DNA from: Clostridia bacterium
GTDB taxonomy: Bacteria; Bacillota; Clostridia; Oscillospirales; Acutalibacteraceae
Reading direction: 5' to 3'
Assembly: GCA_017461005.1 (NCBI GenBank)
Contig: JAFTZU010000056.1
Coordinates: 1 to 47,094, forward strand
Length of the DNA: 47,094 nucleotides
Positions 1-47,094 of this stretch are shown piece after piece (within the stretch, counting starts at the first letter, position 1; each line of letters begins with the position of its first letter). Made by a program: the position numbers and the translations under genes. Below the pieces are notes generated by a model that saw nothing but the letters and a program-made list of their open reading frames with translations, ran no database searches and was not told where the DNA came from.

Positions 1-165
1 CGCCACTTCGACATGGAGGGCGCGAAAGCCGCGGGCGTCAACGCGATCGGTGTGCTGTACGGCTACGGTACGGAAGAAGAACTCTGCCGCGCCGGTGCGG
101 ACGCTGTCTGCGAGCAGGTCGTGGACCTGAGAGGGTATCTGCTGCAGCACTGCGGGGTGGTCTGA
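1..165 (+). CDS. HAD-family phosphatase, C-terminal end (partial)
   Basis: The first 54 codons read in frame from base 1 to a TGA stop at 163-165; the start lies outside the window. The visible tail reads RHFDMEGAKAAGVNAIGVLYGYG and then an EEL...AGAD segment. This is the usual end of Gph/PgmB-type HAD hydrolases: the Asp of HFD is the motif IV acidic residue that helps bind Mg2+, and the GVLYGYG strand follows it. The family dephosphorylates small phosphorylated metabolites such as phosphoglycolate; the substrate here cannot be told. No terminator is obvious directly after the stop. Confidence 0.8.
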   Translation, partial: RHFDMEGAKAAGVNAIGVLYGYGTEEELCRAGADAVCEQVVDLRGYLLQHCGVV

Positions 166-273
166 CGGGTCCGTTTCCCGTTCGGGTTTCCGGCATTCTC
201 AACATTTTGTGGTTCATCAAAATCAGGCCACAAGTACCCCGGAAAATCTCTATTATATAAAAGCAAAAACTTG

Positions 274-302
274 TTGACTTGCCCTTATTCATAAGTTATA
301 AT
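274..302 (+). promoter_or_regulatory. Promoter of the tRNA unit
   Basis: A near-consensus sigma-A promoter: -35 TTGACT (274-279), 17-bp spacer, -10 TATAAT (297-302). It lies 21 bp before the first tRNA, as expected for a strong stable-RNA promoter. Confidence 0.85.
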
Positions 303-323
303 AACTCTCGCTTGATTGCACAT

Positions 324-400
324 GGCGGCGTAGCTCAGTTGGCTAGAGCAACCGGTTCATACCCGGTAGGTCAGCGGTTCAAGTCCACTCGCCGCTACCA
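324..400 (+). tRNA. tRNA-Met (CAT anticodon)
   Basis: A 77-nt cloverleaf with encoded CCA. The acceptor stem GGCGGCG pairs with CGCCGCT (one G:U at the top). The D-arm is TAGCTCAGTTGGCTAGAGCA, the anticodon stem is ACCGG/CCGGT around loop TTCATAC (anticodon CAT), and the T-arm holds GGTTCAAGTCC. It resembles the elongator Met tRNA of Firmicutes rather than the initiator, but a CAT anticodon could also be the lysidine-modified Ile tRNA; the body favours elongator Met. Confidence 0.88.
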
Positions 401-428
401 TGTGGGACGCAAATGCGTCCCACCACCC

Positions 429-503
429 GGCCCGGTGGTCAAGCGGTTAAGACACCGCCCTTTCACGGCGGTAACACGGGTTCGATTCCCGTCCGGGTCA
501 CCA
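429..503 (+). tRNA. tRNA-Glu (TTC anticodon)
   Basis: A 75-nt cloverleaf with encoded CCA. The acceptor stem GGCCCGG pairs with CCGGGTC, the anticodon stem CCGCC/GGCGG encloses loop CTTTCAC (anticodon TTC), and the T-arm has GGGTTCGATTCCC. It lies 28 bp after tRNA-Met and is probably processed from the same transcript. Confidence 0.93.
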
Positions 504-544
504 AAAGAAAAGAGAGAGCTCACAGAGCTCTCTCTTTTCTTTTG
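504..544 (+). terminator. Terminator of the tRNA unit
   Basis: Hairpin GAGAGAGCTC-aca-GAGCTCTCTC directly after the tRNA-Glu CCA, with an A-rich 5' flank and a TTTTCTTTTG tract after it. Confidence 0.85.
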
Positions 545-609
545 TTTCCCGCTCGTTTACCATTTGTCACCGACAAATCTAAGAGTTTGTAAACATCCTC
601 TCCGAGCCT

Positions 610-637
610 TTGACACCTGTATAAATCATATTATGAT
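610..637 (+). promoter_or_regulatory. Promoter of the 23-residue peptide unit
   Basis: Perfect -35 TTGACA (610-615), 16-bp spacer and -10 TATGAT (632-637). It lies between the tRNA terminator and a short open frame with a strong ribosome binding site. Confidence 0.7.
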
Positions 638-679
638 GAAGGTGGAATCCGAAAATCATTTGCGAAAGGAGAGTGCAGT

Positions 680-751
680 ATGTTTACGTTCTTCCATCTG
701 CTTCAGTGGCTGAAAGTTCTGACCTGGCCGCTGCATCCGTGGACCATTTGA
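680..751 (+). CDS. 23-residue hydrophobic peptide
   Basis: An ATG at 680 follows an AAAGGAGAG ribosome binding site (665-673) with ideal spacing. The frame runs 23 codons to TGA: it begins MFTFFHLLQWLKVL and ends in a Trp/Pro/His-rich tail (TWPLHPWTI). Three Trp, three Phe and four Leu make it membrane-seeking. It has its own promoter (610-637) and a strong terminator starting 10 bp after the stop, so it forms a complete single-gene unit of about 200 bp. Function is unknown. Alternatives are a small membrane regulator, a toxin-like peptide, or a small RNA whose open frame is incidental. No antisense RNA gene is evident. Confidence 0.55.
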   Translation: MFTFFHLLQWLKVLTWPLHPWTI

Positions 752-761
752 TTTGAATGAA

Positions 762-801
762 GAAGCCGGCAGACCCGTTGTCTGCCGGCTTCCACTAATT
801 T
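762..801 (+). terminator. Strong terminator after the small peptide gene
   Basis: A perfect 13-bp stem GAAGCCGGCAGAC/GTCTGCCGGCTTC (762-774 and 780-792) with loop CCGTT, followed by a modest T tract (AATTTTG). Confidence 0.85.
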
Positions 802-814
802 TGGGGGAATCTAT

Positions 815-822
815 GCTATAAT
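815..822 (+). promoter_or_regulatory. Extended -10 promoter of the CAP-domain gene
   Basis: TGcTATAAT with a perfect -10 (817-822) and the TG extension, 36 bp before the start codon. No clear -35 element; the upstream spacing region overlaps the preceding terminator's T tract. Confidence 0.55.
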
Positions 823-858
823 GGCGGTAATGAACTTTGAGAAAAGGAGAGTCCAACC

Positions 859-1434
859 ATGAAACATAACGTCAAAGCGCTCGTTGCCGCATTGCTGACC
901 GCCCTCATGCTGGCCACCGCCGCGGTCCCGGCCTTCGCCGCCGACGCCAAAGCCGTCCCCGGCACCGTGACCACGCAGGCGAATGCCGGGTTCGTCAACG
1001 TGACGAGCGAGTACATCGCCCTCAACGCGCTGCGCCGCGAGCCCTTCGTCTCCCAGCTCAACGCGGACAACTTCACCCGCACCTTCTACAACACGACCCC
1101 CTTCGACCAGCTCCCGGTCCTCATGTATAACGCGGATCTCGAGAAGGCCGCGAAGGTCCGTGCCAAAGAGATCGTCAAACTCTTCAGCCACACCCGTCCG
1201 AACGGACAGCGCTGCTTCACGGCGTACCCGCAGATGAGCGCCCTCGGCGAGAACATCGCCTGCGGCCAGAGCTCCGTGACGGAAGTCATGATCGCCTTCG
1301 CTGAAGCGGACAAACCCTACTCCGGTCAGGGCCACCGCCGCAACATGCTGAACCCGAACTTCAACGCGGTCGGCTGCGCCTGCTACAAGGTCGGCAACTA
1401 CTGCTACTGGGTCCAGTGCTTCGGCCGGGTATAA
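859..1434 (+). CDS. Secreted CAP/SCP-domain protein (YkwD-like)
   Basis: A 191-residue protein with a signal peptide (MKHNVKALVAALLTALMLAT, probable cleavage after AFA near residue 29) and one CAP domain from about residue 50 to the end. Domain marks are the segment YIALNALR, DLEKAAKVRAKEI, the SHTRPNG loop, GENIACG, and GHRRNMLNP near the end, with the His and Glu residues that line the CAP cavity. Bacterial CAP proteins are secreted and mostly of unknown function; some bind lipids or cell-wall material. An AAAGGAGAG site precedes the ATG. A 10-codon frame starting at 828 overlaps the start through ATGA and is probably chance. Confidence 0.88.
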   Translation: MKHNVKALVAALLTALMLATAAVPAFAADAKAVPGTVTTQANAGFVNVTSEYIALNALRREPFVSQLNADNFTRTFYNTTPFDQLPVLMYNADLEKAAKVRAKEIVKLFSHTRPNGQRCFTAYPQMSALGENIACGQSSVTEVMIAFAEADKPYSGQGHRRNMLNPNFNAVGCACYKVGNYCYWVQCFGRV

Positions 1435-1464
1435 GCCATGTAAATCACTGTCCGCAGTGACGAA

Positions 1465-1503
1465 CCCCGCCCGACCATCCGGTCCGGCGGGGCTTCTGTT
1501 TTC
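1465..1503 (+). terminator. Terminator after the CAP-domain gene
   Basis: Stem CCCCGCC (1465-1471)/GGCGGGG (1486-1492) with an inner GACC/GGTC pair and a following CTTCTGTTTT tract. A smaller hairpin TCACTG-tccg-CAGTGA lies just before it (1444-1459). Confidence 0.75.
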
Positions 1504-1621
1504 CTCCGGTTGTAAAGATGTTTACTAGAACCGCGGTAAATCGCCAAAGTGTGCATACAATGAGGGTGAACGAGAACACTCGTTTTGCGCAAAACTGTTT
1601 TATGAAAAAGGAGGAAAACCC

Positions 1622-1993
1622 ATGGGCAAATTCACGATCAAACCGACCAACACAGGCTATGTCTTCAACCTGAAAGCCGGCAACGGCGAAGTCATCGCGG
1701 TCTCGCAGGTCTACAAAGCATTGGACGGCGCGAAGAACGGCATCGCGAGCGTACAGACGAACGCTCCCATCGCACCCGTCGAGGACCAGACCGTCGAAGG
1801 ATATGCGACTGAGAAGAATCCGAAGTTCGAGATCTACACCGACAAGGCCGGCGAATTCCGCTTCCGCCTCAAAGCCAAGAACGGCGAGATCATCGCAACC
1901 GGCGAGGGTTATGCCTCCAAAGCCGGCTGCAAGAACGGCATCGAGTCCATCCGCAAGAATGCGCCGGACGCCGACATCGTGGTCGAAGAATAA
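1622..1993 (+). CDS. YegP-like protein with two DUF1508 repeats
   Basis: A 123-residue soluble protein made of two copies of the DUF1508/YegP module. Copy one is about residues 1-48 (KFTIKPTNTGYVFNLKAGNGEVIAVSQVY, then GAKNGIASVQTNAP). Copy two is about 68-116 (KFEIYTDKAGEFRFRLKAKNGEIIATGEGY, then GCKNGIESIRKNAP). The repeats form a small beta-rich fold of unknown biochemical role; relatives are often linked with stress or stationary phase. An AAAAAGGAGG site precedes the ATG. Flanking terminators suggest a single-gene unit. Confidence 0.88.
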   Translation: MGKFTIKPTNTGYVFNLKAGNGEVIAVSQVYKALDGAKNGIASVQTNAPIAPVEDQTVEGYATEKNPKFEIYTDKAGEFRFRLKAKNGEIIATGEGYASKAGCKNGIESIRKNAPDADIVVEE

Positions 1994-2007
1994 ACCGAAC
2001 CTGAAAT

Positions 2008-2036
2008 GCCCGCTTCCTCTGGGAGCGGGCTTTTTG
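2008..2036 (+). terminator. Terminator after the YegP-like gene
   Basis: Stem GCCCGCT/AGCGGGC (2008-2014 and 2024-2030), extended by CC/GG pairs, followed by TTTTTG. Confidence 0.85.
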
Positions 2037-2087
2037 TTGCAAAAGCCTTTGGAAATCGAAAAGTTTCTTTTCTTGGGACAAGGTGTG

Positions 2088-2096
2088 TGCTACAAT
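2088..2096 (+). promoter_or_regulatory. Extended -10 promoter of ldh
   Basis: TGcTACAAT (2088-2096) is an extended -10. A poor -35 (TTTTCT near 2068) lies 17 bp upstream. The Rex-like operator begins 13 bp after the -10, in the expected early transcribed region. Confidence 0.55.
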
Positions 2097-2109
2097 GGGA
2101 AAGCAAAGA

Positions 2110-2127
2110 TTGATAAATCTTTGACAA
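2110..2127 (+). promoter_or_regulatory. Rex-like operator upstream of ldh
   Basis: TTGATAAATCTTTGACAA matches the clostridial Rex consensus TTGTTAA-N4-TTAACAA at 12 of 14 defined positions. Rex represses NADH-consuming fermentation genes when NADH is low, and ldh is a classical target. Distance to the -10 box is the same, within one base, as for the better operator in front of the hydrogenase operon (32701-32718). No rex gene lies in the window. Confidence 0.6.
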
Positions 2128-2168
2128 TATACTGTTCCTCATTTTCACCACAGAAAGAAGGTCATCCC

Positions 2169-3125
2169 ATGGGCAACGTAAACCCCAGAAAAGTAGCTAT
2201 GATCGGATGCGGATTCGTCGGTTCCGCCTCCTGTTTCGCGCTGATGCAAAGCGGACTGTTCTCTGAGATGGTCCTCATCGACGCCAACCAGGCGAAGGCC
2301 GAAGGAGAGGCGATGGACATCGCCCACGGTCTGCCGTTTGCCCGTCCCATGAACATCTATGCCGGCACCTACGATGACATTGCGGATGCCGCCATCATCA
2401 TCGTGTCCGCCGGCGCGGCCCAGGCCCCGGGTGAGACCCGTCTGGACCTCGTCAAAAAGAACATCAAGATCTTCGGCTTCATCATGCCGGAACTGAAGAA
2501 ACGCGACATCGGTGGTATTCTGGTCATCGTCGCGAACCCGGTCGATGTCCTGACATACGCTGCTATCCAGATGAGCGGCCTTCCGGAAAACCGTGTCTTC
2601 GGCACCGGCACCGTCCTCGACACCGCCCGCCTCAAGACCATGATCGGCGAATATGTCGGCGTCGACTCCCGCAACTGCCACGCCTATGTTGTCGGCGAGC
2701 ACGGTGACAGCGAGATCGTCGCCTGGAGCAGCGCCAAGGTCTCCGGCCTGCCGCTCGCGGACTACTGCATGCTCAAAGACCTGGCCGATCACAAAGAACA
2801 GGAGCAGCTAATCGCCGAACGGGTCAAGAACAGCGCCTATGAGATCATCGAGCGCAAAGGTGCCACCTACTACGGCATCGCCATGTCCGTCAAGCGCGTC
2901 TGCGAAGCCATCATCCGCGACGAAAAGACCGTCCTTCCGGTCTCCCACCTCCAGCACGGCGAGTACGGCGTGAAAGATGTCGCGATGAGCACGCCCGCTC
3001 TCGTCGGCATTAACGGGATCGAGGGAGACATCCCCATCGACCTCAGCATGGACGAGCAGGAGAAACTCCTCGCTTCCGCCCGCACCCTGCGGGCTGTCCT
3101 CGACGACGCCATGCCGAAGGATTGA
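2169..3125 (+). CDS. ldh: L-lactate dehydrogenase
   Basis: A 318-residue NAD-dependent LDH that reduces pyruvate to L-lactate and regenerates NAD+ in the cytoplasm. The N-terminal Rossmann loop is GCGFVGSA (residues 12-19), the NAD-selecting Asp lies in LIDAN, the substrate/NAD strand is IVIVANPVDVLTY, and the catalytic His-Asp environment appears as GEHGDSE. The substrate arginine of DTARL is present, as is the C-terminal RKGATYYGIA segment. The ATG at 2169 has an AGAAGG site and starts the conserved family N terminus; the open frame extends further upstream but that part runs through a terminator and promoter. A Rex-like site controls it. Confidence 0.95.
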   Translation: MGNVNPRKVAMIGCGFVGSASCFALMQSGLFSEMVLIDANQAKAEGEAMDIAHGLPFARPMNIYAGTYDDIADAAIIIVSAGAAQAPGETRLDLVKKNIKIFGFIMPELKKRDIGGILVIVANPVDVLTYAAIQMSGLPENRVFGTGTVLDTARLKTMIGEYVGVDSRNCHAYVVGEHGDSEIVAWSSAKVSGLPLADYCMLKDLADHKEQEQLIAERVKNSAYEIIERKGATYYGIAMSVKRVCEAIIRDEKTVLPVSHLQHGEYGVKDVAMSTPALVGINGIEGDIPIDLSMDEQEKLLASARTLRAVLDDAMPKD

Positions 3126-3150
3126 CCGACTTTATAATCGAACGTACCAG

Positions 3151-3184
3151 TCGCTCCGGACCTTCCGGAGCGATTGACTTTTTT
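3151..3184 (+). terminator. Terminator after ldh
   Basis: Stem TCGCTCCGG/CCGGAGCGA (3151-3159 and 3165-3173), then TTGACTTTTTTC. Its tail doubles as the -35 box of the next promoter. Confidence 0.85.
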
Positions 3185-3202
3185 CAGCCCTGCTCTTAGA
3201 AT
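3174..3202 (+). promoter_or_regulatory. Promoter of the apbE operon
   Basis: -35 TTGACT (3174-3179), 17-bp spacer, -10 TAGAAT (3197-3202). The -35 directly abuts the ldh terminator stem. Confidence 0.7.
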
Positions 3203-3245
3203 GAATAGCAGTTATTCCAAGAGTAAAACAGACAGGAGAATTCGA

Positions 3246-4310
3246 GTGAACAGCTGGAAGAAATACATCGCCCTGCTGCTGGCAATGGTCATGGTGTGCG
3301 CCATGGCGCTGACCGGGTGCGCAGGGAAGAAGAGCAGCTCCGAAAACACCGCTTCGGACGAGGAACCCTACTCGAAAGACATTTTCGCGATGGACACCTA
3401 CATGACGGTGTCCGCCTATGGCGATGCGGGTGAGAAAGCGGTCGACGCCGCGGTCAAAGAGATCAACCGCCTCGACGCGCTTCTGTCCACCGGCAAGGCC
3501 TCCAGTGAAGTGTCGGAACTCACCGCGAACGACGGAGGCAAACTCTCCGCCGACACGAACGCTCTGATGGACGCGGCACTGGACCTCTACGAGTCCACGG
3601 ACCACGTCTTTGACATCACCATCTACCCGGTCATGAAGCTCTGGGGCTTCACGGACCAGAACTACAAGGTCCCGTCGGACGGCGACCTGAAGGCGGCGCT
3701 GAAACTGGTGGACGCCTCGACCCTCGACTATAACAAGTCGAAGAAGACCGTGGCCTTCACAGTGGACGGCACGCAGATCGACTTCGGCGGCATCGCCAAG
3801 GGCTACACCTCGGCCACGGTCGCGCAACTCTACAAGGACTACGGCGTAACGTCCGGCCTTGTGAACCTCGGTGGCAACGTCCAGACGGTCGGCTTCAAGC
3901 CGGACGGTACGGAGTGGCGGATCGGCATCCAGCACCCGGAAGATGAGAACGACATGCTCGGCGTGGTACAGACTCACGACCAGGCGGTCATCACCTCCGG
4001 CGGGTACGAGCGCAACTTCGAAGAAGACGGCGTCGTGTACCACCACATCATCGACCCCTCGACGGGCTACCCCGCGGACAGCGGTCTCATCTCGGTGACC
4101 ATCGTGTCCGAAGACGGCACCCTCGCCGACGGCCTGTCCACGTCCCTGTTCATTATGGGCAAGGATAAGGCGATCGAGTACTGGAAAGCCCACAGCAAAG
4201 ACTTCGACTTTGTCCTCTGCGAGGACGATGGCACTCTGGTCGTGTCGAAGGGCCTGAAAGACAAGTTCACACCGCAGGATGAGAACGCGAAAGTAGAGTA
4301 CGTCTCATGA
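3246..4310 (+). CDS. apbE: ApbE-type FAD:protein FMN transferase lipoprotein
   Basis: A 354-residue lipoprotein that attaches FMN from FAD to Thr in D-x-x-S-G-A-T motifs of extracytosolic proteins. The N terminus has a lipoprotein signal with lipobox LTGC (Cys about residue 24). Domain marks follow: MDTYMTV, FDITIYPVMKLWGF, DFGGIAKGY, GLVNLGGNV, the VITSGGYERNF strand, HIIDPSTGYPA and DGLSTSLFIMG with the Mg2+-binding Asp/Thr environment. The GTG at 3246 is chosen because AGGAG at 3234-3238 sits 7 nt before it and the signal peptide starts there; an in-frame ATG at 3201 has no such site. Likely targets are encoded at 8799 and 10220. The stop overlaps the next start (ATGA). Confidence 0.93.
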   Translation: MNSWKKYIALLLAMVMVCAMALTGCAGKKSSSENTASDEEPYSKDIFAMDTYMTVSAYGDAGEKAVDAAVKEINRLDALLSTGKASSEVSELTANDGGKLSADTNALMDAALDLYESTDHVFDITIYPVMKLWGFTDQNYKVPSDGDLKAALKLVDASTLDYNKSKKTVAFTVDGTQIDFGGIAKGYTSATVAQLYKDYGVTSGLVNLGGNVQTVGFKPDGTEWRIGIQHPEDENDMLGVVQTHDQAVITSGGYERNFEEDGVVYHHIIDPSTGYPADSGLISVTIVSEDGTLADGLSTSLFIMGKDKAIEYWKAHSKDFDFVLCEDDGTLVVSKGLKDKFTPQDENAKVEYVS

Positions 4311-4672
4311 AAAAGAAAGACTTCATCATCATCGCAGTCGTGCTGCTCGTCGCGGGCATCCTGGCCCTCGTGTTCCACTTCGCCGGCGGCGACCCGGGCG
4401 GGTCAGTTCGGGTGAAGGTGGACGGAAAAGTCACCGGAACGTATGCGCTCATTGAAGAACAGCGCGTCCCGTTCGACACGAAGTACGGACACAACACACT
4501 CGTCATCGAAGGCGGCAAAGCGCATATCGAAGACGCGGACTGCCCGGACCACTACTGCGAGCAGCAGGGTGAGATCTCCAAGACCGGAGAGACCCTCGTC
4601 TGCCTGCCCCACAAGCTGGTGGCAGAAGTGGTCGCCGGCGAAGCATCCGACGTCGATATCATTGCGAAATAA
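4307..4672 (+). CDS. Membrane-anchored NusG_II-domain protein
   Basis: A 121-residue protein with one N-terminal membrane helix (residues 5-26) and an extracytosolic NusG_II domain (PF07009 type). Strands include VRVKVDGKVTGTY and NTLVIEGGKAHI, then a segment with two close Cys (DCPDHYCEQQG) and a third in ETLVCLPHKLVAEV. The family sits beside ApbE and Gx-type transporters in many Firmicutes and in flavin-based extracellular electron transfer loci; its biochemical role is not settled. It overlaps apbE by 4 bp, which points to translational coupling. Confidence 0.85.
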   Translation: MKKKDFIIIAVVLLVAGILALVFHFAGGDPGGSVRVKVDGKVTGTYALIEEQRVPFDTKYGHNTLVIEGGKAHIEDADCPDHYCEQQGEISKTGETLVCLPHKLVAEVVAGEASDVDIIAK

Positions 4673-4682
4673 GGAGGTCCCT

Positions 4683-5216
4683 ATGGCTACTACCCGTACA
4701 TCGCCAACGGGCACTCCCGGACGGCGTGTGGCACTGGACGGCATCCTCGTCGCTCTGGCGATGATCTTCTCCTACATCGAGACGTTCATCCCCTTCAACT
4801 TCGGCGTACCCGGCATCAAACTGGGCCTCGCGAACCTGGTGGTCCTCCTCGGGCTCACCTTCCTGCCGGCGGTCGACGTGCTGCTGGTCAGCGCCGTGCG
4901 CATCGTGCTCTCGAGCCTGCTCTTCGGCAATGTCATGTCCCTCTGGTACAGCCTGGCCGGCGGTCTCCTGAGCTTCCTCTGCATGTGGCTCCTCACGAGG
5001 CGGGAGGGGTACTCGATCATCGGCATCTCCATGGCCGGTGGCGTCATGCACAACGTGGGCCAGATCATCACCGCCGCCATCATCGTCAAGACCATCCAGC
5101 TCACCTGGTACCTGCCGGTCCTGCTCGTCGCGGGCCTCGTGACCGGTCTCATCATCGGCAGCCTTGCAAAGCTCCTCATGCCCCGCGTGCAGAAGGCGCT
5201 GGAGAGCTTCCACTGA
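4683..5216 (+). CDS. Gx transporter / heptaprenyl diphosphate synthase component I family membrane protein
   Basis: A 177-residue integral membrane protein with about five helices. It starts with the family mark LDGILVALAMIFSYIETFIPF, then GIKLGLANLVVLLGLTF, LSSLLFG and GGVMHNVGQ. Members are annotated either as component I of heptaprenyl diphosphate synthase or as Gx_transp, with an ECF-S-like membrane fold; in ApbE neighbourhoods a flavin or quinone-precursor role is suspected. The AAGGAGG site overlaps the previous stop. The motif copy GTACATCGCC (4696-4705) lies near the start codon, in the non-conserved N-terminal tail. Confidence 0.85.
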   Translation: MATTRTSPTGTPGRRVALDGILVALAMIFSYIETFIPFNFGVPGIKLGLANLVVLLGLTFLPAVDVLLVSAVRIVLSSLLFGNVMSLWYSLAGGLLSFLCMWLLTRREGYSIIGISMAGGVMHNVGQIITAAIIVKTIQLTWYLPVLLVAGLVTGLIIGSLAKLLMPRVQKALESFH

Positions 5217-5231
5217 ACTGAAAAAAACGCA

Positions 5232-5268
5232 CAGCCATCGGAAGAAATTTCCGGTGGCTGTTTTGTTT
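5232..5268 (+). terminator. Terminator of the apbE operon
   Basis: Stem CAGCCATCGGAA/TTCCGGTGGCTG with one G:U pair, followed by TTTTGTTTTG. Confidence 0.85.
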
Positions 5269-5409
5269 TGACGATCCATGGTGCAAAAGTGCAATGTCTG
5301 TATGGCGTGTTTGCTACAAAAAGGCGTGTAAAATTTTCTTGAAAATCGCCTGTCTGCGCCGTTTTTTCGTATGTCACAAAAGTTTTATCAGCCGGTTAGA
5401 CATTGCTAG

Positions 5410-5438
5410 TTACCCTCGGCTAACTATTTCGGTATAAT
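5410..5438 (+). promoter_or_regulatory. Promoter of the surface flavoprotein operon
   Basis: Perfect -10 TATAAT (5433-5438), 17-bp spacer and a weak -35 TTACCC (5410-5415). The imperfect repeats GGTTAG/CTAACT around the -35 and the palindrome CGTTAACG after the -10 could be operators. The rest of 5269-5493 shows nothing else recognisable. Confidence 0.6.
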
Positions 5439-5493
5439 GTTGCGGTAACGATTCCAAAACACGTTAACGTAACAGAAAGCAGAGGGAGAACTT

Positions 5494-8400
5494 ATGAAGA
5501 ATCCTGTATTGAAAAAAGCCATCGCTCTCGCCATGGGCGCGAGCCTCGCGGTGTCTATCCCGGTCATGGCCGCCTCCGGCGATGAAGTGGTCAAAGACGG
5601 CACGTACACGAAAGTGACCAAGGTCATCAACGACGGTCGGGATGACAACGACGGAGAATGGTCCGACTATGACCTGACCGTCACGCTTTCCGTGAAAGAC
5701 GGAAAGATCGAGTCCATCTCCGGCAAACCCGGCAGCACCTATGTGACGGAAAACGATGCCTACTATGACAAGGCGATGACCAAGAGAAACGGCATCAATA
5801 CCAAGCTCAAGAATCAGGATGCCACGGAAAACACCGTCAAAGGCTGGGATACTGTTTCGACCGCGACTCTGACATCGGAAGCCGCCAAGCAGGCAGTCCT
5901 CGACATCATCGCCGAAGCTCCGGTCGCTGGCAAGGAAGAACCGACGCAGGACGATGCCAAAACGGAGAGTGTCTATGTCATGATGAACATCCCGTATGAC
6001 GCTTTCTACAGTGCACAGGATGCCAAGAACTACGATACCGATGCCATGAGCTCCGCAACCAACAAAGTCGGCAACACCGGCTTTGCCGGCGGCGGATACC
6101 ACAGTGGCCAGACCGCAAATATCAAAGAAGACGGCACCGTCGAAGCCGTTGGCGGCGAGAACGGCGCCCATATGGAAGGCGTCACCTGGCCGGTCAAGGC
6201 GGCAAGCATCGACGCGGTCAAGGCGCTCGGAGGCACAGAAGTCACTGCGGACACCAAGGTCACCGTCGCGACTGCCGGCCATGGAGCGGTCTCTTCTTCC
6301 GAACGCACCGGAGCGGACGCTCTGATGGAAGCACCGTCTTATTCCTACTATGTCCTCGCAAATGAGCCGGCTTATTATCTCGAATTGAGCGGCGACGCAA
6401 AAGCGCCCGAATTCTCCGCTCTGAAGGGAGAAGCCAGAAAGCAGGATAAACTGGACGTGGAAGCAAACTATGGTTCCCACTGGGGCGATGTAGAACTGAA
6501 CCTCGGCACACTCGACGGTGTGACCGGAAAGAAAGTCAACGCCATCGTTCTGACCGCCGATGACGGCACGCAGGGCGGCCTTGTCCACCTCTATAACGTT
6601 TGGAAGAGCACGGACCTTGCCTGGGATACTGACAAAGTCACCGGCCTCGACGGAAAAAAACTCGTCAATGCCCGCTTCTACCTGACCGATACGAACAACG
6701 AGAACTTCTATGTTCTCGATTACCCGCTCGACGTCGACCTTCTTCCGGTCTACAATGACGGCGCAACAGCTGAATTGACCGACGAGAAGACCGTGGAATT
6801 CACCGGTCTCCCGGCAGACCTCAAAAACCCGAAAGCGGTCGTCTCCATCACGGAAGGTTCTAAGGGCGACCGGAAGACCACTTACCTGACCTCGACTTAC
6901 ATCGACCCTGCAGACAACGATACCGAGCCGAACCAGGACCCGGTCAAAGACAATAAAGTGGCACTGACCACGGCGGCCGAGGAAGGCAAGACGTATACGA
7001 TCTCGATTTCCTCGGACAACTATGCGCCGATCACCCTCAGCGCAAGGATCTTCAACGGCGGCTATGTCCTCATGAACGTCCCCTATGATGCGTTCTACGG
7101 CTCGGCCGGTACCTCGAACCTCGACGCGGACGCCATGAGTTCTGCGACCAACAAGGTCGGTAATGTCGGCAAGGCCGGCGGCGGCTACCACTCCATCGCC
7201 ACAGCGAAGAAGAATGAGGATGGCACTTACACGGCAGTTGGCGGCGAGAACGGCGCTCACATGGAAGGCGTCACCTGGCCCGTCAAGGTCGGTTCGCTCG
7301 CAGACCTCAAAGCGCTGAAGGGCAACGTCGTCACGGACGACTCCAAAGTCACGGTTGCCACCCTCGGCAGAGGTGCGACCAGCTCCACCGTTGTCGAAGG
7401 TGCCGGGGCGCTCATGGAAGCTCCGAGCTACTCCTACTATGCGCTCAGCGCAGAGCCGGCTCAGTACCTGGAGCTGACGGTCAAGGACGGCAAGGCCTCC
7501 TTCTCCGGGAACAAGGGTGAGGTCACGACCCTCGACAAGCTGGATGTCAACGTCTCCTACGGCACCAACTGGGGCGATGTACAGTTCGATTTCGATCAGC
7601 CGGAGGCGATCAACGGTAAACAGCTGAACGCCATGGTCATCACCGCGGAAGACGGCAAGAACGCCGGTATGATCCACCTCTACAACGCATGGTCCAACAA
7701 CTCGATCGCCTGGAAGGTCGCGAATGTCAAAGACCTCGACGGCAAAAAGATCACGAAACTGACGTTCTACATGAACGACAAGGCTGGTAACTACTTCGTC
7801 TATGACGTCCCGGTCGATGTCACCATCGTCCCGGTCTACACCGGCGAAGTCACGGCAGCGTTCGATGATGAGAAGACCGTTTCGGTCACCGGCCTCCCGA
7901 CCGACATCGCCAACGCCCGTGCCAAGGTCTACCTGAAGGGCCAGGGCAGGGGTGCCAAGAACACCTACCTGACGGCCGAGGAACTTGACCCGGCAGATGG
8001 TGATATCGATCCCGTCGATGTGGCGATGGACGGCAACAAGATCACTCTGAACCACGAGACCAACAAGCCGGAAGACGGCACCACCTACACCGTGGTCGTC
8101 GCCTCCGACAACTACGCGCCGATCACCACGACGGCAGAGTACAAGGCAGCCGCCGAAGAGCCGAAGCAGGACGAACCGAAGCAGGACGAGCCGAAACAGG
8201 ACGAGCCGAAGCAGGACGAACCCAAACAGGACGAACCTGCAGAGGTCCTGAACGGCCTGGTCCAGGGTCCCGACGGCAAGTGGGCGATGTACAAAGACGG
8301 CAAAGTAGACACCTCCGCGACCGGCGTGTTCCAGAATGTCCACGGCTGGTGGAGAGTCGAAAACGGCTACGTCAACTTTGACGCTCAGGGCATCTACCAG

Positions 8401-8778
8401 AACCAGTATGGCTGGTGGAAGACGACGGATGGCAAGGTCACGTTCGAAGAGACCGGTGTGTTCCAGAACGAGAACGGCTGGTGGAGAGTCGAAGACTCGA
8501 AGGTCAACTTCGATGCCCAGGGCATCTACCAGAACCAGTATGGCTGGTGGAAGACCACGAACGGTAAAGTCACCTTCAAAGAAGACGGCGTCTATCAGAA
8601 CGAAAACGGCTGGTGGAAGACGAAAGACTCCAAGGTCGACTTCAGCTTCACCGGCGTTGCCTCCAACAAGTACGGCACCTGGTACATCAAAAACGGCAAA
8701 GTGGACTTCTCCAAGAACGGGAAGGTCACAGTGAACGGAAAGACCTATACCGTGAAGAACGGTAAAGTCGTGAAATAA
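5494..8778 (+). CDS. Large surface protein: FMN_bind-like domain, two Tp47-like modules, wall-binding repeats
   Basis: A 1094-residue exported protein with a signal peptide (cleavage near VMAAS, residue 27). Residues about 33-140 resemble an FMN_bind domain: KDGTYTKVTKV, then DTVSTAT at 119-125 in the place of the usual SGAT flavinylation motif. Two long repeats follow. Each starts with a Tp47-like signature (YVMMNIPYDAFY at 161 and YVLMNVPYDAFY at 524), then DAMSSATNKVGN (183 and 546), GGGYHS and HMEGVTWPVK. Tp47 is a treponemal penicillin-binding lipoprotein. Residues 890-914 are a KQDEP linker, and the C terminus carries about six GWW...GKV.F repeats typical of clostridial wall-binding modules. 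It starts the operon with the flavin proteins downstream. Function is inferred as wall-attached and possibly flavin-bearing; no enzyme activity can be assigned. Confidence 0.8.
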   Translation: MKNPVLKKAIALAMGASLAVSIPVMAASGDEVVKDGTYTKVTKVINDGRDDNDGEWSDYDLTVTLSVKDGKIESISGKPGSTYVTENDAYYDKAMTKRNGINTKLKNQDATENTVKGWDTVSTATLTSEAAKQAVLDIIAEAPVAGKEEPTQDDAKTESVYVMMNIPYDAFYSAQDAKNYDTDAMSSATNKVGNTGFAGGGYHSGQTANIKEDGTVEAVGGENGAHMEGVTWPVKAASIDAVKALGGTEVTADTKVTVATAGHGAVSSSERTGADALMEAPSYSYYVLANEPAYYLELSGDAKAPEFSALKGEARKQDKLDVEANYGSHWGDVELNLGTLDGVTGKKVNAIVLTADDGTQGGLVHLYNVWKSTDLAWDTDKVTGLDGKKLVNARFYLTDTNNENFYVLDYPLDVDLLPVYNDGATAELTDEKTVEFTGLPADLKNPKAVVSITEGSKGDRKTTYLTSTYIDPADNDTEPNQDPVKDNKVALTTAAEEGKTYTISISSDNYAPITLSARIFNGGYVLMNVPYDAFYGSAGTSNLDADAMSSATNKVGNVGKAGGGYHSIATAKKNEDGTYTAVGGENGAHMEGVTWPVKVGSLADLKALKGNVVTDDSKVTVATLGRGATSSTVVEGAGALMEAPSYSYYALSAEPAQYLELTVKDGKASFSGNKGEVTTLDKLDVNVSYGTNWGDVQFDFDQPEAINGKQLNAMVITAEDGKNAGMIHLYNAWSNNSIAWKVANVKDLDGKKITKLTFYMNDKAGNYFVYDVPVDVTIVPVYTGEVTAAFDDEKTVSVTGLPTDIANARAKVYLKGQGRGAKNTYLTAEELDPADGDIDPVDVAMDGNKITLNHETNKPEDGTTYTVVVASDNYAPITTTAEYKAAAEEPKQDEPKQDEPKQDEPKQDEPKQDEPAEVLNGLVQGPDGKWAMYKDGKVDTSATGVFQNVHGWWRVENGYVNFDAQGIYQNQYGWWKTTDGKVTFEETGVFQNENGWWRVEDSKVNFDAQGIYQNQYGWWKTTNGKVTFKEDGVYQNENGWWKTKDSKVDFSFTGVASNKYGTWYIKNGKVDFSKNGKVTVNGKTYTVKNGKVVK
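8161..8235 (+). repeat. Five 15-bp tandem repeats encoding PKQDE
   Basis: Five in-frame copies of CCGAAGCAGGACGAA with a few silent changes. They code a charged, Pro-rich linker between the second Tp47-like module and the wall-binding repeats. Copy number may vary between strains by slippage. Confidence 0.9.
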
Positions 8779-8798
8779 GCAGGAGTGAACGAACGACT

Positions 8799-10220
8799 GT
8801 GAAAGTCAAAAAGGTCTCTGCGAAACCGGCAGAGAAATCCATCTACGAAAAAATCATCTCCTATGGCCCGTTGCTCCCCTGTCTTGCAGTGGCGGTGCTG
8901 GTGACCTCCGGTCTGTCCGGATACCGCGCCCCCGCTGCTGCCATGGGCAACACCTCGCAAAACACAGCCGTATCCGCCTCCGCGGGTACGGCCGGCGACG
9001 TTTCCGGCTCCACGACGGCGGCCATCCAGCGAAGCACGACGGTCAGCCGGTCGAACCCGGTCAGGACGAACGCCACCGCGGCGGCCGGAGCACAGAAGTC
9101 GCTCGGCAGCGTGAGTGAGTCCGGAACCTGGAAAGACGGCACCTATACCGGTACCGCCACCGGCTTCGTCGGCCCCATCACGGTCCGGGTGACGGTCTCC
9201 GGCGGGAAAATCACCGCGATCACGGTCACGAACTCGACCGACAACGAGCCTTACCTCACCAACGCGAAGGGCGTCATCCAGAAGATCCTGAACGGGCAGA
9301 CGACCAATGTGGACGTCGTGTCCGGCGCCACCTACAGTTCCAACGGCATCATCGGTGCTGTCCGGAACGCGCTGGCCAAAGCAGCGGTCAGCGGCAGCGC
9401 GAACGCGGCACAGGGCAGTGGATCCTCTGCGACCGCTCCGTCGACGACCACGACGACCCGCAAACCGGTCAGCGCCGGGCAGGCGGGACAGTTCCCGTAC
9501 CCGGACGGCACCTATGAAGGGGAGGGCGAAGGCCGGAACGATATCATCCGCCTGGCGGTCACGCTGAAGGACGGGTCGATCACCGACATCAGCGTCCTCG
9601 AGCACTACGAGGATGAGGAACCGTACTTCCGCAACGCGAGACAGCTGCTCGAGGACGTGAAGACGGCCCAGAGTCTGAATGTCGATACCGTCTCCGGCGC
9701 CACGCTGTCCTCCAACGGTCTCCTGGAAGCGCTGAACGACGCGCTCGGCAAGGCGAAGGCCGCGGGCAGCGCCGCCTCCTCGACGGAGCCGGAGAGCACG
9801 ACCCGTACATCGCCACAGGAAGAGAGCACCACAACAACGACGGACGCCACGAGTTCCGCCCAGCCGGAGAACCCGGCGACCGCAGAGGGCACCGTTTACC
9901 GCAACGGAGAGTACTTCGTGTCCGTCACCTGCGAGCCGGATGAGGACGAGGACTTCGACCCCTACACGCTCACACTGAAGGTGACCATTCGCGCGGACAA
10001 GATCACGAACATCACCGACGTCTCCGGCGACGGCGCGTCCTCGAACCAGAGTTACATCAACAAGGCGGTGAACGGGACGTCGAAGAAGGCCGGGGTCGTG
10101 AGCCAGATCACGGCGAAGGGCGATCCTGCCGGCATCGACGCGGTCTCCGGCGCCACTTGCACGTCGGATGCCATAGTGAAAGCGTGTGAAGACGCTCTGG
10201 CGCAGGCCCGTGTGGTATAA
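8799..10220 (+). CDS. Triple FMN_bind-domain flavoprotein
   Basis: A 473-residue protein with one N-terminal membrane helix (about residues 24-42) and three extracytosolic FMN_bind domains (PF04205) joined by Ser/Thr-rich linkers. Each carries the ApbE target motif: DVVSGATYSSNG (172-183), DTVSGATLSSNG (296-307) and DAVSGATCTSDA (447-458). The Thr residues expected to bind FMN are 178, 302 and 453. It probably works as a multi-flavin relay outside the membrane. The GTG start at 8799 is the best available; its AGGAG (8781-8785) is 13 nt away, longer than usual. It follows the surface protein gene by 20 bp without a terminator. Confidence 0.9.
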   Translation: MKVKKVSAKPAEKSIYEKIISYGPLLPCLAVAVLVTSGLSGYRAPAAAMGNTSQNTAVSASAGTAGDVSGSTTAAIQRSTTVSRSNPVRTNATAAAGAQKSLGSVSESGTWKDGTYTGTATGFVGPITVRVTVSGGKITAITVTNSTDNEPYLTNAKGVIQKILNGQTTNVDVVSGATYSSNGIIGAVRNALAKAAVSGSANAAQGSGSSATAPSTTTTTRKPVSAGQAGQFPYPDGTYEGEGEGRNDIIRLAVTLKDGSITDISVLEHYEDEEPYFRNARQLLEDVKTAQSLNVDTVSGATLSSNGLLEALNDALGKAKAAGSAASSTEPESTTRTSPQEESTTTTTDATSSAQPENPATAEGTVYRNGEYFVSVTCEPDEDEDFDPYTLTLKVTIRADKITNITDVSGDGASSNQSYINKAVNGTSKKAGVVSQITAKGDPAGIDAVSGATCTSDAIVKACEDALAQARVV

Positions 10221-10714
10221 TGTCCACTATGAAACGGAAACATAAGTCTTTTGTGCTGCGGCTCGTGAGCCTCGTGGTCATCGTCGCGGCACTTCTTACG
10301 TACAATCTCATCACTCAGAACCGGCTCGACGCGGAGGCGGAGGCCCGGGCAGCGGCGGAAGCCGTCACGGTCTACGACCCTCTGGCAGGCGATGTACTGA
10401 CCGAAGCGTCTGACGCGTCCGCGGACACCTCTGTCGGAGCGGGTTCCTGGAAGGACGGCACCTGGGAAGGGGAGGCCACCGGCTACGGCGGTCCCATCCG
10501 GGTCAGTGTCGTCGTGTCCGGCGGGAAGATCACCTCCGTCGGGGTCCTGTCACACGACCTCGAGGATGACGCCTACTACAGCATGGCGGAAGCTGTCATC
10601 CCGGAGGTCATCGACGCCCAGTCCACCGCGGTGGATACGGTCAGCGGCGCCACGTTCTCCTCGAACGGCATCCTCGGCGCGGTCGACAAGGCACTGGAAG
10701 GGGCGGTGAACTGA
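10220..10714 (+). CDS. Membrane-anchored FMN_bind-domain protein
   Basis: A 164-residue protein with an N-terminal helix (about residues 11-28) and one FMN_bind domain. GSWKDGTWEGEATGYGGPI opens the domain, and DTVSGATFSSNG (139-150) is the ApbE flavinylation site with FMN expected on Thr145. The start overlaps the previous stop as TAATG, so translation is probably coupled; an alternative ATG lies three codons in (10229). It sits directly before the NapH-like gene, which suggests it takes electrons from that membrane protein. Motif copy GGCGATGTAC at 10388-10397 uses GAT and GTA, which are less common here than GAC and GTC. Confidence 0.9.
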   Translation: MSTMKRKHKSFVLRLVSLVVIVAALLTYNLITQNRLDAEAEARAAAEAVTVYDPLAGDVLTEASDASADTSVGAGSWKDGTWEGEATGYGGPIRVSVVVSGGKITSVGVLSHDLEDDAYYSMAEAVIPEVIDAQSTAVDTVSGATFSSNGILGAVDKALEGAVN

Positions 10715-10715
10715 T

Positions 10716-11708
10716 ATGGCACAGAATCTGAAACCGGTCGCTCCTCCGAAGAACAACGTCCTTGAAAAGTGGAAGCGTAACCCGAACTGGGAGCCGGAAG
10801 TCGTCAAAGACTACCTGAACTTTGAAGAGCAGTACCCGAAAAAGCAGCAGCGTCAGCTTCGCTCGTGGGTGCGGACCGTCATCCAGGTCCTCTTCTTCCT
10901 GTTCCTGCCCTCGGCCTACTCGGCCGCCTTCAACGGTGTCAAATACATCTTCACCCAGGTGGGGAAGGGAGCCGCCATCCAGTGGACGCCCTTCGTGGCC
11001 ATCCTCGTGGTGCTGCTCGCTTACACCATCGTGTTCGGACGGTTCTTCTGCGGCTATGCCTGCGCGTTCGGTTCCCTCGGGGACTGGCTGTTCGCGCTTC
11101 AGAAGTATATCGCCAAAAAGACCGGGAAGAAGCCAAAGGCTCTGCCCCGGGACACGGCAAAAGCGCTGAGCGGTGTGAAGTATGTGGTCCTGACAGCCAT
11201 CATCGTCCTGTGCTTTACCGGCCTCTACGCAAAGCTCACCGGCTGGAACCCCTGGGACGCGTTCTCCATGCTCCACGCACGGAATTTCGCGCTGGGCAAG
11301 CACATCGCGGCCGTCGTCATCCTGGTCGTCCTCATGGTCGGCATGGCTTTCGAAGAGCGGTTCTTCTGCAAGTTCCTGTGCCCCATGGGCGCGGTGTTCT
11401 CGCTGATGCCCACGCTGCCGTTCTTCTCCCTGCACCGCACCCGGAAGGACTGCCTCACGGGTTGCAGCGCCTGCACGAAGACCTGTCCCGCGGACCTGGA
11501 CCTGCCGGAGAGCGGCACCCTGTCCGTCCGGGGAGACTGCTTCCAGTGCGGGAAGTGTGTCGGGAACTGCCCGAAGACGAACATCCACTGTGGTGTGTCA
11601 GACCGGGCCGCCGGCGGCGGGAAGCGCAGTCTTCGCGGCAATGAATTGTGGTTCGTCCTGTTACGGGCCGCCATACTGCTCGGCCTGTTCATCTGGCTCG
11701 GAGTTTAA
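10716..11708 (+). CDS. NapH/RnfB-like membrane polyferredoxin
   Basis: A 330-residue membrane protein of the NapH/NosR/CcoG type. Helices are seen at about residues 50-70, 85-105, 150-170 and 195-215, with a last one at the C terminus. Two Cys-rich membrane motifs, FCGYACAFG and FCKFLCPMGA, match the CxxxCP pair of the family. A cytosolic domain holds two [4Fe-4S] sites, CSACTKTCPAD and CFQCGKCVGNCPKTN. Such proteins pass electrons between cytosolic donors or quinols and extracytosolic acceptors. As the last gene of the flavin operon it is the likely membrane entry point for electrons going to the FMN_bind proteins. Confidence 0.88.
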   Translation: MAQNLKPVAPPKNNVLEKWKRNPNWEPEVVKDYLNFEEQYPKKQQRQLRSWVRTVIQVLFFLFLPSAYSAAFNGVKYIFTQVGKGAAIQWTPFVAILVVLLAYTIVFGRFFCGYACAFGSLGDWLFALQKYIAKKTGKKPKALPRDTAKALSGVKYVVLTAIIVLCFTGLYAKLTGWNPWDAFSMLHARNFALGKHIAAVVILVVLMVGMAFEERFFCKFLCPMGAVFSLMPTLPFFSLHRTRKDCLTGCSACTKTCPADLDLPESGTLSVRGDCFQCGKCVGNCPKTNIHCGVSDRAAGGGKRSLRGNELWFVLLRAAILLGLFIWLGV

Positions 11709-11741
11709 GGGCGCCTGCCTCAAAATCGAACAGAACTACGT

Positions 11742-11773
11742 AAAATCGTCCCTTACAAAGGGACGATTTTTTA
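11742..11773 (+). terminator. Terminator of the flavin operon
   Basis: A perfect 13-bp stem AAAATCGTCCCTT/AAGGGACGATTTT with loop ACA, followed by T residues. Confidence 0.9.
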
Positions 11774-11797
11774 GATTTGCACAGTAATAATGACGAT

Positions 11798-11873
11798 TTT
11801 GTACAAATAGTGCCACGGTTGTACGACCTTTTTCAAAAGAAATTCATACACGACCAATATTTTGTTGTATAAT
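11798..11873 (+). promoter_or_regulatory. Promoter region of the membrane sigma-like gene
   Basis: A perfect -10 TATAAT (11868-11873) with a poor -35 (TTCATA, 11843-11848). Upstream lie a perfect palindrome TTTGTACAAA (11798-11807) and a second GTAC-containing site (GGTTGTACGACC, 11818-11829). They could be operator sites for self-regulation, but this is only a pattern. Confidence 0.45.
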
Positions 11874-11945
11874 GTAGTTGTCAAAATAGTCTTTTTCTTA
11901 AAAAGATTAAGAAGGTAAACGACAAGAAAGCAAGAGGTGAATTTT

Positions 11946-14126
11946 ATGGATGAAAAAATCTTGACCATTGCCAAGAGAGTCATCGCGGCCCTGCGTGGAG
12001 ATACCGATTCGTACAAAGTCCTGTTCGAAGAGGCGGCTCCTTATGTCTGGGAGATCTGCAAAAAGTACTTCGCAGATGACGACGACGCAAAGACGGCTCT
12101 GGAGACCACGTTCGGAACGGTCGCGGAGAAATTCGCGGACCAGAAAGATCCGACGGACTTCCTGGGCTGGGTCAAACGCATCGCCCACCTGACCTGTGCC
12201 GAACAGGCTGCCAAAGTCGGCGGTCTGGCAGACGCAGAAGTCAAAGACCTCGCTCTCCTCACTCTTTCCGACTACAAGAAAGAGAAGAAAGACGGCGTCC
12301 TGACCTTCGCTACTGTCAAAGACCTCACCGAAAAGATCCTGGCGGTCCTCCCGCAGCGTCAGAAGACCGAACTCCTTCTCTGGAACGAAGGCTATTCGGT
12401 CGCGGAGATCGCGAAGAAACTCGCCATCTCTCCCGGCTCCGTCGTCGGCGGCCTGAACATCGCGAAGGGCAAAGTCGAAGAGGAGACCGCGAAGTGGGAA
12501 GCCGACGGCTTCGACTACACGAAGTATGCCGCTTCTCCGATGAGCTTCTTCACCCGTCTGATGCGTGAGAAGTTCGACGGCGACTATGTCTATGCACTGC
12601 CCGAGGACAAGGGCTGGTCCTGGACCTCCATCTGGGATGGCCTCTCCGGCAAACTCAAATGGCCGGCACTCGGCATCGGCGCAGCCGCTGCCACCGGTCT
12701 CGTCTCCAAGTTCGGCGACCTCGACCTCGACCTTCCGGGCTTCGACTGGAAAGCGAAACTCGCCGACGCGAAGATCGACCTTCCCGACGTCGACCTCAAG
12801 GCCAAACTGCCGGATGTCGACCTCCCCAAAGTCGACGTGGACGCGAAACTGCCGGATGTCGACCTGCCCAAAGTCGACGTAGACGCGAAACTCCCCGATG
12901 TCGACCTCCCGAAAGTGGATCTCGACGTCAAGGCCCCCGATGTGGACCTCCCGAAAGTCGATGTGGACGCGAAGCTTCCTGACGTTGACGTAGACGTCAA
13001 GAAACCCGACATCGACCTCGGTAAAGTCGGCGCAGGCGTTGCAGCCGGTGCCGCAGCTGTCGGCGCTGCCGCAGCCAAGCTGAAGGATGTTGATATAGAC
13101 GCGAAACTTCCGGACGTCGACCTTCCCGATGTCGACCTCAAGGCGAAAGCCGCCGACATCAAGGCAGACATCGACGCGAAACTTCCGGATATCGATCTCA
13201 AGAAAGACGACGATGACGACAAAGCGGCTGCTGTTGCCGCTGCCGCAGGTAAGAAGAAAGGCCTCGCAGGCTTCTGGAAGTGGCTCCTTCCGCTGCTGCT
13301 CCTCCTTCTCCTCCTCGGTCTCATCTTCGGTGGCCTCAAGGGCTGCAACACCGGTGCTTCCGGCTGCAACACCGGTGCTTCCGGCTGCAGCACGGGTGCT
13401 TCGGGCTGTGCCAAGGGCGATGCAGACATCCAGGCTCCGACCGTCACCGCCAACACGGACGAGTTTGCTGTTGAGACCGTCGAGTCCGGCGACCTCAATG
13501 ACTATGTCATCGACGCCAACGTCAAGACCAAGACGGTCCCCGTCTCTGTGGACGGTTCCATCCTCGACATCAACACGAACGATGTCGGCAGATTCCTGAC
13601 CGGTCTGAACGTTATCAACACGAACCCGGTCGCATACGTCATTGCTCAGACCAGCGACGCGAAGTCTCTCGTTGAAAAGTATGCCTACGTCTTCCCGGCC
13701 ATCGCCGAGATCAATGACGGCACACTCACGGAACTGAAGTTCACCGACACCCTTGGTGCCAAGAAGTCCTTCCAGTTCGAGACCAAGGACGATGTCCTCA
13801 CCAAGGTCACTCTGGCTGACAAGGACGGCGCCATCGAAACTGCGACCTACAACTGGGATGCCGGTACTCTGAAGACCATCACCGTCGGCGACAAGACCCT
13901 TGACTATCTCAAGGACGTCACCCCGACCAAGACGGAAAAAGATGAAGCCAACGGCCTCACCAAGGTCTACTTCGGCGACAACTGGATCACCTGCCGCGCT
14001 CTGAATGAAGAGGCAGTCGACCTCGTCACCTATGAGTGGGACAACCACACCGGTGCCCGCGCATTCGCGTATGACGACAACGGCGCTCTCAAGACCTATC
14101 AGAGCTTCCAGAGCATCATGAAGTAA
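11946..14126 (+). CDS. Membrane-tethered ECF sigma-like protein with repeat stalk and ectodomain
   Basis: A 726-residue protein. Residues 1-90 match ECF sigma region 2 (LRGDTDSYKVLFEEAAPYVW, later DFLGWVKRIAHLTCAEQ). Residues 127-180 match region 4 with its helix-turn-helix (VLPQRQKTELLLWNEGYSV, AEIAKKLAISPGSVV). Then come an SFFTRLMREKF segment, a cytoplasmic Asp-Val-Asp stalk (about 271-423), one membrane helix (about 447-463), a Cys ladder (Cys467, 474, 481, 488) and a 236-residue extracytoplasmic domain I do not recognise. The architecture suggests a sigma factor held at the membrane and controlled by an outside signal, perhaps by proteolysis. The ATG at 11946 is chosen because AGAGGTGA lies 5 nt before it; an in-frame GTG at 11937 overlaps that site. 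Its paralogue follows at 14255. Confidence 0.85.
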   Translation: MDEKILTIAKRVIAALRGDTDSYKVLFEEAAPYVWEICKKYFADDDDAKTALETTFGTVAEKFADQKDPTDFLGWVKRIAHLTCAEQAAKVGGLADAEVKDLALLTLSDYKKEKKDGVLTFATVKDLTEKILAVLPQRQKTELLLWNEGYSVAEIAKKLAISPGSVVGGLNIAKGKVEEETAKWEADGFDYTKYAASPMSFFTRLMREKFDGDYVYALPEDKGWSWTSIWDGLSGKLKWPALGIGAAAATGLVSKFGDLDLDLPGFDWKAKLADAKIDLPDVDLKAKLPDVDLPKVDVDAKLPDVDLPKVDVDAKLPDVDLPKVDLDVKAPDVDLPKVDVDAKLPDVDVDVKKPDIDLGKVGAGVAAGAAAVGAAAAKLKDVDIDAKLPDVDLPDVDLKAKAADIKADIDAKLPDIDLKKDDDDDKAAAVAAAAGKKKGLAGFWKWLLPLLLLLLLLGLIFGGLKGCNTGASGCNTGASGCSTGASGCAKGDADIQAPTVTANTDEFAVETVESGDLNDYVIDANVKTKTVPVSVDGSILDINTNDVGRFLTGLNVINTNPVAYVIAQTSDAKSLVEKYAYVFPAIAEINDGTLTELKFTDTLGAKKSFQFETKDDVLTKVTLADKDGAIETATYNWDAGTLKTITVGDKTLDYLKDVTPTKTEKDEANGLTKVYFGDNWITCRALNEEAVDLVTYEWDNHTGARAFAYDDNGALKTYQSFQSIMK
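12804..13013 (+). repeat. 42-bp tandem repeats encoding KLPDVDLPKVDVDA
   Basis: Five in-frame 42-bp units from 12804. The first four keep a 14-residue KxPDVDLPKVDVDx pattern and the fifth is diverged. Related DVDLPDVDLKAK and DIDAKLPDIDLK units lie on both sides (12770-12803 and 13087-13204). The product has a 7-residue period of alternating Asp and Val, as in a beta-solenoid or AHNAK-like stalk. Confidence 0.9.
13341..13409 (+). repeat. 21-bp repeats encoding GCNTGAS
   Basis: Three 21-bp units plus the start of a fourth. They place four Cys exactly seven residues apart directly after the membrane helix, on the predicted outer side. Confidence 0.9.
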
Positions 14127-14144
14127 ATCGCCACGGCGATTTAC
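14123..14144. repeat. Inverted pair of the GGCGATTTAC motif
   Basis: GTAAATCGCC (14123-14132) and GGCGATTTAC (14135-14144) form a perfect inverted repeat with a 2-bp centre. The stop codon TAA of the upstream gene lies inside the left arm. The proper terminator follows at 14162. Confidence 0.9.
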
Positions 14145-14161
14145 CGCGTAACGCGAAAACT

Positions 14162-14192
14162 GCCCTCCGGGACATCCCGGAGGGCTTTTTTT
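14162..14192 (+). terminator. Terminator after the first sigma-like gene
   Basis: A perfect 10-bp stem GCCCTCCGGG/CCCGGAGGGC with loop ACAT, followed by TTTTTTT. Confidence 0.92.
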
Positions 14193-14214
14193 GTACGGAA
14201 AAAAGGGATATAAT
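14186..14214 (+). promoter_or_regulatory. Promoter of the second sigma-like gene
   Basis: A perfect -10 TATAAT (14209-14214). The only -35 candidate at 17 bp is the T run of the preceding terminator (14186-14191). Confidence 0.5.
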
Positions 14215-14254
14215 AAAACAGAATCCAGCAAGACCCGCCGAGGGAGAGAGTTTT

Positions 14255-15391
14255 ATGAGCGAAGCCAACAAGATCGACTATACCGGCGTCATCAGCGCGG
14301 CCCGCAAGGGCGACGAGGACGCTTACGAGTTCCTGTACAACGACAGTGTCCAGAAGTGCCGTGCCATCTGCATGAAGTACTTCGACCCCGCCACGGCGGA
14401 GGGACGGCAGAAGACCGACGAAGCGGTCCGGGAGGTCTATGTGCGGATGTATGACCGCCTCAAGACCCTCTATGACCCGGCGGACTTCCCGATCCTCGGC
14501 CGGAGCCTGACCCGCGAGGTCTGTCTCAAGAAGCGCAAACTGGAGTCTGTCCAGCTGGAGTCGGAGGCATACATCGGTGTGGCCGATGCCCCGCAGGAGG
14601 ACGCCCCGGCTCTGGTCACCGCCGAGGAGTGCCGGAACGAAGTCCGCAGTGACGCCGTTCCGGAAAACGAGACCATCGGTACCCTGGTGCTGGCGGTCCT
14701 GCACCGGATGACCCCGGCCCAGCGCCTTGCCATCGTCAACTGGAACGAAAACGACGACCGGGCCCTGAAACAGGAGGACGTGCTCCGGGAGGCCTTCATC
14801 TGCGCGGAGAAGACCGTCATGGAACTGGAACCGGAAGTCGGCATCCGCGCGCGGGACTACGCGAAGTCCCGTCTCGCGTTCTTCAACCGGCTCCTCGACC
14901 TCTATAACCGCTTCTATGAAGCCTCCACGAAGGACTGGAACGGCGCCGCCGAGCCGGCGTATTCCGTTGCGTTCTCGGGCGATGTACCGGAAGAAACAGA
15001 ACAGACTGTCTCCTTCCGTTCCATCTGGTCGGAGATCCGCCAGCAGTTCTACATCACCAATACGATCCAGCTCCCGAAGGGGATGAAAGCCCTGACGGAA
15101 GAGGACGACGATGAACTCGACGCCGAGGGCCTCTCCGGCTACCTCGAGGAGGAAGGGCCGGAAAACGGCGAAGCTGCGTCCGACGAGCGGACCGTGAAAA
15201 AACCGGCACCGAAAAAGGGGTTCCTCGGGACCTGGTGGGGACGGCTCCTCGTCGGTCTCCTGATCATCATCCTGGTCCTGGCCGCGGTCATTGCAACAGC
15301 CGGGCAACATACCTCTCACGCGCTGACCCCGGCGTTTATGCAATTTGCTGATTTCGCGTTCGAACAAGCGTGCGGATTCAACATTTCGTAA
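14255..15391 (+). CDS. Second membrane-anchored sigma-like protein, region 4 degenerate
   Basis: A 378-residue paralogue of the preceding gene product. Region 2 is readable at about residues 8-90 (ISAARKGDEDAYEFLYND, CRAICMKYF, later YDPADFPILGRSLTREVC). The region 4 equivalent (about 150-195; RMTPAQRLAIVNWNEN, then a shortened helix) has lost the recognisable helix-turn-helix. AKSRLAFFNRLLDLYNRF matches the SFFTRLMREKF segment of the partner. An acidic stretch follows, then one membrane helix (about 326-349) and only about 28 residues outside, including one Cys. It could be a partner or regulator of the first protein rather than an active sigma factor. An AGGGAGAG site precedes the ATG. Confidence 0.75.
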   Translation: MSEANKIDYTGVISAARKGDEDAYEFLYNDSVQKCRAICMKYFDPATAEGRQKTDEAVREVYVRMYDRLKTLYDPADFPILGRSLTREVCLKKRKLESVQLESEAYIGVADAPQEDAPALVTAEECRNEVRSDAVPENETIGTLVLAVLHRMTPAQRLAIVNWNENDDRALKQEDVLREAFICAEKTVMELEPEVGIRARDYAKSRLAFFNRLLDLYNRFYEASTKDWNGAAEPAYSVAFSGDVPEETEQTVSFRSIWSEIRQQFYITNTIQLPKGMKALTEEDDDELDAEGLSGYLEEEGPENGEAASDERTVKKPAPKKGFLGTWWGRLLVGLLIIILVLAAVIATAGQHTSHALTPAFMQFADFAFEQACGFNIS

Positions 15392-15543
15392 TGGGCGGCT
15401 GTCAAGTAAAAACTTTTGTGTGGAATCTTTACAAACCGTGAAACGCCCTATATTACGTGGATGAACAAAAATGTTTTAAACCTTTCCGCACCGTTTTTCA
15501 CAATTTTAGCCTGCGAAAATATACAAATCGTAATAAATAACAA

Positions 15544-15582
15544 ATGTCAAGCCCGTTTTCCGCAAGAAAACGGGCTTGACAT
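15544..15582 (-). terminator. Terminator of rarA between convergent genes
   Basis: A perfect 17-bp stem with loop CGCAA (arms 15544-15560 and 15566-15582). On the minus strand it is followed by the T-rich run TTGTTATTTATT, so it serves rarA. On the plus strand there is no T tract. The remaining DNA of 15392-15543 is AT-rich with no supported gene. Confidence 0.8.
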
Positions 15583-15611
15583 CTACAATCAGCAATATGT
15601 CTAAAAATCCT

Positions 15612-16889
15612 TTACTTTTCGCCTTTGATTTTCTCCCAATAGGCCTTTGCGGCCTGTTCGTTCTTGTTGGGACCGGGCTCGTAGTACTGCGTCCCCACGA
15701 GGGCGTCGGGCAGGTACTGCTGGTACGTCCAGTGGTTCGGATAGTCGTGGGGATAGATGTAGAACTGTCCCTTGACCTCCTGGTCCTCGCCGTCGAAGTG
15801 CTTGTTCTGGAGCTGGCGGGGGATGGGGCCGGAGTGTCCGGCTGCAAGGTCTGACATGGCCTTCGTGATGGCCTGGTCCCCGGAGTTGGACTTCGGCGAT
15901 GTAGCGACCAGGATGACGGCGTCCGCCAGCGGGATCTTCGCTTCCGGCAGACCCACCTGCAGCGCGATGTCGCAGGCGGCCTTGACGATCGGGATGATCT
16001 GCGGATACGCGAGGCCCACGTCCTCGCAGGCGCAGACGAGCAGCCGCCGGATGGCCGAGGGCAGGTCGCCGGCCTCGAGCAGACGGGCGAGGTAATGGAG
16101 CGCGGCGTCCGGGTCGGAGCCCCGCATGGATTTCTGGTAGGCGGAGACGATGTCGTAGTGGTCGTCTCCGGCGCGGTCGTAGCGCATGGCGGACTTCGCC
16201 GTGATCTGCTCGATGAGCTCCGCTCCGACCGGGACGACCGGCGGGTCTCCCTCGCCGGCACCGGCGGCCATGGAACACAGTTCGACCGTGGTGATGGCTT
16301 TCCGTACATCGCCACCGGCGGCCTGGGCAATGGCGAACGCCACGTCCTCCGGCACGTCATAGGTGACGCCGTTCTCTTCGCCGACGACGGAGAAAGCCCT
16401 CTGGACCGCCGGCACGATGTCCTCCGCGGACACGCTCTTGAACTCGAAGACCGTGCAGCGGGAGATGACGGCGTTGTAGACATAGAAGTACGGGTTCTCG
16501 GTCGTGGAGGCGATCATCGTGATGTCGCCGCTCTCGAGGTACTCGAGAAGGCTCTGCTGCTGTTTTTTGTTGAAGTACTGGATCTCATCGAGGTACAGAA
16601 GGATGCCGTTGGGCGCGGCAAGGGTGCCCACGTCCGCCACCATGTCCTTGATGTCGGCGATGCCGGAGGTGGTGGCGTTGAGCCGGTACAGCTTTTTATT
16701 GGTCTTCTCGGCGATGATGTTCGCAAGGGTCGTCTTGCCGATGCCGGAGGGGCCGTAGAAGATGAGGTTCGGGATGTTGCCGGACTCCACGATGTTGCGA
16801 AGGGCGCAGCCGGGCGCCAGGAGGTGGCGCTGGCCGACCATCTCATCGAGGGTCCGCGGGCGGATCCGGTCCGCCAGAGGTCTTGACAT
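15612..16889 (-). CDS. rarA: Replication-associated recombination protein A (AAA+ ATPase)
   Basis: A 425-residue AAA+ ATPase of the RarA/MgsA/WRNIP1 family, which acts at stalled forks and interacts with SSB. The N terminus has PLADRIRPRTLDEMVGQRHLL, the Walker A motif is GPSGIGKTTLA (about residues 46-56), and Walker B is LLYLDEIQYFNK. Sensor 1 is TTENPYF and the arginine finger region is VISRC. The C-terminal tetramerisation part has YQKSMRGSDPDAALHYLARL and the tail CEDVGLAYPQ. AAAGGAG lies before the ATG. It is transcribed divergently from the ribosomal operon. The GGCGATGTAC copy encodes GDV in this gene. Confidence 0.95.
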   Translation of the reverse strand: MSRPLADRIRPRTLDEMVGQRHLLAPGCALRNIVESGNIPNLIFYGPSGIGKTTLANIIAEKTNKKLYRLNATTSGIADIKDMVADVGTLAAPNGILLYLDEIQYFNKKQQQSLLEYLESGDITMIASTTENPYFYVYNAVISRCTVFEFKSVSAEDIVPAVQRAFSVVGEENGVTYDVPEDVAFAIAQAAGGDVRKAITTVELCSMAAGAGEGDPPVVPVGAELIEQITAKSAMRYDRAGDDHYDIVSAYQKSMRGSDPDAALHYLARLLEAGDLPSAIRRLLVCACEDVGLAYPQIIPIVKAACDIALQVGLPEAKIPLADAVILVATSPKSNSGDQAITKAMSDLAAGHSGPIPRQLQNKHFDGEDQEVKGQFYIYPHDYPNHWTYQQYLPDALVGTQYYEPGPNKNEQAAKAYWEKIKGEK

Positions 16890-16919
16890 AGGAGTGCTCC
16901 TTTGTTTTAGTACTTATAC

Positions 16920-16948
16920 ATTATATATACTGAGTTTCGCTCTCGCAA
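16920..16948 (-). promoter_or_regulatory. Promoter of rarA
   Basis: On the minus strand: -35 TTGCGA (16948-16943), 17-bp spacer, -10 TATAAT (16925-16920), 31 bp before the start codon. Confidence 0.75.
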
Positions 16949-17057
16949 CCGGGGAGCATATTTAGTGCAGTTTTTCCTGAAATATACCATATTTAGACCC
17001 CTTGTGAAAAGCGCCGAAAATTCCCAAAAAAGTTTGTAAAAAAAGCTGAAATTTTCC

Positions 17058-17086
17058 TTGCAATGCCCCTATTAATATGATAATAT
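17058..17086 (+). promoter_or_regulatory. Promoter of the S10 ribosomal operon
   Basis: -35 TTGCAA (17058-17063), 17-bp spacer and -10 TAATAT (17081-17086); an overlapping GATAAT (17079-17084) is an alternative. About 320 nt of leader follow before rpsJ. Confidence 0.6.
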
Positions 17087-17099
17087 CTCTAGGCACGTG

Positions 17100-17398
17100 A
17101 AAAGGGGCGTGTTGCGCCCATTTTCCGTAGAGATATGCGATGATGCGGGAGGTGGCCGTCCTCTGAGACGGGAAATTTCCGCGGAGTATGTCCGATTTTA
17201 AACCGGGCGAAACTAATATTGTGTACGTAGACACCCCCGTAGGGTTGCAAGACGGGAGAACTATGTGCCAAGCTGTTTGTGCCACCCGGAGGCCGAAAGG
17301 CCGCCAGGTTTTTTCAATACTGAAAAGGGAAACACCCGGCAGAGTGTTGAAAATTTTCCACTGGTGTGGAAAACAGCGTGCCCGCCATTACAACCTTT
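17100..17398 (+). promoter_or_regulatory. Structured leader of the S10 operon with attenuator-like hairpin
   Basis: An untranslated leader of roughly 300 nt. Hairpins visible include GGGCG-tgttg-CGCCC, GTGT-acgtag-ACAC near 17220, CCCGT/ACGGG near 17239-17256, and GGAGGCC-gaaa-GGCCGCC (within 17285-17308) followed directly by TTTTTT (17309-17314). The last looks like an intrinsic terminator, so premature termination may control the operon. A further hairpin TTTTCCAC-tggt-GTGGAAAA (17354-17373) precedes the rpsJ ribosome binding site. In E. coli, L4 controls the S10 operon through its leader; whether a protein binds here is inference. Confidence 0.55.
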
Positions 17399-17413
17399 AG
17401 GAGGAATCTAACA

Positions 17414-17740
17414 ATGGCAACACAGAACAAAGCAGCAAAAGAAAAGGTTCGTATCAGACTGAAAGGTTACGACCACAACCTCGTCGACACCGCCGCTGAG
17501 AAGATCGTTGAGACCGCGAAGCGCACCGGTGCCAAGGTGTCCGGCCCCGTGCCGCTGCCGACCGAGAAGGAAGTCGTCACCATCCTGCGCGCCGTCCACA
17601 AGTACAAGGACAGCCGTGAGCAGTTTGAGCAGAGCACCCACAAGAGACTCATCGACGTGATCAGACCTTCGGCCAAAACGATCGAAGCCCTGACCGGTCT
17701 TGAGCTTCCCGCCGGTGTTGACATCGAGATCAAGCTCTAA
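17414..17740 (+). CDS. rpsJ: 30S ribosomal protein S10
   Basis: A 108-residue S10 protein of the 30S head; in many bacteria it also works as NusE in antitermination. Marks are [44 protein letters not shown] and the C-terminal [10 protein letters not shown]. It is the first gene of the S10-spc-alpha cluster. The ATG at 17414 follows AGGAGG (17399-17404); an upstream in-frame start at 17366 lies inside the leader hairpin and is not used. A 76-bp gap to rplC contains a hairpin. Confidence 0.97.
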
Positions 17741-17770
17741 GCCATCTCAAAGGAAACACTGAACGGTCAT

Positions 17771-17792
17771 GTTGGTGGAAGCATCCATCAAC
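17771..17792 (+). other. Hairpin between rpsJ and rplC
   Basis: Stem GTTGGTGGA/TCCATCAAC with loop AGCA (one G:U pair). It sits before the rplC ribosome binding site; no T tract follows, so it is more likely an RNA structure for processing or control than a terminator. Confidence 0.5.
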
Positions 17793-17816
17793 CAATAACC
17801 AAAGGAGGAAAACAAT

Positions 17817-18449
17817 ATGCAGAAAGGTCTTATCGGTAAGAAAATCGGTATGACACAGCTCTTTGACGAAGTCGGAAACGTCATCCCCGTCACCGTCATC
17901 GAAGCAGGTCCGTGCCCCGTCGTCCAGAAGAAGACCATCGAGAACGATGGTTACGAAGCTGTCCAGCTTGGTTTTGGCGATGTGAAGGTCACACGCGTCA
18001 ACAAACCCGAAAAGGGTCATTTCGACAAGGCAGACGTTGCCCCGAAGAAAGTTCTTCGTGAGTTCCGCCTCGCCGACACCTCCGCACTGAACGTCGGAGA
18101 CATCGTCAAGGTTGACACATTCGCAGCTGGTGACAAAGTCGATGTCATCGGTACGAGCAAAGGTAAAGGTACTGCAGGTGCCATCAAGCGCTGGAACTTC
18201 CATCGCCTGAAAGAGTCCCACGGTACCGGTCCTAACGCAAGACACGCCGGCTCTCTGGGCGCATGCTCCGATCCGTCCCGCGTCTTCAAAGGCAAGAAGC
18301 TCGCCGGTCATCTTGGTCACGAGCGCGTCACCATCCAGAATCTCGATGTTGTCAAGGTCGATGCCGAGAACAACCTCATCGCCATCAAGGGCGCCGTTCC
18401 GGGCCCGAAGGGCGGAATCGTCATTCTGAAAGATACAGTCAAAGCGTAA
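17817..18449 (+). CDS. rplC: 50S ribosomal protein L3
   Basis: A 210-residue L3 protein that organises the peptidyl transferase region of 23S rRNA early in assembly. The start [16 protein letters not shown], the extended loop region [17 protein letters not shown], the Gln-less [24 protein letters not shown] and the closing strand are typical. AAAGGAGG lies 8 nt before the ATG. It is second in the S10 operon. Confidence 0.97.
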
Positions 18450-18462
18450 GGAGGAGTAAGAC

Positions 18463-19086
18463 ATGCCTAGCGTTAAAGTTTACAGCTTTGCCGGTAAAGA
18501 GACCGGAGCCATGGAGCTGAACGACAGCATCTTCGGCATCGAGCCGAACACGTCTGCTATGCACCTGGTCGTGGTCAACTACCTGGCAAACCAGCGTCAG
18601 GGTACTCAGTCCACCCTTACACGCGCAGAAGTCAGAGGCGGCGGCCGCAAGCCCTGGAGACAGAAAGGCACCGGCCACGCAAGACAGGGTTCCACCCGCT
18701 CTCCGCAGTGGAGACACGGTGGTGTCGCCCTTGGTCCGAAGCCCCGCAGCTACGGCTTCGACATCAACAAGAAGGTCAGAAAGCTCGCGATGAAGTCCGC
18801 GCTGTCTGACAAAGTCGCAAATGAAGCTTTCGTCATCGTCGACGATCTCAAGATGGACGCCATCAAGACCAAAGACATGGTCGCAGCTCTCGACAAGCTC
18901 AGCGCTGCCAAGAAGACGCTCATCGTCACCGCCGAGAAGGACGAAGTCATCTACAAGAGCGCAAGAAACATTGCCGGCGTCAAAGTCAGCCCGGTCAATG
19001 CCATCAACGTCTACGACCTGCTCAATGCCGACAAAGTCGTCATTGCGAAGGCTGCCGTAGAGAAGCTTGAGGAGGTATATGCATGA
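18463..19086 (+). CDS. rplD: 50S ribosomal protein L4
   Basis: A 207-residue L4 protein that lines the exit tunnel through its long loop ([19 protein letters not shown], then [18 protein letters not shown]). In E. coli L4 is also the repressor of its own operon. The stop overlaps the rplW start by ATGA, giving translational coupling. A GGAGG site precedes the ATG. Confidence 0.97.
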
Positions 19087-19379
19087 GTAAGACAGCACAG
19101 GACATCATCCTCCGCCCCATCATCACCGAGGAAAGCATGGGCAACACCGCAATGAAGAAGTACACCTTCGCCGTTGCGAAAGACGCCAACAAGGTCGAGA
19201 TCAAAAAGGCCTGTGAAGAGCTCTTCGGTGTCGAAGTTCAGAAAGTCAACACCATGAACGTCCGTGGTCAGAAACGCCGCTATGGCCGTTTCGAAGGCTA
19301 CAAGGCTTCCTGGAAGAAAGCGATCGTGACCCTTACCGAAGACTCCAAGACCATCGAGTTCTTCGAAGGCATGGTATAA
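19083..19379 (+). CDS. rplW: 50S ribosomal protein L23
   Basis: A 98-residue L23 protein at the tunnel exit, docking site for trigger factor and SRP. Marks are [34 protein letters not shown] and the internal loop [15 protein letters not shown]. It overlaps rplD by 4 bp, with GAGGAGG inside the end of rplD. Confidence 0.97.
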
Positions 19380-19394
19380 GGAGTGTGAATCTAA

Positions 19395-20228
19395 ATGGCG
19401 ATCAGAGTTATTAAGCCGACCACCAACGGCACCAGAAACATGTCTGTCACCGATTACTCCGAACTGTCCAAGGTTGCTCCTGAGAGAAGCCTTCTGGAAC
19501 CGATGAACAAGCATTCCGGTCGTAACAGTTACGGAAGAATCACCGTCCGCCACAGAGGCGGCGGAAACCGCAGAAAATACAGAATCATCGACTTCAAGCG
19601 CGACAAGTTCGACTGCCCGGCAACGGTCCTCACCCTTGAGTACGACCCGAACCGCTCCGCGAACATCGCTCTCGTCCAGTACGAGGACGGCGAGAAGAGA
19701 TACATCCTCGCTCCCGTCGGCCTGAAAGTCGGTTACACCATCGAGAACGGCCCGGACGCCGACATCAAGCCCGGCAACGCGCTTCCGCTCGTCAACATCC
19801 CGGTCGGTACCTTCGTCCACAACGTCGAACTCTACCCCGGCCGCGGCGGCCAGTTCGCCCGTTCCGCTGGTAACGCAGCACAGCTCATGGCTCGTGAGAA
19901 CGGCTACGCCCTTCTCCGTATGCCCTCCGGCGAGCTTCGCAACGTCCCCGAGATCTGCATGGCCTCCATCGGCCAGGTCGGTAACGCGGACCACGCGAAC
20001 GTCAAGATCGGTAAGGCAGGCCGCACCCGTCACATGGGTATCCGCCCGACCGTCCGTGGTTCTGTCATGAACCCGAACGACCACCCGCACGGCGGTGGTG
20101 AAGGTAAATCGCCCATCGGTAGACCCGGCCCTGTTACCCCGTGGGGTAAACCCGCTCTTGGTTACAAGACCCGGAAACACAATAAGAAGTCCGATAAGAT
20201 GATCGTCAGACGTCGTAACGGCAAGTAA
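19395..20228 (+). CDS. rplB: 50S ribosomal protein L2
   Basis: A 277-residue L2 protein needed for subunit joining and peptidyl transferase activity. It has [29 protein letters not shown], the zinc-less RNA-binding core and the conserved C-terminal [18 protein letters not shown] with the functionally important His. The copy GTAAATCGCC (20104-20113) falls in the KSP codons of that segment and is the only exact copy of the window motif in the ribosomal operon. Confidence 0.97.
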
Positions 20229-20249
20229 TCGTGAAAGGAGATAAGGATC

Positions 20250-20519
20250 ATGAGCAGAAGTCTTAAGAAAGGCCCCTATGTAGAACCCAAACTCCTGGCC
20301 CGCGTTCAGAAGATGAACGAGACCGGTGACAAGCAGGTCCTGAAGACCTGGAGCCGTTCTTCCACCATTTTCCCCGATTTCGTTGGTCATACCTTCGCAG
20401 TTCACGATGGCCGCAAACATGTCCCGGTTTATGTAACGGAGGACATGGTCGGACACAAACTTGGCGAATTCGCACCGACTCGGACCTTCAGAGGTCACTC
20501 GGGTTCCAAATCAGGCTAA
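20250..20519 (+). CDS. rpsS: 30S ribosomal protein S19
   Basis: An 89-residue S19 protein of the 30S head, close to the A-site and S13. It begins [16 protein letters not shown] and has the core [31 protein letters not shown] and end [21 protein letters not shown] precedes the ATG. Confidence 0.97.
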
Positions 20520-20537
20520 CAAAGGAGTGTGTAACTA

Positions 20538-20870
20538 ATGGAAGCTAAAGCATCCGCTACTTTCGTAAGAATCGCGCCCCGTAAGGTCCAGATCGTTCTC
20601 GACCTGATCCGTGGCGAAGATGCAGAAAAAGCGATGGCCATCCTCAAGCACACACCGAAAGCCGCGTGTGAAGTCCTTGAGAAGGTCCTCAAATCAGCAA
20701 TGGCAAACGCTGAGGTCAAAAACATGGACACCTCGAAACTTTACGTTGCCGAGTGCTTCGTAAACCAGGGTCCGACCCTCAAGCGTATCCGTCCGAGAGC
20801 ACAGGGCAGAGCTTACATCATTCGTAAGAGAACTTCCCACATCACGATCGTGCTCAAGGAAGCAGAATAA
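20538..20870 (+). CDS. rplV: 50S ribosomal protein L22
   Basis: A 110-residue L22 protein whose beta-hairpin reaches into the exit tunnel near the macrolide site. Marks are [17 protein letters not shown] at the start and the hairpin [20 protein letters not shown] near the end. AAAGGAG lies before the ATG. Confidence 0.97.
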
Positions 20871-20890
20871 CCAACGGAGGAGGAAAAAAC

Positions 20891-21598
20891 ATGGGACAGA
20901 AAGTAAACCCCACCGGACTTCGTGTCGGCGTCATCAAAGACTGGGAATCTCGCTGGTATGCAGATGACAAAGATTTCGGCGCGACTCTTGTGGAAGACTA
21001 CAAGCTCAGAAAGTTCCTTCTTGACCGTCTGAAAGCAGCCGGTGTTCCGAAGGTTGAAATCGAGCGTGATAACAAACGTGTCAGAATCAACGTATTCTGC
21101 GCAAAGCCCGGCATCGTGATCGGCCGTGGCGGTTCCGAAATCGAAAAGCTCAAGGGTGAAGTCGAAAAGATGCTCGGCAAGCCGGTCTCCATCAACATCG
21201 TGGAGATCAAACAGCCGGACCTCGACGCTACTCTTGTTGCTGAAAACATCGCCGGCCAGCTCGAGAGACGTGTCTCTTACAGAAGAGCGGTCAAGCAGGC
21301 GATCGGTAGAACAATGAGACTTGGAGCAAAGGGTATCAAAGTCCAGGTATCCGGCCGTCTGGGCGGCGCTGAGATCGCCCGCTCGGAGAGCTACCATGAA
21401 GGCACCATCCCGCTTCAGACGATCAGAGCTGACATTGACTACGGCTTTGTTGAAGCAGCTACCACTTACGGTAGAATCGGAGTAAAAGTGTGGATCTACA
21501 AAGGTGAGGTCCTTCACGAGAACACGAACAACACTCGTGAGCGTGAGAACAGAAGACCTCGCAGAAACCGTAACAACAAGGAAGGGGGAGCTAAATAA
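20891..21598 (+). CDS. rpsC: 30S ribosomal protein S3
   Basis: A 235-residue S3 protein, part of the mRNA entry helicase region. It begins [18 protein letters not shown], has the KH domain with [19 protein letters not shown], and the C domain [20 protein letters not shown]. The basic tail with RRPRRNRNN is typical for Firmicutes. Its TAA shares the A with the ATG of rplP. Confidence 0.97.
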
Positions 21599-22023
21599 TG
21601 TTGATGCCGAAAAGAGTTAAACACAGAAAACAGCAGCGTGGCCGCATGAAAGGTAAAGCTACCAGAGGTAATAAGGTCACTTATGGTCAGTATGGTCTTG
21701 TCGCCCTTGAGCCGGCATGGATCACTTCCGCTCAGATCGAAGCAGCCCGTGTTGCTATGACCCGTTACATCAAGCGTGGCGGTCAGGTCTGGATCAAGAT
21801 CTTCCCTGACAAACCCATCACCAAGACCCCGGCCGAGACCCGAATGGGTAAAGGTAAGGGCGCCGTTGAATACTGGGTCGCCGTTGTCAAACCGGGCAGA
21901 GTCATGTTTGAACTCGCCGGCGTCGACGAAGAAGTTGCCCGTGAGGCCATGCGCCTTGCCGCCAACAAGCTTCCCATCAAATGTAAGTTCGTAGTCAAAG
22001 ACCAGGAGGATGGTGAACAGTAA
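21598..22023 (+). CDS. rplP: 50S ribosomal protein L16
   Basis: A 141-residue L16 protein near the A-site tRNA elbow. It begins [19 protein letters not shown] and carries [36 protein letters not shown] and [18 protein letters not shown]. The start overlaps the rpsC stop (TAATG); the family usually begins MLMPK, which supports this start over the second ATG two codons later. Confidence 0.97.
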
Positions 22024-22226
22024 TGAAAGCTCAGGAACTTAGAGAGCTGTCTGCTGCAGAGCTTGACGCAAAGCTTTCCGAGCTCAAAGACGAGCTGTTC
22101 AAACTTCGTTTCCAGCAGGCCATCAACCAGCTGGAGAATCCCACCCGCATTCGTGCCGTCAAGAAAGACATCGCCCGCATCAAGACCATTCAGCGCGATA
22201 TCGAACTCCACGGCACTGAAGCCTAA
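22023..22226 (+). CDS. rpmC: 50S ribosomal protein L29
   Basis: A 67-residue L29 protein at the tunnel exit, made of two long helices. Marks are [20 protein letters not shown] and [17 protein letters not shown] followed by [14 protein letters not shown]. It overlaps rplP as TAATG; AGGAGG lies inside the end of rplP. Confidence 0.96.
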
Positions 22227-22246
22227 GGAAGGAGAGGTTTGATAGC

Positions 22247-22504
22247 ATGAGCGAAAGAAATCTTAGAAAGACACGCGTCGGCGTTGTCAGCAGCGATAAA
22301 ATGGATAAAACGGTCGTCGTGACCGTTAGAGACAGGGTCCAGCACCCGCTTTATAAGAAGATCGTCAACCGCACTGTCAAGTACAAAGCGCATGACGAAA
22401 ACAACGAGTGCCGCGTAGGCGACCGCGTTCTCCTGATGGAGACCCGCCCGATGTCCAAGGACAAGAGATGGCGCGTGGTCGAAATCATTGAGAAGGCCAA
22501 GTAA
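22247..22504 (+). CDS. rpsQ: 30S ribosomal protein S17
   Basis: An 85-residue S17 protein, an OB-fold protein that binds 16S rRNA early. It has [38 protein letters not shown] and the end [25 protein letters not shown] precedes the ATG. Confidence 0.97.
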
Positions 22505-22520
22505 ATAAGGAGGAATTACT

Positions 22521-22889
22521 GTGATTCAGCAGCAGACTCTCCTCAAGGTTGCCGACAACTCTGGTGCCAAGGAAATCATGTGCATCAAAGTGCTTGGCGG
22601 CACGAACAGGAGATACGCCAACATCGGCGACGTCATCGTTGCTTCTGTCAAAAAAGCAACACCCGGCGGCGCTGTCAAAAAAGGCGAAGTAGTTAAAGCA
22701 GTTGTTGTCAGAACTGTCAACGGCGTGCGCAGAGACGATGGTACCTACATCCGTTTCGATGAAAACGCAGCCGTTCTTATCAAAGACGATAAGAGCCCGA
22801 GAGGAACACGTATTTTCGGGCCTGTGGCAAGAGAACTGAGAGGCAAGGACTTCACCAAGATCCTCTCCCTTGCTCCCGAAGTACTGTAA
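22521..22889 (+). CDS. rplN: 50S ribosomal protein L14
   Basis: A 122-residue L14 protein at the subunit interface. It starts with GTG at 22521, 8 nt after AAGGAGG, giving the conserved N terminus (M)[20 protein letters not shown]. Other marks are [17 protein letters not shown] and [20 protein letters not shown]. The GTG start may tune its output relative to neighbours. Confidence 0.97.
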
Positions 22890-22906
22890 TCGGAGGTAGC
22901 TAGACA

Positions 22907-23224
22907 ATGAATAAAGTTCATGTAAAAACCGGCGATGAAGTTGTTGTCATCAATGGCAAGTACCATGGCCAGAAAGGCAAAGTCCTTGCTGTCTCTCCCG
23001 CAGAGGGCAAGGTCATCGTCGAAGGCATCAACATCATCACGAAACATGTCAAGCCCCGCAGAATGGGCGAGACCGGCGGTCTCGTAAAGGCAGAATCCGC
23101 TCTTTACGCTGACAAAGTCCAGCTCGTCTGCCCGGAATGCGGCAAGGCGACCCGCGTTGGTCACGTTGTGGAAGACGGTAAGAAACTCCGTGTCTGCAAA
23201 AAGTGCGGCGCGAAATTCGAATAA
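22907..23224 (+). CDS. rplX: 50S ribosomal protein L24
   Basis: A 105-residue L24 protein that begins 50S assembly. It has the KOW motif (KTGDEVVVINGKYHGQKGKVLAV) and the NIITKHVKPRRMGETGG segment. The C terminus carries a zinc-ribbon-like CxxC pair (CPECGKATRVG and CKKCGAKFE), present in many Firmicutes L24 proteins. Confidence 0.97.
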   Translation: MNKVHVKTGDEVVVINGKYHGQKGKVLAVSPAEGKVIVEGINIITKHVKPRRMGETGGLVKAESALYADKVQLVCPECGKATRVGHVVEDGKKLRVCKKCGAKFE

Positions 23225-23239
23225 GGAGGGCAAGTGAAC

Positions 23240-23782
23240 ATGGCTAGAATGAAAGACGTTTACGTTAGCGAAGTCGCACCTGCTCTTATGGAAAAATTCG
23301 GCTACAAGAGCGTCATGCAGATCCCGAAACTCGACAAGATCGTGGTCAATGTCGCCTGTGGCGAAGCGAAAGAGAACCCGAAAGTCCTGGACGCGGTCGT
23401 CAAAGACCTGTCCACCATCACCGGCCAGAAGCCCGTTCTCATCAAGGCCAAGAAGTCCGTCGCGAACTTCAAACTTCGTGAAGGCATGACCATTGCTGCG
23501 AAGGTCACTCTTCGCGGCGACAGAATGTATGAGTTCCTCGACCGGTTCTTCAACCTCGCGCTCCCGCGCGTTCGTGACTTCCGCGGTATCAACCCGAACT
23601 CCTTCGATGGACGCGGCAACTACTCCATGGGTATTCGGGAACAGCTGATCTTCCCGGAGATCGAGTACGACAAGATCGACGCGATTCGCGGCATGGACAT
23701 TGCGTTCATCACCACCGCGAAGACCGATGAAGAAGCAAAAGAACTGCTGACCCTTATGGGCGCACCGTTTGCGAGAGAATAA
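23240..23782 (+). CDS. rplE: 50S ribosomal protein L5
   Basis: A 180-residue L5 protein that binds 5S rRNA and the P-site tRNA. Marks are [48 protein letters not shown] and [19 protein letters not shown]. The ATG at 23240 is chosen because AAGGAGGG (23223-23230) is at normal distance; the in-frame GTG at 23234 would be only 3 nt from it. Confidence 0.97.
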
Positions 23783-23796
23783 GGAGGTTTTCAGAA

Positions 23797-23982
23797 ATGG
23801 CTAAAACATCGATGAAAGTCAAAGCTGCCAGAGAGCCGAAGTATTCGACCAGACAGCACAACAGATGCCAGATCTGCGGCAGACCTCACGCATACCTTCG
23901 TAAATACGGTGTATGCAGAGTTTGCTTCAGAGAACTCGCACACAAGGGTCAGATCCCTGGTGTCAAAAAAGCCAGCTGGTAA
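23797..23982 (+). CDS. rpsZ: 30S ribosomal protein S14, zinc-binding type
   Basis: A 61-residue S14 protein of the short, zinc-containing type with [20 protein letters not shown], giving four Cys ligands. It stabilises the 30S head. This is the standard form in most Firmicutes. AAGGAGG precedes the ATG. Confidence 0.97.
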
Positions 23983-24006
23983 ATTTGAGCAAGGAGGAAA
24001 CATAAC

Positions 24007-24405
24007 ATGCAGGTTACAGACTCTGTAGCAGATATGCTTACAAGAATCAGAAATGCTAACGCAGCAAAGCATGATACAGTTGAAGTTCCCGCATCAAACA
24101 TGAAGAAAGCCATTGCTCAGATTCTGGTTGATGAAGGATACATCAAGAGCTTCACTGTCGAAGAAGACGGGAAGCAGGGTATCATTACGATCACGCTCAA
24201 ATACGGTCCGAACAAGTCCCCGGTCATCACCGGACTCAGAAGAGTCTCCAAGCCGGGCCTCCGGATCTACACGAGCTGTGAGGATATGCCGAGGGTCATG
24301 AAGGGCCTTGGCGTTGCCATCCTCTCGACTCCGAAGGGCGTTATGACAGATAAAGAGGCTCGCAAAGCCAACGTCGGCGGCGAAGTCCTCGCATTCGTTT
24401 GGTAA
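24007..24405 (+). CDS. rpsH: 30S ribosomal protein S8
   Basis: A 132-residue S8 protein that binds helix 21 of 16S rRNA and, in E. coli, represses the spc operon. Marks are [21 protein letters not shown], a central [13 protein letters not shown] and the C-terminal [25 protein letters not shown] precedes the ATG. Confidence 0.97.
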
Positions 24406-24420
24406 GGGAGGAAACAGTAC

Positions 24421-24963
24421 ATGTCTCGTATCGGCAAAAAGCCCATCGCCATCCCGGCGGGGGTCGAAGTCAAAATCGACGGTTGCACTGTTACCGTAAA
24501 GGGCCCGAAGGCTACTCTTACCAGAGATGTGCATCCGAATATGACTGTGAAGGTCGAAGGCGCTGAAGTCATCGTCGAGCGTCCGAACGACCAGAAGCAG
24601 AACAGAGCACTCCACGGTCTGACCCGCTCGCTCATCGCCAACATGGTCGAGGGCGTCAGCAACGGTTTCAGCAAGGTGCTCGAAGTCAATGGTGTCGGTT
24701 ACCGTGCCGCAGTCCAGGGCAACAAGCTCAACCTGACCGTCGGATATTCTCATCCGGTCGAGATGGATGTTCCGGAAGGCCTGACTGCTGAAGTCAACGG
24801 CAACAAGATCACCATCTCCGGCGCCGACAAACAGAAGGTCGGCCAGTTCGCTGCAGAAGTTCGCGAGAAGCGTCCGCCGGAACCCTACAAGGGCAAGGGC
24901 ATCAAGTATGCAGACGAACACATCCGCCGCAAGGAAGGTAAAGCCGGTAAGGGCGGTAAGTAA
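24421..24963 (+). CDS. rplF: 50S ribosomal protein L6
   Basis: A 180-residue L6 protein near the GTPase centre, with two related alpha/beta domains. It begins [19 protein letters not shown] and has [19 protein letters not shown] and the C-terminal signature [17 protein letters not shown] (written here without its first residues). GGGAGG precedes the ATG. Confidence 0.97.
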
Positions 24964-24981
24964 GAAAAGGAGTGAATCGGA

Positions 24982-25341
24982 ATGGTTACTAAACCAGATA
25001 GCAATAAAGCTCGTCTTAAGCGTCATAAGAGAGTTCGCGGTAAGATCTCCGGTACTGCCGAAAGACCGCGCCTCTGCGTTTACCGCTCCCTGAACAACAT
25101 CTATGCTCAGATCATTGACGACGTCACCGGCAACACGCTGGTCTCTGCGTCCTCCAATGAGAAGACTTTCAAGGAATACGGCGGAAATAAAGACGCCGCA
25201 CGCGAAGTCGGCAAAGTCCTTGCCGAGCGTGCAGTCAAGAAAGACATCAAAACAGTAGTGTTCGACCGCGGTGGCTATGTCTACCAGGGCCGCGTGGCTG
25301 AACTTGCAGAAGGTGCCCGTGAGGGCGGCCTCGAATTCTAA
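24982..25341 (+). CDS. rplR: 50S ribosomal protein L18
   Basis: A 119-residue L18 protein that carries 5S rRNA into the 50S subunit. Marks are [38 protein letters not shown] and the C-terminal [28 protein letters not shown] precedes the ATG. Confidence 0.97.
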
Positions 25342-25357
25342 GGGAGGAGGAAGACTT

Positions 25358-25858
25358 TTGGCTAAAATCGATGCATCTAATTTAGAGCTTCAGGAGCGCG
25401 TCATCACCATCAACCGCGTTTCCAAAACCGTCAAGGGTGGTCGTATCTATAAGTTCGCTGCTCTTGTTGTTGTCGGTGACGGCAACGGCCTTGTCGGCTT
25501 CGGCCTTGGTAAATCCGGCGAAGTCCCGGATGCCATCCGCAAGGGTATTGAAGACGCCAAGAAGAACCTGATCAGAGTTTCTCTGAAGGGGACCACCATC
25601 CCTCACGAGGTCATTGGCAAATACGGCGCAGGCGTCGTCCTGCTGAAACCCGCCGCACCCGGTACCGGCGTCATCGCCGGCGGTCCCGTCCGTGCCGTTG
25701 TCGAAACGGTCGGCATCCAGGACATCCGGTCCAAGGCACTTCGTTCCAACAACCCCTGCAACGTTGTCCGGGCTACCCTCGATGGTCTGTCCCAGCTTCG
25801 CAATGTTGAAGAAGTTGCTGAGATCCGCGGCAAATCCGTCAACGAAATCTTAGGCTAA
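25358..25858 (+). CDS. rpsE: 30S ribosomal protein S5
   Basis: A 166-residue S5 protein, important for decoding accuracy and mRNA unwinding. It starts with TTG at 25358 just after AGGGAGGAGG, giving (M)[19 protein letters not shown]. Marks are [20 protein letters not shown], the [20 protein letters not shown] loop and the C-terminal [10 protein letters not shown]. Upstream in-frame codons overlap rplR and have no ribosome binding site. Confidence 0.97.
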
Positions 25859-25872
25859 GGAGAGTGGCTACA

Positions 25873-26061
25873 ATGGCAGAAAAAACTGTACAGGTCAAGC
25901 TCGTCCGCAGCCTGATCGGAAACAAGAAAGACCAGATCGCTACTGCATATTCTCTTGGTCTTCGCAAAATCGGCGATGTCAGCACTCAGCCTGACAACGC
26001 TCAGACGGCCGGCAAGATCCGCAAGATCGCGCATCTCGTCGAAGTCGTCAACGAAGCTTGA
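25873..26061 (+). CDS. rpmD: 50S ribosomal protein L30
   Basis: A 62-residue L30 protein. The sequence [19 protein letters not shown] followed by [13 protein letters not shown] is the family core, and [14 protein letters not shown] closes it. The ATG at 25873 has AAGGAGAG at 25857-25864; the in-frame GTG at 25864 overlaps that site and is not preferred. Confidence 0.95.
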
Positions 26062-26075
26062 GGGAGGTGCGACGA

Positions 26076-26519
26076 ATGAAATTACACGAACTTTCCCCTG
26101 CAAAGGGTTCCAAGAAAGACGTCAAGAGAATCGGCCGTGGTACCGCTTCCGGACAGGGCAAGACCGCCGGTAAGGGCCACAAGGGTCAGAAGGCGAGAGC
26201 CGGTTATTCCCAGCGCGCCGGTTTCGAAGGCGGCCAGATGCCCCTTCAGAGACGTCTTCCGAAGAGAGGCTTCAACAACATCTTCGCCAAAGAGATCGTG
26301 ACCGTCAATGTCTCTGATCTGGAAGCTCGCTTCAACGACGGTGACGTCGTCGATGCAGAGGCCCTCATCAAAGTCGGTCTCATCAAGAAGGCGAAAGACG
26401 GTGTCAAAGTCCTCGGTAACGGTGACCTCACCAAGAAACTCACCGTCAAGGTGAATGCCTATAGTAAGACTGCAAAGGAGAAGATCGAAGCAGTCGGCGG
26501 AAGTGCCGAGGAGGTATAA
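26076..26519 (+). CDS. rplO: 50S ribosomal protein L15
   Basis: A 147-residue L15 protein, a late-assembly 50S protein. It begins [18 protein letters not shown] and has the Gly-rich [37 protein letters not shown] and a C-terminal [26 protein letters not shown] precedes the ATG at the usual distance; a TTG further upstream lies in the rpmD end. Confidence 0.97.
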
Positions 26520-26520
26520 G

Positions 26521-27846
26521 ATGCTCCAGACGCTTGTCAATGCTCTTAAGACCCCGGAACTTCGCAAGAAGATCCTCTACACTGCGTTCATCATCCTGAT
26601 TTTCCGGATCGGCGCAGCCATTTCCGTTCCGTTCACGAACGCTGCCCAGGGTATCATCGACGATACCACCTCTGCGGGCAACTTCATGAACTATCTCAAC
26701 ATGATGACCGGTGACGCGTTCAACTATTCGACGCTGTTCGCCATGTCCATCACCCCGTACATCAACGCATCCATCATCATGCAGCTGCTCGGTGTCGCGA
26801 TCCCGGCACTCGAACGTCTCTCCAAAGAGGGCGACGTCGGCAGAAAGAAACTGCAGCGGATCACCCGAGTCGTCGCGGTCGTCATCGCGGCTCTCCAGTC
26901 CACCGCATACTTCTTCTATCTGCGCAGCGGCGGATACCTCGCCACCGACGCGAACGGTCTGGCCTTCACCGGCTTCTCCGCGGTCCTTCAGGCTCTGGTC
27001 GTCATCATCACCCTCATCGCCGGCTCTGCCATCATGATGTGGCTCGGTGAGCAGATCAACGCCAAGGGCATCGGTAACGGTATCTCCATCCTCCTGTTCG
27101 CGGGTATCGTATCCCGCATCCCGCAGGACGTCATCATGATGTGGGAAGCCTTCAAGCGCGGCGGTCTGTACTATGCGTACGCTCCGCTTGCCGCCATCCT
27201 GATCATCGCGAGCATCCTGTTCATCGTCTGGGTGGACAACTCCGAGAGACGGATCCCCGTCGTCTACGCAAAACGCGTGGTCGGCCGGAAAATGTACGGC
27301 GGACAGAACACCAACCTGCCCATCAAGGTCAACATCTCCGGTGTTATGTCCATCATCTTCGCCAGCTCCATCCTTTCTCTGCCGCCGACGATCCGTATGT
27401 TTGTCGACAGCAAGATCGAGGACGGCAGCGGCTGGGATAAATTCTTCGACATGTTCGACGCAGAGAGATGGTTCTACGGGATCATGTATTTCATCCTCAT
27501 CATCTTCTTTGCTTACTTCTATTCTTCGATCCAGTACAATCCCGTGGAAATGGCGAACAACCTTCGCCGCAACAACGGCACCATCCCGGGCATCCGCCCC
27601 GGTAAGCCCACCTCGGAGTACTTACAGAAGGTCCTGAATCGCATCGTCCTGATCGGCTCCCTGCTCATCAGCGTCGTTGCCATTCTTCCCATTGTTTATT
27701 CGCAGATCACGAACGCCACCGGATCCCAGATGAACATCGCCCTCGGCGGTACGTCTGTCATCATCCTTGTCGGCGTCGCGCTCGAAACCGTTCGTCAGCT
27801 CGAATCTCAGCTGATGGTCCGTCAGTATAAGGGCTTCCTGAGCTAA
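26521..27846 (+). CDS. secY: Protein translocase subunit SecY
   Basis: A 441-residue, ten-helix channel protein of the Sec translocon. It begins with the cytoplasmic NALKTPELRKKILYTAFI helix and has FNYSTLFAMSITPYINASII, AMIMWLGEQI-type helix (IMMWLGEQINAKGIGNGIS), the basic loop ERRIPVVYAKRVVGRKMYGG, and NNGTIPGIRPGKPTSEYL. GAGGAGG in the end of rplO precedes the ATG, one base after the rplO stop. Confidence 0.97.
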   Translation: MLQTLVNALKTPELRKKILYTAFIILIFRIGAAISVPFTNAAQGIIDDTTSAGNFMNYLNMMTGDAFNYSTLFAMSITPYINASIIMQLLGVAIPALERLSKEGDVGRKKLQRITRVVAVVIAALQSTAYFFYLRSGGYLATDANGLAFTGFSAVLQALVVIITLIAGSAIMMWLGEQINAKGIGNGISILLFAGIVSRIPQDVIMMWEAFKRGGLYYAYAPLAAILIIASILFIVWVDNSERRIPVVYAKRVVGRKMYGGQNTNLPIKVNISGVMSIIFASSILSLPPTIRMFVDSKIEDGSGWDKFFDMFDAERWFYGIMYFILIIFFAYFYSSIQYNPVEMANNLRRNNGTIPGIRPGKPTSEYLQKVLNRIVLIGSLLISVVAILPIVYSQITNATGSQMNIALGGTSVIILVGVALETVRQLESQLMVRQYKGFLS

Positions 27847-27873
27847 GGACCCTTTAGAAAAGGAGAATTACGC

Positions 27874-28506
27874 ATGAATATCATTTTCCTTGGAGCACCT
27901 GGCGCCGGCAAAGGCACTCAGGCCGAAAAAGTCGCAGATGCTTATGCCATCCCGACGGTCTCGACCGGCAACATGATCCGTGAGGCGCTGAAAAACGGCA
28001 CCGAAATGGGACTGAAAGCCAAAGCGTTCATCGAATCCGGCGCACTTGTCCCGGACGATGTCGTCATTGGCATCATCAAAGAACGTCTTGCAAAAGACGA
28101 CTGCGCGAAGGGATTCATCCTCGATGGATTCCCCCGCACCATCCCTCAGGCTGAGGCGCTGGACGCCATGGGCATCGTCATCGACAAAGTCGTCGACATC
28201 GAGGTCCCGGACGAAGCCATCACCGAAAGAATGAGCGGACGTCGTGTCTGCCCGGACTGCGGTTCTTCGTTCCACATCGTCACCAAGCAGCCGAAAGTCG
28301 AGGGCATCTGCGACCGCTGCGGAGCAGAACTCGTCCAGCGTAAGGACGACAAACCGGAAACGGTCGCTGACCGCTTAAAGGTTTACCACGATCAGACCGA
28401 GCCGCTGAAAGGTTACTATGAAGCGGCCGGAAAGCTCTCTGAAGTGGACGGCATCGGCACCGTCGAAGAGATCTTCGACCGCGTCAAAGCCGCACTGGAG
28501 GCTTAA
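27874..28506 (+). CDS. adk: Adenylate kinase with zinc-binding lid
   Basis: A 210-residue enzyme that converts ATP and AMP to two ADP. The P-loop is GAPGAGKGTQ (residues 7-16), the AMP-binding STGNMIR follows, and the ATP lid has two CxxC pairs (CPDCG and CDRCG), a zinc site typical of Gram-positive Adk. FILDGFPRTIPQAEAL carries the conserved Arg. It sits between secY and map, as in Bacillus. Confidence 0.97.
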   Translation: MNIIFLGAPGAGKGTQAEKVADAYAIPTVSTGNMIREALKNGTEMGLKAKAFIESGALVPDDVVIGIIKERLAKDDCAKGFILDGFPRTIPQAEALDAMGIVIDKVVDIEVPDEAITERMSGRRVCPDCGSSFHIVTKQPKVEGICDRCGAELVQRKDDKPETVADRLKVYHDQTEPLKGYYEAAGKLSEVDGIGTVEEIFDRVKAALEA

Positions 28507-28509
28507 AGT

Positions 28510-29274
28510 ATGATCGTTTTGAAATCTGCCAGGGAACTGGAGATCATGAAGGAAGCCGGCAGGATCTCTGCCGGAGCCCTCATGGAAGTCGGCAAATACG
28601 TCCGCCCGGGCGTTTCCACACTGGAACTCGATGAAGTCTGTTACAACTACATCAAGAGCCAGGGCGCCGAGCCGAACTTCCTGCATCTCTACGATTTTCC
28701 CAACACGGCATGCATATCCGTGAACGACGAGATCATCCACGGTATTCCCAGCAAGAACCGGATCCTGAAAGAAGGAGACATCGTCTCCGTGGACACCGGA
28801 GCCAAGATCGATGGCTACAATGGCGACAACGCCTATACGTTCTATGTCGGAGAAGTTTCTCCTGAAGTGCAGCGGCTGTGCGAGACCACCAGAGAAGCGC
28901 TTCTCATCGGCATCCAGCAGGCGGTCCCGGGCAACCGGGTCGGAGACATTGGAGCGGCCATCCAGGAATACTGCGAGAGTCGCGGTTACGGTGTCGTTCG
29001 TGAATACGAAGGACACGGCATCGGGACCAAACTCCATGAGGAGCCGGGAGTTCCCAATTTCGGACGTCCCCACAAAGGCGTTCGGCTGCTCCCCGGCATG
29101 ACCATTGCCATCGAGCCCATGATCAACCTGGGTACGGCAAAGATCAAACAGCTGCCCGGCGATGAATGGACTGTTTTCACCGCGGACGGAAAACCCTCCG
29201 CCCATTACGAACATTCCATCGCCATCACCGAAGACGGACCGGTCATTCTGACCCCGCGTCCGACACTGGACTGA
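28510..29274 (+). CDS. map: Type I methionine aminopeptidase
   Basis: A 254-residue metalloenzyme that removes the N-terminal Met from new proteins. Metal ligands are visible as the Asp of VDTGAKIDGYNGD (both Asp), the His of GHGIGTKLHEEPGVPNFG, and the Glu residues of TIAIEPMI and YEHSIAIT. The start lies 4 bp after the adk stop with a weak GGAGG in the adk end. Both ends match the minimal type Ia length. Confidence 0.96.
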   Translation: MIVLKSARELEIMKEAGRISAGALMEVGKYVRPGVSTLELDEVCYNYIKSQGAEPNFLHLYDFPNTACISVNDEIIHGIPSKNRILKEGDIVSVDTGAKIDGYNGDNAYTFYVGEVSPEVQRLCETTREALLIGIQQAVPGNRVGDIGAAIQEYCESRGYGVVREYEGHGIGTKLHEEPGVPNFGRPHKGVRLLPGMTIAIEPMINLGTAKIKQLPGDEWTVFTADGKPSAHYEHSIAITEDGPVILTPRPTLD

Positions 29275-29292
29275 CCCAGAGGAGGGAAACTC

Positions 29293-29511
29293 ATGTCGAA
29301 ACAGGATATGATCGAAATCGAAGGTACCGTCGTCGAAGCACTCCCGAACACCATGTTCAAAGTGGAGCTCGAGAACGGACATCAGATACTGGCCCACATT
29401 TCCGGCAAGCTGCGCATGAACTTCATCCGCATCCTTCCGGGCGATAAAGTAACGGTCGAAATGTCGCCGTACGACCTTACTCGCGGCCGTATTACATGGC
29501 GATCGAAGTAA
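29293..29511 (+). CDS. infA: Translation initiation factor IF-1
   Basis: A 72-residue S1-type OB-fold protein that occupies the A-site during initiation. It begins [20 protein letters not shown] and has [31 protein letters not shown] and [12 protein letters not shown], all standard. GAGGAGGG precedes the ATG. Confidence 0.97.
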
Positions 29512-29529
29512 TTATTAGGAGGTAACACA

Positions 29530-29643
29530 ATGAAAGTCAGACCTTCTGTCAAAAAAATGTGCGAAAAGTGCAAGATCATCAAGCGCAAGGGTAAAGTCAT
29601 GGTCATCTGTGAGAACCCGAAGCACAAACAGCGTCAGGGCTAA
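29530..29643 (+). CDS. rpmJ: 50S ribosomal protein L36
   Basis: A 37-residue protein, the smallest ribosomal protein. It begins [20 protein letters not shown] and ends [15 protein letters not shown], with the three Cys and one His of the zinc site (CEKC, C, H). AGGAGG precedes the ATG. Position between infA and rpsM is canonical. Confidence 0.97.
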
Positions 29644-29677
29644 AGCCTGACCAGTAACACTTAATGGAGGTGCCTAC

Positions 29678-30046
29678 ATGGCTCGTTTATCAGGTGTCGA
29701 CCTGCCGAGAGACAAGAGAATCGAAATCGCTCTCACCTATATCCATGGCATCGGCAGAAAGACTGCAGACGATATCATCAAAGCTACCGGCGTCAACCCC
29801 GATACTCGCGTAAAAGATCTTACCGAGCAGGATGTTGCCAAGCTTCGTGACTACATTGACCACAACCTTAAGGTCGAAGGTGATCTTCGTCGGGAAACCG
29901 CTCTGAACATCAAGAGACTTATCGAAATCGGTTCTTACCGTGGCGTTCGCCATAGAAAAGGTCTCCCCGTCAGAGGTCAGCGTTCCAAGACGAATGCCCG
30001 TACACGCAAAGGTCCGAAAAAGACCATCGCTAACAAGAAGAAGTAA
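29678..30046 (+). CDS. rpsM: 30S ribosomal protein S13
   Basis: A 122-residue S13 protein of the head, contacting the P-site tRNA and L5. Marks are [21 protein letters not shown] (first residues), [16 protein letters not shown], the helix-hairpin-helix region, and the basic tail [27 protein letters not shown] precedes the ATG. Confidence 0.97.
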
Positions 30047-30064
30047 TTTAAGGGGGATAACACT

Positions 30065-30469
30065 TTGGCTAAACAAGGTTCCAAGAAGAACACTTCTACC
30101 CGCAGACGCCGCGACCGCAAAGTCGTCGAACGTGGTTCTGCGCATATCCAGTCCACCTTCAACAACACCATCGTCACCATCACGGACACTCAGGGCAACG
30201 CTGTTTCCTGGGCAAGTGCCGGTGAAATGGGCTTCCGTGGTTCCAAAAAATCCACTCCCTTCGCAGCTCAGACCGCAGCAGAGACTGCCGCGAAAGTTGC
30301 TGTCGACCGTGGAATGAAGACCATCGAAGTCTACGTCAAAGGCCCGGGCGCCGGCCGTGAAGCCGCCATCCGTGCACTGCAGACCGCAGGTCTCGAAGTC
30401 ACCATGATCAAAGACGTGACTCCGATCCCGCACAACGGATGCCGTCCGCCGAAAAGACGTCGTGTCTGA
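30065..30469 (+). CDS. rpsK: 30S ribosomal protein S11
   Basis: A 134-residue S11 protein of the platform. It starts with TTG at 30065 after AAGGGGGA, giving (M)[18 protein letters not shown]. Marks are [42 protein letters not shown] and the closing [13 protein letters not shown]. This is the second TTG start in the operon. Confidence 0.97.
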
Positions 30470-30492
30470 TCGTTAAAGGAGGATAAACCACT

Positions 30493-31095
30493 ATGGCTAG
30501 AAATAGACAGCCCATCGCCAAGAAGGCGAAGAGCCTTGACTTCTCTCCGGCAACCATGGGTTATGCCGGCAAGGACACCCGTCGCAAACCGAAGGGCAAC
30601 ATGAGAAGAAAACAGTCCGAGTACGCCACTCAGCTCAACGAGAAGCAGAAGGTGAAGTTCATCTACGGCGTACAGGAAAAGCAGTTCCGTTCCTATTATG
30701 AAAAGGCAGCCAAGATGCAGGGTAAGACCGGTGAAAACCTTCTCATCCTCTGCGAACGCCGTCTGGACAACGTTGTGTTCCACCTCGGCTTTGCGACCAC
30801 TCGTCGTCAGGCTCGCCAGCTTGTAACTCACGGTCATTTCACCGTAGATGGCAAGAAAGTAGACGTCCCGTCCTACCAGGTCAAACCCGGCCAGGTCGTT
30901 GCCGTTAAGGAAAAGAGCCGTTCTTCCGCAGTCTTCGCAAGACTGACCGGTGAAGATGCTCCCCTCATCACGACCCCCGCATGGCTGGAACTGGATAAGG
31001 CGAACTTTGCCGGTACTGTGACCAGAGTCCCCACTCGTGAAGATGTGGACTTCCCGGTCGAAGAGCACCTCATCGTCGAGTTCTACTCCAAGTAA
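30493..31095 (+). CDS. rpsD: 30S ribosomal protein S4
   Basis: A 200-residue S4 protein that starts 30S body assembly and often represses its own operon. It has the S4 RNA-binding domain (ERRLDNVVFHLGFATTRRQA, QLVTHGHFTVDGKKVDVPSY). The N-terminal zinc Cys cluster of some S4 proteins is absent. AAAGGAGG precedes the ATG. Confidence 0.96.
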   Translation: MARNRQPIAKKAKSLDFSPATMGYAGKDTRRKPKGNMRRKQSEYATQLNEKQKVKFIYGVQEKQFRSYYEKAAKMQGKTGENLLILCERRLDNVVFHLGFATTRRQARQLVTHGHFTVDGKKVDVPSYQVKPGQVVAVKEKSRSSAVFARLTGEDAPLITTPAWLELDKANFAGTVTRVPTREDVDFPVEEHLIVEFYSK

Positions 31096-31151
31096 TGCCA
31101 CTGCTCACTAACCCGCAATCCACTTTTTTACCATTCAAGGAGGGTTAACGA

Positions 31152-32102
31152 ATGATCGGTATTGAGAAGCCTAATATCGAAGTATTCAACCAGGAAGAGA
31201 ACAGCACTTACGGCAAGTTCACTCTCGAGCCTCTCGAAAGAGGATTTGGCACGACTCTCGGCAACAGCATGAGACGCGTTCTGCTTTCTTCCCTTCCGGG
31301 ATACGCCATCACCTCCGTCAAGATCGACGGCAAAGTCCATGAGTTCGATACCATCCCCGGTGTCAAGGAAGACATCACGGAGATCGTCCTGAACCTCAAG
31401 AGCGTCATCATCAAGATCAACGGTGACGGCCCCAAGACCGTATACATCGATGCAACCGGAGAAGGCGAAGTCACCGCCGGTGACATCAAGGGAGATTCCG
31501 AAATCGAGATCTTCAATCCGGAGCTTCACATCGCATCCCTCGACAAGGATGCCAAGCTGTCCATGGAGATGACAGTGGACAATGGCAGAGGCTATGTTTC
31601 TGCTGACAGAAACAAGGAAAAGCTTCAGCCGCCGACAGGCGTCATTGCCATCGACTCCATCTACTCACCCGTTCTGAAGGTCAACTTCACTGTAGAAAAC
31701 ACCCGTGTCGGCCAGCGCATCGACTACGATAAGCTGACGCTCGAAGTGTGGACCAACGGTACGCTGTCTGCCAAAGACGCGGTATCGCTGGCAGCCAAGA
31801 TCCTCAACGATCACCTCAAGTTGTTCATCGACTTGTCTGAATCTGAATTCATGACAGACGTGCTCGTGGAGAAGGACGACAACTCTCGCGAGAAGGTCTT
31901 AGAGATGACCATTGAAGAACTTGATTTGTCTGTTCGTTCCTTTAACTGCTTGAAGAGAGCAGGCATCAACACAGTAGAAGACCTCACGAACAAATCCGAA
32001 GACGATATGATGAAGGTCCGCAACCTCGGTACGAAGTCTCTTGCCGAAGTCATCGCGAAGCTGGATTCCCTCGGATTCTCTCTCCGTAAGGACGACGAAT
32101 AA
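31152..32102 (+). CDS. rpoA: RNA polymerase alpha subunit
   Basis: A 316-residue alpha subunit. The N-terminal assembly domain has [38 protein letters not shown] and [13 protein letters not shown]. The C-terminal DNA-binding domain, from about residue 250, has [19 protein letters not shown] and [22 protein letters not shown] precedes the ATG; the 56-bp gap before it shows no clear promoter, so it belongs to the ribosomal operon. Confidence 0.97.
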
Positions 32103-32122
32103 GACAAAGGAGGAAGTACCCA

Positions 32123-32464
32123 ATGCCTGGTACCAGAAAACTCGGCAGAGCCAGCGACCACCGCAAAGCGATGCTGCGCGCAATGGTCACGTTCCTGCTT
32201 GAAAACGGCAAAATCGAAACGACCGTTACCCGTGCGAAGGAAGTTCGCGCGATGACCGAAAAGATGATCACCATCGCCAAGAAGGACGATCTTGCTGCCA
32301 AGAGACAGGTCCTTGCCTATGTCACCAAGGAAGATGTCGCGAAGAAGCTCTTCGACGAGATCGCTCCGAAGTATGCTGACGTCAACGGCGGTTACACCCG
32401 GATCACCAAGACCGGCCCGCGTCGCGGAGATGCCGCAGAAATGTGCATCATCGAGCTCCTGTAA
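32123..32464 (+). CDS. rplQ: 50S ribosomal protein L17
   Basis: A 113-residue L17 protein near the tunnel exit. It begins [20 protein letters not shown] and has [18 protein letters not shown] and a final [27 protein letters not shown] precedes the ATG. It ends the ribosomal operon before a strong terminator. Confidence 0.97.
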
Positions 32465-32491
32465 GTTCGACTGACAACACAATAGAAACAG

Positions 32492-32522
32492 AGCCCTGTG
32501 CCTCCGGCACGGGGCTTTTTTT
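32492..32522 (+). terminator. Terminator of the ribosomal operon
   Basis: An 11-bp stem AGCCCTGTGCC/GGCACGGGGCT with loop TCC (one T:G pair), followed by TTTTTTT. Confidence 0.93.
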
Positions 32523-32660
32523 GCGCGATTTGCCCCTTTTTAGAACAGAAACGGCGAATCGTGTAGTGTTTTTCTTTTAACAGGGGAGGGCGGATTGACA
32601 TGTTATTGTCACGACGAACTAGACAAAATAACGCATTTGTATAAACGAATTGTACGTCAG

Positions 32661-32688
32661 TTGACATAATGGGCTTTATGACTAAAAT
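32661..32688 (+). promoter_or_regulatory. Promoter of the hydrogenase operon
   Basis: A perfect -35 TTGACA (32661-32666), 16-bp spacer and -10 TAAAAT (32683-32688). It lies in a 515-bp AT-rich gap after rplQ. The remaining leader (32719-32979) shows no clear hairpin set; a second, weaker promoter near 32880-32895 (TATGCTGTATAT) is possible. Confidence 0.65.
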
Positions 32689-32700
32689 ATATATTGCAGC

Positions 32701-32718
32701 TTGTTAATAAAATAACAA
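32701..32718 (+). promoter_or_regulatory. Rex operator upstream of the hydrogenase operon
   Basis: TTGTTAATAAAATAACAA matches the clostridial Rex box TTGTTAA-N4-TTAACAA at 13 of 14 defined positions, with perfect TTGTTA/TAACAA arms. It begins 12 bp after the -10 box, so bound Rex would block early transcription. Rex senses the NADH/NAD+ ratio, and control of bifurcating hydrogenases by Rex has been described in Ruminococcus albus. No rex gene lies in the window. Confidence 0.75.
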
Positions 32719-32979
32719 TAAACAAAAACTGCGAATGATGACAATCGTTTGACAAGCAGAAAATGTATCGCCCAAAAGTGGCGAAACGACGCGAAAAAAT
32801 GCACGGCAGTCCTCCCGCTGTCTGACAAGTGTCACTCTCGTCAAGTTGAACAAAAAATGTCAGGCAAGCAGTCTTTTTTTATGTTATGCTGTATATGAAA
32901 TTACATGAACGCGCGGTCTTATGCGAAAAACGGGACATCGCGATCAGGCAATATTATGACTTATTGAAGGAGGTAGTTT

Positions 32980-33471
32980 ATGGAAACGAAAACCAAAGTG
33001 GCATTCCTCGGCACCGCGGAACAGGAAGCGGAGCTGCTGGCCGCCATTGAGGAAATGAAAGACCTCCCTGGCGCTCTCATGCCCGTCATGCAGAAAGCCC
33101 AGGAGATCTATGGTTACCTGCCCATCGAGGTCCAGACCATCATTTCCGACGCAATGGACGTCCCGATCGAAAAGATCTACGGAGTCGCCACCTTCTATGC
33201 GCAGTTTGCGCTGGCCCCCAAGGGAGAACACGAAGTTTCGGTGTGCCTCGGCACCGCCTGCTACGTGAAGGGGTCTCAGGCGATCTACGACAAGATCTCG
33301 GAAGTCCTGGATATCGGAGAGGGCGAATGCACACCTGACCGGAAATTCTCTCTGGTTTCCTGCCGTTGCGTCGGCGCATGCGGTCTGGCTCCCGTCATGA
33401 TGGTCGGAGAAGACGTCTACGGACGAATGACTCCGGACCAGGTCGAAAATGTTTTGAATAAGTACCGGTAA
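32980..33471 (+). CDS. hydC: HydC / NuoE-like [2Fe-2S] subunit
   Basis: A 163-residue thioredoxin-like [2Fe-2S] protein of the NuoE family and the first subunit of the NAD-linked hydrogenase. An N-terminal helical part (AIEEMKDLPGALMPVMQKAQ, YGYLPIEVQ) leads to IEKIYGVATFYAQFALAPKG. The cluster ligands follow: CLGTAC (two Cys) and CRCVGACG (the second pair). It binds HydB and takes part in electron transfer between NADH, ferredoxin and H2. AAGGAGGT precedes the ATG. It is first in the operon, separated from hydB by seven regulatory-looking genes. Confidence 0.92.
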   Translation: METKTKVAFLGTAEQEAELLAAIEEMKDLPGALMPVMQKAQEIYGYLPIEVQTIISDAMDVPIEKIYGVATFYAQFALAPKGEHEVSVCLGTACYVKGSQAIYDKISEVLDIGEGECTPDRKFSLVSCRCVGACGLAPVMMVGEDVYGRMTPDQVENVLNKYR

Positions 33472-33488
33472 GATCCTGGGGTGGTATT

Positions 33489-33845
33489 TTGAAGATCCAA
33501 GAAATCGTCAGCCTGTTGAACGCAGATGTCCAGTCCGGTGCCGATAAGCTCGACGAGGAAGTCTCCTCGGCCTTCGGCTCCGACATGATGAGCGAGGTCC
33601 TCGCCTATGTACAGGACCAGGGTGTTTTGCTCACCGGCCTCGTCAATGAACAGATCGTCCGCACGGCAGCCATGATGAACATGTACTGCATCATCATGGT
33701 CCGCGGCAAACAGCCGACCGATAACATGAAAGAAATGGCAGAGGACAACGACCTCGTTCTGCTGACCACAGAACTCACGATGTACGAGACCAGTGGTATC
33801 CTGTACACGAACGGTCTGAACCCTGCAGGGCATTCCTATGTCTGA
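33489..33845 (+). CDS. DRTGG-domain-like protein in the hydrogenase operon
   Basis: A 118-residue cytosolic protein resembling the DRTGG domain (PF07085). KIQEIVSLLNADVQSGADKL is the N-terminal helix region, followed by SEVLAYVQDQGVLLTGLVNEQ and a beta strand IIMVRGKQPTDNMKEMAED. DRTGG domains occur in phosphotransacetylases and CBS proteins and may bind nucleotides. It starts with TTG after GGGGTGG. The next gene starts inside its last codons, so the two are coupled. Role in hydrogenase control is inferred from context only. Confidence 0.75.
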   Translation: MKIQEIVSLLNADVQSGADKLDEEVSSAFGSDMMSEVLAYVQDQGVLLTGLVNEQIVRTAAMMNMYCIIMVRGKQPTDNMKEMAEDNDLVLLTTELTMYETSGILYTNGLNPAGHSYV

Positions 33846-34263
33846 ACTTGTCAAACTCCATTACGACGTTGACGGAAACGACTTCGCGGCGGCCGGAGAG
33901 GCCTCCATGAAGATCAAGAAAGAGCTTCGTAATCTGGGCTTCCCGCAGGACATCATACGGCGTATCGCGATCGCTGTATATGAGGGAGAGATCAACATGG
34001 TCATCCATGCTGACGGCGGGACCGCGGATGTAAGTGTGGGACTCGACGAAATAGACATTACACTGGCCGACAAAGGTCCGGGCATCCCGGACGTCGAGAA
34101 GGCCATGCAGAAAGGATGGTCCACGGCTTCGGAAGAAGTCCGCTCGGCCGGTTTCGGTGCCGGTATGGGCCTGCCCAATATGAAGAAAAACACCGATGAA
34201 ATGGAGATCGAGACCGAAGTAGGCGTCGGGACGACCATCCATATGAAAGTGTACGTAGCGTAA
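33838..34263 (+). CDS. RsbW-like GHKL ATPase in the hydrogenase operon
   Basis: A 141-residue GHKL-type ATPase similar to anti-sigma kinases of the SpoIIAB/RsbW family. The N box is AVYEGEINMVIHADGG (catalytic Glu and Asn). The G1 box is ADKGPGIPD and the G2 region is GFGAGMGLPNMKKNTD, with TTIHMKV closing the sheet. It could phosphorylate a partner protein, but none with a clear STAS domain is encoded nearby. It overlaps the preceding gene by 8 bp. Confidence 0.85.
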   Translation: MSELVKLHYDVDGNDFAAAGEASMKIKKELRNLGFPQDIIRRIAIAVYEGEINMVIHADGGTADVSVGLDEIDITLADKGPGIPDVEKAMQKGWSTASEEVRSAGFGAGMGLPNMKKNTDEMEIETEVGVGTTIHMKVYVA

Positions 34264-34288
34264 GGCATATTGGAAGGAGGCATGCGAT

Positions 34289-35572
34289 ATGGCAAACGTA
34301 CGTCATTCTGTCGCACTGACTCTGGAAAAGTGTAAAGGGTGTACCCACTGTCTGCAGCGCTGCCCGACGGAAGCCATCCGCATCCGGGACGGACACGCGC
34401 AGATCACGACGACACTCTGCATCGACTGCGGCGAATGCATCCGGACCTGCGGGTACCAGGCGAAACATGCCGAAGCGGACCCCTTCGAATGCATTCAGGA
34501 CTACAAATTCAAGATCGCGCTGCCCGCCCCGGCACTCTATGGGCAGTTCGACCATCTCGATGACATCAACTATGTGCTGGAAGGCCTTTTGAAGATCGGC
34601 TTCGATGACATTTTCGAAGTGGCGCAGGCAGCCGAACTGGTCTCCGGATATTCCCGCCGCTACATCATGCGGGAGGACGTTCCGAAACCGGTCATCAGCT
34701 CCGCCTGTCCCGTCATCGGACGGCTCATCTCCATCCGCTATCCGGACCTCGTGGACAACGTCATGCCGCTCCACCCGCCGGTGGATATGGCGGCAAAACT
34801 GGCCCGGATCGTGGCATTGAAGGAACACCCGGAACTGACGGACGAAGACATCGGCATCTTCTTCATCTCGCCCTGTCCCGCCAAGGTCTCGTACCTGAAG
34901 CAGGAGGCCGAGGAAGACCGGAAACTGGTGGACGGCGTCCTCAGCATGACGGACATCTACAAACGCCTCGTGCAGGTCATGAAGCGTGGCGATGTACCGC
35001 CTCCCCGTTCCAAAACCGGCCGCGTCGGCATCCGCTGGGCGGGCTCCGGAGGAGAGGCGAAAGCCCTCTCGAAGCACCGTCACCTGGCAGCCTCCGGCAT
35101 CGAGAATGTCATCAAAGTACTCGACAGTATCGACAACGACACCTTACCGGACCTCGACTTCATCGAACTGAACGCGTGTCCGGGCGGATGTGTCGGCGGA
35201 GTGCTGGCCGTGGAGAACCCCTTCGTGGCCCGGTCCCGTCTCCTCTATGTGGAACGGACCATGCCGGAGTCCAGAAACTGGGACTTCTCCAAAAAGCAGG
35301 ACAGCACGTTCATCCCGGGAGACTATTTCCTGGAAGAGTCGCTGCTGTACGACCCGCCGGAAGCCCTGGACCCCGACCGCCGTCAGGCCCTCCTGAAACG
35401 GATGGAGCTCGAACGGATCGCAGGGGAGCTCCCGTCGCTGGACTGCGGCGCCTGCGGAGCCCCGACCTGCCGGGCACTGGCAGAGGACATCGTCCGTGGC
35501 ACCGCCACGATCAAAGACTGTCTGCTGCTGGACAGGGTCCGGAGCAACCAGACAAAGGAGGATGAGACATGA
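34289..35572 (+). CDS. HydS-like [FeFe] hydrogenase homologue, probable H2 or redox sensor
   Basis: A 427-residue protein. Two [4Fe-4S] sites open it (CKGCTHCLQRCP, CIDCGECIRTCG). A hydrogenase large-subunit domain follows: SSACP (C140) in place of TSCCP, SPCPAK (C196), and ACPGGCVGG (C297, C301), so the usual four Cys positions for an H-cluster are present while the proton-relay Cys is Ala. The C terminus has a further Fe-S motif CGACGAPTC with a later Cys (386, 389, 394, 411), as in PF04060. The family of sensory (group C) hydrogenases shows the same Cys-to-Ala change but usually has a PAS domain, absent here. A sensor or regulator of HydABC is the best guess. Motif copy GGCGATGTAC at 34988. 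Confidence 0.8.
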   Translation: MANVRHSVALTLEKCKGCTHCLQRCPTEAIRIRDGHAQITTTLCIDCGECIRTCGYQAKHAEADPFECIQDYKFKIALPAPALYGQFDHLDDINYVLEGLLKIGFDDIFEVAQAAELVSGYSRRYIMREDVPKPVISSACPVIGRLISIRYPDLVDNVMPLHPPVDMAAKLARIVALKEHPELTDEDIGIFFISPCPAKVSYLKQEAEEDRKLVDGVLSMTDIYKRLVQVMKRGDVPPPRSKTGRVGIRWAGSGGEAKALSKHRHLAASGIENVIKVLDSIDNDTLPDLDFIELNACPGGCVGGVLAVENPFVARSRLLYVERTMPESRNWDFSKKQDSTFIPGDYFLEESLLYDPPEALDPDRRQALLKRMELERIAGELPSLDCGACGAPTCRALAEDIVRGTATIKDCLLLDRVRSNQTKEDET

Positions 35573-35895
35573 CCGTACAGGAACTCGTCGATCGCCTCGG
35601 GCTCGACCCGGTGGCGCTCCCGCACCCGGAATACGAAGTCACCTCCGGCTATGTGGGCGATATGCCCTCGTGGGTCATGGGCAATGCCACGGAAGGCTGC
35701 GCCTGGGTGACCATCCTCAACAACCGTAACATTGCGGCGGTGGCCGTGCTGATCGAAATGGCATGCGTCATCGTCACGGAAGGTGCCGGAGTCTCGGAGG
35801 AAGTGGCGCAGGTCGCCATGGAGCAGGAAGTGAACCTTCTCTGCACCGAAAAGAGCTCCTTCGACACCGTAGCAAGAATGGCGGAATTTTTATGA
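35569..35895 (+). CDS. Second DRTGG-like protein in the hydrogenase operon
   Basis: A 108-residue protein with the DRTGG/HprK-N-like pattern: VQELVDRLGLDPVA, then GYVGDMPSWVMGNATEGCAWV, ILNNRNIAAVAVLIEMACVI and an end similar to sensor-type SSFDTVARMAEFL. It overlaps the previous gene (ATGA) and the next one (ATGA), so the three are translated together. Function is unknown; similar genes sit in the hyd operon of Thermotoga and Clostridia. Confidence 0.75.
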   Translation: MTVQELVDRLGLDPVALPHPEYEVTSGYVGDMPSWVMGNATEGCAWVTILNNRNIAAVAVLIEMACVIVTEGAGVSEEVAQVAMEQEVNLLCTEKSSFDTVARMAEFL

Positions 35896-36617
35896 GAACG
35901 GTTTTTGTCGATCTGCACAACCACTCCTGCCTGTCTCCCTGCGGGGAAGACGAGATGGTGCCCGCGCTGGTGGCGGGGCTCCACAAACTGGCGGGCGTGG
36001 ACGTCGCGGCTCTGACGGACCATAACACGACCCGGAACTGCCCGGCGTTCTTCGAGGCGGCAGAGGCCTACGGCCTGTCTCCGCTGGCGGGGATGGAACT
36101 GACGACCGCGGAGGACATCCATGTCATCTGCCTGTTCCTCACCTGTGAAGAGGCGGCAGCCTTTGAAGAAAAGGTATACGAGCACCGGGTACTCATCAAA
36201 AACAAAGTCAATATTTTCGGAAACCAACTCATCGTCGACGCGAACGACAAGGTCATCGGGGAAGACCCGTACTACCTGCCGAACGCGACGACCCTGACAC
36301 TGGAAGAGGCCTATGACCTGGCGACCTCCATGGGAGGTGTCTGTCACCCGGCCCACGTCGATCGCCCTTCGAACGGACTCATCGCGGTCCTCGGCGACGT
36401 CCCGGAACATCCGGCTTACCGTTTCGCGGAGTACAACGACCCCGCGAACATCGAGCCCTACCGGGAGAAGTACCCGAGGCTTCGCGACATGCAGGTCATC
36501 TATGGTTCAGACGCCCACCGGCCGGACGCGGTTCCGGAGGAGGCTGTCTTTTCCATCGAAGTGGACGACGAAGGGACCCCCGCGGAAGCGGTCTTCCGTT
36601 ATCTGAAGGGGGAATGA
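35892..36617 (+). CDS. PHP-domain phosphoesterase in the hydrogenase operon
   Basis: A 241-residue PHP-domain metalloprotein. The metal-binding motifs are visible: DLHNHSCLSPCG near the start, ALTDHNTT, GMELTT, CHPAHVDRPSNG and YGSDAHRPD. PHP proteins hydrolyse phosphate esters or nucleotides. The ATG at 35892 overlaps the previous stop, and the family N terminus VDLHNHS starts six residues in; a longer open frame upstream overlaps the neighbour and is not used. Its substrate, perhaps a signalling nucleotide for this operon, is unknown. Confidence 0.88.
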   Translation: MRTVFVDLHNHSCLSPCGEDEMVPALVAGLHKLAGVDVAALTDHNTTRNCPAFFEAAEAYGLSPLAGMELTTAEDIHVICLFLTCEEAAAFEEKVYEHRVLIKNKVNIFGNQLIVDANDKVIGEDPYYLPNATTLTLEEAYDLATSMGGVCHPAHVDRPSNGLIAVLGDVPEHPAYRFAEYNDPANIEPYREKYPRLRDMQVIYGSDAHRPDAVPEEAVFSIEVDDEGTPAEAVFRYLKGE

Positions 36618-36620
36618 GAC

Positions 36621-37181
36621 GTGCAGGAACTTTCTCTGAACATCCTGGACATCACGATGAACGGCATCGCCGCGGGCGCCGACACGATGCGCATCAGCAT
36701 CGAGGAAGCTTACCCGGCCATGACCATCAGCATCCGGGACAACGGGTGCGGTCTCTCCGAAGAGACGCTGGAAAAACTCCGCGACCCGTTTTTCACGAGC
36801 CGGACTACCCGCAAAGTCGGGATGGGCGTCCCGCTCTTTGAGATGCAGGCCGAGATGACCGGCGGGAATCTCGAGATCTCGTCGGTGGAAGAACCGGCCG
36901 AGGGGCACGGGACCACCTTCAAAGCCCTGTTCTACATGCACAACATCAACTTTGTGCCGCTGGGCGATATGGTCTCCACGCTCATCACCCTCATCCAGGG
37001 CAATCCGAACATCGATTTCATCTATCATCACCACACAGCGAATGGGGACGTCGACCTTGACATGCGCGAAGTTAGGGAGACTTTGGGCGATGTACCGGTC
37101 AACGAACCCGACATCCTGCTGTGGCTGCAATCTTTCTTAGAAGAACAGTATGAAGCTATCAAGGAAGGAGAACGCTTATGA
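36621..37181 (+). CDS. Sensor-kinase-like GHKL ATPase in the hydrogenase operon
   Basis: A 186-residue protein with a histidine-kinase-type ATPase domain. The N box is LDITMNGIAAGA, G1 is RDNGCGLSEE, F box PFFTSR, G2 is KVGMGVPLFEMQAEMTGG, and GHGTTFKALF ends the sheet. It lacks a dimerisation/His domain, so it is not a classical kinase. The C-terminal 70 residues (NINFVPLGDMVSTLITLIQG onward) form an added helical domain. It starts with GTG 3 bp after the PHP gene and overlaps the next gene by 4 bp. Motif copy at 37086-37095. Confidence 0.82.
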   Translation: MQELSLNILDITMNGIAAGADTMRISIEEAYPAMTISIRDNGCGLSEETLEKLRDPFFTSRTTRKVGMGVPLFEMQAEMTGGNLEISSVEEPAEGHGTTFKALFYMHNINFVPLGDMVSTLITLIQGNPNIDFIYHHHTANGDVDLDMREVRETLGDVPVNEPDILLWLQSFLEEQYEAIKEGERL

Positions 37182-37546
37182 AGAGTTTGGAAGAACTCGC
37201 TCGTATCCGTGAACAAACAAAAGCGAAGATCGCTCTCCGTGAAAAGGAAGGCGCCGTACGCGTTGTCGTCGGCATGGCGACCTGCGGCATCGCCGCCGGT
37301 GCGCGTCCGGTCCTGTCCACTTTCGTGGAAGAAGTCAACGGCTCCGGCATCGGCGACAAAGTCAGCGTCGAACAGACCGGCTGCATCGGCATCTGCCAGT
37401 ATGAGCCCGTTGTCGAGATCTTCGACGGCGATGAAAAGACGACCTACGTCAAGATGACGGCAGACAAGGCGAAACGCGTTGTCGCCGAGCACCTCGTCAA
37501 GGGCAACGTCGTCACCGAGTACACCATCGGCGCCGCGAAGGTCTGA
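37178..37546 (+). CDS. [2Fe-2S] thioredoxin-like ferredoxin
   Basis: A 122-residue thioredoxin-like [2Fe-2S] protein of the type found beside HydB. The N-terminal helix SLEELARIREQTKAK leads to VGMATCGIAAGARPVL (first Cys) and TGCIGICQYEP (second and third Cys), followed by a beta strand and the tail VVTEYTIGAAKV. The usual fourth Cys is not evident in the expected place, so cluster ligation should be checked. It overlaps the preceding gene and precedes hydB by 19 bp. Confidence 0.8.
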   Translation: MKSLEELARIREQTKAKIALREKEGAVRVVVGMATCGIAAGARPVLSTFVEEVNGSGIGDKVSVEQTGCIGICQYEPVVEIFDGDEKTTYVKMTADKAKRVVAEHLVKGNVVTEYTIGAAKV

Positions 37547-37565
37547 CGAACAGGAGGGCATTATT

Positions 37566-39374
37566 ATGATAAGATCTCATGTTATGATCTGCGGCGGTTC
37601 GGGCTGTACCGCCAGCGGAAGCAAAGCATTGCAGGAGGCCATGGAGAAAGAACTGGTGGCAAAAGACCTCCAGGACGAAGTCAAAGTGGTCCAGACCGGC
37701 TGTTTCGGTCTCTGCGAACTCGGCCCCATCATGGTCGTTTACCCCGGCGATGTCTTCTACAGCCGTGTCACGGTCGATGACATCCCCGAAATCGTGGAAG
37801 AGCACCTCCTGAAGGGCCGTATCGTGGATCGCCTTGTCCACGAGGACGAAGTCCTGAAAGAGCAGGTCACCTCTCTGAATGACACGAGCTTCTACCAGGT
37901 CCAGAAGAGAGTCGCGCTCAAGAACTGCGGCCTCATCGACCCGGAGAGCATCGATGAATATCTGGCGATGGACGGTTATGTCGCCCTGCAGAAAGTCCTG
38001 CAGGAGATGACTCCGGACGACGTCATCCAGGTCATGCTCGACTCCGGCCTCCGCGGACGCGGCGGCGCCGGTTTCCCGACGGGCCTCAAGTGGAAATTCG
38101 CCAAGGGCTATGACGCACCGCAGAAGTTCGTCTGCTGTAACGCCGACGAAGGCGACCCCGGTGCCTTCATGGACCGTTCCATCCTGGAAGGCGACCCCCA
38201 CGTGGTCCTCGAAGCCATGACCATCGCCGGTTACGCGATCGGCGCGAACCAGGGTTACATCTACGTCCGCGCGGAGTATCCGATCGCGGTCCAGCGTCTG
38301 AAGATCGCCCTTGACCAGGCCCATGAGTACGGCCTCCTCGGCAAGAACATCATGGAGACCGGATTCGATTTCGATATCGACATCCGCCTCGGCGCCGGCG
38401 CATTCGTCTGCGGCGAAGAGACGGCCCTCATGACCTCCATCGAAGGCAACCGCGGTGAGCCCCGTCCCCGTCCTCCGTTCCCGGCCGAAAAGGGTCTGTT
38501 CCAGAGCCCGTCCATCCTGAACAACGTTGAGACCTGGGCGAACATCCCCCAGATCATCATCAACGGTCCGGAATGGTTCGCAGCCATGGGTACCGAGAAG
38601 TCCAAGGGTACCAAGGTCTTCGCCCTCGGCGGCAAGATCAAGCACACCGGCCTCGTCGAGATCCCGATGGGTACCACCCTTCGCACCGTCATCGAAGAAG
38701 TCGGCGGCGGTATCCCGAACGGCAAGAAATTCAAAGCGGCGCAGACCGGCGGCCCGTCCGGCGGCTGTATCCCCGCATCTCACATCGACGTCCAGATGGA
38801 CTATGAGCACCTCGCCGAGATCGGATCCATCATGGGTTCCGGCGGACTCATCGTCATGGACGAAGACAACTGCATGGTCGACATCGCGAAATTCTTCCTG
38901 AAGTTCACGGTCGACGAATCCTGCGGTAAATGTACGCCCTGCCGCATCGGTACCAGAAGAATGCTCGAGATCCTCGACCGCATCACCGAAGGCAAAGGCA
39001 CCATGGAAGATATCGACAAGCTGGAAGAGCTCGCCTATTACATCAAGGAGAACGCACTCTGCGGCCTTGGTCAGACGGCTCCGAACCCGGTCCTGTCCAC
39101 CATCCGTTTCTTCCGCGACGAGTACATCGCCCACATCCAGGACAAGAAATGTCCCGCCGGCGTATGTACCGCGCTGCTCTCCTACGTCATCGACCCGGAG
39201 AAATGTATCGGCTGCACCATGTGTCAGCGGAACTGCCCGGCCGACGCCATCTCTGTCACCGACTACGTGGCAGAAGGCCACAAGAAGCCGTCGCTCGCCA
39301 TTGACACTGACAAGTGCATCAAGTGCGGCGCCTGCATGAACAATTGTAAGTTCGGCGCTATTTCGAAGCAGTAA
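37566..39374 (+). CDS. hydB: HydB / NuoF-like flavin and Fe-S subunit of the bifurcating hydrogenase
   Basis: A 602-residue subunit that binds NAD(H) and FMN and is the proposed bifurcation site. Residues 1-90 are a thioredoxin-like [2Fe-2S] domain (CGGSGC, CFGLCELG). The FMN and NADH sites follow: GRGGAGFPTGLKW, NADEGDPGAFMDR, GAGAFVCGEETALM and EGNRGEPRPRPPFP. The [4Fe-4S] ligand set is ESCGKCTPCRIGT. Two C-terminal [4Fe-4S] sites end it (CIGCTMCQRNCPADAI, CIKCGACMNNCKFGAI). The ATG at 37566 gives the family N terminus; the longer frame overlaps the preceding gene. AGGAGGG precedes it. Confidence 0.95.
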   Translation: MIRSHVMICGGSGCTASGSKALQEAMEKELVAKDLQDEVKVVQTGCFGLCELGPIMVVYPGDVFYSRVTVDDIPEIVEEHLLKGRIVDRLVHEDEVLKEQVTSLNDTSFYQVQKRVALKNCGLIDPESIDEYLAMDGYVALQKVLQEMTPDDVIQVMLDSGLRGRGGAGFPTGLKWKFAKGYDAPQKFVCCNADEGDPGAFMDRSILEGDPHVVLEAMTIAGYAIGANQGYIYVRAEYPIAVQRLKIALDQAHEYGLLGKNIMETGFDFDIDIRLGAGAFVCGEETALMTSIEGNRGEPRPRPPFPAEKGLFQSPSILNNVETWANIPQIIINGPEWFAAMGTEKSKGTKVFALGGKIKHTGLVEIPMGTTLRTVIEEVGGGIPNGKKFKAAQTGGPSGGCIPASHIDVQMDYEHLAEIGSIMGSGGLIVMDEDNCMVDIAKFFLKFTVDESCGKCTPCRIGTRRMLEILDRITEGKGTMEDIDKLEELAYYIKENALCGLGQTAPNPVLSTIRFFRDEYIAHIQDKKCPAGVCTALLSYVIDPEKCIGCTMCQRNCPADAISVTDYVAEGHKKPSLAIDTDKCIKCGACMNNCKFGAISKQ

Positions 39375-39386
39375 GGAGGAACGTTC

Positions 39387-41144
39387 ATGGATACCATTAC
39401 CTTGAAAATCGATGGAGTAGAAGTGACGGTCCCCAAGGGATATACAGTTCTTCAGGCAGCTCATGAAGCGGCCATCAAGATCCCGACACTCTGCTACCTC
39501 AAAGAGATCAACGAGATCGGCGCCTGCCGCATGTGTCTCGTCGAAGTCAAAGGCTCTCCGAAACTGGCGGCTGCCTGCGTATTCCCCGCAGCGGACGGCA
39601 TGGAAGTCTACACCAACACCCCGCGGATCATCGAGAACCGGAAAAAGACCCTCGAACTGATCCTTTCCAACCACAGAAAAGAATGTCTGTCCTGCGTCCG
39701 TTCCGGCAAGTGCGAGCTCCAGCAGCTCTGCCAGGAATACGGCATCGAGGACGAGAACTACTATGCGGGCGCGAACCCGGTCTTCGAGATCGACGATTCT
39801 GCCGCTCACATGGTTCGCGACAACTCCAAGTGCATCCTTTGCCGTCGCTGCGTCGCCGCCTGTACGGTGAGCCAGGGCATCGGCTGCATCGGCCCGAACA
39901 ACCGCGGCTTCGACACGAACATCGGTTCTGTCTTCGATCTGCCGCTGGCTGAGACGTCCTGCATCCACTGCGGACAGTGCATCGCGGTCTGCCCGACCGG
40001 TGCCATCTATGAGAAAGACTCCGTCGACGATGTCTTTGCGGCGATCCACGATCCGAGCAAACACGTCCTCGTCCAGGTCGCTCCCGCCGTCCGTGCCGGC
40101 CTTGCCGAATGCTTCGACAAGCCCATCGGCACCGACGCCCAGGGCAAGATGGCTGCCGCCATGCGCAGACTCGGCTTCGACAAAGTCTTCGACACCGTCT
40201 TCTCCGCCGACCTCACCATCATGGAAGAGGCCAACGAGTTCATCGACCGTGTTTCGAACGGCGGCGTCCTGCCGATGATCACCTCCTGCTCGCCGGGATG
40301 GGTCAAGTTCTGTGAAACCTACTATCCGGACATGATCCCGAATCTGTCCACCTGTAAATCGCCCCAGGGTATGTTCGGCGCAGTCGCGAAGAGCTACTAT
40401 GCCGAGAAAGAGGGCATCGACCCGAAAGACATCGTCATGGTCTCCATCATGCCCTGTACCGCGAAGAAGTTCGAGTATGGACGTCCCGAGATGAACATCG
40501 ACGGGCTCAGAGACAACGATTACGTCCTGACCACCCGTGAGTTCGGCCGCATGATCAAACGTGCCGGCATCAACTGGGATATGCTTCCCGAAGAAGACTT
40601 CGACCTGCCGCTCGGTCTCGGTACCGGCGCCGGCGTCATCTTCGGTGCCACCGGCGGCGTCATGGAAGCGGCACTTCGTACCGCTGTCGAGACCCTCACC
40701 GGTGAGGAACTGCCGAACGTCGACTTCGAAGACGTCCGCGGTCTCAAGGACATCCGTACCGCGACCTACGAAGTGGCCGGTCTCACCGTCCGCGTCGCTG
40801 TCACCTCCGGTCTGGCGAACGCCCGCAAGCTCCTTGACATGGTCAAGGCCGGCGAGCTCGAAGTCGACTTCATCGAAGTCATGGCCTGCCCCGGCGGCTG
40901 CGTCAACGGCGGCGGTCAGCCCCAGGTCCATGCGGACATCCGCAACTTCGTCGACATCCGTGCCGAGCGCGCCAAAGTCCTCTATGCTCTGGACAAAGGC
41001 AACGCCATCCGGAAGTCCCACGAGAACCCCGCCATCAAGGAGATCTACGAGACCTTCCTCGGCGAACCCGGCTCTCACCTTGCGCACAAGCTGCTCCACA
41101 CCACGTACACCGAACGCAAAGTCAACGGCAACTGGGAAAAGTAA
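39387..41144 (+). CDS. hydA: HydA, catalytic subunit of the bifurcating [FeFe] hydrogenase
   Basis: A 585-residue catalytic subunit that makes or uses H2. In order: a [2Fe-2S] ferredoxin domain (about 1-80, CRMC), the His-Cys3 site HRKECLSCVRSGKCELQQ, two [4Fe-4S] sites (CILCRRCVAAC, CIHCGQCIAVCP), then the H-cluster domain. Its motifs are TSCSPGW (299-305), IMPCTAKKFE (C357) and EVMACPGGCVNGGGQ (C501, C505). The second Cys of the usual TSCCP is Ser302. The small-subunit-like end NPAIKEIYETFLGEPGS follows. AAGGAGG precedes the ATG. Maturases HydE, HydF and HydG are not in the window. Confidence 0.95.
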   Translation: MDTITLKIDGVEVTVPKGYTVLQAAHEAAIKIPTLCYLKEINEIGACRMCLVEVKGSPKLAAACVFPAADGMEVYTNTPRIIENRKKTLELILSNHRKECLSCVRSGKCELQQLCQEYGIEDENYYAGANPVFEIDDSAAHMVRDNSKCILCRRCVAACTVSQGIGCIGPNNRGFDTNIGSVFDLPLAETSCIHCGQCIAVCPTGAIYEKDSVDDVFAAIHDPSKHVLVQVAPAVRAGLAECFDKPIGTDAQGKMAAAMRRLGFDKVFDTVFSADLTIMEEANEFIDRVSNGGVLPMITSCSPGWVKFCETYYPDMIPNLSTCKSPQGMFGAVAKSYYAEKEGIDPKDIVMVSIMPCTAKKFEYGRPEMNIDGLRDNDYVLTTREFGRMIKRAGINWDMLPEEDFDLPLGLGTGAGVIFGATGGVMEAALRTAVETLTGEELPNVDFEDVRGLKDIRTATYEVAGLTVRVAVTSGLANARKLLDMVKAGELEVDFIEVMACPGGCVNGGGQPQVHADIRNFVDIRAERAKVLYALDKGNAIRKSHENPAIKEIYETFLGEPGSHLAHKLLHTTYTERKVNGNWEK

Positions 41145-41227
41145 GCAGTGCCCCGCTCAGCAGCGCAGCACACCTGCCCCGCTGAGCCTCCAACGCAAAT
41201 CATCCATTCGCAATGTTTGATGCGCGA

Positions 41228-41260
41228 AGCCCCCGGCGCCTTCCGGCACCGGGGGCTTTC
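41228..41260 (+). terminator. Terminator of the hydrogenase operon
   Basis: A GC-rich stem AGCCCCCGG/CCGGGGGCT with an inner GCC/GGC pair, followed by TTTC. The short DNA before it carries TGCCCCGCT twice (41148 and 41175). Confidence 0.8.
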
Positions 41261-41621
41261 TGATGCCCTGCACTTGAAGCATGGACCCCTATACAACTCC
41301 GAATTTTGTCAAAGCTTCGCATTGGCGATTTACCCCTCACTTGCAGTGCCACTGGCAAAGCTTCCGCGGTGATATCCGCGTTCCAGCAGAGCTGTCCGCG
41401 TACTTACGCCCTCTGCTGCACTCCGGGCGTGGGTGCCACAGTGCTCCGGCGCTGTCAAGGGCGCTCCCGAGCGCCGCATTCCGTGCGGCTCAGCCCTATG
41501 ACAGCCCCTCCGCCTTGCGGCACGGGGCAAACAACAGGCCAAAGGGGCACTGCGGCCCTTCGGCCTGCCAAACAATTATGGGGAAGCCATGAGTGACAGG
41601 GGAAAAGCAGTTTTTGTAGAA
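41261..41621. other. Gene-free GC-rich stretch before the hairpin array
   Basis: A 360-bp stretch with no credible gene. Short open frames exist on both strands but lack ribosome binding sites, family matches and normal codon use. It holds small inverted repeats such as CGCGG-tgat-ATCCGCG (about 41367) and GGGCGCTCCCGAGCGCC (about 41459), and one copy of the window motif (GGCGATTTAC, 41324-41333). It could be a decayed mobile repeat or a non-coding RNA. Confidence 0.5.
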
Positions 41622-41796
41622 GTCCATACAAATCGCTTGTTTTTGTAAATTTGTATGGACTTTTTTAGGGTTTTCAGGCGTTTTTCGAAAAATCGTCCAT
41701 ACAAATCGAGAAAAATCAGTTATTTGTATGGACACTAACCTGAAATTCCCCGAATTTATCCATACAAATTGAAGAAAAAAGGGAATTTGTATGGAT
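41622..41796. repeat. Array of three matching inverted repeats
   Basis: Three hairpin units with arms of 12 bp. GTCCATACAAAT and ATTTGTATGGAC occur at 41622-41633/41649-41660 and at 41695-41706/41722-41733. A variant, ATCCATACAAAT and ATTTGTATGGAT, occurs at 41758-41769/41785-41796. Every loop is exactly 15 nt, with different loop sequences. Units start 73 and 63 bp apart. The compensating end change in unit three (G to A with C to T) keeps pairing, which argues for a conserved structure. Confidence 0.92.
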
Positions 41797-41849
41797 ATTT
41801 TGCTTTTTTGCATATTAGTGTGCTCTACCCTACCCGGGAGAAAAGTTCA

Positions 41850-41921
41850 GCCCTGCTGTTGCGGCCAAAACGGAGAAGTGCTGATAACCAGATCGTAAAA
41901 GCATGTGCCGCACAGCAGGGC
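41850..41921. repeat. Long inverted repeat after the hairpin array
   Basis: Arms GCCCTGCTGTTGCGGC (41850-41865) and GCCGCACAGCAGGGC (41907-41921) pair along their length with one bulged T; the loop is 41 nt. A further near-palindrome TGTGCGCGTGCGCACA lies at 41931-41946. No gene is supported between 41797 and the flavin reductase. Confidence 0.75.
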
Positions 41922-41989
41922 GTCAGTCGGTGTGCGCGTGCGCACAAATGCATCGACATATTTCAGTTTGTTGAAGTTCGGGATAGGGT

Positions 41990-42018
41990 TTGGGGTTTGA
42001 GAATGCACGTGATATAAT
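41990..42018 (+). promoter_or_regulatory. Promoter of the flavin reductase gene
   Basis: A perfect -10 TATAAT (42013-42018) with a partial -35 TTGGGG (41990-41995) and 17-bp spacer. Confidence 0.6.
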
Positions 42019-42088
42019 GAGCATGTCGATAAGAAAAAGTTATCGAAAGATGACCTTATTTGGTATCGAAGAAAAGGAGAACTCAACT

Positions 42089-42655
42089 ATGAAAAAAGAT
42101 ATTGGCGCTGCTGCCCTTGTGACCCCGATGCCCGTCTGCATCGTTGCCGCTTATGATGCCGAAGGCAAACCGAATGCCATGAACGCTGCCTGGGGCATGA
42201 ACTCCGGCCGCGATGAAGTCGCGCTGTTCATCAGCAAACCCCATAAGACCACGAAGAACATCCTCGAGACCAAAGCCTTCACCGTCAGCATCGCGGACGC
42301 CGCCAACGTCGTCCCGGCAGACTATGTCGGCATCGACTCCGGTAACAAAGTCGAGAACAAGTTCGAGAAGTCCGGCCTGCATGAGACCAGGAGCAAGTTC
42401 GTCAATGCGCCGGTCATCGAAGAGTTCCCGCTCGTCATGGAATGCGAGCTCGAGGAAGTCATCGATACCGAGCACACCTTCGCCATCATCGGCAAGGTCG
42501 TGAACACACAGGCAGAGGAAGCCGTTCTTGGTGAAGACGGAAAAGTCGACATCACGAAGCTGAACGCCATTTCCTTCGACACCTTCCACTTCGGCTACTA
42601 TGCCCTCGGCGAGAAAGTCGCCCAGGCATGGGATGCCGGTAAGGCACTTGTCTGA
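42089..42655 (+). CDS. Flavin reductase-like FMN-binding protein
   Basis: A 188-residue cytosolic protein of the flavin reductase/split-barrel family (PF01613). KDIGAAALVTPMPVCIVAAY is the first barrel strand region, NAMNAAWGMNSGRDEVALFI follows, then SKPHKTTKNILETKAFTVSI with the FMN-contacting Thr and Lys, and YVGIDSGNKVENKFEKSGL. Such proteins bind FMN and may reduce flavins with NAD(P)H. The ATG at 42089 has AAAGGAGA at 42073-42080; the open frame extends upstream through the promoter and is not used. Confidence 0.9.
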   Translation: MKKDIGAAALVTPMPVCIVAAYDAEGKPNAMNAAWGMNSGRDEVALFISKPHKTTKNILETKAFTVSIADAANVVPADYVGIDSGNKVENKFEKSGLHETRSKFVNAPVIEEFPLVMECELEEVIDTEHTFAIIGKVVNTQAEEAVLGEDGKVDITKLNAISFDTFHFGYYALGEKVAQAWDAGKALV

Positions 42656-42687
42656 TCGCATGCCAAACGTGAGGACGCAGTGAACTG

Positions 42688-42723
42688 AAACGCTCCGGAC
42701 CCTGGTGGTTCGGAGCGTTTTCT
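42688..42723 (+). terminator. Terminator after the flavin reductase gene
   Basis: Stem AAACGCTCCG/CGGAGCGTTT with an inner CC/GG pair, followed by TCTTT. Confidence 0.85.
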
Positions 42724-42739
42724 TTGGGCGTTCCTTTAC

Positions 42740-42768
42740 TTGACAGTGTCACCCGGACGTGCTATAAC
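42740..42768 (+). promoter_or_regulatory. Promoter of the small lipoprotein gene
   Basis: A perfect -35 TTGACA (42740-42745), 17-bp spacer and -10 TATAAC (42763-42768) with a TGc extension. Confidence 0.85.
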
Positions 42769-42820
42769 ATGTGGCGAAATGCAGGAAATGCATGTAACAC
42801 AGCAAACGAGGTGTTGAAAT

Positions 42821-43303
42821 ATGAAGAAGTATATCGCCAAAACGGGCAGTGTGCTGGCGGCGTTCCTGACCGCGCTGATCATGGTGCTGTCTCTGTCCGG
42901 CTGCCAGAAGGCCACCGACAAGATGGATGAGGTCGTGAATAACGGGCTCAGCAAGGTCGAGAACGCGACTAAGTCGGAGTACGGTTCGGCGCAGGAGATC
43001 GTGGACGTCTACTCCGCGAAGATGGAAAAGCAGGCCAAAGTCCTCGGTAAAGAGCTGAAGAAGGAAGCTCCGGCCCGGTACGCGAAAGACGGGACGCTGG
43101 CGGTCCTCCTCAAGGAGAAGACCGGCGTGCTGGCAAACCTTTACGGCGAAGGCAGTGCGGAAGTGTCGAACTACATCCTCTATTCTTCCGGTAACTCGAG
43201 CCAGTCGCCCACGCCCTTCGTCGACGACCTGTATGAAGCCTACACGAAAGCCACGGACCTCCTCATGGATGACTACCAGGACGCGCTGAGCGAACTGATG
43301 TAA
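42821..43303 (+). CDS. Small lipoprotein of unknown function
   Basis: A 160-residue lipoprotein. The signal peptide ends in lipobox LSGC (Cys about residue 28). The mature part is mostly helical and charged (ATDKMDEVVNNGLSKVENAT, KMEKQAKVLGKELKKEAPAR), then a Ser-rich loop and a second helix (DDLYEAYTKATDLLMDDYQD). No domain is recognised. GAGGTG precedes the ATG. A near copy of the window motif (GTATATCGCC, 42829-42838) lies in the first codons. It has its own promoter and terminator. Confidence 0.8.
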   Translation: MKKYIAKTGSVLAAFLTALIMVLSLSGCQKATDKMDEVVNNGLSKVENATKSEYGSAQEIVDVYSAKMEKQAKVLGKELKKEAPARYAKDGTLAVLLKEKTGVLANLYGEGSAEVSNYILYSSGNSSQSPTPFVDDLYEAYTKATDLLMDDYQDALSELM

Positions 43304-43329
43304 GATGTGCAGAAACCCATAAAACGAAA

Positions 43330-43371
43330 ACCCCGAACTTCTCTTCGGAGAAGTCCGGGGTCTTTTTTTTG
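43330..43371. terminator. Bidirectional terminator between convergent genes
   Basis: A stem ACCCCGAACTTCTC/GAGAAGTCCGGGGT with loop TTCG (one A/C mismatch). CTTTTTTTT follows on the plus strand and a TTTTCGTTTT run on the minus strand, so it serves both the lipoprotein gene and the MATE gene. Confidence 0.88.
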
Positions 43372-43373
43372 TG

Positions 43374-44747
43374 TTAAGAGGCGTCTGGCTTTTGTGCCCG
43401 CATGTCTCTGCCGAGCTGGCGCCAGACCGTGAGCATCATCGTGGTGAAGCAGGCCGTGCCGCCGACCACGTTGGAGATGGGCTCTGCCATGAAGACGCCG
43501 TCGGTGCCGAGGCCGAAGAGGTGCGGCAGGAGGTAGGTCAGCGGAACGACAATGACCACCTTGCGGAACAGGGAGAAGAAGATGGCCTGTCGCTTCTTGT
43601 TGAGCGCCTTGAAGGTCGTCTGTCCGCAGTACTGGAGGCCCTGTCCGATGAACGCGAAGAAGTAGAGGTGCAGCGCCGGGATGGCGTCCGCCAGAATGGT
43701 CTTGTCATTCGTGAAGATGCCGATGAACCATTCGGGCTTCCACAGGATGAACAGCCAGATGGCCAGCGTGTAGGTCAGGTTGGCGGCTGTCATCAGGGCG
43801 ATGGCCCGCCGCACTCTGGCCGGGCGTTCCGCACCGTAGTCGTAGCTCATGACCGGGCTGGTGCCTTCCGACACCGCGAGGGCCGGCACGTCGACGAACT
43901 GCCGCACGCTGGCGAGGATGGTCATGACCGAGACGTACAGGTCACCGCCGAAGTGGGACAGTACCGAGTTGCAGGACAGCGTGACGAGCGCGTTGGTGAC
44001 CGCCATGATGAACCCGGCCGTGCCGAGAGAAGTGATGTTCCGGGCCACCGTCCCAAAATCCCTGGGGCGATGTACGGTAAGGCGGAGTTCACACCGCCGT
44101 CGGAGGTACCAGAGCACCAGGACCGCGGAAACGAACTGCGAAAGGACTGTCGCGACGGCCGCGCCGCGCGTGCCGAGTCCGAGGCCGAAGATGAAGACCG
44201 GGTCCAGTATGACGTTGAGAATGGCGCCGATGGAAACGGTCAGCATACCGAACCCCGTATACCCCTGCGCGTTGATGAAGGGGTTCATGCCTGTGACGAC
44301 CATCGAGAAGAAGGTGCCGAGCAGGTAGATGCGCAGGTAGGGGAGCGCATAGGGAAGGGTGGCTTCCGACGCGCCGAACAGCATCAGGAACGGGCGGCTG
44401 AAGAGGAGCCCGACCGCCATGATGATCAGCGCCGCACCGGACAGCAGCAGGAACGCCGTCGTCTGGATGTGCCGCGCGCCTTCCCGGTCCTTCGCTCCGA
44501 GAGCGATGGAGAAGAGCGGCGCGCCGCCGGTGCCGAACAGGTTCGCGAAGCCGATGGTCAGGATGACCAGCGGGAAGCAGAGCCCCACACCGGCCAGGGC
44601 CATGGTGCCTTCTCCCGGGATGCGCCCGAGGAAGATCCGGTCCACGATGTTGTAGAGAAGGGCGAACAGCTGCGCTACCAGCATGGGCAGGGCAGACTGG
44701 ATCATATTGCGGCCTACGGAGCCGTGTTCAAAGTCGACCTGGCGCAT
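43374..44747 (-). CDS. MATE family efflux transporter
   Basis: A 457-residue membrane protein with about 12 helices in two repeated halves, typical of MATE cation-coupled exporters. It opens GSVGRNMIQSALPMLVAQLF and has NIVDRIFLGRIPGEGTMALAG, GTGGAPLFSIALGAKD, INAQGYTGFGMLTVSIGAIL and DPVFIFGLGLGTRGAAVATV. The second half has DVPALAVSEGTSPVMSYDYGA. GAGGAGGGG precedes the ATG. It lies 46 bp downstream of the SMR gene on the same strand, so the two exporters may share a transcript. Substrate unknown. Confidence 0.92.
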   Translation of the reverse strand: MRQVDFEHGSVGRNMIQSALPMLVAQLFALLYNIVDRIFLGRIPGEGTMALAGVGLCFPLVILTIGFANLFGTGGAPLFSIALGAKDREGARHIQTTAFLLLSGAALIIMAVGLLFSRPFLMLFGASEATLPYALPYLRIYLLGTFFSMVVTGMNPFINAQGYTGFGMLTVSIGAILNVILDPVFIFGLGLGTRGAAVATVLSQFVSAVLVLWYLRRRCELRLTVHRPRDFGTVARNITSLGTAGFIMAVTNALVTLSCNSVLSHFGGDLYVSVMTILASVRQFVDVPALAVSEGTSPVMSYDYGAERPARVRRAIALMTAANLTYTLAIWLFILWKPEWFIGIFTNDKTILADAIPALHLYFFAFIGQGLQYCGQTTFKALNKKRQAIFFSLFRKVVIVVPLTYLLPHLFGLGTDGVFMAEPISNVVGGTACFTTMMLTVWRQLGRDMRAQKPDAS

Positions 44748-44793
44748 CGCGTCCCCTCCTCTCAGGAAATATTGGGACTATTATACACCTATT

Positions 44794-45114
44794 TCATTCC
44801 TTCGCAAGGAGCCGGAGCCCGGTGACCCCGATGACGATCAGCGCCACGCAGAGCACCTGGGGCACCGACAGCTTCTCCTGGAACAGGAACACACCGAGGA
44901 CGGACGTGCCGACGATGCCGAACCCGGTCCACATGGCGTAGGCCGTGCCGAGGTTCAGGTCCTTCAGCGAGAAGGACAGGAACACGGCGCTCAGGATGTA
45001 GGTGACCGCGGTGATCAGACTGGGCCACAGGACCGTGAAACCGTTCGAATACTTCATCGCCACCGCCCAGGTGACTTCGAACACAGCGGCGAGCAACAGG
45101 TAAAACCAGGACAT
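44794..45114 (-). CDS. Small multidrug resistance (SMR) family transporter
   Basis: A 106-residue, four-helix SMR protein. It begins MSWFYLLLAAVFEVTWAVAM with the essential membrane Glu (E13) in the first helix, then a YSNGFT loop, ITAVTYILSAVFLSFSLKDL, the GTAYAMWTGFGIVGT signature with the conserved Trp, and LSVPQVLCVALIVIGVTGL. These motifs fit the guanidinium exporter (Gdx/SugE) branch better than EmrE, but this is not certain. The ATG at 45114 has GGAGG 8 nt before it; a longer frame begins inside the leader hairpin. A structured leader precedes it. Confidence 0.9.
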   Translation of the reverse strand: MSWFYLLLAAVFEVTWAVAMKYSNGFTVLWPSLITAVTYILSAVFLSFSLKDLNLGTAYAMWTGFGIVGTSVLGVFLFQEKLSVPQVLCVALIVIGVTGLRLLAKE

Positions 45115-45226
45115 AAGAAAACCTCCAAAACAAAACACGTCATCTCCAGTCCCTTCTAAGACCTAACGGGAATGGAAATGACGTGCTTCCTGCTACCCGG
45201 TGGCAGCAGGCGTCGTTCAAATTGTT
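45115..45226 (-). promoter_or_regulatory. Structured leader of the SMR gene, candidate riboswitch or attenuator
   Basis: About 112 nt of leader on the minus strand. The 5' half has a hairpin with arms CCTGCT/AGCAGG and a 10-nt loop (45210-45189). The 3' half has a long stem (CACGTCAT/ATGACGTG at its base, then TCCA/TGGA and CCC/GGG; 45185-45136) followed by TTTTGTTTT, which looks like an intrinsic terminator just before the ribosome binding site. GACG (45215-45212) can instead pair with CGTC of the terminator stem, giving two exclusive folds. SMR exporters are often under guanidine riboswitches, but I cannot match a known class. Confidence 0.55.
45136..45185 (-). terminator. Terminator-like hairpin in the SMR leader
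   Basis: About 16 base pairs with two mismatches, then TTTTGTTTT on the minus strand, directly before the GGAGG of the SMR gene. Confidence 0.65.
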
Positions 45227-45232
45227 GGCAAC

Positions 45233-45261
45233 AGCATAGCGGAAAATGCCCGCGCTGTCAA
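45233..45261 (-). promoter_or_regulatory. Promoter of the SMR gene
   Basis: On the minus strand: perfect -35 TTGACA (45261-45256), 17-bp spacer, -10 TATGCT (45238-45233). It lies just after the stop of the nitrogenase-like gene. Confidence 0.8.
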
Positions 45262-45270
45262 TGGGTGCGT

Positions 45271-47094
45271 TCAGCGGGTGCCGCTTGGACCGAGGAACAC
45301 CGCCATTTTGTCGCGGTACATGCGGCCGGAGTAGCTTTCCGACGGCACGTCGTGGAATTCCTTGGGCGATGTACCCTCCAGGCTCCCGGCCGGCAGCAGG
45401 TTCCGGTACAGCGGGTCCGCATAGATGACGTCCGCTGCCGCAAGGGCCGCCTTGATGACCGGCTCCCGCCAGCTCTGCAGGTCCGTGTCTCTCAGACACC
45501 CGCAGGGGTCTTCGAGGGGGCAGAGGACCTGAACATCCAACGCGGGTCCTGTGGCCGGGCCGGTCAGTGCGCAGGACGCGCCCTGCTCCAGCACCCATCG
45601 CAGGCTCGCCGCGTACACCGGCTCGCCGATGAGGAGTGTGTGTGGAACGGGAGAGACCGTCTGGCTGTCGGACGAAGACGCAACAGAAGCGTCTGCCTGA
45701 GCGGACTCGCCCCAAAGGCTCTTGTTCTCTCCGGTCAGCGCCGCTTCCTTCAGAAGGTCCGCCATCCGTGCACAGGCATCGTCGCCCATCGGCAGACCGA
45801 CCACATACGGAGTGCCAAAGCGTTCCTGAAGCACTTTGGCGGCGTCCAGCGCGGTGGAGGAGAGGACGAGGTTCACGTCCGCCTCCGCGGAGCGGGCGAT
45901 GGAGCCGAGCGAAGCGAGGTCTCCGCCGTCGCGGGGGTTCATCGCCCAGGAGGACACCACATCGAAGTGGTTGTCAGAGCACCAGTCGAGCAGCGCTTCC
46001 ACGTTCCCGACGACCGAGAAGTCCAGGGGCGTCAGACCGAGGAGGTTCACCTTCCAGTGGGGCTCGGAGCGTTTCTGTTTCTGCTCTTCCAGGATACGCG
46101 TCGCCATGACGTCGTAGGGACAGCGGCCCTGATTGCAGTCGAAGTCCATGTCTCGGTGGTCCGTGACCGGCTCCGGCTTCTCGTCGACGAACCGCTCCGC
46201 CAGCGCGCGGAACGCCTGGCGCATGCCGGCCTGGTACGTGTGCATGCCGGACGTGTCGAAGTGCAGGGTCGGGATGCCGGACCGCTTCTCGATGACCCGG
46301 GCCACACCTTTGAAGTCCGTCCCGGTCATGGCCGCTATGGGCGAGCCGAACACCGCAATGAACTTCGGGTGCGTCTCCTTCGCCGCTTCGACGACGTCGG
46401 AGATGTATTTTTCATCGTTGCCGAGGATGGCGTCGTACTCCCGCAGCCCTGAGATGAAGATAAGGCTGTCGGAGCCGTACCACCGGGGCTCGTCGTGGGT
46501 CGCGTAGGTGGAGTTGCAGCCGGATGCGTCGTGCATGACGAGAAGCCCGCCGAGCTCATAGAGCGCGGAGCACACGCCGCTGAGGTCGGACGAGTAGTTG
46601 ACAGCATACAGAGAAGCCTGCTCGGCCTCTTTCGGGCGATTTACGGGTGTGCCTTCAGAGGCTGTCTGAGTCCCTGCTTCGGAGGTCTCCGACGGTACCG
46701 TTGCAACTGAAGACTGTGCCAGCCCTTCGGCCACGACCTCGGCCGAACCGATGGCTTTCTCGGACAGGACCGCCTCGATGTCTTTGACATGTTCCGCCGC
46801 GTCCTGCATCAGAGCGCAGAGTTTCGTGATGCCCCGGAACCCGAGAAGCCCGGACTGGTAAATGAGGTTCACAAAATGGCCTGTGTTGCCGTAATAAGCG
46901 GCTTTCTGCCCGATGGCGAGCACGTTCCCGTCTTCATCGGAAGCGTCTTCAAAGGGCATCTGGCGCATCCTCCAGTCGATCATCGGAAGCGTCGTCGCCT
47001 CATGGCCGTGTTTCGCGGCGAGCGTCTCCCACTGCGCCTTCGCGTCCTCGTCCAGAGGACCGCAGGCGTCCGCGTACACGCAGGTGACCGTGAA
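45271..47094 (-). CDS. Nitrogenase-like component 1 protein, apparently a fusion of two subunits (partial)
   Basis: 607 codons are visible; the frame is open to the window edge, so the start is missing. The first 120 residues (WRMRQMPFEDASDEDG, AIGQKAAYYGNTGHFVNLIY, GFRGITKLCALMQDA) look like the C-terminal end of one nitrogenase component 1 (NifD/NifK-like) chain. A 40-residue Ser/Thr/Glu-rich linker follows. Then a second chain begins: YAVNYSSDLSGVCSALYELGG, HDASGCNSTYATHDEP with a cluster-type Cys, IAVFGSPIAAMTGTDF and GIPTLHFDTSGM. A CNQGRC insertion is unusual. The true role cannot be told; related NifH-like and transporter genes may lie beyond the edge. Two window-motif copies lie in it, one in the linker. 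Confidence 0.75.
   Translation of the reverse strand, partial: FTVTCVYADACGPLDEDAKAQWETLAAKHGHEATTLPMIDWRMRQMPFEDASDEDGNVLAIGQKAAYYGNTGHFVNLIYQSGLLGFRGITKLCALMQDAAEHVKDIEAVLSEKAIGSAEVVAEGLAQSSVATVPSETSEAGTQTASEGTPVNRPKEAEQASLYAVNYSSDLSGVCSALYELGGLLVMHDASGCNSTYATHDEPRWYGSDSLIFISGLREYDAILGNDEKYISDVVEAAKETHPKFIAVFGSPIAAMTGTDFKGVARVIEKRSGIPTLHFDTSGMHTYQAGMRQAFRALAERFVDEKPEPVTDHRDMDFDCNQGRCPYDVMATRILEEQKQKRSEPHWKVNLLGLTPLDFSVVGNVEALLDWCSDNHFDVVSSWAMNPRDGGDLASLGSIARSAEADVNLVLSSTALDAAKVLQERFGTPYVVGLPMGDDACARMADLLKEAALTGENKSLWGESAQADASVASSSDSQTVSPVPHTLLIGEPVYAASLRWVLEQGASCALTGPATGPALDVQVLCPLEDPCGCLRDTDLQSWREPVIKAALAAADVIYADPLYRNLLPAGSLEGTSPKEFHDVPSESYSGRMYRDKMAVFLGPSGTR

What the first reader, a model, noticed from the sequence alone, without database searches (positions are those of the whole stretch)
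1011..46644. A 10-bp motif, GGCGATKTAC, is scattered 19 times over the window
Exact copies (K is G or T) start at 1011, 1536, 4696, 7573, 9805, 10388, 14123, 14135, 14978, 16304, 20104, 34988, 37086, 39122, 40354, 41324, 44066, 45365 and 46635. Ten are on the plus strand and nine on the minus strand. A rough base-composition estimate predicts well under one copy. Copies fall in unrelated genes and in gaps, in several frames: GDV codons using the less common GAT and GTA, and RTSP, VHR, VNR or KSP codons in others. Only 1011 and 39122 use plain frequent codons (Y-I-A). Near copies lie at 6484, 11105, 15895, 33289 and 42829. Balanced strands argue against a Chi- or KOPS-type skewed signal. An uptake sequence, a site for a nucleoid or chromosome protein, or a modification site are possible. 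I know of no described motif of this form in Clostridia.
Basis: partly seen in the sequence, partly recalled or inferred. Interest (0 to 1): 0.78.

Follow-up and report, generated by a model that had tools for sequence, protein, structure and literature searches.

The report
Genus-wide DNA watermark in rumen Clostridia
A ten-letter DNA word is repeated hundreds of times, in both directions, across genomes of one genus of rumen bacteria and is spelled slightly differently in sister species; it looks like a self-recognition tag for taking up DNA, best known from two families of Gram-negative bacteria, but no experiment shows this yet.

Summary
The genome has 453 (228+/225-) against 8 for the reversed word. 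It is confined to one genus of rumen Clostridia, probably RUG420: 162, 475, 21, 434, 104, 126 and 352 copies in seven other species, at most 43 in any of 456 genomes outside it. Coding copies exceed synonymous shuffles (68 vs 8.65). Orientation is neutral to GC skew and gene strand, against Chi/KOPS. Two species outside the main clade prefer another spelling, GGCGATKCAS (G006: 506 copies), sharing the core GGCGATK. Between same-spelling species 98 of 143 aligned copies are kept, 48.0 expected; against the other spelling 1 of 37, 2.0 expected. The genome has ComEA, ComEC and a Tad pilus cluster, no second strong ComG/PilB-type motor, and no cut-off hit to three DNA-methylase families. Best reading: a DNA-uptake (self-recognition) sequence with dialects, working like DUS/USS. 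Function, receptor and competence are unproven. A sequence-specific chromosome protein is the main rival.

The parts
1011..1020 (-). GGCGATGTAC, antisense in the ORF 859-1434 (codons Y-I-A)
1536..1545 (-). GGCGATTTAC, intergenic
4696..4705 (-). GGCGATGTAC, by my reading at the 5' end of the gene ending at 5216 (codons R-T-S-P); my gene caller started that gene further down and scored the site intergenic
7573..7582 (+). GGCGATGTAC, in ORF 5494-8778, G-D-V frame
8283..8292 (+).
9805..9814 (-). GGCGATGTAC, antisense in ORF 8799-10220 (R-T-S-P codons)
10388..10397 (+). GGCGATGTAC, in ORF 10220-10714, G-D-V-L
14123..14132 (-). GGCGATTTAC overlapping the TAA stop of ORF 11937-14126; left arm of the only non-overlapping inverted pair among the 101 sites examined
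14135..14144 (+). GGCGATTTAC, right arm of that pair
14978..14987 (+). GGCGATGTAC, in ORF 14255-15391, G-D-V-P
16304..16313 (-). GGCGATGTAC, in AAA-ATPase-like ORF 15612-16889, G-D-V-R; absent in G001, present in G006
20104..20113 (-). GGCGATTTAC, antisense in the ribosomal protein L2 gene; kept in four of six aligned relatives, changed in G001 and in G006 (other spelling)
34988..34997 (+). GGCGATGTAC, in ORF 34289-35572, G-D-V-P; kept in one of four aligned relatives
37086..37095 (+). GGCGATGTAC, in ORF 36621-37181; kept in all three aligned relatives (G001, G002, G007)
39122..39131 (-). GGCGATGTAC, antisense in the NuoF-like ORF ending at 39374 (Y-I-A); kept in two of seven aligned relatives
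40354..40363 (-). GGCGATTTAC, antisense in the iron-hydrogenase-like ORF 39387-41144; kept in the four aligned same-spelling relatives, absent in G003 and G006
41324..41333 (+). GGCGATTTAC, intergenic
44066..44075 (+). GGCGATGTAC, antisense in the MATE-like ORF 43374-44747; kept in the one aligned relative, G004
45365..45374 (+). GGCGATGTAC, antisense in ORF 45271-47079
46635..46644 (+). GGCGATTTAC, antisense in ORF 45271-47079 (V-N-R)

Best explanation
GGCGATKTAC is a self-recognition word of the DNA-uptake-sequence kind. A surface DNA receptor of competent cells (not identified; possibly a minor pilin of the Tad pilus) would bind the asymmetric duplex word in either orientation, so that DNA released by the same genus is preferred for uptake and recombination. 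Copies accumulate by point change wherever coding allows. When the receptor's preference shifts, the spelling shifts at positions 8 and 10 while the core GGCGATK stays; this made at least two dialects in the genus. Shown: the word, its density, strand neutrality, genus restriction, the two spellings, extra conservation between same-spelling species, and presence of ComEC, ComEA and a Tad cluster in this genome. Inferred: natural transformation, the receptor, and that the word directs uptake.
For: 453 copies, 228/225 on the two strands. Genus-restricted. Orientation neutral to GC skew (43/41) and gene strand (32/36). Second spelling GGCGATKCAS in G006 (506, control 13) and G003 (128, control 18); a hydrogenase tree puts the five A-spelling species that have this gene in one clade (100/100), with G003 and G006 outside it. 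Conservation, duplicates removed: A word between A species 98 of 143 kept, 48.0 expected, and 12 of 20 against 2.3 at 65-80% identity; A word against B species 1 of 37, 2.0 expected; B word between B species 2 of 3, 0.4 expected; control, other GGCGATNNNN words between A species, 600 of 1482, 477.0 expected. Single mismatches are near or below expectation in core positions 1-6. Copies press on proteins: GDV ranks 3rd and YIA 30th of 3777 residue triplets, AMY only 364th. ComEC 8 of 8 genus genomes, ComEA 7 of 8, a CpaF-strength ATPase hit 7 of 8, Tad cluster in this genome. Dialects with a constant inner core that follow phylogeny are the known behaviour of DUS/USS (PMC12616744 passages; PMC3630211 abstract and section 6). 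A Tad locus is needed for transformation in Micrococcus luteus (PMC6668835 passage).
Against: No uptake or transformation data were found for this genus. A review names only Neisseriaceae and Pasteurellaceae for sequence-specific uptake (PMC5031613 passage). Density (about 1 per 4.7 kb) is below the DUS genomes listed in PMC3630211 section 6. DUS/USS often sit as inverted pairs in terminators (PMC1852404 passages); here two inverted pairs within 40 bases among 101 sites, one of them two overlapping copies. No second strong PF00437 hit of ComG/PilB kind was seen in the genus, so uptake would have to use the Tad pilus. Family members without the word also have ComEC, and some have PF00437 hits. 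Dialects overlap: the B word is raised in A species too (G000 202, control 8; 35 against 4.7-12.6 in stretches), is itself kept above expectation between A species (24 of 50, 14.7 expected), and was kept in 2 of 6 A-to-B comparisons (0.6 expected); B-to-B and A-to-B numbers are small. Other GGCGAT words also show extra conservation, so part of it is codon constraint. Sites of G000 alone: 19 of 36 kept in A species, 10.9 expected. Position-8 mismatches are in excess (65 vs 16.6).
Confidence: 0.5

Rival explanations
1. Binding site of a genus-specific chromosome-organising or DNA-repair protein that needs sites about every 5 kb on either strand (nucleoid packing, segregation, break repair independent of orientation).
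For: Strand-neutral, near-random spread over the chromosome; most sites in coding DNA, so not a promoter regulator: 68 of 101 coding, and the 33 edge or intergenic sites lie nearer gene 3' ends (22) than 5' ends (11). A dialect shift could follow a change in such a protein.
Against: Asymmetric word, whereas the nucleoid-protein sites that I recall are usually palindromic or degenerate; no candidate protein was looked for or found; respelling between sister species would need hundreds of sites to change for a possibly essential function.
Confidence: 0.22
2. Recognition site of an orphan DNA methyltransferase or a self/non-self mark of a defence system, kept at high frequency as HIP1 is proposed to be in cyanobacteria.
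For: HIP1 genomes carry orphan methyltransferases for inner parts of HIP1 (PMC4390886, start of abstract and passages); the core GGCGAT equals half of the extended HIP1 GGCGATCGCC.
Against: C5 methylase PF00145 in 0 of 8 genus genomes; PF01555 above cut-off only in G004, as a partial match (66 of 221 positions); PF02384 above cut-off only in G004 and weakly in G002, none in G000. The word is not palindromic; GCGATCGC is counted 14 times over both strands (7 places) in 386 kb. D12-type and other methylase families were not searched and the genome is about 95% complete.
Confidence: 0.1
3. Chi-like or KOPS-like polar signal for recombination or chromosome translocation.
For: Short overrepresented word in many genomes is typical of Chi (PMC4390886 passage). 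On the longest contig the split is 17 against 8.
Against: 43 sites on the G-rich and 41 on the C-rich strand; no contig-level orientation clumping, p 0.87; local skew 58 against 43, p 0.16.
Confidence: 0.05
4. Codon-pair or amino-acid bias, or a spreading repeat or terminator element.
For: G-D-V and Y-I-A frames hold most coding copies; one stem-loop pair at 14123/14135.
Against: 68 coding copies against 8.65 after synonymous shuffling; 33 of 101 copies in gene edges or gaps; flanks show only weak column preferences; in alignments changes are mostly substitutions.
Confidence: 0.04

Closest known systems
DNA uptake sequence (DUS) of Neisseriaceae
   Same: Asymmetric 10-mer scattered over the genome on both strands; clade-following dialects with a constant inner core (PMC3630211, abstract and section 6).
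   Different: Fewer copies (453 per 2.1 Mb against roughly 900 to 5900 per genome there); not tied to terminator hairpins; host is a Clostridia member; no ComP-like receptor known; no uptake shown.
Uptake signal sequence (USS) of Pasteurellaceae
   Same: Short word with two spellings and a shared core (PMC12616744 passages).
   Different: Unrelated word; no long A/T-rich extension seen; other phylum; no uptake shown.
HIP1 (GCGATCGC, extended GGCGATCGCC) of cyanobacteria
   Same: Clade-wide overrepresented word; left half GGCGAT is identical (PMC4390886 passages).
   Different: Not palindromic; GCGATCGC itself not frequent here; no link to methylases found.
Chi / KOPS sites
   Same: Short overrepresented words.
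   Different: No strand polarity here.

Membership tests
DNA uptake sequences (DUS/USS) | Asymmetric word of about 9-12 bases, hundreds to thousands of copies per genome, on both strands | tested here: met
   453 copies, 228/225; copy range from PMC5031613 passage
DNA uptake sequences (DUS/USS) | Dialects that follow phylogeny and keep an inner core | tested here: met
   GGCGATKTAC against GGCGATKCAS, shared GGCGATK; tree. Only 8 species, and the dialects overlap in part
DNA uptake sequences (DUS/USS) | Genus or family restriction | tested here: met
DNA uptake sequences (DUS/USS) | Natural competence machinery in the host | tested here: inconclusive
   ComEC 8 of 8, ComEA 7 of 8, CpaF-strength ATPase hit 7 of 8 and no second strong motor hit; competence itself unknown
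DNA uptake sequences (DUS/USS) | Frequent inverted pairs in terminators (typical, not defining) | tested here: not met
   2 inverted pairs within 40 bases among 101 sites
DNA uptake sequences (DUS/USS) | The word raises DNA uptake or transformation; receptor is a minor pilin | not testable with these tools
   needs experiment
HIP1 | Palindromic octamer GCGATCGC | tested here: not met
   word is asymmetric; GCGATCGC 14 counting both strands in 386 kb
HIP1 | Orphan methyltransferases for inner sequences | tested here: inconclusive
   three methylase families without a cut-off hit in G000; other families not searched
Chi / KOPS | Orientation bias along the replichore | tested here: not met
   43 against 41 by contig GC skew, 58 against 43 by local skew p 0.16; origin and terminus not mapped

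The most novel reading that the evidence does not exclude
A sequence-specific DNA-uptake system in a Gram-positive (Firmicutes) lineage, with no such case found in my searches: a genus of rumen Clostridia that marks its own DNA with GGCGATKTAC / GGCGATKCAS dialects and reads the mark through a Tad-pilus-based competence machine, an independent origin of uptake specificity beside Neisseriaceae and Pasteurellaceae.
Probability: 0.4. Interest if true: 0.9.

Novelty: new variant of a known kind. Interest (0 to 1): 0.74.

Why it matters
A review names two Gram-negative families for sequence-specific DNA uptake (PMC5031613 passage), and for B. subtilis a sequence preference is stated as not known (PMC10564135 passage). 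(Campylobacter discriminates by methylation; recalled, not looked up.) An unrelated origin in Clostridia, with dialects, would make the coevolution of word and receptor testable in a new lineage, would suggest that a gut genus that can reach 27% of the sheep ileal community on one diet (RUG420, PMC12139142 passage) exchanges DNA by transformation, and would give a tag for moving DNA into it.

Tried and rejected
Chi/KOPS polarity (disfavoured). Terminator or hairpin element: only 2 inverted pairs among 101 sites; rejected as the general role. Codon or peptide bias (rejected as sufficient). Methylation (weakened). HIP1 membership (rejected on symmetry). Search for similar words in 15 other genera of the family (20-60 kb each): some top words scored as high as ours does in 60 kb (G008 23, G010 18, G014 18, G019 17, G042 17, against 21 for ours). 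On looking at positions, those of G008, G010 and most of G014 are local repeats; those of G019 (5 copies in one stretch), G042 (palindrome, 3 places) and others were few and were not followed, so a scattered word in another genus is not excluded. Prophage depletion test: an HK97-type portal was found in 0 of 8 genomes, so no test. Mobile-island depletion: genes in gaps over 9 kb look like housekeeping genes from the first 60 residues printed. ComEA alignment for dialect-specific residues: too few sequences to say. Paper search for the G-form 10-mer gave 33 papers; the 20 listed are, by title, about other organisms (listing only). GGCGATTTAC was not searched in papers. A first tree used wrong-strand ORFs for several rows and was discarded. 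Conservation was first counted (138 of 198, 71.2 expected; 130 of 190, 65.0 expected); both counted some places twice because some fetched loci overlap, and are replaced, in which duplicates by context are removed.
Full report
Observation. The window holds 20 exact copies of GGCGATKTAC, the 19 listed plus 8283+; 100 dinucleotide shuffles give a mean of 0.15 and a maximum of 1. With one mismatch 14 further copies appear, all 14 with GGCGAT intact. The genome in which the window lies (G000, 2,119,127 bases, 200 contigs) holds 228 forward and 225 reverse copies; the same word read backwards gives 4 and 4.

Chance and codons. In 386,338 bases (window plus 20 stretches) there are 101 copies; Markov models of order 2 to 5 expect 1.6 to 11.9. 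A home-made gene caller puts 68 in coding sequence (32 on the gene's strand, 36 opposite), 14 across a gene edge and 19 between genes, with about 85% of the sequence coding; its starts are rough (site 4696 is probably coding). Synonymous shuffling within genes expects 8.65 of the 68 (maximum 15 of 100), and drawing from genome-wide synonymous codons 6.13. The T form often overlaps a stop codon: of 344 genes 18 have a stop followed by ATCGCC (0.35 expected), 12 of them as the full word G-TAA-ATCGCC. Density is 4.34, 2.19, 2.02, 1.20 and 1.34 per 10 kb from the least to the most codon-biased fifth of genes. GDV is 3rd, YIA 30th and AMY 364th of 3777 residue triplets by excess over a first-order model.

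Shape of the word. Positions 1-6 (GGCGAT) are nearly fixed: single mismatches there are near or below expectation (largest, position 1 of the G form, 8 against 5.3). Mismatches at positions 7, 8 and 10 are in excess (11 vs 3.3, 65 vs 16.6, 16 vs 8.9 for the G form), so the 3' part is softer. Flanks show only weak preferences: C at -4 and G/T at -3 to -1, and an isolated C 22 bases after the word of equal strength, so these may be noise. Orientation is neutral: 43 on the G-rich and 41 on the C-rich strand of contigs with skew above 0.01, no clumping by contig (p 0.87), local skew 58 to 43 (p 0.16); the longest contig alone is 17 to 8. Spacing is near random (CV 0.905, random 0.999; 16.5% of simulations as low).

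Taxonomic range. One search lists G000 and 79 relatives: the seven of the same genus have 162, 475, 21, 434, 104, 126 and 352 copies; the other 72 (family and order) have 0 to 27. Of the 390 other class members (384 of them new) none exceeds 43 (G369, control 6). Named relatives by SecY are rumen or gut MAGs; contigs of RUG420, RUG258, RGIG2480 and RGIG4968 equal those of G003, G002, G004 and G001 in length and their best alignments to the fetched stretches are 100% over 7.7 to 18.6 kb. So the genus is probably the one called RUG420, placed in Acutalibacteraceae (PMC12139142 passages); the genus name for the window is inference.

Dialects. K-mer enrichment in each relative showed that G006 is rich in GGCGATGCA and GGCGATTCA, and G003 weakly so. 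Whole-genome counts of GGCGATKCAS against GGCGATKTAC, as A:B: 453:202, 475:226, 434:184, 352:154, 162:55, 104:60 for G000, G002, G004, G007, G001, G005, and 126:506 and 21:128 for G006 and G003 (the B pattern covers four words, the A pattern two). Against the clean reading, the B word is raised above Markov expectation in A species too (35 against 4.7 to 12.6 in G000) and the A word in G006 (13 against 0.4 to 1.2), so dialects are preferences. In G003 GGCGAT is itself scarce (22 in 118 kb) yet 10 of the 22 are GGCGATKCA. A hydrogenase tree places G000, G007, G001, G004, G005 in one clade (100/100) and G003 and G006 outside it but inside the genus (100/99), their mutual order open; G002 gave no full-length hit for this gene and is not in the tree.

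Conservation. Aligned stretches of the eight species (each place of each species counted once per other species, overlapping loci removed; species pairs are not independent): A word between A species kept at 98 of 143 places, 48.0 expected from neighbouring 10-mers in the same phase; at 65-80% identity 12 of 20 against 2.3. Sites of G000 alone: 19 of 36 in A species against 10.9. A word of A species in B species 1 of 37 (2.0). A word of B species in A species 1 of 11 (0.4). B word between B species 2 of 3 (0.4), from B to A 2 of 24 (2.8), between A species 24 of 50 (14.7), from A to B 2 of 6 (0.6). Control, other GGCGATNNNN words: between A species 600 of 1482 (477.0), at 65-80% identity 68 of 293 (29.2); A to B 17 of 439 (33.5). 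So the A word is kept about twice as often as expected between A species, more than the control's 1.26-fold, and not above expectation across the dialect border; the border numbers are small. Single-site views show loss and gain mostly by base changes, for example in ribosomal protein L2 and the hydrogenase.

Machinery. ComEC: 23 of 23 genomes tested, 8 of 8 in the genus. ComEA over cut-off: 7 of 8 in the genus, not in G003, which is also the species with fewest copies, but it is a 91% complete MAG. Secretion ATPase PF00437: a hit of 181 to 189 bits in 7 of 8 (all but G001, 84% complete), no other hit above about 25 bits in the genus; sister genus G008 has none over cut-off, G022 has one of 453 bits. 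In G000 the cluster in L095 (G000:C40, 6407-16026) reads, by my own inspection of translations, as prepilin peptidase, TadE/TadG-like proteins, Flp-like pilin, TadB/C, CpaF and CpaE; a similar CpaE-CpaF-TadB order is seen in G006 (names are recalled, no family search was run on them). Methylases: PF00145 0 of 8; PF01555 over cut-off only in G004, partial; PF02384 in G004 and weakly G002; none over cut-off in G000.

Interpretation. A DNA-level signal: both strands of genes, gaps, and stop codons carry it. It is an asymmetric word used in either orientation, kept within a dialect, and respelled between clades around a fixed core. Published classes of such words are Chi, uptake sequences and HIP1 (PMC4390886 passage). 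Chi fails on polarity, HIP1 on symmetry, with no methylase support. Uptake sequences match in symmetry class, copy class ('hundreds to several thousands', PMC5031613 passage), dialects and core (PMC12616744 and PMC3630211). It differs in host, in lower density and in the near absence of terminator pairs (PMC1852404 passages). A Tad-driven route has a precedent in Micrococcus luteus (PMC6668835 passage). ComEA of other Gram-positives binds DNA without sequence preference (PMC10564135 and PMC12236230 passages), so the specificity, if real, would sit elsewhere. No step of uptake is shown here, hence confidence 0.5.

Print status. Searches for the G-form 10-mer, for uptake sequences with Gram-positive, Firmicutes, Bacillus or Clostridia, Tad and transformation, HIP1 and RUG420 in a library of open-licence papers listed no title or abstract start that reports this word; lists were capped, most papers were not opened, and subscription papers and preprints were not searchable.

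Noticed in passing
window 41623-41800; L094 18092-18283: Three successive inverted-repeat units TCCATACAAA(T)...(A)TTTGTATGGA in an intergenic stretch, with a similar array on another contig of the same genome; local repeat, unrelated to the motif.
   Followed up: partly
L117 31-340; L158 6345-7020 (G006): Two arrays of hairpin units around ACTAGGACC...GGTCCTAGT, mostly 54 to 75 bases apart, rich in the otherwise avoided CTAG.
   Followed up: no
G003 stretches L107-L109, L145-L153: GCGAT, GGCGAT and several ATC-containing words are strongly depleted relative to sister species of similar G+C; perhaps a codon-preference shift from ATC to ATT. This species also lacks a ComEA hit over cut-off.
   Followed up: no
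window 17132-17210: S10-Clostridia ribosomal leader (Rfam RF03136, 42.3 bits) upstream of the ribosomal protein operon; only one motif copy (20104) lies between 16.4 and 34.9 kb.
   Followed up: no
genus g1, whole genomes: No C5 methylase family hit and no HK97-type portal family hit in any of 8 genomes: perhaps a sparse defence and phage footprint.
   Followed up: no
G382 (class relative): The reversed control word occurs 133 times on one strand of this genome, probably a repeat array.
   Followed up: no
G000:C14:32754-32769: Two overlapping copies form the 16-base palindrome GGCGATGTACATCGCC, kept in G004.
   Followed up: partly
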